Below are positions 1 to 42,848 of a stretch of DNA of 42,848 bases, one piece after another. Made by a program: the position numbers and the translations under genes. The notes under the pieces are model-generated. The model saw nothing but the letters and a program-made list of their open reading frames with translations. It did not search any database and was not told the origin of the DNA. This stretch comes from an uncultured Clostridia bacterium (lineage in GTDB: Bacteria > Bacillota > Clostridia > Lachnospirales > CAG-274): positions 1 through 42,848 of the forward strand of contig CANRPW010000021.1 in assembly GCA_947632615.1 (NCBI GenBank), written 5' to 3'. Position 1 is the stretch's first letter. The number at the start of each line of letters is the position of its first letter.

Positions 1-71
1 AATTTCGTCTTTCTTTTATTCGGTTTTCAATGTTCAAAATTGCCATCGCCTTTCTGTGCGACAGCTTATTA
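1..71 (-). other. Transcribed leader leaving the left edge, probably of an rRNA operon
   Basis: Read on the minus strand, this follows the promoter at 72-101 and contains no open reading frame. It has CACAGAAAGGCGATGG and then GAACATTGAAAACCGAAT. The second phrase resembles the conserved text in Firmicute rRNA operon leaders and spacers (CTTTGAAAACTGAA-like). I infer that a 16S rRNA gene or another stable RNA starts just beyond the window. No mature RNA is visible, so the assignment rests on resemblance and the strength of the promoter. Confidence 0.4.
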
Positions 72-101
72 ATAATATCATATAAAAAAGTATTTTGTCA
101 A
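72..101 (-). promoter_or_regulatory. Strong sigma-A promoter firing leftward off the window
   Basis: On the minus strand TTGACA (96-101) is followed after 18 nt by TATTAT (72-77). The -35 is perfect and the -10 has five of six consensus bases. It diverges from the thiC promoter. Confidence 0.65.
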
Positions 102-166
102 GTACTTTTTAAAAAAAATTTCAAAAAAAGTAAACCCTCATATCCCTTAAATTTTTCCATTACAGA

Positions 167-195
167 TTGACAATCAGGCGGTGATGGTATATAAT
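167..195 (+). promoter_or_regulatory. Consensus promoter of thiC
   Basis: TTGACA (167-172), a 17-nt spacer and TATAAT (190-195): both hexamers match the sigma-A consensus exactly. Transcription would start near 202, just before the TPP aptamer, so expression probably depends on the riboswitch rather than on an activator. Confidence 0.85.
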
Positions 196-208
196 TATTA
201 TAATTGCA

Positions 209-290
209 AATATCCGGGGAGCCAATCGGCTGAGAGGGATTTTTCCGACCCGTGACCTGATACGGATAATGCCGTCGTAGGAAGATAACC
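209..290 (+). promoter_or_regulatory. TPP riboswitch (THI element)
   Basis: The conserved TPP aptamer signatures are in order: CCGGGGAGCC, GGCTGAGAGGGA, GACCCGTGACCTGATA, then GGATAATGCC and GTCGTAGGAAG. CTGAGAGG and ACCTGATA...GGATAATGCC are the pyrimidine-sensor and pyrophosphate-sensor hallmarks of the family. It lies between a consensus promoter and an intrinsic terminator upstream of thiC, so it should turn thiC off when thiamine pyrophosphate is plentiful. Confidence 0.95.
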
Positions 291-322
291 GCATTTCTAT
301 AAATATGTTTTTTGACGGCGTG

Positions 323-350
323 GTGTATCGAATTTGCGATACACTTTTTT
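323..350 (+). terminator. Riboswitch-controlled intrinsic terminator of thiC
   Basis: GTGTATCG (323-330) pairs with CGATACAC (337-344) around a 6-nt loop and is followed by six T (345-350). It ends 23 nt before the thiC start codon. Its position after the TPP aptamer points to regulation by premature termination rather than by hiding the ribosome site, which is separate at 361-368. Confidence 0.85.
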
Positions 351-373
351 ATATTATATCGAGGAGGTATATC

Positions 374-1681
374 ATGAGTTATACTACACAAATGGACGCT
401 GCAAGACAAGGCATTTTGACAGAAGAACTTAAGAAGGTAGCTAAGAAAGAAAATTTTGATGAAAAAGAACTTATGGAGCTTGTGGCAAAGGGACAGGTTT
501 GCATACCCTGCAACAAGGTACACACTTGCATAGAGCCTAACGGCATAGGCTTTGCCCTTAAAACAAAAATCAACGTAAATCTTGGAATTTCAAGAGACTG
601 CAAGGATATGGACGTTGAAATAGGCAAGGTAAATTCAGCAGTGGCTATGGGCGCAGAATCCATCATGGACTTAAGCTCCTTCGGCGACACAAGAAAGTTC
701 AGAAAAAAACTCACCTCCGAGTGTCCTGCAATAATAGGTACTGTACCTATTTATGATGCCGTTGTTTACTATCATAAGGCACTGGGAAAGATAACCACAG
801 ACGAATGGATCGACATAGTAAGAATGCACGCTGAAGACGGTGTGGATTTTATGACTATCCACTGCGGTATAAATAAGGAAACAGCAGAAAGATTTAAGAG
901 GAACAAAAGACTCACCAACATAGTTTCAAGAGGCGGCTCTATCATATTTGCATGGATGGAAATGACAGGAAATGAAAATCCTTTCTATGAAAGATTTGAC
1001 GAGATACTTGACATTTGCCGTGAATATGATATAACACTTAGCCTTGGCGATGCCTGCCGTCCCGGTTGTATAGAGGATGCTTCCGACACAAGCCAGATAG
1101 AAGAGCTTATCGCCTTAGGAGAGCTTACAAAAAGAGCATGGGAGAAGGATGTACAGGTAATGATAGAAGGTCCTGGTCATATGCCGCTGGATCAGATAGA
1201 AGCAAACATGAAAATACAGCAGACACTCTGCCATGGCGCTCCCTTCTATGTACTCGGACCCCTTGTTACAGACGTTGCTCCGGGATATGACCACATAACA
1301 TCCGCTATAGGCGGAGCAATAGCAGCTACATACGGAGCTTCTTTCCTCTGCTATGTAACCCCTGCGGAACACCTTCGCCTGCCAACCCTTGATGATGTGA
1401 AGGAAGGAATTATAGCTTCAAAGATCGCCGCTCATGCAGCCGACATTGCAAAGGGTGTAAAGGGCGCAAAGGACTGGGATTATAAGATGAGCTATGCACG
1501 TAAAAAGCTTGATTGGGAAGCAATGTTTGATCTTGCTATTGATCCCGAAAAGGCTCGCCGTTACAGAGCCGAGTCCAAGCCGGAAAAAGAAGATACCTGT
1601 ACCATGTGCGGAAACTTCTGTGCCGTTAAAAATATGAATAGAATCCTCGACGGTGAAATTGTATCTATTTTTGATGAATAA
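374..1681 (+). CDS. thiC: Phosphomethylpyrimidine synthase ThiC
   Basis: This radical-SAM enzyme converts aminoimidazole ribotide to HMP phosphate, the pyrimidine half of thiamine. The protein is 435 aa, the short form usual in Clostridia and Archaea. It carries typical blocks such as [12 protein letters not shown] and [17 protein letters not shown]. The C-terminal cluster cysteines are C409, C412 and C416 in CTMCGNFC, spaced CX2CX3C, whereas the familiar long-form motif is CX2CX4C. The frame is open from 305, but ATG 374 follows GAGGAGG at the right distance and 305 lies inside the leader, so 374 is the start. No other thiamine gene is adjacent. Three large hairpin elements begin 15 nt after its stop, and no ordinary U-tract terminator comes before them. 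Confidence 0.97.
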
Positions 1682-1696
1682 TATAGAACTTTCTCT

Positions 1697-1869
1697 GCTC
1701 GGTCATAACAAACGGGTGCTTGGCTTTGCCAAGCACCCGTTTGTTATGACCGACCCGCGGGGCAAGAAGCAAAAGAGGGCGGCTTCGCCGCCCTCTTTTG
1801 CTTCTTGCCCCGCGGGTCGGTCGCCCGGTTCGATATCGCTCACAGCGATATCGAACCGGGCGACCGAGC
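1697..1869. repeat. Cloverleaf element 1 (three hairpins plus closing stem)
   Basis: Closing stem GCTCGG (1697-1702) with CCGAGC (1864-1869). Arm 1: 1701-1724 with 1728-1751, 24 bp, loop TTT, tip TTGGC. Arm 2: 1751-1783 with 1787-1819, 33 bp, loop TTC, base CGACCCGCGGGG. Arm 3: 1819-1840 with 1844-1865, 22 bp, loop CAC, tip ATATCGCT. All pairs are Watson-Crick. The arm bases share GGTC/GACC, so the four-way junction could branch-migrate. It contains no plausible gene. First of a tandem triplet between convergent thiC and the PfkB kinase. Confidence 0.9.
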
Positions 1870-1931
1870 GATTATAAAGCACATAATTTGATAAAGTTAT
1901 TTTAACAAACAAAAGAATAGGAAGTATTTAA

Positions 1932-2106
1932 TGCACAGGCATACCAACGGAATGATTGGCAAAGCCAATCATTCCGTTGGTATGCCTGTGCCGTGGGGGA
2001 AAATCAGCCAAGGGGCGGCTTTGCCGCCCCTTGGCTGATTTTCCCCCACGGCGCGGGCTTTTAACTCGATATCGCTGTAAGCGATATCGAGTTAAAAGCC
2101 CGCGCA
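1932..2106. repeat. Cloverleaf element 2
   Basis: Same architecture as element 1 with different sequence. Arm 1: 1933-1960 with 1964-1991, 28 bp, loop AAA, tip ATTGGC. Arm 2: 1990-2019 with 2023-2052, 30 bp, loop TTT. Arm 3: 2051-2076 with 2080-2105, 26 bp, loop GTA, tip ATATCGCT. The closing stem is weak here (TGC 1932-1934 with GCA 2104-2106). All three arms are perfect. It is separated from element 1 by 62 nt of AT-rich sequence. Confidence 0.9.
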
Positions 2107-2143
2107 ATCATCAAAAATTTTAATTTTAATATGGAGTATTTTT

Positions 2144-2324
2144 TTTGCTCGGGTAGCACAAAGGGGAGTTTGGCTTTGCCAAACTCCCCTTTGTGCTACC
2201 CGAGCCGCGGGGGCAAAATGCCAAAGAGGGCAGCTTCGCTGCCCTCTTTGGCATTTTGCCCCCGCGGGTCGGTCATCAGGCTCGATATCGCTATAAGCGA
2301 TATCGAGCCTGATGACCGAGCAAA
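2144..2324. repeat. Cloverleaf element 3
   Basis: Closing stem TTTGCTCGG (2144-2152) with CCGAGCAAA (2316-2324), the longest in the set. Arm 1: 2147-2174 with 2178-2205, 28 bp, loop TTT, tip TTTGGC. Arm 2: 2205-2234 with 2238-2267, 30 bp, loop TTC, base CCGCGG. Arm 3: 2270-2292 with 2296-2318, 23 bp, loop ATA, tip ATATCGCT. Arms 1 and 3 compete with the closing stem for GCTCGG/CCGAGC, so alternative folds exist. Confidence 0.9.
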
Positions 2325-2330
2325 CCTAAA

Positions 2331-2361
2331 AAGCTCCCCAACAAAGCCTGTTGGGGAGCTT
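2331..2361 (-). terminator. Intrinsic terminator of the PfkB kinase
   Basis: AAGCTCCCCAACA (2331-2343) pairs with TGTTGGGGAGCTT (2349-2361), 13 bp with a 5-nt loop. Reading leftward it is followed by a short T run (TTTTTAGG). It begins 4 nt past the kinase stop codon. It is clearly different from the neighbouring GC-rich element 3. Confidence 0.85.
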
Positions 2362-2365
2362 GATA

Positions 2366-3409
2366 TTATCTGTTCATTTCGGACTGAGGTCCTGTTGATT
2401 TATGATTTTCTATTACGCCGTTGATCTCTTCAAGTGAAGAACGAGGCATATCTCCGTAAACAGTATTTTTAACTGCCGACATAGCATCGCCATATTCTAC
2501 AGCAGCCTGAATATTGCCCTTCTTAAGTATAGCATACAGTGCTCCGCCTACAAAAGCATCGCCTGAACCTATACGGTCTACAACCTCTATTTCCTTATAA
2601 TGATCTTCTTCATAGAATTTGCCGTCGAAATAGATCTTGCAGCCGAAATTATGTCTTGTGGGGCTGATAGCAATACGGCGTGTAGTTGCTACTATCTTGC
2701 AGCCGTATTCATCGGAATAGCTCTTCATAATTTCTTCAAGAGTACCTGTCTTCTGCATCATTCTTCTTGATGTTTCTTCCGATACAAAAAGAACATCTAC
2801 ATATGGAAGGAGCTTTACTATTGTTTCTCTTGCTTCTTCTTCGCTCCAGAGTGTTGCTCTGTAGTTAAAGTCGAAGGAAACAGCAGCGCCGTTCTTTTTA
2901 AATTCCTTTATCATTTTGAGTGTGGTTTCTCTAAGACTGGGAGCAAGAGCAAGGGTAATACCGCTTACATGGAAAAGTCTTGTATTGCGGTAAACCTCAG
3001 GGTCTATTTCGTCAAATGTAATGGTTGTGAATGATGAATTTGCTCTATCATAAACAACCGAAGATTTACGAGGATATGCTCCTGACTCATAATAATAAAC
3101 ACCAAGACGCTTTTGCGGTGATTTATCAAAAACCACATATCTGTCCGTTACAGCGCCATATCTTATGTTATACTGTATGAAACGTCCTATTTTATTGTCA
3201 GGCAGCTTTGTTATGATGGCTGTTTTTGCGCCGAGATATGCTGCGCCGGAAGCCACATTAAGCTCTGAACCGCCTGCATTTTTGTCGAAGACCTCGCCAT
3301 AGGAGATCTTTTCTTTATCAGGTGCAGAAAGTCTTAACATAACCTCACCAAAGCTTACGAGGTCAAAACGTCTGCCTCTGCCATTAGGAATAAAATCTTT
3401 TATCTCCAT
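2366..3409 (-). CDS. PfkB/ribokinase-family sugar kinase, probably 2-keto-3-deoxygluconate kinase
   Basis: A 347-aa carbohydrate kinase. The N-terminal GEVMLRLS and NAGGSELNVASGAAYLG are the substrate-side motifs of the family. The C-terminal DRIGSGDAFVGG (about 279-289) holds the anion hole and catalytic base D284. The RLSAP start and DFNYRATLW segment resemble KdgK, which phosphorylates KDG from pectin or uronate breakdown. No uronate genes are adjacent, so the substrate is inferred and fructokinase is an alternative. ATG 3409 follows AGAGGAGG. It is monocistronic, with its own promoter and terminator. Confidence 0.85.
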   Translation of the reverse strand: MEIKDFIPNGRGRRFDLVSFGEVMLRLSAPDKEKISYGEVFDKNAGGSELNVASGAAYLGAKTAIITKLPDNKIGRFIQYNIRYGAVTDRYVVFDKSPQKRLGVYYYESGAYPRKSSVVYDRANSSFTTITFDEIDPEVYRNTRLFHVSGITLALAPSLRETTLKMIKEFKKNGAAVSFDFNYRATLWSEEEARETIVKLLPYVDVLFVSEETSRRMMQKTGTLEEIMKSYSDEYGCKIVATTRRIAISPTRHNFGCKIYFDGKFYEEDHYKEIEVVDRIGSGDAFVGGALYAILKKGNIQAAVEYGDAMSAVKNTVYGDMPRSSLEEINGVIENHKSTGPQSEMNR

Positions 3410-3450
3410 AAATATACCTCCTCTTTATTTATTGTAGTACACTTTAGTTA

Positions 3451-3479
3451 ATTATAACATCCGAGCAAATAAATTGCAA
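3451..3479 (-). promoter_or_regulatory. Promoter of the PfkB kinase
   Basis: On the minus strand TTGCAA (3474-3479), 17 nt, TATAAT (3451-3456). It lies in the 146-nt gap between lepA and the kinase. No terminator for lepA is visible in that gap. Confidence 0.7.
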
Positions 3480-3555
3480 GTTAATTTAGGTTATTTTGTA
3501 AAAATATTATCAACTATTTCCATTTTCTTTGTTAATAATATACGATTTTATAATA

Positions 3556-5370
3556 TTATTCGTCATCTAACTTAAGCACACTCATAAAAGCTGCCTGGGG
3601 CACATCTACATTTCCTACCTGGCGCATACGCTTTTTACCTTCCTTTTGCTTTTCAAGAAGCTTTTTCTTACGGGAGATATCGCCGCCGTAGCACTTTGCA
3701 AGCACGTCCTTTCTGTAGGCGCTTATGGTCTGTCTTGCAATAATTTTATTGCCTATTGCCGCCTGAAGAGGAATTTCAAATAAGTGTCTTGGTATCTCTT
3801 TTTTCAGTTTTTCAACTATTTTACGCCCTCTTTCTACGGCGCCTGACTCATGTACTATAAATGAAAGAGCGTCCACGGCTTCTCTGTTTACCAATATATC
3901 AAGCTTAACAAGCTTGCTTGGTTCATAGCCGTCAAGCTCGTAATCCAGCGAAGCATAGCCCCTTGTTCTGGACTTTAATACATCGAAAAAGTCGTATATT
4001 ATTTCATTAAGAGGCAGCCTATAGTGGAGCATAGCTCTTGTAGTTTCAAGATATTCCATACTTACATAAACCCCTCGTCTTTGCTGGCAAAGCTCCATAA
4101 CTGTACCTATATATTCTGTAGGAAGGAATATCTCAGCCTTTACCCATGGCTCTTCCATATGCTCTATAATCGTAGGGTCGGGAAAATCGTTGGGATTTGA
4201 CAATACCATTTTTGTGCCGTCGGTAAGGTATATGTGATAAATAACGCTTGGCGCTGTTGTCACAAGATCCAGATTATATTCTCTTTCAAGTCTTTCCTGT
4301 ATTATTTCTAAATGAAGAAGACCCAAAAAGCCGCATCTGAAGCCAAAGCCAAGCGCCACCGAGGTCTCCGGTTCAAACACAAGAGCGGCATCATTTAAGT
4401 TGAGTTTATCAAGCGCATCTCTTAAGTCTTGATATTTAGAGCCGTCTGCAGGGAATATACCGCAGTAGACCATTGACTGAACTTTTTTATAACCGGGAAG
4501 CATTTCCTTAACGGGGTTGTTTACCAATGTAATGGTATCGCCTATACGAGTGTCCTTAACATTCTTTATGCTGGCTGTAAGATAGCCAACATCTCCTGAC
4601 ATAAGTCCGTCGCAGGGTATAAAACGACCTGCTCCGAATACTCCCACCTCAACAACATCAAATTCTTTATTTGTCGCCATAAAGCGTATTCTGTCGCCTT
4701 TTTTGAGAGTGCCGTCAAAAACTCGCATAAACACTATAACACCTTTATAGCTGTCATATACACTGTCGAATATAAGTGCTTTCAGCGGAGCGTTTTCATC
4801 ACCCTCGGGAGGGGGCAAAAGCTCCGTTATTTTTTCAAATACATCTTCTATATTAATATTATTTTTTGCTGATATAAGAGGAGCTTCGGAGGTATCAAGG
4901 CCTATAATATCCTCTATCTCCTGCTTTACTCTCTCTGGTTCTGCACTTGGCAGGTCAATTTTGTTTATGACAGGCAAAACCTCGAGGTTATTGTCAAGTG
5001 CAAGATATACATTGGCAAGCGTCTGAGCTTCTACACCCTGGGCAGCATCCACCACAAGCACTGCGCCGTCACAGGCAGCAAGACTTCTTGAGACCTCGTA
5101 GTTAAAATCCACATGCCCGGGAGTGTCTATAAGGTTGAAGGTATACTCCTCCCCTGCGGCATTTGTGTATATAAGGCGGACAGCCTGACTTTTAATGGTT
5201 ATGCCTCTTTCTCTTTCAAGCTCCATATTGTCAAGAACCTGCTCCTGCATTTCTCTTTCAGTAAGCAGTCCGCATCTTTGTATGAGCCTGTCGGCAAGCG
5301 TGCTTTTACCGTGGTCTATATGGGCTATAATGCTGAAATTTCTTATATATTTTTGTCTGTCGGATGACAT
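3556..5370 (-). CDS. lepA: Elongation factor 4 (LepA), ribosome-associated GTPase
   Basis: A 604-aa translational GTPase that acts on stalled or mistranslocated ribosomes. AHIDHGKST (16-24) is the P-loop, DTPGHVDF the G3 motif and NKIDLP the G4 motif. The C-terminal LepA-specific region, with [19 protein letters not shown] and the basic [17 protein letters not shown], is complete and of normal length. The start follows GGAGGG. It lies 20 nt after cdaR and is probably the last gene of the cdaA-cdaR-lepA operon. That position is notable because glmM is the more familiar gene after cdaR. Confidence 0.97.
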
Positions 5371-5390
5371 AAATTTCCCTCCGCAATTTG

Positions 5391-6824
5391 TTATTCATTC
5401 GGGCTTTCCGGTGTCTGAACGGCACCCGCCTCTTGTGTGTCAGAGCCGTTATCGTTTGAAGTATTGTCAACATCGGAGCCTGTCGCAGAATTATTTGGCT
5501 GCTCGCTTTGAGTAGCATTTTGTGTGTTTTTGTCTGCCGTCTCACTCTGAGGAGTTTTCACAAGCTCTATCTGAGTTCTTATCCTTCCGCTTGATATAAC
5601 GCCCGGCGGCAGCACAGGTATAACGTCTACCGTATGCACGCCCTCTCCAAGACCTCCAAGGTCTATACTGCCGGTAATTGTGGCATTTTTAACCAAAGCT
5701 TCGCTGCCGTAGACCTCAAATGCAACATCACCGGGGCTATGAGCAAGCTGAAGACCTTGACCAAGCCCAATAACATTTATATTAGAGCCTTTGATATTGG
5801 CTACTGTTGTGCCCTCCTTCTCAAGGGTGACCGAAACGGTGACCTCGGCATTTTCAGCCGCCGGCTTGAGTCCTCTTGCCGCAAGTATTTCGTCTAAACC
5901 AACAACTGTGGTAAAGCTTTTGTTAGCTCCGCTGACATCTATGGGAAGAAGCTCTATAGGGTCTTCGCTTACGTTTTCTCTGTCGGAAACTACGCCTATT
6001 GTGTTGGGTGACACCGATACTTCAGCCACCTTATAGCCCGGCGCAGGCTCTCCTGTAGTACCGGGAGTATTAATTACTATTTCTCCCTCCTTACGCACAA
6101 CGGCGCTTACCTCTATGGCAGGACTAAGAACCTCAAAGTTATCGTTTGCCAAAACTCCTTCATCGGTATAGAGAACAGGTCTTACGTGAAGCACTCTTTC
6201 TCCGCTTATGGACGAAAGATCCACCGGAAGCCCGGCATAGCTTATGCTGTCGGCAAGTTTTTCCGGCCCTCTTACGGTTACTGTTTCAGCAGAAGGTATA
6301 AGCTCATCCCTCACATAGCCTTCTTCTATATCCTTTTCTATAACTACTCTTACAGGGACTTCAAACTGTGTCAGCCTGTCAAGCTCCACATTAAGCCCCG
6401 AAGGAGTATAGCCCACTATTTCATAAGCATTGCTGTAAACCGAAATGTTGGGTATAACAGAGGTGTAGAAGGGGTTTGACAGATCTTCATTATAATAGTC
6501 TGAAAACCTCCCAAGATCGATCGTTGCGCTGACACTGTTTTTACCTGAGGTCAATACATTCAGGTCGGCTCTTGTTGCCTTGACCCTTACACTTATGTTC
6601 TGATCCTTTATGCTGTCTAAATTTGTGCAGATAAGATTATTTTCCTTAAGCTGGTCTTCACCTGCCACGCTTACATTTATATTAAAAATATGTGTTTCCG
6701 CAGGGTTCAGCGTTCCCATAACCACAAACCAGACTATAAAGGCAGCTATAACAGAAAAAACCTTAAGTTTTAAATTTGTACTGAAAAAAATTTTTATCCT
6801 TGCTGTTATTTTATTTGCTTTCAT
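5391..6824 (-). CDS. cdaR: CdaR/YbbR-domain regulator of the diadenylate cyclase
   Basis: A 477-aa membrane-anchored extracytoplasmic protein. One hydrophobic segment (about 18-37, [20 protein letters not shown]) is followed by repeated YbbR domains, seen as recurring [17 protein letters not shown] and [17 protein letters not shown] units. The tail is a low-complexity S/T/N/Q-rich extension with [20 protein letters not shown], probably disordered and outside the cell. In Firmicutes CdaR binds CdaA and modulates c-di-AMP synthesis. Its start overlaps the end of cdaA by 14 nt, suggesting translational coupling. Confidence 0.93.
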
Positions 6825-7680
6825 TGTTGTTATGCAGTCCTTTCCACAAAGCCGAGAATGGCATATAACCGTTTTTATGCACAGGTGTGAGAATATCCAT
6901 AAGCTTCTGAGGCGTTAGGTTTTGGTTTATTCTTCCCTCGTGAGCTACAGATATTTTACCCGTTTCTTCCGATACGACTACAATGTAGGCATCAGAAACC
7001 TCACTTGCGCCAATGGCTGCTCTGTGTCTTGTTCCAAAATCGCTGTTAAGTACCGCCTGAGTAAGAGGCAGAATACAGGCTGCCGAAGCTATCCTGTTAT
7101 CTCTTATAATAACTGCGCCGTCATGAAGAGGCGTTTTGTTTACAAATATGTTGGTAAGAAGCTGACTTGACACCTCGGCATCTATAGTAACTCCCCTCTC
7201 TTCAAAATCTCCCAAAGGTACATCATTTTCTATTACTATCAATGCCCCTGTTTTTTCATTTGACATTCTTTTTACGGCATCTACTATTTCTGCCGCTGTT
7301 TTTTCACTAAGCTCCGCAAGACGTGTTTCAGAAGAAAATACCTTTGTAAACATACTTCCCTTTCCCAGATTTTCAAGAGCCTTTCTGAATTCCGGCTGGA
7401 AAAGGATTATAATTGCTATAATGCCTACGGAGAGCGTTTTTTCAATGATCCACGAAACAGCATATAAATTGAAAAGATTTGCAAACAGGCTTATTATGCC
7501 AAGAACTATTATGCCCTTAAGCAAAAACCACGCTCTTGTTTCTCTTACCCAGACTATTACCCAATATATTATTGCCGCAACAATTATTATGTCTAAAATA
7601 TCTGTTATTCTTATGTTTAAAATGCTTGAAATAGCAAAATTTGAAAATGCTTCATAAAAACTTTCCAAAATATAATTCAT
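6811..7680 (-). CDS. cdaA: Diadenylate cyclase CdaA (c-di-AMP synthase)
   Basis: A 289-aa membrane enzyme making cyclic di-AMP from two ATP, controlling osmolyte transport and wall homeostasis. Hydrophobic segments occupy roughly residues 20-95 (IIIVAAIIYWVIVWV, IIVLGIISLFANLF and GIIAIIILF). The DAC catalytic domain carries DGA (187-189) and RHR (218-220, in GTRHRAAIGASE). The frame extends to a TTG at 7695, but ATG 7680 is preceded by AGGTGA at 6 nt, so I use it. First gene of the cda operon, with its own promoter; element 4 separates it from divergent lon. Confidence 0.95.
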   Translation of the reverse strand: MNYILESFYEAFSNFAISSILNIRITDILDIIIVAAIIYWVIVWVRETRAWFLLKGIIVLGIISLFANLFNLYAVSWIIEKTLSVGIIAIIILFQPEFRKALENLGKGSMFTKVFSSETRLAELSEKTAAEIVDAVKRMSNEKTGALIVIENDVPLGDFEERGVTIDAEVSSQLLTNIFVNKTPLHDGAVIIRDNRIASAACILPLTQAVLNSDFGTRHRAAIGASEVSDAYIVVVSEETGKISVAHEGRINQNLTPQKLMDILTPVHKNGYMPFSALWKGLHNNNESK

Positions 7681-7718
7681 ATAATTCACCTGCAATTCAA
7701 TTATAAAATCCTATTATA

Positions 7719-7747
7719 ATTATAACACAAAAAAATAAACTTTTCAA
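7719..7747 (-). promoter_or_regulatory. Promoter of cdaA-cdaR-lepA
   Basis: On the minus strand TTGAAA (7742-7747), 17 nt, TATAAT (7719-7724), ending about 38 nt before the cdaA start. Confidence 0.75.
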
Positions 7748-7770
7748 TAAAAATTCCATTATAATTATTG

Positions 7771-7934
7771 TGGCTCCACCCTATTTTTCATAGCAAGTAT
7801 GAAAAATAGGGCGAACCAATGGGGGCCGAGGGCAGGGATGGGAGATGAGCTCATACGCCCTTGGGAAGCTAAAGCATCCCAAGGGCGTATGAGCTCATCT
7901 CCCCATCCCTGCCCTCGGCTTCGACGCCCCGGGG
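7771..7934. repeat. Hairpin element 4 (two-armed, partly degenerate)
   Basis: Small arm: CCCTATTTTTCATA (7779-7792) with its complement at 7798-7811, flanked by TGG/CCA. Large arm: 7825-7869 with 7874-7919, about 42 pairs, with a one-base bulge (GGG opposite CCCC) and one A-A mismatch near the tip, loop TAAA. A further GGGG/CCCC (7821-7824 with 7927-7930) surrounds it after a bulge. The third arm is absent, leaving only CCCCGGGG. The element lies between the divergent promoters of cdaA and lon, so neither promoter transcribes through it. Confidence 0.8.
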
Positions 7935-7960
7935 CTTGAGGCAAATATTTAATAAAGGGC

Positions 7961-7989
7961 TTGTAAGTTTTTTTAAAATTTGTTATTAT
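7961..7989 (+). promoter_or_regulatory. Promoter of lon-engB-nrdR
   Basis: TTGTAA (7961-7966), 17 nt, TATTAT (7984-7989). I see no CIRCE inverted repeat and no CtsR-type direct heptads nearby, so heat-shock control by those repressors is not supported. Confidence 0.6.
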
Positions 7990-8023
7990 AATAGTATAAT
8001 TATAAAATAGGGTGATTATTGAT

Positions 8024-10429
8024 ATGACAGAAATATACAGGCTGCCCCTTATTCCTCTGAGAGGCGTAGTTGCTTTTCCCGGAGTGGAATTTATGTTTGA
8101 TATAAAGAGAACCATATCCTCCGCTGCGATTTCCGAAGCAATGAAAAACGACAGAAGGATAGCGCTTATTGCGCAAAAAGACCCTTCTCAAGAGGACATT
8201 ACGGAAAATGATCTATATAGAGTCGGTGTGCTTGCAAGCATAAAACAGGTTTATAAAATAGCCCCCGGTGTTGAAAGAGTAGTTGCTCTTTGTACAAAAC
8301 GCATCGTACTTACAACAGTCCTTACTCACGTGCCTTTTTTCACCGTTATATGCACAGAACCGTCTCCCGGAGAAAACGACTTTTCGGGAGATGATGAAAA
8401 AAAGGCAGTAGAGGATCTTTTAAAAGAAGAATTTGAAAAATATTGTCTTAACTCAAACGGCATGAACCCCGAATTTATAGATGAGCTTCTGAAGATAAAC
8501 AACTTGGGTCTTGCAATAAATGTAATGGGCGCAAGGCTCAATCTGCGCATTTCAGACAAGCAAAGACTTCTGGAAACAATGCCCCTTAAAGCAAGGGCTT
8601 TAGAGCTTTTAAAAATTTTAAAGGGCGAAAACAATGTTCTTGGCATAAAGCGTAAAATAGATATGCAGGTGAGAAGCAATATTGAAAAATTGCAGAGAGA
8701 AAACATACTCAGAGAACAGCTGAAGGTCATCTCCGACGAGCTTATGGAAAAGGATGGGCTTGCAGGGGAAATAGCCGACTATAAAAAGCGTATGGAAAAG
8801 CTTAAGCTTTCCGACGAGGCAAAGGAAAAGCTGGAAAAGGAAATTGACAGGCTTAAAAAAATACCTCAGATGGCAGCCGAAGGCTCGGTTTGCAGAGATT
8901 ATATAGACCTTGTGCTTTCTCTGCCTTGGGGGATTTGTTCCAAAGAAAACAAAAACCTGAAGCGTGCGGAAAACATACTTGAAAAAGACCACTACGGGCT
9001 TGAAGACGTTAAGGAAAGAATAATTGAATATCTTGCTTTAAGGCTTACCACAGAAGACCCCAATGCGCCGGTTTTGTGCCTTGTAGGGCCTCCGGGAGTC
9101 GGCAAGACCTCTATAGCAAAGTCTATAGCAAGAGCCACAGGACGCAAATATGTGAGAATGTCTTTGGGCGGACTTCACGACGAGGCAGAGCTTAGGGGAC
9201 ACAGAAAGACATACGTAGGCGCTATGCCGGGACGAATTATAAATGCCGTAAAGAATGCAGGGGTATCAAATCCTCTCATACTTATGGACGAAATAGACAA
9301 GGTGGGCAGCGACTACAAGGGCGACCCCTCTGCCGCTCTTTTGGAAATACTTGACGGCGAGCAGAATTTTTCATTCAGAGATAACTATTTAGAGCTGCCC
9401 TACGATATTTCAAAGGTGCTTTTCATATGCACGGCAAACACCGTTGACACCATTCCCCCTGCCCTTAAGGACAGAATGGAGATAATCACTCTTGGCAGCT
9501 ATACAAAAGAAGAAAAGCTCAAGATAGCCACAAAATATCTTGTTAAAAAGCAGCTTAAAATACATGGGCTGACCTCAAAACAGCTTAAAATAAAAGCTCC
9601 CGTTATTGAAGATATAATAGAGGGCTACACAAAAGAAGCAGGAGTCAGAAACTTAGAACGGGCTATAGGCAAAATTTGCAGAAAGGCTCTTAAGGAAATG
9701 CTGACCACCGATGTTTCGGAAATAACCGTTACTAAGTCTAAGCTTGCTGAATATTTAGGCAGCCGCAAAATACGCAAGGAGACCGTACCTACAGAAAACC
9801 GCATAGGCGAAGTCACAGGGCTTGCCTGGACGGCTCTTGGCGGCACCACCCTTATTATAGAAGTAAACGTCTATTCGGGCAGCGGTAAGGTCAGACTTAC
9901 GGGAAATATGGGTAAGGTAATGGAGGAGTCGGCTTACGCAGCCTACAGCTACATACGCGCAAACGCCTCAAAGCTTGGCATATCAGTAAAACTTGACGAA
10001 ACAGACATACACATACATATACCCGAAGGAGCAGTGCCAAAGGACGGACCTTCCGCAGGCATAACAATGACCACGGCAATGGTTTCGGCGCTTACCAATA
10101 TTCCTGTAGACCGGGAAACAGCCATGACAGGCGAAATAACCATAAGGGGTAATGTTCTGCCAATAGGCGGACTTAAGGAGAAGCTTTTGGCAGCAAAGGC
10201 GGCGGGAGTAAAAAGGGTTATCATACCTATGGATAATTCTGCCGACCTTGAAGAGCTGCCCGAATATGTAAAGGAAAATTTGGAATTTGTGCTTGCCGAC
10301 CACGTTGACGCGGTTTTGAAAACGGCTCTTGTAAAGGCAGAATTGCCCATTAGCAAAGCCGAAGCAAAAGCAGAGCCTATAATGCCTGCGATAATACGTG
10401 AGGGCGACAAGCCTCAGATCAGGAGTTAA
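8024..10429 (+). CDS. lon: ATP-dependent protease Lon (LonA type)
   Basis: An 801-aa cytosolic AAA+ serine protease that degrades misfolded and regulatory proteins. It has the N-terminal LON substrate domain (about 5-200), Walker A GPPGVGKT (355-362), Walker B LILMDEID, and the protease domain with the Ser-Lys dyad S677 (in KDGPSAG) and K720 (in GGLKEKLL). The frame begins at a GTG at 8012, but AGGGTG at 8009-8014 is the ribosome site for ATG 8024 and overlaps that GTG. Two nucleotides separate it from engB, a lon-engB pairing also seen in Bacillus. Confidence 0.97.
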   Translation: MTEIYRLPLIPLRGVVAFPGVEFMFDIKRTISSAAISEAMKNDRRIALIAQKDPSQEDITENDLYRVGVLASIKQVYKIAPGVERVVALCTKRIVLTTVLTHVPFFTVICTEPSPGENDFSGDDEKKAVEDLLKEEFEKYCLNSNGMNPEFIDELLKINNLGLAINVMGARLNLRISDKQRLLETMPLKARALELLKILKGENNVLGIKRKIDMQVRSNIEKLQRENILREQLKVISDELMEKDGLAGEIADYKKRMEKLKLSDEAKEKLEKEIDRLKKIPQMAAEGSVCRDYIDLVLSLPWGICSKENKNLKRAENILEKDHYGLEDVKERIIEYLALRLTTEDPNAPVLCLVGPPGVGKTSIAKSIARATGRKYVRMSLGGLHDEAELRGHRKTYVGAMPGRIINAVKNAGVSNPLILMDEIDKVGSDYKGDPSAALLEILDGEQNFSFRDNYLELPYDISKVLFICTANTVDTIPPALKDRMEIITLGSYTKEEKLKIATKYLVKKQLKIHGLTSKQLKIKAPVIEDIIEGYTKEAGVRNLERAIGKICRKALKEMLTTDVSEITVTKSKLAEYLGSRKIRKETVPTENRIGEVTGLAWTALGGTTLIIEVNVYSGSGKVRLTGNMGKVMEESAYAAYSYIRANASKLGISVKLDETDIHIHIPEGAVPKDGPSAGITMTTAMVSALTNIPVDRETAMTGEITIRGNVLPIGGLKEKLLAAKAAGVKRVIIPMDNSADLEELPEYVKENLEFVLADHVDAVLKTALVKAELPISKAEAKAEPIMPAIIREGDKPQIRS

Positions 10430-10431
10430 TT

Positions 10432-11043
10432 ATGATAGTAAACAATTGCGCCATAGACAAAACCGCTGTGAGCAAGGCGGGCTACCCACAGGGGGAGCTG
10501 CCCGAGGTTGCCTTTGCAGGCAAGTCAAACGTGGGTAAGTCAAGCCTTATAAACACCATGCTTTCAAGAAAGTCATTGGCAAGAACCAGCAGCAGCCCCG
10601 GCAAAACAAGAACAATAAATTTCTTCATAATAGAAAACAAGCTCTATTTTGTAGACCTTCCCGGCTATGGCTATGCAAAAGCCCCAAAATCCGAGATTAT
10701 AAAATGGGGAGCAATGACAGACGAATATTTAAACAAAAGAAAACAGCTTAAGGCTATAATTCTTTTAATAGACGTAAGACACGAAGCAGGCAGCAATGAC
10801 ATTATGATGCTTGATTATTTAAGGCATTACAATTATAAAATTATAATAGCAGCCACAAAGTGCGATAAAATCACCAGAAACCGTCTTCCATCTTATGTAA
10901 AAAAACTTAAGCTCTCTTTGGGGCTTAAGGAAGGAGAGGTTCTGATACCCTTCTCCTCCGTCACAAAAATGGGTAAGGAAGAGCTTTGGAGTGAGATAGA
11001 AGAGCTTTGCGGCTTTACAGAAGAAGGGAGCGCCGAATTATGA
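10432..11043 (+). CDS. engB: Ribosome-biogenesis GTPase EngB (YsxC/YihA)
   Basis: A 203-aa GTPase needed for assembly of the large ribosomal subunit. GKSNVGKSS (30-38) is the P-loop, DLPGYGYA the G3 motif and ATKCDKI the G4 motif. AGGAG at 10421 precedes ATG 10432. Its stop overlaps the start of nrdR (ATGA at 11040-11043), so the two are translationally coupled. Length and motif order are normal for the family. Confidence 0.96.
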   Translation: MIVNNCAIDKTAVSKAGYPQGELPEVAFAGKSNVGKSSLINTMLSRKSLARTSSSPGKTRTINFFIIENKLYFVDLPGYGYAKAPKSEIIKWGAMTDEYLNKRKQLKAIILLIDVRHEAGSNDIMMLDYLRHYNYKIIIAATKCDKITRNRLPSYVKKLKLSLGLKEGEVLIPFSSVTKMGKEELWSEIEELCGFTEEGSAEL

Positions 11044-11501
11044 AATGTCCTTTTTGCGGAAACACAGACTCTAAGGTTTTGGATACCAGAACGGTTGACG
11101 ACTGCGCAGCCATTCGCCGCCGCCGTCAGTGCGAAAAATGCGGAGAAAAATTCACCACATTTGAAAGAGTCGATATAATTCCCATAATAGTCATCAAATC
11201 TGACAACACAAGAGAAACCTTTGACAGGAACAAAATACTCATAGGTATTCAGCGCTCGTGCAATAAGCGCCCCGTATCTATGGAACAGATGGAAAATATT
11301 GTAAGAGAAATAGAGGCCGAAATACAAAATACAATGGGCAAGGAGGTCTACAGCAAAGACATAGGCAACCTTGTTATGGATAAGCTTAAAGAGATGGATC
11401 AGATAGCCTATGTAAGGTTTGCCTCTGTCTATAAGCAGTTTAAAGACATAGACTCATTTATGGCAGAGCTTGCAGGTCTTCTTAAAAGCAAAGACAGGTA
11501 A
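11040..11501 (+). CDS. nrdR: Transcriptional repressor NrdR
   Basis: A 153-aa regulator of ribonucleotide reductase genes. The N-terminal zinc ribbon uses C3, C6, C31 and C34 (KCPFCG, QCEKCG). An ATP-cone domain follows (about 49-139, with IVIKSDNTRETFDRNKIL), which senses ATP/dATP. The frame extends upstream to 11007 inside engB, but the zinc ribbon must start at MKCPFCG. ATG 11040 overlaps the engB stop by 4 nt and has AGAAGGGAG upstream. No NrdR box is evident near it. Confidence 0.96.
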   Translation: MKCPFCGNTDSKVLDTRTVDDCAAIRRRRQCEKCGEKFTTFERVDIIPIIVIKSDNTRETFDRNKILIGIQRSCNKRPVSMEQMENIVREIEAEIQNTMGKEVYSKDIGNLVMDKLKEMDQIAYVRFASVYKQFKDIDSFMAELAGLLKSKDR

Positions 11502-11520
11502 TTAAGGAAAACGGATCATA

Positions 11521-11557
11521 TTGACAAAATAATCACAATATAGTATCATAATTGTGA
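11521..11557 (+). promoter_or_regulatory. Hydrogenase promoter with an inverted repeat across the -10
   Basis: TTGACA (11521-11526), 17 nt, TATCAT (11544-11549). A perfect 7-bp dyad, TCACAAT (11533-11539) and ATTGTGA (11551-11557), brackets the -10 with an 11-nt centre, a good position for a repressor. The half-sites point opposite to the TTGTGA-N6-TCACAA layout of Rex or Crp sites, so I do not assign a regulator. Confidence 0.6.
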
Positions 11558-11590
11558 GAAAGAAAGGTATTTTGAAAGGGAGTGAATTAT

Positions 11591-13084
11591 TTGAGAGATG
11601 TAGGTATTTTAAATGACGTAACCGACATAAGCGAAATCAAAAGAGCCATACTTATAAAGGTAGCAAAATATTCCTATGAGGGAAATTTGCTTAGCCACTA
11701 CGAGTCTATACCCTACGAGCTCACCGACAGAAGCAAGGCGGTTTTCCGCTGCTGCGTATATAAGGAAAGAGCTATTTTTGCCGACAGAGTGCGCCTTGGC
11801 ATGGGCAGACAGCCTCTTGACGAAAGATATAACGAAAACAAGGTGGGTCAGATAGTATACGTTATACCCCCTGCTTGTGAGGGCTGTCCTATCGAAAGAT
11901 TTAACGTAACCAACAACTGTCACAGCTGTCTTGCGCAAAAATGCGTAAAGGCATGCCGCTTTGGAGCAATTACAAAAACTCCTCACGGCGCATACATCGA
12001 CCATACAAAATGTAAGGAATGTGGCGCTTGTATGAAGGCGTGCCCCTACAATGCTATAGCAGACACAGAAAGACCGTGTAAAAAAAGCTGTCCCGTTTCT
12101 GCAATAGAAATAAGCAAAGACGACAACTTGGCTCTTATAAACGAAGAAAAATGTATAAACTGCGGCAGATGCGTTTCATCCTGCCCCTTCGGAGCAATTT
12201 CTGACGTATCAATGCTTTCAAATGTTATAGCAGAGATAACCGATCCTAAGGTAAAGATAGTAGCTATGGTAGCTCCTTCCGTAGAGGGTCAGTTCGGTCC
12301 TTACTCCATAAAGCAGCTTAAGGCGGGCATTAAAGACTTAGGCTTTGACGACTGCTATGAGGTATCTCTTGGCGGCGACATTACAGCCTACAGAGAAGCC
12401 GAAGAGGTAGTTGAAAGAATACAGGAGGGCAAAAAGACGACCACGTCCTGCTGTCCCGCATTTTTCAACCTTATACAGACCCACTACCCCACCCTTATGG
12501 ATAATGTATCTACAACCGTTTCGCCTATGGTAGGTCTTGCAAGACACATCAAAAATGTAGACCCCGAAGCTAAAATAGTATTTGTAGGTCCTTGTATTGC
12601 CAAAAAGAATGAGGTCATAACACGCTATCCCGAAGAGATAGATTATTGCCTTACCTTTGACGAAATGGCAGCTATGATATATACAAAGGAAATTGATTTT
12701 TCAAAGTACGAGCCTGAAGACGAGGTCGCTTCATACTACGGCAAGGGCTTTGCCAAAAGCGGCGGCGTAGCAGGTGCAGTTGTTAAGGTATGTGAAGAAA
12801 AGGGCGTAGAGCCGCCTTCACTTTTACTCTGCAACGGCGTTGACGAATGTAAGAAGAACCTTATGCTTCTCCGTGCAAACCGCCTTGATGCCGATCTTTT
12901 AGAAGGAATGGTCTGCGACGGCGGCTGTATAAACGGTCCCGGCAAGGCTAAGCCTCTTATGGATCTTAAGAGAGATTACGAAAAGCTCCTTAAATCCACC
13001 GACAATACAGAGGTAATAAAAACCTGCGACGATACAGGTATTTCAGCCGTAAATATGCACCGTCCCGGCACACATCACGAATAA
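11591..13084 (+). CDS. [FeFe]-hydrogenase, group B type
   Basis: A 497-aa iron-only hydrogenase, probably cytosolic and ferredoxin-linked. Two [4Fe-4S] ferredoxin motifs (CKECGACMKACP near 141-151 and CINCGRCVSSCP near 188-198) and further cysteines (PACEGCP, NCHSCLAQKC) precede the H-cluster domain. Its motifs are TSCCPAF (about 285-291), GPCIAKKNE (about 333-341) and VCDGGCINGPG (about 440-450). The last lacks the GCxxGGGQP of group A enzymes and fits group B. Whether it evolves, oxidises or senses H2 is open. The frame starts at GTG 11582, but that lies in the AAAGGGAG ribosome site, which is properly spaced for TTG 11591. It stands alone, with its own promoter and terminator; no hydEFG maturase genes are near. 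Confidence 0.88.
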   Translation: MRDVGILNDVTDISEIKRAILIKVAKYSYEGNLLSHYESIPYELTDRSKAVFRCCVYKERAIFADRVRLGMGRQPLDERYNENKVGQIVYVIPPACEGCPIERFNVTNNCHSCLAQKCVKACRFGAITKTPHGAYIDHTKCKECGACMKACPYNAIADTERPCKKSCPVSAIEISKDDNLALINEEKCINCGRCVSSCPFGAISDVSMLSNVIAEITDPKVKIVAMVAPSVEGQFGPYSIKQLKAGIKDLGFDDCYEVSLGGDITAYREAEEVVERIQEGKKTTTSCCPAFFNLIQTHYPTLMDNVSTTVSPMVGLARHIKNVDPEAKIVFVGPCIAKKNEVITRYPEEIDYCLTFDEMAAMIYTKEIDFSKYEPEDEVASYYGKGFAKSGGVAGAVVKVCEEKGVEPPSLLLCNGVDECKKNLMLLRANRLDADLLEGMVCDGGCINGPGKAKPLMDLKRDYEKLLKSTDNTEVIKTCDDTGISAVNMHRPGTHHE

Positions 13085-13093
13085 TAACAAAAT

Positions 13094-13118
13094 AGGAGTC
13101 TGAAGAAGACTCCTTTTA
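13094..13118 (+). terminator. Intrinsic terminator of the hydrogenase gene
   Basis: AGGAGTC (13094-13100) pairs with GACTCCT (13108-13114), followed by TTTTA. It begins 9 nt after the stop codon. Confidence 0.85.
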
Positions 13119-13148
13119 TAATGCCGTCAGTCCCCCTCTTTTAAGCAA

Positions 13149-13183
13149 TAAAAAAAGACTGCCGCAAAAACAGTCTTGTTTTT
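13149..13183 (-). terminator. Terminator of rpmB, probably bidirectional
   Basis: AAGACTG and CAGTCTT pair around CCGCAAAAA. Reading leftward a run of seven T follows the stem, and on the other strand GTTTTTA follows. It lies just downstream of rpmB and could also back up the hydrogenase terminator. Confidence 0.8.
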
Positions 13184-13189
13184 ATATTA

Positions 13190-13390
13190 TTAAAGAGCAC
13201 GGGTAACCTTGTTAGAACGAAGACATCTCATACAAATATGGATAGACTTGATAGTACCATTGTCGTTGATCTTGATCTTCTTAACATTTGGCTTCCAGCT
13301 TCTTTTAGCTCTTCTTGAAACCTGGCTACGGCTTATGCTTATTCTTCTGCCGTTGCTGATCTTCTTATCACATATATCACATTTTGCCAT
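13190..13390 (-). CDS. rpmB: Large-subunit ribosomal protein bL28
   Basis: A 66-aa structural protein of the 50S subunit. It has MAKCDICDKK at the start, the basic core RRISISRSQVSRRAKRSWKPN, and KIKINDNGTIKSIHICMRCL. The cysteine pairs C4/C7 and C53/C56 form the zinc ribbon of the C+ paralogue, so it should bind zinc. The frame extends 3 codons upstream, but AAGGAGGTG is spaced for ATG 13390. It is monocistronic. Confidence 0.96.
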   Translation of the reverse strand: MAKCDICDKKISNGRRISISRSQVSRRAKRSWKPNVKKIKINDNGTIKSIHICMRCLRSNKVTRAL

Positions 13391-13431
13391 CTGTAACACC
13401 TCCTTGGCATTTTTTACAAATCACTCCCACT

Positions 13432-13460
13432 ATTATATCAAATATAAAAACCAAATGCAA
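13432..13460 (-). promoter_or_regulatory. Promoter of rpmB
   Basis: On the minus strand TTGCAT (13455-13460), 17 nt, TATAAT (13432-13437). It lies between element 5 and rpmB, so the element is upstream of this transcript. Confidence 0.75.
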
Positions 13461-13523
13461 GCCTTTTTTATTCTTTTTTGATTAAAAAATAACCCACAAA
13501 TTTTGGTAGTTTATACGGTTTAC

Positions 13524-13677
13524 CTGCCAGCCCCCGTCAGGAAAGCGGCGAGCAGAGAAAAAACGACCTGTGTGAAGCGTACTTGTTAGCTTCACACAGG
13601 TCGTTTTTTCTCTGCTCGCCGCCCCCATTGGTCGGACGTTAAAGTCGTTTTATAAAACGACTTTAACGTTCGGGCAG
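13524..13677. repeat. Hairpin element 5 (two-armed, with closing stem)
   Basis: Closing stem CTGCC (13524-13528) with GGCAG (13673-13677). Large arm: 13545-13578 with 13589-13622, 34 bp perfect, loop GTACTTGTTA. Small arm on the right: about 13632-13650 with 13655-13673, tipped by TATA and containing two G-T wobbles. The position of the other small arm holds an unpaired remnant, CCCCCGTCAGGAAA. The stop codon and last residues of the neighbouring gene (13663-13677) lie inside the element. Confidence 0.85.
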
Positions 13678-14118
13678 TATATATTTAATACAGTCTTCAA
13701 AATCTCCCTGAACTATATGCACACAGGCACAGCCTATCATAAGATTGACACACATACCAAAATCCTCAACAGAAAAGCCCCTATCATCATGCTCCCCTAA
13801 TTTTTCTCTGAGAGATGAAATATCCGAAGTATAGCCAAATATGTCTTTGCCTGAAGCATAGCCATAGCCTATTTCAAATGCCGTTCCCGAATCCATATCA
13901 ACTCCCCGAAAATCATTCAGGTTAGCACATATAAAATCAGCCTTGTCTATAAGAGCCAGATTTCCGCGAAAAATATCCTTTGCCTCGGTACATTCATTGT
14001 CTAAGGGATATAAGCCTTCAAAACCGTATTTTTTGCATATTTCCTTATACTTTATTCCCCTTCTGACGGCATCGCTGTAAAACACGTCAAAGCCTGCTAT
14101 ATATATTTTTTTATTCAA
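13663..14118 (-). CDS. Nucleoside 2-deoxyribosyltransferase-like protein
   Basis: A 151-aa protein. It begins KKIYIAGFDVFYSDAVRRG, has IDKADFICANLNDFRGVDMDSGTAFEIGYGYA in the middle, and IVQGDFEDCIKYI near the end. The IYIAGF strand and the D-S-GTAFEIGYGYA segment match the nucleoside 2-deoxyribosyltransferase fold, which swaps bases on 2'-deoxyribonucleosides in salvage. The catalytic glutamate would be in GTAFE. The frame is open to 14223, but TTG 14118 has AAGGAG at 10 nt and overlaps the upstream stop by 8 nt, so I choose it. Its last four codons and stop lie within element 5, so the element may have replaced the original C-terminus. Confidence 0.75.
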   Translation of the reverse strand: MNKKIYIAGFDVFYSDAVRRGIKYKEICKKYGFEGLYPLDNECTEAKDIFRGNLALIDKADFICANLNDFRGVDMDSGTAFEIGYGYASGKDIFGYTSDISSLREKLGEHDDRGFSVEDFGMCVNLMIGCACVHIVQGDFEDCIKYILPER

Positions 14119-15184
14119 TGCAAGTATGCTCCTTATATCCTTTCCCCCTTGCCTCTGACAAGGATGCAAAATATACTCTGTTTTCTTCTTTAGGCAGCGC
14201 TTCACAGTCAGCCCTATGGACAATCATAGAATTTTTGTTGCCTATATACTTAATATTCGTGTTGTCCTCGGGCTTAGCCGCCTCTACATGAGAAGCATCG
14301 CCAAATTCAGATTTTACCTCAATATTTTTACCGTCAGAGGTTATATAAATGTCTCCCAGATCCTTAGTGATATAGGTTTTTACACCACGAAGTCTGTCTA
14401 TGGTTTCCTTATGAGGGTGTCCGTAGTCGTTTCCCTCACCGCAGGATATTACGGCATATTCAGGCCTTACTTCATCAAGAAATTCTCTCGTAGAAGAATA
14501 TGCGCTGCCGTGATGACCCACCTTAAGCACATCGGCTGACAGGTCAAAGCCGCGGTCGATCATATTATATTCAGACTGTCTTCCCGCATCTCCCGTAAAT
14601 AAGAAGGAATTTTCGCCATAGGTCATTTTCAAAACTATAGAATATTCGTTGCAGTCCTTCTCCTGATTTTCCAAAGGATTAAGGATTTGGCACTTAGCCT
14701 CTCCAAGCATAAATTCCTGAGGCGCTTCGGGATAAACGGTGTTTACATTATATTCTTCAAGGTCTTTAAGCATTTTTTCGTAGGTTGCGCTTGTATAATT
14801 TCCCTCTACGTCGGGCAGATAGAAATTGTCTATGTCGTAGTTTTTAATAACATAGTCCATTCTGCCTATATGGTCGTAATGAGGGTGGGTTGCCACAACA
14901 ACATCTAACTCGTCTACATTCTGAGCTTTAAGAGCCTTCTCCACAGGGTTGTCATCATTGCTGTCTGCCGCCCCTGCATCTATAAGCATGTGCTCGCCGG
15001 TGGGCGCAGAAACAAGAATACTGTCTGCTTGCCCTACGTCAATATACTCAACGGTAAGAAGCCCCGAGGCACTTGGTAAAACTGCGCCATCTCCTAAGCT
15101 GTCTTCAATAAGCTGACAACCTGTTGCGGTATTAGCGAATAGAACAAGCAGCAGCGCCGTTATAAATAACTTAATTTTTTTCAT
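14111..15184 (-). CDS. ComEC-like metallo-beta-lactamase hydrolase, secreted lipoprotein
   Basis: A 357-aa protein. The N-terminus KKIKLFITALLLVLFANTAT followed by GC is a signal peptide with a lipobox-like cysteine. The hydrolase domain has DVGQADSILV, LIDAG, the zinc motif THPHYDHIGR, LFTGDAG and KVGHHGS, the order typical of ComEC C-terminal domains and stand-alone relatives. The last part, MIVHRADCEALP ... HTCIE, is a small metal-binding-type module common on such proteins. It lacks the ComEC channel, so it is probably an extracellular phosphodiesterase or nuclease rather than a DNA-uptake pore. ATG 15184 has GAGGA at 8 nt, just after the nifU stop, so it is probably cotranscribed with the Fe-S genes. 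Confidence 0.83.
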   Translation of the reverse strand: MKKIKLFITALLLVLFANTATGCQLIEDSLGDGAVLPSASGLLTVEYIDVGQADSILVSAPTGEHMLIDAGAADSNDDNPVEKALKAQNVDELDVVVATHPHYDHIGRMDYVIKNYDIDNFYLPDVEGNYTSATYEKMLKDLEEYNVNTVYPEAPQEFMLGEAKCQILNPLENQEKDCNEYSIVLKMTYGENSFLFTGDAGRQSEYNMIDRGFDLSADVLKVGHHGSAYSSTREFLDEVRPEYAVISCGEGNDYGHPHKETIDRLRGVKTYITKDLGDIYITSDGKNIEVKSEFGDASHVEAAKPEDNTNIKYIGNKNSMIVHRADCEALPKEENRVYFASLSEARGKGYKEHTCIE

Positions 15185-15185
15185 T

Positions 15186-15626
15186 TTAATAATCCTCGTC
15201 AAGGTTTTCGTGTTCGCTTATATCGTTTACGGGTTTTTCAAGTCCTTCAATAACAATTCCATTCTTTTCTGCATAGTCCCAAAGGGCAGCGTGCAAAGCT
15301 TCCTCCGCAAGACAAGAACAATGCACCTTGATCGGCGGAAGTCCGTCAAGAGCCTCCATAACAGCCTTGTTTGTAATTTCAAGAGCCTGCTGTATGGTTT
15401 TGCCCTTTATAAGCTCAGTAGCCATAGAGCTTGTAGCCACAGCTGCGCCGCAGCCGAATGTCTTGAATTTAGCATCAAGCACAATGCCGTCTTCTATTTT
15501 AAGAAAAATCTTCATAATATCGCCGCACTTAGCGTTGCCAACAGTACCAACGCCGCTTGCATCTTCAATTTCTCCCACATTTCTTGGGTTCATAAAATGG
15601 TCCATTACCTTTTCGCTGTACATCAT
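15186..15626 (-). CDS. nifU: Fe-S cluster scaffold NifU/IscU-like protein
   Basis: A 146-aa scaffold on which the adjacent cysteine desulfurase builds Fe-S clusters. The three conserved ligands are C34 (GNAKCGD), C59 (TFGCGAA) and C103 (VHCSCLAEEA). D36, important for cluster release, is present. It corresponds to the N-terminal NifU domain only, with an acidic C-terminal tail (SEHENLDEDY). It starts 6 nt after nifS with GAGAGGA upstream. This gene pair (Rrf2, NifS, NifU) is the standard clostridial ISC-like set. Confidence 0.94.
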   Translation of the reverse strand: MMYSEKVMDHFMNPRNVGEIEDASGVGTVGNAKCGDIMKIFLKIEDGIVLDAKFKTFGCGAAVATSSMATELIKGKTIQQALEITNKAVMEALDGLPPIKVHCSCLAEEALHAALWDYAEKNGIVIEGLEKPVNDISEHENLDEDY

Positions 15627-15632
15627 AGCTGA

Positions 15633-16817
15633 TCATCCTCTCTTATTTTTAATATATTCTTCATACAATGGTGACATTTGTCTGAGTCTTTCGATTATAG
15701 GCGGCAGCTTTTCTATAAGATAGTCAGCCTCCTCCTCTGTGTTAAAGCGACCTAATGTTATTCTCAAAGAGCCGTGAGCCTTTTCATGAGGAAGACCTAT
15801 GGCAAGAAGTACGTGTGACGGATCAAGTGAGCCTGAGGTGCAGGCGCTTCCGCTGGAGCCGCATATTCCGTACATATCTAAAAGAAGAAGTATAGATTCG
15901 CCCTCTATAAACTCGAATGAAATATTTATATTTCCCGGAAGTCTTTTATCTCTTGAGCCGTTGAGCCAGCAATGGTCTACCTTTGAGAGTATGCCGTCTA
16001 TAATGCGCTCTCTCATTTTAAGCTGTCTTTCAGTTTCCTCCTGCATATTAGCACAGGCACATTCTATAGCCTTTCCAAGCCCTACTATGCCGGGTACATT
16101 TTCGGTGGTGGCTCTTCTGCCTCTTTCCTGCTGACCGCCGTGAATGAGGTTCTTTATTTTAATGCCCCTTCTTATATATAATGCGCCAACGCCCTTAGGC
16201 GCATAAATTTTGTGACCTGACATTGACATAAGGTCAATACCCAACTCCTTAACATCAATAGGCACATGACCTGCTGCCTGAACAGCATCCGTGTGGAAAA
16301 TAATGCCGTGTTCCTTTGCTATTTTGCCAATTTCGCCTATGGGCTGAATAGTGCCTATTTCATTGTTGGCAAACATAACGGTTATAAGAATGGTATCGGA
16401 CCTTATGGCGTTTTTAAGATCCTCTAAGCTGATAAGTCCATCTTTGTCAACGGGGAGGTAAGTCACCTCATATCCCTTTGTTTCAAGATATTCACAGGTA
16501 TGCAAAACTGCGTGATGCTCTATAGCCGTTGTTATAATGTGCTTTCCCTTGTCGGCATAAGCCTCTGCAATGCCCTTTATAGCCCAATTGTCAGACTCCG
16601 AGCCGCCTGAAGTAAAATATATCTCCTTAGGGTCGGCATTAAAGGCATTTGCAACCTGCTCTCTTGCCTTTTCTACCGCTTCCTTTGTTTTCTGCGCCGG
16701 AGTATATATGCTTGAAGGATTAAAGTAAGACTCAGAAAAATATTTTGATATCTCCTCTATTACCTCCGGGCTTACTCTTGTAGTAGCTGCGTTGTCGAAA
16801 TAATATATCCTATCCAA
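15633..16817 (-). CDS. nifS: Cysteine desulfurase NifS/IscS
   Basis: A 394-aa PLP enzyme that takes sulfur from cysteine for Fe-S assembly. It begins [15 protein letters not shown]. The PLP lysine is K203 in [12 protein letters not shown]. The persulfide cysteine is C326 in [11 protein letters not shown], on the longer flexible loop of the NifS/IscS (group I) class. It lies 30 nt after the Rrf2 regulator and 6 nt before nifU in one operon. Confidence 0.96.
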
Positions 16818-16847
16818 TTTAAAAAACTCCTTTATAATTTATTGTTT

Positions 16848-17249
16848 TTATGGCAAAAGATCCTTAAGTGTTATAGACTCAGCCGTTTCTTTAAGGCTTG
16901 TGCTGAGCTTTTTCCACACTTCCTTAGTCTGACAGCATCCGCAGTCGCCTGAGCCGCAGGTGCCGTCTTCACCGCACTCAACAAGGCTAAGCGACCCTTC
17001 AAGAACTTCCAAAAGCTCTCCCACTGTAATATCTTCAGGCTTTTTTGCAAGCTTATACCCTCCGCCTGCGCCTCTTACGCTTTTGACAAAACCTGCCTTT
17101 TTAAGAACGGCTATAAGCTGCTCTAAATAGTTTTCGGAAATGCCGTGTCTTTGGGCGATCTGATTTAAAGAAACCGTCCCACCTTCTTCATTTGCTGCTA
17201 TATCAGCCATAGCCTTAAGCCCATATCTGGCTCTTGTAGATAATTTCAA
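16848..17249 (-). CDS. Rrf2-family regulator, IscR-like
   Basis: A 133-aa winged-helix regulator. The N-terminal MKLSTRARYGLKAMADIA and the wing VRGAGGGYKLAKKPEDITV are family hallmarks. The C-terminal part has five cysteines (C92, C98, C103, C105 and C106, in ECGEDGTCGSGDCGCC), enough to bind an Fe-S cluster. CymR-type relatives lack them, so Fe-S sensing is likely. Being first in the nifS-nifU operon, it probably regulates cluster assembly itself. The start is TTG 17249, with GAGGTGAT upstream. Confidence 0.9.
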   Translation of the reverse strand: MKLSTRARYGLKAMADIAANEEGGTVSLNQIAQRHGISENYLEQLIAVLKKAGFVKSVRGAGGGYKLAKKPEDITVGELLEVLEGSLSLVECGEDGTCGSGDCGCCQTKEVWKKLSTSLKETAESITLKDLLP

Positions 17250-17301
17250 AAAATCACCTCGCTCACTTCAAATAAATCCAACCTTTTTACTTGGTATTCT
17301 T

Positions 17302-17330
17302 ATAATACAACTAACCGTGGCGTTTGTCAA
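17302..17330 (-). promoter_or_regulatory. Promoter of the Rrf2-nifS-nifU operon
   Basis: On the minus strand TTGACA (17325-17330), 17 nt, TATTAT (17302-17307). Downstream, near +1, is CCAAGTAAAAAGGTTGG, an imperfect CCAA/TTGG dyad that could be the regulator's operator. Element 6 begins 9 nt upstream of the -35. Confidence 0.75.
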
Positions 17331-17338
17331 GGGGTTTT

Positions 17339-17515
17339 GCCAAATAAGGTTCCGCGCCCCACTTTGTGATCTCGAATGAGATCCCAAAGCGGGGCACGGG
17401 TCGAGGGGGCTGGGGAGAGGCTCACAAACACAAGCCGTGGGCGGACTCCGCCGCCCACGGCTTGTGTTTGTGAGCCTCTCCCCAGCCCCCTCGACCACTC
17501 CAGAACCGCTTTGGC
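17339..17515. repeat. Hairpin element 6 (two-armed, with closing stem)
   Basis: Closing stem GCCAAA-TAA-GGTTC (17339-17352) with GAACC-GC-TTTGGC (17503-17515). Small arm: 17356-17373 with 17378-17395, loop GAAT, with two mismatches (A-C and T-C). Large arm: 17399-17444 with 17451-17496, 46 bp perfect, loop ACTCCG. No third arm. It lies 37 nt past the stop of the second ABC gene, and no U-tract terminator is visible there. Confidence 0.88.
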
Positions 17516-17552
17516 TTAACCGAAAGTAAGTTGCCTCCAAAACAAATGGCGG

Positions 17553-19370
17553 TTATGTAGCTCTTCCCGAAAACTGGGTCATATACAGCTCGTAGTAGCG
17601 CTGTTTTTTTGCAAGAAGCTCTCTGTGGTTTCCCATTTCGCTTATCCTGCCGTTATGAAGCACTACTATTATATCCGCATCCTGTATTGTTGACAGACGA
17701 TGAGCTATTATAAGGCTTGTTCTGTCCTTCATAATGCTCACCATAGCATCCTGTATGTTCTTTTCCGTTCTTGTATCAACGCTGGATGTCGCCTCGTCAA
17801 GTATGAGTATTTTGGGGTTGGCAAGAAAAGCCCTGCCAATAGATAAAAGCTGGCACTGCCCCTGAGATATATTCTGCCCCGAGCGGGATATTACAGTATC
17901 ATACCCCTGCGGCATATTCTCTATCATATTATGGCAGTTGCTTATTTTTGCCGCCCTTATCATTTCCTCGTCTGTTGCATCGGGGTTTGAATATTTGAGA
18001 TTGTTTCTCACAGTGTCGCAGAAAAGAGAAGTATCCTGCAATACTATGGCAGTATTTTTTCTCAGCTCATCAAGCTCAATATCCTTTATATTCACACCGT
18101 CTATTAAAATTTTTCCGCTGTCAATATCGTAAAATCGCATAAGAAGGTTTACAACGGTGGTCTTTCCGCTGCCCGTTGCGCCAACAAGCGCCACCTTCTG
18201 CCCTGCATTCACCTTAAGGCTAAAGTTTTTAAGCACGGGCTTGCCCTCATAATATGAGAAGTTTACATTCTTAAATTCAATAACGCCCTTTGCCCCGTCC
18301 ATATTGTGGCTGCCGCTTTTATCCTCACAGACTTCGTCCATTATTTCAAAAACTCTTTCGGCACCTGCCACAGCACTTTGTATCTGTCCGTATATTTGCG
18401 CAAGCTCATCAACAGGTCTGCCAAACTGCTTTGCATACACTATAAATGCCGAGATAACGCCTATAGAAATATAGCCCTTTATGGCAAAATATCCGCCGAA
18501 AGCAGCAATTATAACAAAGCCCGTGTTGTTTATAACATTCATACAGGGCCCCATAGAGCTGCCTATTATCTCCGCAAGTATGCCCGTTGAAGTAAGGTCG
18601 TCGGAGGTTTCGGCAAACTTCTCTGCCGCCAGCTCTTTGTGATTGTATGCCGTCACGGTCTTATAGCCCGTTATCATTTCCTCAACCTCGGCATTAAGCT
18701 CACCTAATAGCTGCTGCCTTTTGAGATAGAACTTACGCATAAGCTTAGAAAGAAGCTTTGTAATGCTGATAGTCAATATAACAGTCAGACAGGAAAGCAC
18801 GGCAAGGCGTGGGCTGAGGCTCATCATCATAATGACCGTGCCTATTATCATAAGCACGCCGGAAACCATGGGTCCCATAGACTGAGATATTATCTGAGAT
18901 ATGTTTTCAACGTCGTTTGTCATACGACTCATAATATCCCCATGTGGGTGATTATCTATGTATCTTATTGGCAAATTTATTATTTTGTCAAAAAGCTCGG
19001 TTCGCATTTTAAGCACTATTCTCTGACTAAGCCCTGCGCTTAAAATGTTCTGAAAGAATGTGCATATACAGCTTACGGCGTAAATTCCAAGCATACATAA
19101 AAGTATGCCCGGAAGGTCGCCAAACTCTCTTGCCGCTATAGCATCTATTGCTATGCTTTGAAATCTCGGCACAACTACGGAGCAAACCACCACAACAAAA
19201 ACTGCCGCAAAAAAACCGGCAAATATAAGCTTTTCATCACCAAAATATTTAAGCAGCCTTAAAAGAGTCTTGCCGCCGTTTTCGGGCTTTTCAATCTCGC
19301 CCCTCTGGCGCTTTATTCTCGCCCCGGGCAAGCGATAACTGTTCATTTGTGCAGAATTATTCTGAGCCAT
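17553..19370 (-). CDS. ABC exporter half-transporter, catalytically consensus subunit
   Basis: A 605-aa protein fusing a six-helix membrane domain (about 45-340) to an ATPase. Walker A is GATGSGKTTV, the signature ISQGQCQLLSIGRA, Walker B LILDEATSSVD with the catalytic glutamate, and the switch histidine is in SLIIAHRLST. It starts immediately after the TAA of the first ABC gene (GGAGTAAATG). With that degenerate partner it should form a heterodimeric type IV exporter of the LmrCD/BmrCD/TM287-288 kind, probably for drugs, lipids or peptides. Substrate unknown. Confidence 0.93.
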   Translation of the reverse strand: MAQNNSAQMNSYRLPGARIKRQRGEIEKPENGGKTLLRLLKYFGDEKLIFAGFFAAVFVVVVCSVVVPRFQSIAIDAIAAREFGDLPGILLCMLGIYAVSCICTFFQNILSAGLSQRIVLKMRTELFDKIINLPIRYIDNHPHGDIMSRMTNDVENISQIISQSMGPMVSGVLMIIGTVIMMMSLSPRLAVLSCLTVILTISITKLLSKLMRKFYLKRQQLLGELNAEVEEMITGYKTVTAYNHKELAAEKFAETSDDLTSTGILAEIIGSSMGPCMNVINNTGFVIIAAFGGYFAIKGYISIGVISAFIVYAKQFGRPVDELAQIYGQIQSAVAGAERVFEIMDEVCEDKSGSHNMDGAKGVIEFKNVNFSYYEGKPVLKNFSLKVNAGQKVALVGATGSGKTTVVNLLMRFYDIDSGKILIDGVNIKDIELDELRKNTAIVLQDTSLFCDTVRNNLKYSNPDATDEEMIRAAKISNCHNMIENMPQGYDTVISRSGQNISQGQCQLLSIGRAFLANPKILILDEATSSVDTRTEKNIQDAMVSIMKDRTSLIIAHRLSTIQDADIIVVLHNGRISEMGNHRELLAKKQRYYELYMTQFSGRAT

Positions 19371-21104
19371 TTACTCCACCTCCCCTACGCCGCCTTTAAG
19401 CTGGGAATTGTATATATCCTGATATATTTCATTTGTTTCAAGCAGACTTTCATGTGTTCCACAGGCATTTATTCTGCCCTCATCAAGTATAACTATCCTG
19501 TCTGCATCCTTTACCGAAGCTATCCTCTGTGCAATTATAATTTTTGTAATATCAGGATGCCTTTCATTAAGCGACTTGTAAAAAGCCGCCTCCGTACGAA
19601 GGTCAAGTGCGCTGGTAGAATCGTCAAGTATGAGTATTTCGGCATCTTTGATTATACCTCGGCTTATGGCAATTCTCTGTCTCTGTCCTCCCGAAAGGCT
19701 CATTCCCTTTTCAGCCACAAAACTGTTATAGCCCTCGGCACTGCTTTCTATAAACTCCTTTGCCTGGGCAGTTTCCGCTGCCGCCTCAACCTCATCGTGA
19801 GAAGCGCCGTTTTTGCCCCACAATATATTTTCTTCAATGGTCGTATTGAACAATTCACTTTTCTGAAGTACAACGGAAACCTTATCCCTGAGTTTAGAAA
19901 GCTTGTAGTCCTTTACATCCACGCCGTCAACAAGCACCTGCCCCGAGCTTACATCATAAAACCTGGGTATAAGAGAAGCAAGGCTGGTTTTGCCGCTGCC
20001 CGTTGCTCCAAGAATAGCTAAGGTCTCACCCTTATTTACTGTAAGATCAATATTTTTAAGTATCATTGACCTTCCATAGCCGAAGGAAACATTTTTAAAT
20101 TCCACAACACCCCTCAGAGTTGTTTCTCCATCAAAGCCTCCGTCGGCAATAGAAGGCTCAGTATCCAATATCTCATTAAGGCGCTTCGCCGATGCCATAC
20201 CTCTTGAAACGGTCTGAAATATCATATTCATACGCATAACGGCATTGAGTATCTGGGTTATGTAGGTCACCGCCGCCATAACTGCGCCGGGGGTTATGTT
20301 GCCGCCCTTAACGCTAATGCCGCCCAAATAAATAACAGCCACAATAGCCATATTTAAAAATATATTCATAATAGGCGACATATAAGCAAAAAGTGTAAGC
20401 ACCCTCAGCTGAGTATCCACAAGGCCTTTATTAGCCTGTGAAAATCTGCCAAGCTCATGCTCCTCTTTAACATAGGCTTTTACCACCCTTGCTCCCGAGA
20501 TATTTTCCTGCATAACGCCGTTTAAGTCGTCAAGCTTTTTCTGAAGTATGCCAAAAATAGGCGCTGATTTTGTAATGAAAAATATAACGCAGCCAAGTAT
20601 TACAGGCAAGGCGCAAATTATGACTGTGCCGAAGCTTAAGTCAAGGCTAATAAGACAAACTGTGCCGCCTATAATAATAAGCCCCGTTCTTACAAAACCT
20701 CTTATGCACTGGGCGACAAGGTTCTGAAGCTGGGTTATGTCGTTTGTAATTCTTGTGATTATAGAACCTGTAGAAAATTTGTCGGTCTGCTCAAATGAAA
20801 ATGCCAATGTATTTTTAAAGCAGTCCTTTCTTATGTCATTGCCGAAATTCTGACTGCAAAGGTTTGCAAATACACCTGCCAAAATTCCGCAAAGACCGCC
20901 TAAAATAACAAACAATATCATTTTTATGCCGACGAAAATTACAATGTTCAGATCCCCTACACCATTATTTGAAAGCCCCAAAACGCCTTCGTCCACAATG
21001 GTTTTCATAAATCTGGGCTGAAGAAGATCCATATATACCTCGCCGAACATAAACAAGGGGGCAAGTATGCAAAATATATAATATTTTTTAAGATATTTGA
21101 TCAT
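19371..21104 (-). CDS. ABC exporter half-transporter with degenerate ATPase site
   Basis: A 577-aa membrane-ATPase fusion. Walker A GATGSGKTSL and signature LSGGQRQRIAISRG are intact. Walker B ends LILDDSTSALD, so the catalytic glutamate is aspartate, and the switch histidine is glutamine in KIIIAQRIASV. Both changes mark the non-hydrolysing site of heterodimeric exporters. The intact signature completes the partner's active site. ATG 21104 has AAGGAGG upstream and lies 2 nt after the MarR gene. Confidence 0.93.
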   Translation of the reverse strand: MIKYLKKYYIFCILAPLFMFGEVYMDLLQPRFMKTIVDEGVLGLSNNGVGDLNIVIFVGIKMILFVILGGLCGILAGVFANLCSQNFGNDIRKDCFKNTLAFSFEQTDKFSTGSIITRITNDITQLQNLVAQCIRGFVRTGLIIIGGTVCLISLDLSFGTVIICALPVILGCVIFFITKSAPIFGILQKKLDDLNGVMQENISGARVVKAYVKEEHELGRFSQANKGLVDTQLRVLTLFAYMSPIMNIFLNMAIVAVIYLGGISVKGGNITPGAVMAAVTYITQILNAVMRMNMIFQTVSRGMASAKRLNEILDTEPSIADGGFDGETTLRGVVEFKNVSFGYGRSMILKNIDLTVNKGETLAILGATGSGKTSLASLIPRFYDVSSGQVLVDGVDVKDYKLSKLRDKVSVVLQKSELFNTTIEENILWGKNGASHDEVEAAAETAQAKEFIESSAEGYNSFVAEKGMSLSGGQRQRIAISRGIIKDAEILILDDSTSALDLRTEAAFYKSLNERHPDITKIIIAQRIASVKDADRIVILDEGRINACGTHESLLETNEIYQDIYNSQLKGGVGEVE

Positions 21105-21106
21105 TT

Positions 21107-21547
21107 TTAAACCTCCTTATTATGATAAGGCGGATAATTCGCACCAAGACTTTCCTCCCAATAATCCGTAAGCTTGGTAAGAAGCCCCTCAAGCTGCGAC
21201 TGCTCCTCTGCTGTCAAAGCATCAAACAATACTTGGTTTTGACTTGCTATTTCAATTCGCTTAGCATTATAATAGGCTTCTCCCTCGGCGGTCAGCCTTA
21301 TTATAAACTTTCTCTTATCCTCAGAGTCCTTTTCTCTTGCAATATAGCCCTTTGCCTCCATTTTAATAACAGTCTCGCTTAAAGAGCCCGAACGAACGCT
21401 TACAAGCTCCAAAAGCTCTTTCTGACTTATTTCGCCCTTTTCTGCAAGTATTGACATTATTCTTCGCTGACCCTTTATACCGCCCTTGCGGTGATAAAGA
21501 AAATGTCCGCATTTTTCCATTAAATTAAGCAGTTTTTTATTTTCCAA
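21107..21547 (-). CDS. MarR-family repressor of the ABC exporter operon
   Basis: A 146-aa winged-helix regulator. The body includes KGGIKGQRRIMSILAEKGEIS, the recognition helix region KELLELVSVRSGSLSETV and the wing KMEAKGYIAREKDSEDKRK. It starts the operon with two ABC half-transporters, the usual layout for a locally acting repressor. TTG 21547 has GGAG at 9 nt. ATG 21553, two codons upstream, is possible but only 3 nt from that site. The frame is open to 21601, but that would start upstream of the promoter. Two identical palindromes flank the promoter, so it is probably self-regulated. Confidence 0.9.
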   Translation of the reverse strand: MENKKLLNLMEKCGHFLYHRKGGIKGQRRIMSILAEKGEISQKELLELVSVRSGSLSETVIKMEAKGYIAREKDSEDKRKFIIRLTAEGEAYYNAKRIEIASQNQVLFDALTAEEQSQLEGLLTKLTDYWEESLGANYPPYHNKEV

Positions 21548-21568
21548 GCCCATCATCTCCAAATTAAT

Positions 21569-21617
21569 AAGGTACCTTGATAATATCACACAACAGTGCA
21601 AATGTCAAGGTACCTTG
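21569..21617 (-). promoter_or_regulatory. MarR-ABC promoter with two palindromic operators
   Basis: On the minus strand TTGACA (21603-21608), 17 nt, TATTAT (21580-21585). The palindrome AAGGTACCTT occurs at 21569-21578, over the likely start point, and at 21607-21616, over the -35, extended to CAAGGTACCTTG (21606-21617). The two centres are 38 bp apart. Binding at either site should block RNA polymerase. Confidence 0.85.
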
Positions 21618-21623
21618 CAATTT

Positions 21624-22130
21624 TTATATTAACATATCTTCTACGATTTCTTCAATTTCTCTTACTATTTTGCCTATGGTCTTTCTGTTGCAATTTATTA
21701 TTATATCGGCATATTTTTCATAAAGAGGCACTCTCTCCCTATAAACATCCATAAGGGTCTGTCCTCTTTTCATAGCAACTCCCCTCTTGCTGAGGTTTTT
21801 TATCCTGCTTGAAATGCCCCTATAGCTTTGTTTAAGATAAATCACCGTACCCAAGCCTTTAAGGTTTGCCATAGCCTCCACGCCATAAACTGCACTGCCA
21901 CCTGTGGCAATAACGGTTTTTTCGGCAGTTATTTTACTTAAAATGTCATTTTCTGTCTTCTTAAAATCATCTATGCCCTTTTCTTCAATTATATCCTGAA
22001 GAAGCATACCCTCGTGCTCCTGAATGAGCAAATCGGTGTCTTTAAATTTATAGCCTATCCTTTTAGCAAGTACAACACCTACCGTACTTTTCCCCGACCC
22101 GGGCATACCTATAAGAATTATATTTTCCAT
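21624..22130 (-). CDS. aroK: Shikimate kinase
   Basis: A 168-aa kinase that phosphorylates shikimate in aromatic amino-acid synthesis. The P-loop is GMPGSGKST (8-16), the substrate site FKDTDLLIQEHEG, and GGSAVY the second shikimate-binding segment (TGG in the family). The lid region is RGVAMKRGQTLMDVYRERVPLYEKYAD, with the family arginines. Length is normal. It stands apart from other aro genes here. Its stop lies just upstream of the MarR promoter. Confidence 0.92.
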   Translation of the reverse strand: MENIILIGMPGSGKSTVGVVLAKRIGYKFKDTDLLIQEHEGMLLQDIIEEKGIDDFKKTENDILSKITAEKTVIATGGSAVYGVEAMANLKGLGTVIYLKQSYRGISSRIKNLSKRGVAMKRGQTLMDVYRERVPLYEKYADIIINCNRKTIGKIVREIEEIVEDMLI

Positions 22131-22152
22131 AAAAACACTCCCCCTTTTATTC

Positions 22153-22181
22153 AGTATAAATCATTACCCGGGCAAAATCAA
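22153..22181 (-). promoter_or_regulatory. Promoter of aroK
   Basis: On the minus strand TTGATT (22176-22181), 17 nt, TATACT (22153-22158), followed by a GGGGGAG ribosome site. Confidence 0.65.
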
Positions 22182-22216
22182 TAAAAGCATAAAATTTTTT
22201 TATGTTTTAAAATTTG

Positions 22217-22243
22217 TTGACGTTTTTTGCTTTTTGGTATAAT
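22217..22243 (+). promoter_or_regulatory. Promoter of ybaK
   Basis: TTGACG (22217-22222) and TATAAT (22238-22243) with a 15-nt spacer. An extended -10 (TGGTATAAT) compensates for the short spacing; TTGTTG at 22214 would give 18 nt. Confidence 0.6.
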
Positions 22244-22292
22244 ATTGAAAAAGCTAACAGATCAATATTGCAGCACAAAAGGGAGGATAAAA

Positions 22293-22763
22293 ATGTCAAT
22301 AGAAAGAGTAAGGGAGTATTTTAAAAAATACGGCATAGAAAACAGAATACAGGAGTTTGATGTTTCCAGCGCAACAGTAGAACTTGCAGCAAAGGCGCTT
22401 AACTGCGAGGAATACAGAATAGCTAAAACAATGTCGTTCCACCTGCACGAAAAGGTAATACTTGTCGTGACAGCAGGTGACGTAAAAATAGATAATAAAA
22501 AATATAAGGCAGAATTTGGCGCAAAGGCAAAAATGCTCAGCTTCGACGAGGCAGAAGAGCTTATAGGTCACGGTGTCGGCGGAGTGTGTCCCTTTGCCGT
22601 AAATGAAGGCGTTGAGGTTTATCTTGATGTATCTCTTAAAAGGTTTGAAACAGTCTTTCCTGCCTGCGGAAGCTCCAACTCTGCAATAGAGCTTACCCCC
22701 GATGAGATCGAAAAATATTCCAACAGCAAAAAATGGGTAGACGTATGTAAAGATATGAATTAA
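22293..22763 (+). CDS. YbaK/EbsC-type aminoacyl-tRNA deacylase
   Basis: A 156-aa single-domain protein of the family that hydrolyses mischarged tRNAs such as Cys-tRNA-Pro or Ala-tRNA-Pro. Matching segments are LAAKALNCEEYRIAKTMSF, VILVVTAGDVKID, GVGGVCPFAV and ETVFPACGSSNSAIELTPDE. The conserved lysine is in IAKTM and the GxxxP loop in GVGGVCPF. Specificity within the family cannot be told. GGGAGG precedes ATG 22293; the frame extends to 22227, which lies in the promoter. Confidence 0.88.
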   Translation: MSIERVREYFKKYGIENRIQEFDVSSATVELAAKALNCEEYRIAKTMSFHLHEKVILVVTAGDVKIDNKKYKAEFGAKAKMLSFDEAEELIGHGVGGVCPFAVNEGVEVYLDVSLKRFETVFPACGSSNSAIELTPDEIEKYSNSKKWVDVCKDMN

Positions 22764-22788
22764 TATACGGTAAACCACATAAAAACCG

Positions 22789-22935
22789 GCGCAGCGAGGG
22801 CAGATGAGCGGACAGCAGCGATGACAAAGGCGACGTAGGAGTCTTTGTCATCGCTGCTGTCCGCTCATCTGCCCTCGCCCCCCTGGGTGCGGACTTTATT
22901 TGATTGTCGAATGACAATCAAAAAAGTTCGTGCGC
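22789..22935. repeat. Hairpin element 7 (two-armed, with wobble-paired small arm)
   Basis: Closing stem GCGCA (22789-22793) with TGCGC (22931-22935). Large arm: 22794-22829 with 22843-22878, 36 bp perfect, loop of 13 nt. Small arm on the right: TGATTGTC-GAAT-GACAATCA (22901-22920), continued outward through ACTTT/AAAGT with one bulged A and then GTGCGG paired to TTCGTGC through several G-T wobbles. It lies between convergent ybaK (25 nt) and metF (23 nt), both without U-tract terminators. Confidence 0.83.
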
Positions 22936-22958
22936 AACGTGTTTGTAAAGAATTGGTA

Positions 22959-23816
22959 TTAAAGCAAGGATGCTATGCTTCTATGTATCTTATATGCAAC
23001 ATCCGGCTGGTTCATAGTATAAAGGTGTATTCCGTCTACGCCCTGAGTCAGAAGATCAACTATCTGGTCTACAGCATAGGCTATGCCTGCATCATGCATT
23101 GCCTCAGGCTTATCCTCATATTTGTCCATAATTCGTCTGAATTTAGGCGGAAGACTTGCCCCGCAAAGGCTTACCATTCTTTCTATCTGAGCCTTGTTCA
23201 CAACAGGCATTATTCCCGCCTCTAAGGGTACATCTATGCCTGCAAGAATACATCTTTCCCTGAAGCGATAAAAACATTCATTGTCAAAAAATAATTGCGA
23301 AATAAGGTGCGAACAGCCTGCATCCACCTTCTTTTTAAGATTTTTAATGTCCTGCACAGCGCCGGAGGATTCGAGATGGACCTCAGGATAGCAAGCTCCC
23401 GAAATATCAAAATCACCATTTTCTCTAATAAATGTCACAAGATCGCTGGCATACTTAAAATCCTTGCTGAGAGGTATATCGGGGTTAAGATCTCCCCTGA
23501 GAGCAAGTATATTTTCAATACCGTTTTTCTTAAATTCATCAAGCAGAACCTTCGCCTCTTCCTTGTTTAAGCCTATGCAGGTAAGATGAGCTATGGCTTC
23601 TATGTTATATTCCTGCTTTATTGTTTTTGCCACATGCAGCGTCTTTTCAAAATTGTCACTTCCGCCTGCTCCGTATGTAACACTTATGAAATCGGGAGAA
23701 AGTGACTTAAGTCCGTCAAGAGTCTTATATATCTGACTTAAGGAAGCAGTCCTTTTGGGCGGAAAAACCTCAAATGAAAACACCTGCTTCTGTTTGAACA
23801 ACTCTTTTATTTTCAT
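22959..23816 (-). CDS. metF: Methylenetetrahydrofolate reductase
   Basis: A 285-aa flavoprotein reducing 5,10-methylene-THF to 5-methyl-THF, for methionine synthesis and one-carbon flow. It begins with FSFEVFPPKR (family FEFFPPK) and has FISVTYGAGGS, AHLTCIG, ILALRGD, ISQLFFDN and the C-terminal VDGIHLYTMN. Length is typical for the stand-alone catalytic domain. No partner gene of the acetogenic MetV type is adjacent. The probable promoter lies beyond element 8, giving a leader of about 200 nt that contains that element. Confidence 0.95.
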   Translation of the reverse strand: MKIKELFKQKQVFSFEVFPPKRTASLSQIYKTLDGLKSLSPDFISVTYGAGGSDNFEKTLHVAKTIKQEYNIEAIAHLTCIGLNKEEAKVLLDEFKKNGIENILALRGDLNPDIPLSKDFKYASDLVTFIRENGDFDISGACYPEVHLESSGAVQDIKNLKKKVDAGCSHLISQLFFDNECFYRFRERCILAGIDVPLEAGIMPVVNKAQIERMVSLCGASLPPKFRRIMDKYEDKPEAMHDAGIAYAVDQIVDLLTQGVDGIHLYTMNQPDVAYKIHRSIASLL

Positions 23817-23850
23817 ATTGCCATCATCGTCCTTTTTTATATTTGCCCAC

Positions 23851-23978
23851 GCCTTTCATAACCATCAAAGATGGTTATGAAAGGCGGAGCCGTGGGGCAG
23901 GATGCGAAGCGCCGAGGGGAAAAGATGCCCGTAGGGCATCTTTTCCCCTCGGCGCTTCGCATCCTGCCCCACGGCTCC
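23851..23978. repeat. Hairpin element 8 (two-armed, in the metF leader)
   Basis: Small arm: GCCTTTCATAACCATC (23851-23866) with its complement at 23870-23885, 16 bp perfect, loop AAA. Large arm: 23886-23930 with 23934-23978, 45 bp perfect, loop GTA. The two abut with no spacer. A remnant GCAGTCCGGTCGGTAACCC follows, where a third arm would be. It lies between the predicted metF promoter and the metF start codon. Confidence 0.88.
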
Positions 23979-24030
23979 TGCAGTCCGGTCGGTAACCCGT
24001 ACATTTTGTGCAGATTTTTAGTTTATAAAA

Positions 24031-24059
24031 AGTATATCAAAACTCACTGTTATTTTCAA
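24031..24059 (-). promoter_or_regulatory. Probable promoter of metF
   Basis: On the minus strand TTGAAA (24054-24059), 17 nt, TATACT (24031-24036). It is about 215 nt from the metF start, with element 8 in between. No S-box (SAM) riboswitch text is visible in that leader. Confidence 0.6.
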
Positions 24060-24111
24060 ATTCTAAAATATTATTACTTGATATAGGCAAAAGCTATGGC
24101 ATCAAATCAAA

Positions 24112-24144
24112 AAAATCCGTACTGAAATTTTCAGGACGGATTTT
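24112..24144 (-). terminator. Terminator after the aldo/keto reductase
   Basis: AAAATCCGT (24112-24120) pairs with ACGGATTTT (24136-24144), with an inner CTGAA/TTCAG. Reading leftward the stem runs into a T tract. It starts 4 nt after the stop codon and separates this gene from metF. Confidence 0.85.
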
Positions 24145-24148
24145 ATCC

Positions 24149-25273
24149 TTATACTCCAAATGTTTCTTTACAGCTTTTCAATAGGTCAATTACCTTTAGC
24201 TGCTGAGGACAGGCATTTTCGCACTGACCGCAGGCTATACAGTCTGAGGCTGCTCCTCCTGCGGCAACGGCTTTATCATAATCCTCTTTGCCTTCCTTCA
24301 GCTTTCCCCATACAAGCTGTTTATTTCTTGCGGCAAATATTTCAGGAATAGGTATTCTCATAGGGCAGCCGTCCGTACAATAGTGACATGCCGTACAGGG
24401 TATAGATTTAATACCGTTTATCTCCTCCTGAGCCTTTTTTATAGCAAGCATTTCGTCATCGTCAAGGGGCTTAAAGTTTTTCATGTATGAAAGATTGTCT
24501 GCCATTTGTTCGGTATTAGACATACCCGAAAGAACTGTTATTATGCCGTCAAGTGATGCTGCATATCTTATAGCCCAGCTTGCAAAGGAAGCATTGGGGT
24601 TAGCTTTTTTAAATATATCCTGAACCTTTTTGATAGGCTCTGCCAATGCTCCGCCCTTTACAGGCTCCATAACTATTATTGACTTGCCGTGTCTTCTTGC
24701 CACCTCATAGTTTTCTCTTGCAGTGACTCCGCTGTTTTCCCAATCCGCATAGTTTATCTGAAGCTGTACAAACTCAGCATCGGGGTGAGCTGTCAGAATT
24801 TCGTCTAATATCTCGGGAGTTGCGTGGAAAGAAAAGCCCCAATGCTTTATAAGTCCTTTTTCCTTCTGCTCTTTGACAAAGTCCCATATATGATATTTTT
24901 CATAGGTCTTATAATTACCTTTTTGAAGTGCGTGAAGAAGATAATAGTCAAAATAGCCTGCGCCCGTGCGCTCAAGGCTGGTGTAAAACTGCTGCTTTGC
25001 GGATTTTTCGTCATGAGCTCCCATCCATGCGCACAGCTTTGTGGCAAGGGTAAAGCTTTCTCTGGGATATCTGTCCACAAGGGCAGCCTTTGCCGCCTTT
25101 TCGGACTCTCCCCCATCGTATACATACGCAGTGTCAAAATAATTAAGCCCTGCGCCCATATACATATCCACCATTGTTTTTACCTGTTCTATATCTATTT
25201 TGCCGTCTTTTTTCGGAAGCCTCATAAGCCCGAAACCTAATTTTGCTGTGTTCTCTCCAAAATACTTTTCCAT
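24149..25273 (-). CDS. Aldo/keto reductase with C-terminal ferredoxin domain
   Basis: A 374-aa protein. The AKR barrel (about 1-275) has GFGLMRLPKKDG, the catalytic DTAYVYDGGESE, YFDYYLLHAL and HWGFSFHATPE. The C-terminal domain has two [4Fe-4S] motifs, C293-C296-C299-C303 (CTACHYCTDGCP) and C345-C348-C351-C355 (CIACGQCENACP). This fusion is common in anaerobes and suggests ferredoxin-linked reduction of a carbonyl substrate, which is unknown. ATG 25273 follows GAGGGGG. It is 33 nt after ftsH and may be read from the ftsH promoter. Confidence 0.9.
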   Translation of the reverse strand: MEKYFGENTAKLGFGLMRLPKKDGKIDIEQVKTMVDMYMGAGLNYFDTAYVYDGGESEKAAKAALVDRYPRESFTLATKLCAWMGAHDEKSAKQQFYTSLERTGAGYFDYYLLHALQKGNYKTYEKYHIWDFVKEQKEKGLIKHWGFSFHATPEILDEILTAHPDAEFVQLQINYADWENSGVTARENYEVARRHGKSIIVMEPVKGGALAEPIKKVQDIFKKANPNASFASWAIRYAASLDGIITVLSGMSNTEQMADNLSYMKNFKPLDDDEMLAIKKAQEEINGIKSIPCTACHYCTDGCPMRIPIPEIFAARNKQLVWGKLKEGKEDYDKAVAAGGAASDCIACGQCENACPQQLKVIDLLKSCKETFGV

Positions 25274-25306
25274 AAAACATCCCCCTCAAGCTATATCGTT
25301 AATTTA

Positions 25307-27190
25307 TTACTCAACCGTATCATTAAGCTTATGTCCATACTTCTCAACAAGCTCTCTGAATTCGTCACCGGTTATCTTCTCCTTTTCAATGAGAAGCTGT
25401 GCCGACTGTTCAAGCAGCTCAGAATTTTGAGTAAGTATCTCCTTAGCCTTTTTATAGCATTTATCTATTATATTCTGAATTTCGGAGTCTATCTTTTTAG
25501 CATATTCCTCGCTGTAATTTTTGGTATGTCCTATGTCCTTGCCCAAAAATACCTGTCCGTCATCATCACCGTATCTTATAGGGCCAACAGCAGCACTCAT
25601 ACCGAATTTAACGACCATATTGCGTGCAAGCTCTGTGGCTCTTTCTATATCGTTTGATGCTCCTGTGGTAATATCACCGAAAATGATCTGCTCTGCTACA
25701 CGTCCGCCGAAGAAAGATGTTATCTCCGCCTCTATAAATGATTTTGTGTGATACATTTTATCGCTGGGAAGCGGCATTGTATAGCCTCCTGCCCTGCCTG
25801 TGGGAATAATGGAGATCATATGAACAGGATCAAGCTCGGGCATTATTTCACTTATAATAGCGTGTCCCGACTCGTGATAAGCCGTTATTTTGCGTTCCTT
25901 TTCATTGATCACTCTGGATCGTTTTTCTACGCCTACGCCAACCTTGATGTATGCCTTATTTATATCGTCATTATCAAGAGCCTTTTTATTCTGTCTTGCC
26001 GCCAAAAGGGCAGCCTCATTCAAAAGGTTTTCAAGGTCTGCTCCCGTAAAACCGGGGGTCGTTTTGGCAATAACTTTAAAATCAACGCTTGGGTCAATTT
26101 TCTTATTTCTTGCGTGAACCTTAAGTATATCCTCTCTGCCTTTAAGGTCAGGGGTATTTACAACAACCTGTCTGTCAAATCTGCCCGGTCTGAGCAGCGC
26201 CGGGTCTAATATGTCGGGGCGGTTTGTTGCCGCAACGATTATAATGCCTTCGTTTTCGCCAAAGCCGTCCATTTCTACAAGAAGCTGATTTAAGGTCTGC
26301 TCTCTTTCGTCGTGTCCCCCGCCAAGACCGGCGCCTCTGCGGCGGCCTACGGCATCAATTTCGTCTATAAACACAAGGCAGGGCAGATTTCTTTTAGCCT
26401 GATCAAAAAGATCTCTTACTCTTGAAGCGCCCACACCTACAAACATTTCAACAAAGTCAGAACCGGAAATCGAGAAGAACGGAACTCCTGCCTCTCCCGC
26501 AATAGCCTTGGCAAGAAGTGTCTTACCCGTTCCCGGAGGGCCTACAAGGAGAACCCCCTTAGGTATTCTTGCGCCCATTTCGGTAAATTTTCTGGGTGAC
26601 TTTAAGAAGTCAACTACCTCTTCAAGGTCCACCTTTTCCTCATCAAGACCCGCAACGTCTTTAAAGCCTATTTTTTTACCTGCTCCGTCAAACAGCTTGG
26701 CACGGCTCTTGCCAAAATTCATCATCTTTCCGCCGCCCTGAGATTTCTGAAGCATGAACATTATAACTATTATTACTATAATAACAAGTATTATAGGGAA
26801 TATATAAGTGCTTAATGAGCCGCTCTTTTTAGCCGGCAATGTGTTGACCGTAAAATCAGAGCTTCCCTCATTTAAAATTTCATCCACGGTAGTCATAAAT
26901 GATGAAACGCTTGCAAGCTCTACAGTATACGCCTGCTCGCCTTTTATTGCCGTTACCGTTCCTGTGTCGGCGGCAAGACTGTCTTGCTGTACATTTATAA
27001 CATCTATATTGCCATTTTTCATATCTGAAAGCAGTGCCGAATAAGTATAGACTTCCTCTCCTTCTTCATTTGTAAGAGAAAAGTTGTTGTTTTCTAAATA
27101 GCCGTTTGTGCTTGCATAAGAAATCAAGCCCAAAATGCCAAGAAAAATCACAATATATATTAAAATTGCTTTTATTGTATCCTTATTCAA
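25307..27190 (-). CDS. ftsH: ATP-dependent zinc metalloprotease FtsH
   Basis: A 627-aa membrane protease that degrades membrane and regulatory proteins. TM1 is at about 7-26 and TM2 at about 130-148, with an external domain between. The AAA domain has Walker A GPPGTGKT (217-224), Walker B LVFIDE and the arginine-finger region LLRPGRFDR. The zinc site is HESGH (439-443). The frame extends to 27232, but AAGGAGGT lies within that extension and is spaced for TTG 27190. It follows tilS, as in other Firmicutes, but hpt, normally between them, is absent; element 9 sits there. Confidence 0.96.
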
Positions 27191-27222
27191 AAAATCAACC
27201 TCCTTCAATTTATTTATTTTAT

Positions 27223-27251
27223 ATTTTATCACATTTTAATTATAAAAACAA
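27223..27251 (-). promoter_or_regulatory. Promoter of ftsH
   Basis: On the minus strand TTGTTT (27246-27251), 17 nt, TAAAAT (27223-27228). It lies between element 9 and ftsH. Confidence 0.55.
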
Positions 27252-27287
27252 GTCCTCACCATGGCAGAATAAATTGTAATTATGGCA

Positions 27288-27436
27288 AATTGCGCCGCAG
27301 CCAAAGCCCGCCGTAGGCGGGCTTTGGCTGCGGCGCGCCGGGGCGTGGGCGAGGGTAAGGAACAAGAGCCGAAGAGGGCGGGCAAGCCCGCCCCCTTCGG
27401 CTCTTGTTCCTTACCCTCGCCCACGCCCCGGCAATT
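27288..27436. repeat. Hairpin element 9 (two-armed, with closing stem)
   Basis: Closing stem AATTGC (27288-27293) with GCAATT (27431-27436). Small arm: 27292-27312 with 27316-27336, 21 bp perfect, loop GTA. Large arm: 27337-27383 with 27386-27432, 47 bp with one A-C mismatch, tip GGGC-AA-GCCC. It overlaps the tilS stop codon (27435-27437) by 2 nt. No third arm. Confidence 0.9.
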
Positions 27437-28769
27437 ACAGTCGCTTCACATAAACATACAGACCTTGACAATTTTCATCAAAAAAGTTATATCCTTTTTT
27501 AAGCCCAACAACAGCAAGCACATTTTCGCTGTCTGTTAAAAGAGGATAAAATTGTCTTTCCTCAGAGGGTATTTTATTTTCTGAATATATCTTTTTTATT
27601 GACTGCCGTCCTTGCTTTATAGCAAGCCTGTCGCCGTCCTTTTTTGTTCTTACATAAAAGGGTGGTTTTAGCTTGGTTTCATCAAGCCTGCCAATATCAG
27701 CGCCCTGACCGGGTGTTTTGCTTATAAGCAGATATATACCTGCTTCCTTTATAAAAATTTCCTTTTCGGGAATGACCTCATAGCAAAATTCTATCTCCGG
27801 CTTTAAGAAGCCTATATACAGGCGGTCGCACTCTTTTGCCGCCTTTATTCCCTCTATAAGGTCTATCCTTCTTCCGTTTGTGCCCCCTATAAGTTCCATC
27901 ATAGCCTTTATGTGCTTATATTCTATGTCCTGCATTTTGGGTGTAAAGGGCAAAACGGCAAACCTGAGAAGTCTTGAAATTATGGCTTCATCTTCATTTT
28001 TAAGCCTTTTACAGTCAAGAACGATCTGGGCTTCGTTCTTCAAAACTACAGCCTCATTCAAGACCTTTTCGGCAGTTTTTTCTATAAAGGCATTTTCGAT
28101 TGTTATTATCTCGGAGGTTTTGAAAAGCATTTCAACGGCAGCAGGATTGATCGTTTCAAGCTCCTTTATAATTGTAAGCCTGATTTTGTTTCTCGTATAA
28201 TTCGGGGCAAGATTTGTGCTGTCTGTAACATATTTTTCATCACCTAAAAATTCCTCTATTTCATCTCTTGTAAGGCAAAGCAGGGGTCTTATTATGCGCC
28301 CGCGCTTAGGCTCTATGCCGCACAGCCCTTTAAGTCCCGTACCTCTTATGAGCCTTTGCAGCATTGTTTCCGCATTGTCGTTTTTATTATGCCCTACGGC
28401 TATCTTATTTGCGCCGCATTTATCAAGGGCATCGTTAAATGCAATATATCTGTACTTTCTGCCGGCTTCCTCCTCGGTCAGCCCTTCATCAGAGGCTATA
28501 CGGGGTATGTCGTAAAAATAGCTCATTATTGAAAGCCCTTTTCTGCGGCATAGCTCTTCCACAAACGCCTTATCTCTCTTAGCCTCTTCACCTCTTATGC
28601 CGTGGTCTACATGGACAACCGTTATTTTAACATCCACACTTTCAGACAGACACAAAAGGACCTTAAGTAAGCAGACGGAGTCTGCGCCGCCGGAAACCCC
28701 CACTATAATATGGTCGCCATTTTCTATTAAATTGTGTTTTTTTGCGAATTTCTTTATTTTATCAAGCAT
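27435..28769 (-). CDS. tilS: tRNA(Ile)-lysidine synthase TilS
   Basis: A 444-aa ATP pyrophosphatase that converts C34 of the CAU-anticodon tRNA-Ile to lysidine so that AUA codons are read correctly. The PP-loop is SGGADS (26-31). VVHVDHGIRGEEAKRD, VGHNKNDNAETMLQRLIRGTGLKGL and RPLLCLTRDEIEEF are family blocks. The C-terminal substrate domain is complete (FYVRTKKDGDRL, KKIYSENKIPSEER). AGGATG precedes ATG 28769. Its stop codon coincides with the edge of element 9. Confidence 0.94.
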   Translation of the reverse strand: MLDKIKKFAKKHNLIENGDHIIVGVSGGADSVCLLKVLLCLSESVDVKITVVHVDHGIRGEEAKRDKAFVEELCRRKGLSIMSYFYDIPRIASDEGLTEEEAGRKYRYIAFNDALDKCGANKIAVGHNKNDNAETMLQRLIRGTGLKGLCGIEPKRGRIIRPLLCLTRDEIEEFLGDEKYVTDSTNLAPNYTRNKIRLTIIKELETINPAAVEMLFKTSEIITIENAFIEKTAEKVLNEAVVLKNEAQIVLDCKRLKNEDEAIISRLLRFAVLPFTPKMQDIEYKHIKAMMELIGGTNGRRIDLIEGIKAAKECDRLYIGFLKPEIEFCYEVIPEKEIFIKEAGIYLLISKTPGQGADIGRLDETKLKPPFYVRTKKDGDRLAIKQGRQSIKKIYSENKIPSEERQFYPLLTDSENVLAVVGLKKGYNFFDENCQGLYVYVKRL

Positions 28770-28811
28770 AATAACATCCTATAGCAGTATAAAAATATAT
28801 TGACAATAACA

Positions 28812-28840
28812 ATTATACCTAAAGTATAATAAAAAATCAA
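28812..28840 (-). promoter_or_regulatory. Promoter of tilS
   Basis: On the minus strand TTGATT (28835-28840), 17 nt, TATAAT (28812-28817). The -35 overlaps the spoIIE stop codon. No terminator is visible between the two genes. Confidence 0.65.
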
Positions 28841-31149
28841 TATATTCTGGCTACCATAACCGTTATGTCGTCGGAATTTCTTCCTCTGTAATTCTTTTTT
28901 ACCCTTTCAAATATTGCCTCGCATAGCTTAGGATATGACAGTTCTGAATTATCCTCAATGAGCTTTATAAATGCACCCGATGGGTCTTTGAGCTTTCCGA
29001 AGGAATCGGTCACTCCATCGGTCACCATTATAAGGGTATCATTCTTTTTAAATTGGTAGTCTATTATCTGAGGCTCTATTTCATCTACTATTCCCACGGG
29101 CAAAGCATCAGCTTCTATTATTTCGACTCTGTCATTTCTGAGTATGTACGAAGGGCAAGCTCCTGTTTTTATAAAAGATGCCTCGCCGCTGTACAGGTCG
29201 ATAATACACACGTCTAAGGTGGCAAAGAAATCAGACTCTCTGCCCCACTCAAGACAGGTATTTATAAGCTTTACCGATGCCTGCTTTGAAAAGCCCGAGG
29301 ATATAAAATCTCTGAAAAGGTCCAATGAGGCGGCGCTTTCCTCACTTGCGGCAGATCCGCTGCCCATGCCGTCGGAAAGGGCAAGCAAATAGGTTCCGTC
29401 CTTAAGTCTTGAAAGCGTATGGCTGTCTCCGGAAACACTTTCGCCCTTCTTGGGTTCTCTCAATATTTTTACACCCACATGAAAGTTATTTTCCCCTATA
29501 AGTCTAAGTGTCACGAGATCCTTTTTATTTTTATTCATAACGACTATGCCGCTTTCCTTCATTATTTTTTTAGTCATTACAGAATTAAGCGTTTCTATAA
29601 TTTTGTCTGTATTGTGTTTTGTACAGTCGCTGCTTTTTAATGTGACCAATATTTCGGGGCGGCCGCCGGTAGTTTTGCCTGCGGACAGGTTTTTTATAGG
29701 AAGGCTCTCCTCCCTCAGTCTTTCCGACAGCTTAAGGCTCAGCTCATCATCATAGGACAGATCAGTCTTAAAACTCTGTGACAGCCCAAACAAAAGCTCC
29801 GACACGATCTCAAGATAGCATTTCATAACAGAGCCTGTTTTATTATATTTATTTTGCCACATTCCGATTATGCGCTCTCTTTCCCATATTTTTTCCATAT
29901 TCTGCACAAATGTGGAAAACGCCATGCAGGAATATTTAAATTCATTTGATATTTTGGATATATCTATATAGCCCTCGCAGTCAAGGCACATTATCATAGT
30001 ATAGATAGCCTGAGTAGTCACACAAAAATTTTTATCCCAACAATATGACTTAAGGCTGCAATCGCTGCACATAAGCTCCCCTATTTCATCCGTAAGCCTG
30101 TTGCAAACATCATCTTCCTTTATATTATCTTCCTTAAGGGATGTAAAGGCTGTGCTTAAACTTCTGAATGAAAATGAATAGCTTTTAAGGGTGTTTTCTA
30201 TTTTAGCATAAGCCTGAGCTATATATTCCTCAGGCTCTCTTATTCCCATGGCTAAGGATGTAAGTCTGTAATAGAGCCTGTCGGGCATAAACAAAAAGGT
30301 AGTTGCACCTAAAACTGCGCCTATAGCAATATCGGGCTTTATAAGCTCTTTGTCAAAATACAGTGCAGCAAGAAAAACAGTCGAAATAAATATGCCGCCG
30401 CAAAGACCCCTGCTGCGACCTCTTACAAAGCCTGAAAATATGCCTGCCAATGACAGCACGGCAAACAATTCCGCTCCGCTTTGTGTCTGGAGCGAATATA
30501 TAAAGGCTATCATAACGCCAAGACTCGCCCCTGCCGCAGAGCCGAATTTATATGATGCCATAAGCAAAAAAACAGATATGGCATAGGCAGAAAGGTCTAT
30601 TCCCAAAAGCTTTGTATCCATAAGGCCGCATATAACTCCCCCGGATATTAAAATTATGCTTATTATCTCTTCGGAGTCAACCGCCTTTACTTTTCTGTAT
30701 GGGCTTATAATGCCAAAGCCCCTGTCAAATATATATGCCGCAAAAAAGGAAAAGAAGGCTTCTATAATATTTACTGCAAAATAATAAGGTGAAAAACCGT
30801 AAAATACGGCATAGGAGCTTCCCCCGATAAACACCGAAAGAGCAGGCGCCACGCCTACAGAATAGTCCTTTTCGGGAAGTTTTTTTGACACTATGGGGTT
30901 TATTAAAAGAAATGCCGCATATATAAAAAGATATTTCCATATGTATATATTAATGCCCTTGGAAAGAATACCCAAGAATGAAACTGCCCCCAAAATTGCC
31001 GACAGACCCGTTCCGAAGCAGGCGGAGGCTGAAAAGGCAAGGGGAGAAAAAAAGCCGAATATTCTTATTCGCCCCAGCAAAAAACATATTATTACGGGAA
31101 TTATATTATATACCTTTAAATATTTTATAAGATCCTTTGTTGTTTTCAC
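28837..31149 (-). CDS. spoIIE: Stage II sporulation protein E (SpoIIE phosphatase)
   Basis: A 770-aa membrane phosphatase that dephosphorylates SpoIIAA to activate sigma-F in the forespore and takes part in polar septation. The N-terminal half has about ten hydrophobic segments (roughly 10-310). A linker with cysteines (LMCSDCSLKSYCWDKNFC) follows. The C-terminal PP2C domain has LSDGMGSGSAASEESAA, VTDGVTDSFG and NSDDITVMVARIY. The start is GTG 31149, with AAGGAG at 9 nt. It marks the host as a spore former. Element 10 lies in its predicted leader. Confidence 0.94.
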   Translation of the reverse strand: MKTTKDLIKYLKVYNIIPVIICFLLGRIRIFGFFSPLAFSASACFGTGLSAILGAVSFLGILSKGINIYIWKYLFIYAAFLLINPIVSKKLPEKDYSVGVAPALSVFIGGSSYAVFYGFSPYYFAVNIIEAFFSFFAAYIFDRGFGIISPYRKVKAVDSEEIISIILISGGVICGLMDTKLLGIDLSAYAISVFLLMASYKFGSAAGASLGVMIAFIYSLQTQSGAELFAVLSLAGIFSGFVRGRSRGLCGGIFISTVFLAALYFDKELIKPDIAIGAVLGATTFLFMPDRLYYRLTSLAMGIREPEEYIAQAYAKIENTLKSYSFSFRSLSTAFTSLKEDNIKEDDVCNRLTDEIGELMCSDCSLKSYCWDKNFCVTTQAIYTMIMCLDCEGYIDISKISNEFKYSCMAFSTFVQNMEKIWERERIIGMWQNKYNKTGSVMKCYLEIVSELLFGLSQSFKTDLSYDDELSLKLSERLREESLPIKNLSAGKTTGGRPEILVTLKSSDCTKHNTDKIIETLNSVMTKKIMKESGIVVMNKNKKDLVTLRLIGENNFHVGVKILREPKKGESVSGDSHTLSRLKDGTYLLALSDGMGSGSAASEESAASLDLFRDFISSGFSKQASVKLINTCLEWGRESDFFATLDVCIIDLYSGEASFIKTGACPSYILRNDRVEIIEADALPVGIVDEIEPQIIDYQFKKNDTLIMVTDGVTDSFGKLKDPSGAFIKLIEDNSELSYPKLCEAIFERVKKNYRGRNSDDITVMVARIY

Positions 31150-31173
31150 AGTTTACAACTCCTTCGGGTGTAC

Positions 31174-31366
31174 TAAGCCGGTATCGCTGGCCTCCCCGCC
31201 CTATGCCTTCAAGCCGTCTTTGACGGCTTGAAGGCATAGGGCGGGGAGGCGCGGGCGGGGGAGCGATGGGCAAAGCCATACTGCATACAGCTCCTGCGGG
31301 AGCTGTATGCAGTATGGCTTTGCCCATCGCTCCCCCGCCCACCTGCGCCGCAGTTATGTCGGCTTA
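31174..31366. repeat. Hairpin element 10 (two long arms, in the spoIIE leader)
   Basis: Closing stem TAAGCCG (31174-31180) with CGGCTTA (31360-31366). Arm 1: 31190-31218 with 31222-31250, 29 bp perfect, loop TTT. Arm 2: 31253-31294 with 31299-31340, 42 bp perfect, loop TGCG. A vestigial palindrome CTGCGCCGCAG (31343-31353) stands where a third arm would be. It begins 24 nt before the spoIIE start codon and would be transcribed from the promoter at 31391-31423. Confidence 0.9.
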
Positions 31367-31390
31367 ATTTTTAATACGATCAGTGTTTCC

Positions 31391-31423
31391 ATTATATTTC
31401 AATAACCGCGAAAGAATTGTCAT
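31391..31423 (-). promoter_or_regulatory. Possible spoIIE promoter with 21-nt spacer
   Basis: On the minus strand ATGACA (31418-31423), 21 nt, TATAAT (31391-31396). Bacillus subtilis spoIIE and spoIIG promoters have this abnormal 21-nt spacing and need Spo0A~P. I see no good TGTCGAA 0A box, only a weak match on the plus strand at CCGCGAA. The assignment is tentative. Confidence 0.4.
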
Positions 31424-31469
31424 ATCTTATGAGCAACAGCATAAAACAATACGCAATAACAAACAAAAA

Positions 31470-31491
31470 CCCCCTTGACTTTACAAGGGGG
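31470..31491 (-). terminator. Terminator after the DUF4364 gene
   Basis: CCCCCTTG (31470-31477) pairs with CAAGGGGG (31484-31491), 6-nt loop. Reading leftward it is followed by TTTTTG. It lies 5 nt past the stop codon. Confidence 0.9.
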
Positions 31492-31496
31492 AAATC

Positions 31497-32057
31497 TTAT
31501 TCTGCTTTTTTTATTGAACGGGATGAAAAGTCTTCTGACAGCTCATCAAAAATCATTTTATAGATCTCGGAAGTATTTGCCTTCCATTTTCGGCAAATAT
31601 GCTCTGCCAAATCTCTGTCGGTAACCGAGAGGTTGACCTCCATAAGTGTGGCGTTGCCTTCGTATATACCGCATTTTACGAGAAAACTGGAGTCCGGGTC
31701 GTAAAAATAATTTGCCGTGACCTCCGCTTCTGTCTTTATCTTCTGCTTATGACTGCTTATATAATAATTTATTATATTTGCATCTTTTTCGGAAAGTCTT
31801 GAAGCTTTGAAGAGTCTTAAGGTTGATTCGCCCTCTTCGGTTATTGAGTAGTATGTCTGGTTGTTAGAGCGGAATTCTTCAAGAAGACCTGTATCTCTCA
31901 TATCAACCAAATAATCTCTCACAGAAAAGAAGTCCATCATTTCCGTTTCTGTAGCAAAGTCTATAAGCTGGCTGTTTGACATTGGCATATTGATAGTATA
32001 TAGTAAATATAGGATGCAGATCTTTCTGACATCCTGCTTTTCTTCTTTATGTATCAT
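31497..32057 (-). CDS. DUF4364 family protein
   Basis: A 186-aa protein. The N-terminal half looks like a winged helix: KICILYLLYTINMPMSNSQLIDF, then VRDYLVDMRDTGLLEEF and YSITEEGESTLRLF. The C-terminal half contains TEAEVTANYFYD and VNLSVTDRDLAEHICRKW. I recognise it as DUF4364, a conserved clostridial family of unknown function that is plausibly DNA-binding. It has its own promoter and terminator. Confidence 0.8.
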   Translation of the reverse strand: MIHKEEKQDVRKICILYLLYTINMPMSNSQLIDFATETEMMDFFSVRDYLVDMRDTGLLEEFRSNNQTYYSITEEGESTLRLFKASRLSEKDANIINYYISSHKQKIKTEAEVTANYFYDPDSSFLVKCGIYEGNATLMEVNLSVTDRDLAEHICRKWKANTSEIYKMIFDELSEDFSSRSIKKAE

Positions 32058-32086
32058 GTTTTTTATCTCCTTTTTCCTTAGGTCTT

Positions 32087-32115
32087 ATTATAGACTATAT
32101 TGTGACAGAAAACAA
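32087..32115 (-). promoter_or_regulatory. Promoter of the DUF4364 gene
   Basis: On the minus strand TTGTTT (32110-32115), 17 nt, TATAAT (32087-32092), followed by AAAAAGGAG. Confidence 0.65.
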
Positions 32116-32465
32116 CTGTATCTTGTGCTAAAAAAACTCATAATATTTTGTTTAAAATAACTATTTTTTACAATAAGGCAATTTTTCGTAACACTTTTTT
32201 AATAAAACAAAGTTTCGCATTTACTAAATACAGCCTCTTGTTGATAAAATTTGTCTGCATTTAGTCGTTTATTACAGTTTTATTACAAAGATTACAATTT
32301 GTTCAATATTGACAATTTTTAGCCTTAATTTTTGTGTAATTTTTTTCTCTACGCTTTTTAGTATAATTAATTTTATGTGACCGGGAGTGACATTATTAAA
32401 AAATAATGTGACCTTTTTAGAGCCTCCAAAACGGTAATATTTTCCAAAATATGAAGAATTGCCCC
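32116..32465. other. AT-rich gene-free stretch
   Basis: No gene is supported. It is very AT-rich. It holds a small hairpin, ACATTATT (32390-32397) with AATAATGT (32402-32409), followed by GACCTTTTTAG, which could be a weak rightward terminator. A TTGACA near 32310 and a TATAAT near 32362 are too far apart to be one promoter. I see nothing else definite. Confidence 0.4.
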
Positions 32466-32596
32466 GCCTTTTCAAACCATCATAGATGGTTTGAAAAGGC
32501 GAGCCGTCGAGGCGGGGGAAAGCGATGCAGGGAGCAAGGGGTGAGCTAAAGCTCTCCCCTTGCTCCCTGCATCGCTTTCCCCCGCCCCGACGGCTC
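32466..32596. repeat. Hairpin element 11 (two-armed)
   Basis: Small arm: GCCTTTTCAAACCATC (32466-32481) with its complement at 32485-32500, 16 bp perfect, loop ATA; it is close to the small arm of element 8. Large arm: 32501-32546 with 32551-32596, 46 bp with two mismatches (A-C at 32510 and T-T at 32542), loop TAAA inside GAGC/GCTC, the same tip as element 4. It overlaps the VanZ stop codon by 2 nt. Confidence 0.88.
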
Positions 32597-33092
32597 AGAC
32601 TGGGTGGTTTCCCATATAATTAGTGACCGCGTAAGCGGTTTTTTTAATGGCGTATATAAAAAGTATTCCGGCTAAAATTCCGCAGCTGTCAATAAATACA
32701 TCGGTATACATTGGCGCTCTGCCGTATGACATATTTTGACTCAGCTCATCGGCAGCACCTGTAAGTATGCCTACACAAAGGGGCACGGGGATGTTTGCAC
32801 CTCTATAGCCTTTTATACTCATCATGTCCAGAATATAAAGTCCGCCCAAAATGAAATATTCTCCGAAGTGGGCTGTCTTTCTTAAGATGTGGTCTGTAAG
32901 TATTCCCGAAAAACCTATGTTTTCAAGAAATTCATTTATAATGTTAAGAAGACCAACGCTTACCTCGGCTGAGTCTTCTGAATTCATAGACGACATACCA
33001 AAAATAAAAACAAGCATAGCGGCAGTAAGCATAAATAGCAGGAGTCTGACCCACATATTTTTTAAAATCTCGCCATCTTTTTTACAGCGCAT
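32595..33092 (-). CDS. VanZ-family membrane protein
   Basis: A 165-aa protein with about four membrane segments. RKTAHFGEY (71-79), DELSQ (115-119) and R125 with D131 in YGRAPMYTDVFID are the conserved VanZ residues. Family members affect teicoplanin susceptibility in enterococci; in most genomes the role is unknown and probably envelope-related. GGGAGTG precedes ATG 33092. It starts 1 nt after the glycosyltransferase stop, so the two share a transcript. Confidence 0.87.
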   Translation of the reverse strand: MRCKKDGEILKNMWVRLLLFMLTAAMLVFIFGMSSMNSEDSAEVSVGLLNIINEFLENIGFSGILTDHILRKTAHFGEYFILGGLYILDMMSIKGYRGANIPVPLCVGILTGAADELSQNMSYGRAPMYTDVFIDSCGILAGILFIYAIKKTAYAVTNYMGNHPV

Positions 33093-33093
33093 A

Positions 33094-33984
33094 TTAAAAC
33101 ACTCCCAACATCACCGACAGAAAAACCACGACATCGGTAAAAACATCTCCTGTGCGCAGTCTGTTGCCAAAGGCAAGGCTAAATCTTGTTTTTATATTTT
33201 TCTTATAATTTATAATATCTATAAGGAGTTTTTTATTTTCATTACTTATATTGTTCTCATAATATTTAAGTATAAGCTTTGCTTCTCCGGCTCTTGAAAC
33301 ATTTTTTCCCTTTATAAAAGAAGAAACATAATATGCAAGCCTGGAAACGAGAGAATTTCTGTCTCCTATTGTATTTTTGCCATGCTGTCTATAAAAAATA
33401 TATGACTCCGGGTCAAAGCAAATATGGCAGCCGGTGAATAATGCAACTCTGTACATCCAAGTATCGTGCATAGAAACGCCCTCAAAGGAGCTTTTTGTCA
33501 GTAGCTCAAGCATTTTTCTGTTTATAACCACTGTACAGCCTGTGGCACAGTTTTTAGCCATAGCCGCTCCGGGAGTAAGCCTGGGTGAAAGATTTGTTTT
33601 ATATATGGGCTTAAGCTTATTGTCGGTGATAGTCTGGTTTGAAAAATACATAGCAGGGTCTTTATACTTGGCCAAAAGCCTTTCTGCCGCCAAAAGCTTG
33701 TCTGACAGCCAAAAATCGTCCTGATCGCAAAAAGCATATAGGTCAGCAGCATATTCTTTTTCCGCTTTTTGTATAAGATCAAAAAAAGAAGCTGAAGCGC
33801 CTATGTTTTTTCCTTCATAATATTCAATGCCCTTTTCATTAAGTATTTTCACGGTATCATCCTGTGAGCCGTCATCTCTTGCAAGTATTTTCACATCTAC
33901 GCCCTTTTGGGCAAAAATGCTGTCAAGCTGATTTTTTAAATATTTTTCACCGTTATAACATGACAGCAAAACCAAAACCTTCAT
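33094..33984 (-). CDS. Family 2 glycosyltransferase
   Basis: A 296-aa GT-A enzyme. VLLSCYNGEKYLKNQLDSI opens the nucleotide-binding fold, DDGS is at 37-40, and the DQDDFW motif (87-92) provides the metal-binding acidic residues. TGCTVVINRKML and HDTWMYRVALFTG follow, as in rhamnosyltransferase-like enzymes for surface polysaccharides. No strong membrane segment, so probably cytosolic or membrane-associated. Donor and acceptor unknown. Pairing with VanZ suggests an envelope function. Confidence 0.88.
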   Translation of the reverse strand: MKVLVLLSCYNGEKYLKNQLDSIFAQKGVDVKILARDDGSQDDTVKILNEKGIEYYEGKNIGASASFFDLIQKAEKEYAADLYAFCDQDDFWLSDKLLAAERLLAKYKDPAMYFSNQTITDNKLKPIYKTNLSPRLTPGAAMAKNCATGCTVVINRKMLELLTKSSFEGVSMHDTWMYRVALFTGCHICFDPESYIFYRQHGKNTIGDRNSLVSRLAYYVSSFIKGKNVSRAGEAKLILKYYENNISNENKKLLIDIINYKKNIKTRFSLAFGNRLRTGDVFTDVVVFLSVMLGVF

Positions 33985-34017
33985 AAATTCACCCCTATGC
34001 CTATAAATAATATAATT

Positions 34018-34046
34018 ATAATATCATACCATTATAAATAAGTCAA
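34018..34046 (-). promoter_or_regulatory. Promoter of the glycosyltransferase-VanZ pair
   Basis: On the minus strand TTGACT (34041-34046), 17 nt, TATTAT (34018-34023), then GGGGTG before the ATG. Confidence 0.7.
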
Positions 34047-34103
34047 AATTTGATTTTTGTGTTTTTTTGTTAAAAGAAAATATAAAAAAAATAAAAAAAG
34101 GTA

Positions 34104-34132
34104 TTGACAAGGAAAATCATCTGTGGTAATAT
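34104..34132 (+). promoter_or_regulatory. Promoter of cysK-metY
   Basis: TTGACA (34104-34109), 17 nt, TAATAT (34127-34132). The -10 is imperfect, as in regulated promoters. No T-box or S-box leader fits in the 50 nt before cysK. Confidence 0.65.
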
Positions 34133-34185
34133 ACCATCATAAACATATTAAACACGTAGGAATTATAGGAAAGGAGAAGATCATA

Positions 34186-35115
34186 ATGGCAAAAATATAC
34201 AACAGTATGACAGAACTTATAGGAAGCACCCCGATGCTTAAAATTAACAACTTTGCAAAAAGCAACGGCGTTGACAATTTATATGCAAAGCTTGAATATC
34301 TAAATCCTACAGGAAGCGTAAAGGACAGAATTGCCGCAGCTATGATAGAGGATGCAGAAAAGAGCGGAAAGCTTAAGCCGGGGGCAACCATAATAGAGCC
34401 TACCAGCGGAAATACAGGCATAGGCATAGCAGCAGTTGCAGCGGCAAAGGGCTACAGAGCTATCCTTACCATGCCGGAGACCATGAGCGTTGAGAGAAGA
34501 AATCTTTTAAAGGCTTACGGTGCAGAAATAGTTCTTACAGAAGGCTCTAAGGGCATGCCGGGAGCTATAGCAAAAGCAAATGAGCTTAACAAGGAAATAG
34601 AAAATTCATTCATTCCGGGACAATTTGAAAATCCCGCAAACCCCGAAACCCACAGGAACACAACAGGGCCTGAAATCTGGGATGATCTGGACGGCAAGGT
34701 AGATATATTTGTTGCAGGCGTTGGCACAGGAGGTACTCTTACAGGTGTGGGAGAATATCTCAAGAGCAAGAACCCTAATATAAAAATTGTTGCCGTGGAG
34801 CCTGAAAGCTCGCCTGTTCTTTCAAAAGGACGTGCGGGGGCTCATAAGATCCAAGGTATAGGTGCAGGCTTTGTACCCGATGTTTTAAACACCAAGATAT
34901 ATGACGAGGTAATAGCCGTAGCTAATGACGATGCTTTTAAAAAGGGCAGAGAATTTGGCAGAAGTGAAGGCATAATCGTAGGTATTTCAGCCGGTGCGGC
35001 TTTATGGGCAGGCATAGAGCTTGCCAAGAGAGAAGATAATAAGGGCAAAAATATAGTCGTACTGCTGCCCGACACAGGCGACAGGTATTTATCAACAGCC
35101 CTTTTTACAGACTAA
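34186..35115 (+). CDS. cysK: Cysteine synthase (O-acetylserine sulfhydrylase)
   Basis: A 309-aa PLP enzyme that makes cysteine from O-acetylserine and sulfide. The PLP lysine is K46 in [11 protein letters not shown], the phosphate loop is GTGGTLTG and the substrate loop PTSGNTGIG. Length matches CysK. AAGGAG precedes ATG 34186; the frame extends to 34123, which falls in the promoter. First gene of a pair with metY, an assimilation unit feeding sulfide into both cysteine and homocysteine. Confidence 0.95.
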
Positions 35116-35134
35116 AAGAAAAGAGGTATACACA

Positions 35135-36439
35135 ATGAGTAAAAAAACAAGAGAACAAAGAAACTTTAAATTTGAAACACTACAGCTTCACGTAGGACAG
35201 GAAAATCCCGATCCCGTTACAGATTCAAGGGCTGTCCCGATTTATCAGACTTCATCATACGTTTTCAGAAACAGTAAGCACGCTGCCGACAGATTTGGCT
35301 TAAGAGATGCAGGAAACATCTATGGCAGGCTTACCAACCCCACACAGGACGTATTTGAAAAAAGAATAGCGGCTCTTGAAGGCGGCGTTGGGGCTCTCGG
35401 CGTTGCTTCAGGAGCAGCTGCAATAACCTACACCATCGAAAATCTTGCTCAGAGCGGCGACCATATCGTTTCTGCAAAGAACATATACGGCGGCAGCTTC
35501 AATCTTTTAGAACATACCCTTCCCCAGTACGGCATTTCTACCACCTTTGTTGATATATTCAACTATGACGAGGTGGAGGCTGCTATAAAGGATAACACGA
35601 AGGCTATATTTATAGAAACCCTCGGCAACCCCAACTCGGATGTAGTCGATATAGAAAAGGTAGCCGAAATAGCTCACAAACATAAGATCCCTCTGGTAGT
35701 AGACAACACCTTCGCAACACCTTATTTAGTTCGCCCTATTGAGTACGGAGCTGATATAGTTGTTCACTCCGCAACAAAATTCATAGGCGGACACGGCACC
35801 ACCATAGGCGGCGTTATTGTAGACAGCGGCAAATTCGACTGGAAGGCTTCAGGCAAGTTCCCATCTCTTACCGAGCCCAACCCAAGCTATCACGGCGTAA
35901 ACTTTGTTGAGGCTGTTGGTCCCGCTGCTTTCGTAACCAAGATCCGTGCTATTCTCTTAAGAGATACGGGAGCTACACTTTCCCCCTTCCACGCTTTCTT
36001 CTTCCTTCAGGGACTTGAAACACTCTCACTCAGAGTTGAAAGACACATTGAAAATGCTCTTAAGGTAGTAGAATATCTTAACAACCATCCTCTTGTAGAG
36101 AATGTTAATCACCCATCTGTTACAAAGGACGAAAGCCAGAAGGCTCTTTATGCAAAATACTTCCCTAACGGCGGCGGCTCTATATTTACATTTGAAATCA
36201 AGGGCAACGCTGACACAGCCACAAAATTTATAGATAATCTTGAGCTTTTCTCACTTCTTGCAAATGTTGCAGACGTAAAATCACTTGTAATACATCCTGC
36301 AACCACAACACACAGTCAGTGCACCGATGAAGAGCTTTTGGAACAGGGTATTAAGCCCAACACCATCAGACTGTCTATAGGCACAGAAAACATAGATGAT
36401 ATAATCGAAGACTTAGACGAAGCTTTTAAGGCATTATAA
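35135..36439 (+). CDS. metY: O-acetylhomoserine sulfhydrylase
   Basis: A 434-aa Cys/Met-metabolism PLP enzyme that makes homocysteine from O-acetylhomoserine and sulfide. NFKFETLQLHVGQENPDP opens the protein, IYGRLTNPT lies in the cofactor region, and the PLP lysine is K215 in VVHSATKFIGGHG. The length and extended central region (SLTEPNPSYHGVNF) fit the sulfhydrylase rather than the shorter cystathionine gamma-synthase. It starts 19 nt after cysK with GAGGTAT upstream. Codons differ little from its neighbours. Confidence 0.93.
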   Translation: MSKKTREQRNFKFETLQLHVGQENPDPVTDSRAVPIYQTSSYVFRNSKHAADRFGLRDAGNIYGRLTNPTQDVFEKRIAALEGGVGALGVASGAAAITYTIENLAQSGDHIVSAKNIYGGSFNLLEHTLPQYGISTTFVDIFNYDEVEAAIKDNTKAIFIETLGNPNSDVVDIEKVAEIAHKHKIPLVVDNTFATPYLVRPIEYGADIVVHSATKFIGGHGTTIGGVIVDSGKFDWKASGKFPSLTEPNPSYHGVNFVEAVGPAAFVTKIRAILLRDTGATLSPFHAFFFLQGLETLSLRVERHIENALKVVEYLNNHPLVENVNHPSVTKDESQKALYAKYFPNGGGSIFTFEIKGNADTATKFIDNLELFSLLANVADVKSLVIHPATTTHSQCTDEELLEQGIKPNTIRLSIGTENIDDIIEDLDEAFKAL

Positions 36440-36457
36440 TTTCCTCTTCTATAATAT

Positions 36458-36496
36458 ATAGGGGTGCTGTGCTCATTTTGGCACAATGCCCCTATT
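36458..36496 (+). terminator. Terminator of cysK-metY
   Basis: ATAGGGG (36458-36464) pairs with CCCCTAT (36489-36495), with an inner TGTGC/GCACA, and is followed by TTTATT. It lies 18 nt after metY and before the second cloverleaf triplet. Confidence 0.75.
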
Positions 36497-36520
36497 TTAT
36501 TACCTGCATATTAATTTCTC

Positions 36521-36695
36521 TTGCCCGGCATTTACATATAATATCGCGAAGCGATATTATATGTAAATGCCGACCCGTGGGGGAGCAGCCAAAAGGGAGC
36601 AGCTCCGCTGCTCCCTTTTGGCTGCTCCCCCACGGGTCGGCGTGCGGCTTCATATATTTGGCTTCACCAAATATATGAAGCCGCACGCCGAGCAA
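36521..36695. repeat. Cloverleaf element 12 (inverted orientation)
   Basis: Closing stem TTGC-C-CGG (36521-36528) with CCG-A-GCAA (36688-36695), one C-A mismatch. Arm 1: 36526-36547 with 36551-36572, 22 bp, loop GAA, tip ATATCGC. Arm 2: 36571-36603 with 36607-36639, 33 bp, loop TCC, base CGACCCGTGG. Arm 3: 36638-36661 with 36667-36690, 24 bp, tip TTTGG-CTTCA-CCAAA. Arm tips are swapped relative to elements 1-3. Confidence 0.9.
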
Positions 36696-36732
36696 CAAAA
36701 CCTGTTATATTCAGAAAGATATAAACTTTTTC

Positions 36733-36907
36733 TGCTCAACATTTTCTACAACATCGCTTTGCAATGTTGTAGAAAATGTTGACCTGCGGGGCAAGCCGCC
36801 CAAAAGGGGACAGCTCCGCTGTCCCCTTTTGGGCGGCTTGCCCCGCAGGTCGAGGGGGCGGCACACATATTTGGCTTTGCCAAATATGTGTGCCGCCCCC
36901 TCGAGCA
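36733..36907. repeat. Cloverleaf element 13 (inverted orientation)
   Basis: Closing stem TGCTC (36733-36737) with GAGCA (36903-36907). Arm 1: 36736-36757 with 36761-36782, 22 bp with one C-A mismatch near the tip, loop TTT. Arm 2: 36781-36814 with 36818-36851, 34 bp perfect, loop TCC. Arm 3: 36850-36875 with 36879-36904, 26 bp perfect, loop TTT, tip TTTGGC. Same size (175 bp) as element 12, 37 nt away. Confidence 0.9.
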
Positions 36908-36925
36908 ATAATTTATTCTTTATCC

Positions 36926-37101
36926 GCCCGACATTTTCATACAATATCGCAAATGCGATATTGTATGAAAATGCCGGGCCGCGGGGGCAAGCAGGCAAAA
37001 AGGGGCAGCGAAGCTGCCCCTTTTTGCCTGCTTGCCCCCGCGGGTCGGTGGGAAGGCTCATATATTTGGCAGAGCCAAATTTATGAGCCTTCCCACCGGG
37101 C
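36926..37101. repeat. Cloverleaf element 14 (inverted orientation)
   Basis: Closing stem GCCCG (36926-36930) with CGGGC (37097-37101). Arm 1: 36926-36951 with 36954-36979, 26 bp with one A-C mismatch, tip ATATCGCA. Arm 2: 36979-37009 with 37013-37043, 31 bp perfect, loop GAA, base CCGCGGGG. Arm 3: 37046-37070 with 37074-37098, 25 bp with one T-T mismatch, loop AGA, tip TTTGGC. It ends 32 nt before the tex stop codon. Confidence 0.9.
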
Positions 37102-37133
37102 AACAAATTCCCATATTAATGTTGCCGCCACTA

Positions 37134-39278
37134 TTAAATTTTCATAGTAAGTGAAATTCTTCCCTTTTGTTTATCCACAGATAATACCTTCACATCTACA
37201 ATATCCCCTAATTTAACAGCTTCAAGAGGGTGCTTTATAAATCTGTCACATATCTGAGATATATGCACAAGTCCATCCTGATGGACTCCAATATCCACAA
37301 AACAGCCAAAATCAATTACATTTCTTACTGTTCCTTTTAAAACCATTCCTTCTGTCAGGTCATCCATAGTAAGAACATCACTTTTAAGTATGGGCTTTGG
37401 CATTTCATCTCTGGGGTCTCTTCCGGGCTTTTCAAGCTCCTTTATAATGTCCGTAAGCGTTGGCACGCCTATGCCAAGCTCTTTCGCTGTCGCCTTTATA
37501 TTTATAAACTTACTTATATTTTTTACCTTGTTATGTCTTATATCGTCATCCGAGGCTTTTATCCTCTTAATAAGTTCCTTTGCAGCCTTATAAGACTCGG
37601 GGTGAACTCCCGTGTTGTCAAGTATTTCATCTCCATCGGTTATTCTTAAAAAGCCGGCGCACTGTTCGTAGGCTTTAGGTCCTAACTTGCTGACCTTCAA
37701 AAGCTCCTTACGGCTTTTAAACTTTCCGTTTTCCTCTCTGTAGGCTATTATGTTTTTAGAGACCGTGGAATTTATCCCTGCAACATAAGAAAGCAGGGAT
37801 GGTGAAGCTGTATTAAGGTCAACACCAACATTGTTTACACAGCTTTCCACAACGCCGCCAAGAGCCTCATCAAGATGCTTTTTGTTCATATCGTGCTGAT
37901 ATTGTCCTATGCCTATACTTTTAGGGTCTATCTTCACAAGCTCCGCAAGAGGATCCTGCAAGCGCCTTGCAAGAGATACCGCCGAACGCAGAGCTACATC
38001 AAACTCGGGAAATTCCTCCGCACCAAGCTTAGACGCCGAATAAACGGAAGCCCCTGCCTCGTTTACTATGGCATAAAACAGATCCTTTTTGCCAAGCTCC
38101 TTTATTATATCCACAGCAAAAGCCTCTGTTTCTCTCGATGCCGTGCCGTTGCCTATTGCCACTATATCTACATTATATTTTTCAATTTTTTCCTTTACGA
38201 TCTGTCTTGATGCTGCTATGCGGCTTTCGGAATGAGGCTTTGTGCAGTAAATTACTCCCGTTGACAAAACCTTTCCCGTACTGTCTACAATGGCAGTTTT
38301 ACAGCCTGTTCTATAGCCCGGGTCAAGAGCAAACACAGTCTTATCCTTAATAGGCGGCTGAAGCAGAAGCTGGCGCAAGTTTGCCTCAAAAACCTTTATT
38401 GCTCCATCCTCTGCCTTCTCCGTAAGCATATTTCTGATTTCTCTTTCAATAGAAGGTTCTATAAGCCTTTTGTAGGAGTCCTCTATTGTTTCCTTAAGCA
38501 CATCAGCCGTTTGAGAATTGTCTGCAATTATTTGCTTTTCCAAATAGCCTGTCACCTTTTCATAAGGAGCTTCAACGGAAACCTTTAAAAAGCCTTCCTT
38601 CTCGCCCCTGTTTATGGCAAGAATACGGTGTCCTGCGATTTTTCCAACAGGTTCGGTAAATTTATAATACATCTCATAAACCGACTGCTCCTCTTCATTG
38701 GCAGCAGTTGAATTTATAACACCGCCCTTAAGTGTCATATCTCTTATAGCAGCTCTGTAGTCGGCATTATCCGATATGATTTCGGCAATAATGTCCTTTG
38801 CGCCATCTATAGCCTCTTGAGAAGAATTTACTTCCTTTTCGGGATCAACATATTTTTCTGCCTCTTTTACAAGCTCTCCGCTTAAGCGCTGAAGCATAAT
38901 AAGGGTAGCCAGTCCTTCAAGCCCTTTTTCCTTTGCTATAGTCGCTCTGGTTCTTTTCTTAGGTCTGAAAGGACGGTAAACATCGTCTATTTCCGTGATA
39001 GTTTCTGCCTTGTCAAGAGCCGCCTCTATTTCCTCTGTAAGGTTTCCCTGCTCGGATATGAGCTTTCTTACAGTTTCCCTTTTTTCGTCTAAATTTCTCA
39101 GATATCCAAGGCGCTCGTAAAGCTCTCTTATAGCAATATCGTCAAGCTCTCCCGTCATTTCCTTTCTGTATCGGGCAATAAATGGTATTGTGTTTCCCTC
39201 ATCTATCAGCTTTACTGTGTTTTCCACCTGTCCTTTTCTGAGTCCAAGCTCGTCGCACAGCTTTTTAATAATATCCAT
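37134..39278 (-). CDS. tex: Tex-family RNA-binding protein
   Basis: A 714-aa nucleic-acid-binding protein. The N-terminal helical part has TIPFIARYRKEMTGELDD. An RNase H-like (YqgF) domain begins near VFALDPGYRTGCKTAI. Helix-hairpin-helix segments include ASPSLLSYVAGINSTVSKNI and FKSRKELLKVSKLGPKAYEQ. The C-terminal S1 domain (about 642-712) has GTVRNVIDFGCFVDIGVHQD. It is the bacterial relative of Spt6, linked to transcription and RNA metabolism. Last gene of the amidase-rdgB-yfcE-tex operon; no U-tract terminator follows, only the cloverleaf triplet. Confidence 0.95.
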   Translation of the reverse strand: MDIIKKLCDELGLRKGQVENTVKLIDEGNTIPFIARYRKEMTGELDDIAIRELYERLGYLRNLDEKRETVRKLISEQGNLTEEIEAALDKAETITEIDDVYRPFRPKKRTRATIAKEKGLEGLATLIMLQRLSGELVKEAEKYVDPEKEVNSSQEAIDGAKDIIAEIISDNADYRAAIRDMTLKGGVINSTAANEEEQSVYEMYYKFTEPVGKIAGHRILAINRGEKEGFLKVSVEAPYEKVTGYLEKQIIADNSQTADVLKETIEDSYKRLIEPSIEREIRNMLTEKAEDGAIKVFEANLRQLLLQPPIKDKTVFALDPGYRTGCKTAIVDSTGKVLSTGVIYCTKPHSESRIAASRQIVKEKIEKYNVDIVAIGNGTASRETEAFAVDIIKELGKKDLFYAIVNEAGASVYSASKLGAEEFPEFDVALRSAVSLARRLQDPLAELVKIDPKSIGIGQYQHDMNKKHLDEALGGVVESCVNNVGVDLNTASPSLLSYVAGINSTVSKNIIAYREENGKFKSRKELLKVSKLGPKAYEQCAGFLRITDGDEILDNTGVHPESYKAAKELIKRIKASDDDIRHNKVKNISKFINIKATAKELGIGVPTLTDIIKELEKPGRDPRDEMPKPILKSDVLTMDDLTEGMVLKGTVRNVIDFGCFVDIGVHQDGLVHISQICDRFIKHPLEAVKLGDIVDVKVLSVDKQKGRISLTMKI

Positions 39279-39294
39279 ATCTGAACCTTTCTTA

Positions 39295-39798
39295 TCATAA
39301 AATTATCTTATATTCATTTCCGAAAATGCCGTATATATTCATTTTGACACTCTCATGAGTTATGTCAAATATGCCGAAGGTCTTTGTTCTGCCCTGTCTT
39401 GGCAGGGCTATGCTTCCGGGATTGTATATTTTTACCCCTTCCTCTTCGTCGGAAACGGGACAGTGTGTATGCCCATACATAGCTATCTCGCACTCATTTT
39501 CAAGGGCAGCATATACAAGCCTTGATACGTCATATCTCACATCCAGCCTGTGTCCGTGGCACATAAATATTCTGTGGCCCTCTATTTGCGTGACTATATA
39601 CTCAGGTCCTCTTGCAAAATCACAGTTTCCCTTGACTGACCAATATATAAACCGTGGAAACATATGGCGAAGCCCTGCGACATCATCTATATGATCTCCC
39701 AAATGTATAACTCCGTCAAGCTCATTTTCAAAATGTGTCAATACGTTTTCGGCGGCATCCAGCCTTCTGTGAGTATCTGAGATAACAAGTATTTTCAT
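39295..39798 (-). CDS. YfcE/MJ0936-type metallophosphoesterase
   Basis: A 167-aa calcineurin-like phosphodiesterase. The metal-binding motifs are SDTHRRL, HLGDHIDD, VKGNCDF (family GNCD), FMCHGHR and MYGHTH, in order. The physiological substrate of the family is unsettled. It overlaps the end of rdgB by 4 nt (ATGA), giving translational coupling, and is 16 nt before tex. The rdgB-yfcE pairing is common in Firmicutes. Confidence 0.92.
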   Translation of the reverse strand: MKILVISDTHRRLDAAENVLTHFENELDGVIHLGDHIDDVAGLRHMFPRFIYWSVKGNCDFARGPEYIVTQIEGHRIFMCHGHRLDVRYDVSRLVYAALENECEIAMYGHTHCPVSDEEEGVKIYNPGSIALPRQGRTKTFGIFDITHESVKMNIYGIFGNEYKIIL

Positions 39799-40403
39799 AA
39801 GTTATCCCCAAACCTTTCAAGCAGTCTATCCTTCATTATAACAAGAGCCTTGCCTCTATGGCTTATTTTATTCTTTTCTTCCATAGTTATTTCTGCTGAT
39901 GTGCAGCCGTACTCAGGAAGGAAGAATATGGGGTCATAACCAAAACCGCCCTTTCCTGCGATCTTGTGACCGATTATGCCTTCCATGGTCGCCTGTGCAG
40001 TGATTATCTCCGGTTTTTCCTCACCGGGGACGGCAGCCGCTATGCAGCATACAAAGCGAGCGGTTCTCTTATCATCAGTCACTCCCTTAAGCTTATCAAG
40101 AATAGCCTGATTTTTTATGTCATATGAGGTATCGTGCCCCATAAATCTTGCAGAATGAACTCCCGGCTCTTTATTTAAAAAGTCAATTTCCAGTCCGGAA
40201 TCGTCCGCAAGAACTACCTCGCCTGTTTTTTCCATTATCTCCATAGCTTTTATAATGGCATTTTCCTCAAAGGTCTCTCCTGTTTCCTCGGCTTCGGCGC
40301 ATACCCCTGCCTCTTTCATAGAGATAACCTCAAAATAAGGAGATAAAACAGCCTTGATCTCTCTGAGCTTTCCCTCATTTGAAGTAGCAAAAATTATTTT
40401 CAT
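39795..40403 (-). CDS. rdgB: XTP/dITP diphosphatase (RdgB/HAM1)
   Basis: A 202-aa housecleaning enzyme that hydrolyses dITP, XTP and dXTP and so prevents mutagenic incorporation. IIFATSNEGKLREIK, the catalytic VLADDSGLEIDFL, PGVHSARF, GKGGFGYDPIFFLPEY and KNKISHRGKAL are the family blocks. Length and motif order are normal. It is 11 nt after the amidase gene and overlaps yfcE by 4 nt. Confidence 0.95.
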   Translation of the reverse strand: MKIIFATSNEGKLREIKAVLSPYFEVISMKEAGVCAEAEETGETFEENAIIKAMEIMEKTGEVVLADDSGLEIDFLNKEPGVHSARFMGHDTSYDIKNQAILDKLKGVTDDKRTARFVCCIAAAVPGEEKPEIITAQATMEGIIGHKIAGKGGFGYDPIFFLPEYGCTSAEITMEEKNKISHRGKALVIMKDRLLERFGDNL

Positions 40404-40414
40404 ATTCTTCTCCT

Positions 40415-42607
40415 TTAAATTACCTCTCTTACGGCATCATATATAGCCTTAGCCACAAGCTGCTGATAGCTGTCGGAGCCCATATTTGCAGCCTCTGTGG
40501 GATTTGATATAAAACCGACCTCTATAAGCGTAGCAGGATTATTATTTTCTCTGAGCACATGAAGATCCTTTGTATGTACACCTCTGCCATATGCGCCTGT
40601 ATATTCTATAAGCTTATTATAAACTGCATTGGCAAGAACAGAGCTTGAAAGTCCGTTTTCATCTGTATTTTCATACTGCCAATATACCTCTATGCCGTTT
40701 GCGCTTGTATTTCCCGCTACTGCATTTATATGAACGGAAATAAACGGGCAGTCTACAAAATTACCGAAATTGGAACGATCATTAAGCGTAGGATATGTGT
40801 CGGTTGTTCTGGTATAATATACCTTATATTTTGTGTCTTTATCAAAGAGAGCTTTCAGCTTAAGCACTATGTCAAGTGTAAGATCCTTCTCTACAAGTCC
40901 GTTGCCTGAAGCTCCGGGGTCGCTTCCGCCGTGACCCGCATCTATTACAAGTATCTTGTCATAGATAGCATGTATATCAACACACTTAATATATATATTG
41001 CTGCCGTCCTCTGTTATCTGAAAATTACAAAGCTTCTTTTCATTAAAAGTAAGAATAGTGTTTCCGTCTGAATAAGAAACATCTATAGAGCTTATTCTTT
41101 CAGAACCGTCATAAGGTATGTTTCCTGTACCAAGTGAAGCCGTATAGTTGCCTGGTATGCTTATTGTGTATTTTCTGTTTTCAAAATTATCATCGGTAAG
41201 TATTGAATTAACATTTACCTTGGTGCCATTCTTTTTAATGGTTATAGTGTCGTTTTTGCTATCAGCCGATATGCTTAAAGAATTCTTATCATATATAGTG
41301 ATACCTGCGCTGTTGGAATAAACACTGGTTCTGTATTGTGCCTCACCCTTAAGAGCAAAGGTGATAACAGTGTCCTTTCCGAAATATGATATATCCGCCG
41401 TGTTTACAAGATAACCGTTTCTTCTCAATGTCTGCTCGGGGGCACTGAGTCTTGTGTTTGCAAATGTGACCTTAAGAGTCGTGCCGTTGTTTTGTACAAC
41501 AGGCGCGGTAAGAGCCTCGCCTGATACTGTAAATGTATCACTTGCTGCGTCGCTTGTCAGATTGTAGTTATTGATAAGAGCAGTTGGGAAATAGATATAT
41601 AAGCTGCATCTGTCAGCGCTTAATTTGCAGGTGAAGCTGCTGTCTTTAATATCTATAGCTATTCTGGTTATGCTTTGTCCGTTTTCGCTTCTTTCGCCCA
41701 CTCTTACCTCGCCAAACTGCGGTAAAGGATTGCTTGTTTTAACACGTCCTATAGATGAGCTTGCATTATAAATGTCATAATAAACTCTGTCGCTGCCAAC
41801 ACTTCCCTTTTCTACTCTGCTTATAGGAGAATTTGTCTTTATTCTGAGGAAGGTGTTGTCTGATGAAACCAACATATCCGTTATTTTGCATTGTGCATAG
41901 CTTGCGCTTGACAGCGCAGCAAGATCTGTAGGAAGTGAAGAGCTGTCCTTTGAAAGAGTTATTACTTTATAATCTTCAGTGGTAGTCTGTGTTGATTGTG
42001 TCTGAACAGCAGAAGCCTGTGTTGTGGGAGTCTGAGGAGCGGGAGCCTGTGTTGTGGGAACAGTAGTCTGCTCTACCTGAGCAGGCATCTGAGCAGCTGC
42101 TGCGGTGGTTGCCTCAGTTGCAGCAGCAATTTCGCCCTCGCTAATAAGAACCGTTCTTGTAGGCTTATCCCAGCCCACATTATAGCCAAAGGTCTCCGAA
42201 ACAAATCTGACAGGTATCATTGTTTTAGAATTAATGAGCTTTGCAGGAATTTCCATCTTTACTGCCTTATTATTATAATGAGCATCGGTGGAATTTATTT
42301 TAAGTATAAGCAGATTAGCGCCTTTAGCCACATAAACCTCTTCTCTGTCCTTGTTCCACGATACAGTAGCGCCTATCTTTTCAAAAACCTCCCTTGCCGG
42401 CACAAGCGTATAGCCGTTAAGTATGATTGGCGGCATAGGAAGACCTGTTAATTTTTGCCCGTTTACATTCAGAAAAACCTCTTCGGCAATATAATTATGG
42501 TCAGCCCAGTCATAATTAAGAGTGAGGTTGACATATTTATTTGTCGCAAAGGCAGTCACGCCGAATATGTTTATAAACAGCGTAAGCATTATTAATAACC
42601 TTTTCAT
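40415..42607 (-). CDS. Secreted N-acetylmuramoyl-L-alanine amidase with copper-amine-oxidase-like and AMIN domains
   Basis: A 730-aa exported wall hydrolase. The signal peptide is KRLLIMLTLFINIFGVTAFA, probably cut after residue 21. A copper amine oxidase N-like domain (about 45-160, with YTLVPAREVFEKIGATVSW and MIPVRFVSETFGYNVGWD) is followed by a T/Q/P-rich linker (about 165-212) and AMIN-type beta domains. The C-terminal Amidase_3 domain (about 550-730) has IDAGHGGSDPGA, VEKDLTLDI, FISVHINA and TLIEVGFISNP, giving the zinc ligands and catalytic glutamate. It cleaves the bond between MurNAc and the stem peptide. First gene of the operon. Confidence 0.93.
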   Translation of the reverse strand: MKRLLIMLTLFINIFGVTAFATNKYVNLTLNYDWADHNYIAEEVFLNVNGQKLTGLPMPPIILNGYTLVPAREVFEKIGATVSWNKDREEVYVAKGANLLILKINSTDAHYNNKAVKMEIPAKLINSKTMIPVRFVSETFGYNVGWDKPTRTVLISEGEIAAATEATTAAAAQMPAQVEQTTVPTTQAPAPQTPTTQASAVQTQSTQTTTEDYKVITLSKDSSSLPTDLAALSSASYAQCKITDMLVSSDNTFLRIKTNSPISRVEKGSVGSDRVYYDIYNASSSIGRVKTSNPLPQFGEVRVGERSENGQSITRIAIDIKDSSFTCKLSADRCSLYIYFPTALINNYNLTSDAASDTFTVSGEALTAPVVQNNGTTLKVTFANTRLSAPEQTLRRNGYLVNTADISYFGKDTVITFALKGEAQYRTSVYSNSAGITIYDKNSLSISADSKNDTITIKKNGTKVNVNSILTDDNFENRKYTISIPGNYTASLGTGNIPYDGSERISSIDVSYSDGNTILTFNEKKLCNFQITEDGSNIYIKCVDIHAIYDKILVIDAGHGGSDPGASGNGLVEKDLTLDIVLKLKALFDKDTKYKVYYTRTTDTYPTLNDRSNFGNFVDCPFISVHINAVAGNTSANGIEVYWQYENTDENGLSSSVLANAVYNKLIEYTGAYGRGVHTKDLHVLRENNNPATLIEVGFISNPTEAANMGSDSYQQLVAKAIYDAVREVI

Positions 42608-42786
42608 ATCTTTTTCTCCTTTTAAAACATTTATCGGGTCTTGATAAAGTTAATAAACCCCGTCTTTGATTTAATTTGTCAATACATTATAATTATAACA
42701 AATTATTGACCCTCTGTGTTTCATTATCGGAATTTTTAATAAATTTGTAACAAACCTGAAATAAAATAGTTCCGTAAAGAATTGCG
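42608..42786. other. Gene-free upstream region of the amidase operon
   Basis: AT-rich, with AAAAGGAG just before the amidase ATG. On the minus strand a TTGACA lies near 42680, but the nearest acceptable -10 (TTTATT) is 19 nt away, and two overlapping TATAAT further upstream lack a convincing -35. A promoter is surely here, but I cannot place it. Confidence 0.4.
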
Positions 42787-42848
42787 GCACAGCCCGAACA
42801 AACCGATGCAATCGGTTTGTTCGGGCTGTGCACAGGGCGGGTGGGTGG
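42787..42848. repeat. Hairpin element 15 (cut by the window edge)
   Basis: One complete arm: 42787-42807 with 42811-42831, 21 bp perfect, loop GCA, base GCACAGCC. It is followed by ACAGGGCGGGTGGGTGG, which matches the G-rich start of a second, larger arm as in the other elements. The rest is beyond the window. Confidence 0.75.

What the first reader, a model, noticed from the sequence alone, without database searches (positions are those of the whole stretch)
1697..42848. A dense family of giant intergenic hairpin and cloverleaf elements
Fifteen elements in 42.8 kb are built from inverted repeats with arms of about 16-47 bp and mostly 3-5 nt loops. Complete ones run from about 128 to 193 bp and all are intergenic, touching genes only at stop codons. 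Positions: 1697, 1932, 2144, 7771, 13524, 17339, 22789, 23851, 27288, 31174, 32466, 36521, 36733, 36926 and 42787. Palindromes this long with tiny loops are usually unstable in bacteria because SbcCD-type nucleases cut them, so this many intact copies need an explanation. I do not recognise them as REP/BIME, ERIC, BOX, RUP or Correia repeats, which are shorter or built differently. Their role could be mobile, structural or RNA-level.
Basis: partly seen in the sequence, partly recalled or inferred. Interest (0 to 1): 0.93.

Follow-up and report, generated by a model that had tools for sequence, protein, structure and literature searches.

The report
Mirror-evolving giant DNA hairpins
In the third of this uncultured Clostridia-type genome that was examined, more than 200 long DNA hairpins sit almost always between genes, and their two halves stay near-perfect mirror images even where the sequence differs between two species, likely because one half is copied onto the other; this gives a natural test of how palindromes survive in bacteria.

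Summary
The hairpins are real, beyond chance (0 in 20 shuffles) and genome-wide: 242 in 0.83 Mb of the host, about 480 per genome by extrapolation. They form doublets or three-arm units. The sister species G005 carries many. A model of the three-arm form gives only 7 matches in 3 of 7 other congeners and none in 32 family and order relatives.
Of 23 host clusters with collinear flanks, 18 have a hairpin in the same spacer of G005. Thirteen alignable orthologous hairpins, of 36 tried, differ by 52 substitutions (25 transversions) and 21 gaps, with only 3 mismatched pairs: changes are mirrored in both arms. G-U mispairs are no commoner than A-C.
I read them as gene-less palindromic DNA elements that spread before the two species split, were mostly inherited vertically, and are probably kept perfect by DNA-level arm-to-arm copying (template switching). 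SbcCD is intact. No reverse transcriptase was found in either genome, Y1 transposase genes do not correlate, and T-runs are depleted at element ends. The agent that spread them is unknown, and replacement by other copies is not excluded.

The parts
1691..1874 (-). three-arm element, first of an array of three (thiC-pfkB spacer)
   Evidence: model R1 188-bit class match, 185.7 bits
1927..2110 (-). three-arm element, second of the array
   Evidence: R1 175.3 bits
2141..2326 (-). three-arm element, third of the array
   Evidence: R1 188.3 bits
7771..7920 (.). doublet between cdaA and lon (divergent spacer); large hairpin 7840-7903 with 10-nt loop
13524..13674 (.). doublet: large hairpin 13545-13622, small 13636-13669
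17339..17510 (.). doublet with large hairpin 17399-17496; hairpins in the same spacer of G005
22789..22940 (.). doublet with large hairpin 22794-22878 (13-nt loop); G005 has a hairpin in the same spacer
23850..23978 (+). doublet upstream of the MTHFR-family gene; followed by the end motif
27292..27432 (+). doublet between ftsH and tilS
31190..31340 (+). doublet upstream of spoIIE; doublet in the same spacer of G005
32465..32596 (+). doublet; orthologous small hairpin in G005 differs by a mirrored gap and a mirrored substitution
36518..36699 (+). three-arm element, first of the array between the Cys/Met gene and tex; first arm identical in G005
   Evidence: R1 168.3 bits
36729..36912 (+). three-arm element, second of the array
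   Evidence: R1 161.8 bits
36921..37107 (+). three-arm element, third of the array
   Evidence: R1 164.5 bits
42787..42848 (.). element cut by the contig end; doublet in the same spacer of G005

Best explanation
These are palindromic DNA elements lying between genes, built from two or three long hairpins side by side, whose two arms change together between species and are likely kept identical by DNA copying from one arm to the other. Proposed working, step by step. (1) Shown: arms are about 99.4% complementary, and differences between sister species, including transversions and gaps, appear in both arms. (2) Inferred: when the strand is single during replication the hairpin snaps shut, helped by its tight loop, and the polymerase switches template so that one arm is rewritten from the other (quasipalindrome correction). 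(3) Inferred: the family was amplified before G000 and G005 split, as non-autonomous single-strand elements often ending in TTGC...GCAA; the agent is unknown and may be lost. (4) Seen at one site and suggested at another: copies are lost by deletion that leaves a scar. (5) Inferred: arms stay at or under about 55 bp because longer palindromes would be cut by SbcCD.
For: Near-perfect arms: 181 of 220 G000 hairpins with arms of 18 or more have no mismatch; 6788 of 6832 pairs are Watson-Crick. Mirrored change between species: 13 hairpins, 52 substitutions of which 25 transversions, 21 gaps of which 16 internal, 3 mismatched pairs; in the 9 that beat 99% of the background, 30 substitutions, 11 gaps, 2 mismatched pairs (recounted). 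The ortholog is the best of 132 G005 hairpins in 12 of 13 cases, one of them a tie. Fifteen three-arm copies: 290 of 1107 cells changed on both sides, 0 of 500 shuffles reach this. No wobble signature: 13 G-U against 21 A-C and 9 against 17, whereas 20 tRNAs have 32 G-U in 447 pairs. Triloops are RNA/TNY type in 97 of 103 (G000) and 52 of 62 (G005); in doublets GNA against TNC on the small-to-large strand is 18:3 and 14:1. Orientation does not follow transcription (8 same, 19 opposite in tandem spacers). One orthologous loop is inverted (gaa/ttc). Template switching is known to homogenise inverted-repeat arms and invert spacers (PMC8604942, abstract). SbcCD reading frames are intact; longest arm 55.
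Against: Only 13 of 36 orthologous hairpins align above background, so most arms say nothing. Loop inversion, the second hallmark of template switching, is seen in 1 of 13 pairs; 10 loops simply differ. In 4 of 13 cases another G000 copy is as close as, or closer than, the G005 ortholog, which fits replacement between copies. Loop polarity is weak in three-arm units (second-arm loops 7 GNA to 5 TNC, read), and ANA/TNT loops are not polar in G000 (5:6). Convergent enrichment could mean an RNA 3'-end role. Copying itself was not observed, and no agent of spread was found. Mirroring is inferred from each hairpin being near-perfect; right arms were not scored separately.
Confidence: 0.58

Rival explanations
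1. Whole-element replacement: perfect hairpins are overwritten now and then by other perfect copies of the family (gene conversion or re-insertion at the same spot), so both arms appear to change together.
For: In 4 of 13 cases another G000 copy is as close as or closer than the ortholog; the thiC-pfkB spacer holds three three-arm units in G000 but a doublet in G005; tips and words recur between copies.
Against: The ortholog is the best G005 match in 12 of 13 cases, and several orthologs differ by only a few mirrored changes. It also does not explain how copies with unlike arms are each near-perfect.
Confidence: 0.2
2. The hairpins are RNA structures (terminators or protectors of mRNA 3' ends) kept perfect by selection with compensatory changes.
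For: Enriched in convergent spacers: 21 of 42 against 35 of 168 tandem and 10 of 61 divergent.
Against: G-U pairs are not in excess over A-C, unlike tRNAs; transversions and gaps are mirrored; T-runs are depleted at the ends, 11 of 240 against 1899 of 18400; orientation does not follow transcription; 10 of 61 divergent spacers carry them.
Confidence: 0.13
3. A still active REPIN-like transposon mobilised by a Y1/RAYT transposase or another single-strand enzyme.
For: High copy number, tandem arrays, enriched end tetramer TTGC (33 of 238 cluster ends against 2.6% background), loop polarity; 5 G000-only and 2 G005-only clusters.
Against: Both G000 Y1 genes contain a stop and the G005 ones are broken or partial, while G008 has Y1 genes but no model match; no RVT_1 match in G000 or G005; 18 of 23 and 13 of 15 collinear clusters are shared.
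Confidence: 0.07
4. Assembly artefact: fold-back joins create false inverted repeats.
For: Several contigs start or end in hairpins and G005 contig C1 equals its own reverse complement over 131,780 bases, which is most likely such a join.
Against: Most hairpins lie inside contigs with unlike flanks on both sides, and the same spacers carry hairpins in a second genome with different arm sequences.
Confidence: 0.02

Closest known systems
REP / REPIN elements with RAYT transposases (PMC3116915, PMC3733652; abstracts and outlines seen)
   Same: Gene-less palindromic repeats in intergenic DNA, high copy, doublets, more often downstream of and between convergent genes, ssDNA hairpin model.
   Different: REPs are 20-40 bp with GTAG or CGTC tags; here arms reach 55 bp, no such tags are enriched, and no correlating Y1 gene was found.
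Double-hairpin elements, GC clusters and repetitive hairpin-forming elements of mitochondria (PMC4478555 outline; PMC2800124 and PMC5910586 passages; Allomyces paper seen only as a reference)
   Same: GC-rich single, double or triple hairpins dispersed in spacers, thought mobile, agent unknown.
   Different: Found in organelles; in sponges stems are conserved and loops vary (PMC2800124), whereas here stems vary strongly in a mirrored way and loop type is constrained.
Quasipalindrome template-switch mutagenesis (PMC8604942, abstract; PMC7202029, listing)
   Same: One arm rewritten from the other, perfecting the palindrome and sometimes inverting the loop.
   Different: Described there as a source of mutations at chance repeats; here it would maintain a genome-wide family.
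Actively maintained inverted repeats of Caenorhabditis (PMC1803023, abstract)
   Same: Inverted structure more conserved than sequence between species.
   Different: Gene-pair and whole-spacer inverted repeats of nematodes, not a short multi-copy bacterial family.
Intrinsic transcription terminators (recalled)
   Same: GC-rich hairpins near gene ends.
   Different: Far longer arms, two or three side by side, no T-tract, also in divergent spacers.

Membership tests
REP / REPIN | GTAG or CGTC tag beside the hairpin | tested here: not met
   5 and 2 of 238 cluster ends; background rates 1.1% and 1.3%
REP / REPIN | unit of about 20-40 bp | tested here: not met
   single hairpins span up to about 110 bp; three-arm units about 180 bp
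REP / REPIN | cognate RAYT/Y1 transposase in the genome | tested here: inconclusive
   Y1 genes in G000 carry a stop and in G005 are broken or partial; G008 has Y1 without model matches. RAYT versus IS200 type was not distinguished.
MITE | terminal inverted repeats | tested here: inconclusive
   TTGC enriched at 33 of 238 cluster ends; three-arm copies often end TTGC...GCAA
MITE | target-site duplication and a parent transposon | not tested
   flanks were only looked at by eye; no parent element was identified
Intrinsic terminator | T-run after the hairpin | tested here: not met
   TTTT within 10 nt at 11 of 240 ends against 1899 of 18400 controls
Structured RNA family (Rfam) | match to a curated model | tested here: not met
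   only the TPP riboswitch at 205-300 passes in the window
Mitochondrial-type double-hairpin / GC-cluster elements | dispersed GC-rich hairpin doublets in spacers | tested here: met
   38 of 77 clusters are doublets; works like them, no sequence kinship was tested
Quasipalindrome template switching | changes mirrored in both arms | tested here: met
   52 substitutions and 21 gaps against 3 mismatched pairs in 13 hairpins
Quasipalindrome template switching | spacer (loop) inversion | tested here: inconclusive
   1 inverted, 2 same, 10 different loops of 13
SbcCD-deficient host | sbcC/sbcD missing or broken | tested here: not met
   SbcD 403 aa and SbcC frame of 1065 codons with LSGGE signature at G000 C3; activity not testable here

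The most novel reading that the evidence does not exclude
A bacterial genetic element inherited by shape rather than by sequence: hundreds of chromosomal palindromes that rewrite one arm from the other at replication, so that fold, loop type and polarity persist while sequence turns over. A process known as a mutation hazard becomes the maintenance engine of a gene-less DNA family living under the SbcCD length limit.
Probability: 0.4. Interest if true: 0.9.

Novelty: new variant of a known kind. Interest (0 to 1): 0.8.

Why it matters
Long near-perfect palindromes are textbook instability elements in bacteria, yet here hundreds persist, many in the same spacers of two species, with SbcCD reading frames intact. 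If arm-to-arm copying maintains them, the genome is a natural experiment on template switching at many loci, where rate, strand bias and length limit could be measured. It also warns that near-perfect covariation without wobble pairs can come from DNA copying and need not mean a functional RNA. Such elements sit at contig ends and one fold-back contig, so families like this may be under-counted in short-read metagenome bins.

Tried and rejected
Loss of SbcCD: rejected. SbcD (403 aa) and an SbcC reading frame of 1065 codons with Walker A and LSGGE signature are present (motif names recalled).

Spread by reverse transcription: no RVT_1 match in the draft genomes G000 or G005 (also none in G002, G006, G007). 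Y1 transposase as driver: does not correlate.

Strict absence outside G000/G005: my first reading came from sampled stretches (one hairpin of arm 16 in 182 kb of the 7 other congeners; none in about 106 kb more from three of them) and from the end motif (0 in 144 other genomes). It had to be softened: model R1 matched in G001, G002 and G007. Inspection showed doublets in G001 and G007 and, at what reads as the same spacer, one hairpin with a truncated partner in G002. R1 scored only 64 candidates per genome and often hits both strands of one place, so its counts (61 in G000, 52 in G005) are not copy numbers.

Copy number: the first sample was partly chosen for hits, so I extrapolated from C1+C2 (64 hairpins in 260 kb) and 20 further stretches (66 in 400 kb), about 480 per genome. 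C1 and C2 had each shown a hit but were taken as the largest contigs. In one search the count of 115 for G005 includes the fold-back palindrome of contig C1, which also hid that contig's own hairpins; (C1 cut to one half) gives 132 at score 14 against 249 for G000 at the same score.

Sharing counts: the 18 shared clusters include three that face one G005 doublet (thiC-pfkB) and two that face one G005 spacer; two of the five G000-only clusters lie in one spacer. 97 of 120 G000 clusters had no homologous or collinear G005 stretch in the sample and were dropped.

In one search some sites were aligned in the wrong orientation for loops; arms are unaffected and loops are cited.

Hint not pursued to proof: some long stretches with accessory or mosaic content lack hairpins (C1:61-128 kb; C4:20-80 kb).

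The first tRNA control returned nothing because of a parsing slip and was redone; the program may admit only Watson-Crick and G-U pairs, so its zero A-C is not informative.

Literature searches. One search returned no papers; none of the titles and abstract starts listed by the others describes a bacterial family of this kind. Only open-licence PMC papers are covered.
Full report
OBSERVATION. The finding is correct. All 15 sites in the window hold long inverted repeats. A simple finder gives 29 hairpins of arm score 16 or more, and 20 dinucleotide shuffles give none even at score 14. Arms are 16-47 bp and loops mostly 2-4 nt. The genes around them are ordinary: thiC, lepA, cdaA, lon, ftsH, tilS, spoIIE, tex and others (Pfam), as in a sporulating Clostridia-type bacterium. 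The window is contig C21 of G000, a draft of 2.42 Mb in 65 contigs. Its nearest relative G005 (SpoIIE 80% identical) holds the contig recorded as uncultured Clostridia bacterium isolate Lapin-023__bin39. The host's own name was not shown.

EXTENT. In 834,734 bases of G000 (window) there are 242 hairpins of score 15 or more in 120 clusters, longest arm 55 bp, 203 without a mismatch (cluster total). In 660 kb not chosen for hits there are 130 of score 16 or more, about 480 per genome. At score 14, G000 gives 249 and G005 132, the latter in about 0.91 Mb of non-repeated sample. In the first sample 38 of 77 clusters are doublets, 20 single, 12 triple and 7 larger. Fifteen three-arm copies, 13 from G000 and 2 from G005, align as one family: ends often TTGC...GCAA, a first arm mostly tipped ATCGC, a second tipped GCGGC or GCAGC, a third mostly tipped TTGGC. 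An end motif of some doublets, CCGCAGTYYGGTCGG, has 25 exact copies in G000, 11 in G005 and 0 in 144 other genomes; the reversed control is 0 throughout.

DISTRIBUTION. In 182 kb from the seven other congeners one hairpin of arm 16 was found, and none in about 106 kb more from three of them. Twenty-six stretches from family and order relatives hold 21 scattered hairpins, 2 of them with arms of 24 or more. Model R1, built from the 15 copies, matches in G000 (61), G005 (52), G001 (2), G002 (3) and G007 (2), and in none of the other 36 of 41 genomes. In G001 and G007 these are doublets with arms of 19-25 bp, and in G002 one hairpin with a truncated partner in what reads as the same spacer. So the family appears older than the G000/G005 pair, but expansion is seen only there.

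AGE AND MODE OF CHANGE. Collinear flanks in the G005 sample were found for 23 of 120 G000 clusters; 18 have a hairpin in the same spacer. In reverse it is 13 of 15, with 53 of 68 dropped. Some clusters share one spacer (see Tried and rejected). At one G000-only site G005 keeps what looks like a scar, TTGCCGCCGCAG; at one G005-only site G000 keeps what looks like half an arm and the end motif. Of 36 hairpins at 19 cluster pairs, 13 align better than 95% of non-orthologous pairs and 9 better than 99%. The 13 differ by 52 substitutions (27 transitions, 25 transversions) and 21 gaps (16 internal), while their pairs hold only 3 mismatches, so the changes are mirrored. The ortholog is the best of 132 G005 hairpins in 12 of 13 cases; in 4 of 13 another G000 copy is as close or closer. 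The other 23 hairpins are too diverged to align.

DNA RATHER THAN RNA. Among the 15 three-arm copies 290 of 1107 cells changed on both sides; 0 of 500 shuffles reach this, and slid controls give 40-54. G-U cells number 9 and A-C cells 17. Across 220 G000 hairpins 13 pairs are G-U and 21 A-C of 6832; in 112 G005 hairpins 7 and 12. Twenty tRNAs from the G000 and G005 samples have 32 G-U among 447 pairs. The finder counts G-U as a mismatch but would still report long arms with 7% of them. Selection on RNA would be expected to pass through G-U, and mirrored transversions and gaps are hard for it. Triloops are RNA or TNY type in 97 of 103 cases in G000 and 52 of 62 in G005, against 25% by chance (p). 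GNA loops closed by C-G are known as unusually stable DNA mini-hairpins (recalled; one search gave only a listing). In doublets the GNA form lies on the small-to-large strand (18:3 in G000, 14:1 in G005), but ANA/TNT loops are not polar in G000 (5:6), and second-arm loops of three-arm copies are 7 GNA to 5 TNC (read). That strand does not follow transcription (8 same, 19 opposite). The polarity suggests that single-stranded DNA is, or was, the working form of the doublets.

LOCATION. With hairpin length subtracted and spacers of 60-500 nt, elements occur in 21 of 42 convergent, 35 of 168 tandem and 10 of 61 divergent spacers, and T-runs are under-represented at their ends, 11 of 240 against 1899 of 18400. 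I read this as avoidance of promoters rather than terminator function, but a role at transcript ends is not excluded.

MECHANISM. Template switching between inverted-repeat arms is known to homogenise them and to invert the spacer (PMC8604942, abstract). It explains near-perfect arms, mirrored transversions and gaps, and the one inverted loop. A survey notes symmetric insertions and deletions in a giant inverted repeat of Enterococcus plasmids (PMC13155455, passages), and nematode inverted repeats show structure more conserved than sequence (PMC1803023, abstract). SbcCD reading frames are intact and no arm exceeds 55 bp, which would fit a length ceiling set by cleavage; that longer palindromes are poorly tolerated in E. 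coli is recalled. What spread the family is unknown: no RVT_1 match, no correlating Y1 gene.

COMPARISON AND NOVELTY. In mode of life the elements resemble REPINs and mitochondrial double-hairpin or GC-cluster elements, but REP tags are absent, no working partner transposase was found, and stems rather than loops vary. Surveys of bacterial inverted repeats exist; one limited arms to 6-30 bp (PMC10434271, passages). None of the listings of my searches (one search was empty) showed a bacterial family of this kind. I file it as a new variant of gene-less palindromic elements, with a mode of evolution that would be new for such a bacterial family if confirmed.

Noticed in passing
window 205-300 (+): TPP riboswitch (RF00059) ahead of thiC, 64.1 bits.
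   Followed up: no
G005 contig C1 (L081, L141-L146): The 131,780-base contig equals its own reverse complement, centred on a short palindrome that resembles an element hairpin; most likely an assembly fold-back.
   Followed up: partly
window 1691-2326 and 36518-37107; L040:17841-18541: Three-arm elements occur in arrays of three at about 190-300 bp spacing, same orientation within each array, with AT-rich spacers.
   Followed up: partly
G000 C1:60.7-128 kb (L029-L032); G000 C4:20-80 kb (L186, L199, L204): Long stretches almost without hairpins, holding accessory content in C1 (SLH/pectinesterase protein, GH3, Csn2, conjugation coupling protein) and mosaic matches in C4. Elements may mark the older backbone.
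   Followed up: partly
L049 (G000 C16:17.7 kb): A second SbcD-like domain at the start of an unusually long reading frame (1311 aa open frame), with SbcC-like sequence following in the same frame.
   Followed up: no
G000 large hairpins: The 5' arms of large hairpins are mostly purine-rich (often 0.6-0.85), small ones are not; no explanation.
   Followed up: no
L123:9248-10560 (G005 C18): G005 carries an extra reading frame beside the elements between the Cys/Met gene and tex, absent from the window.
   Followed up: no
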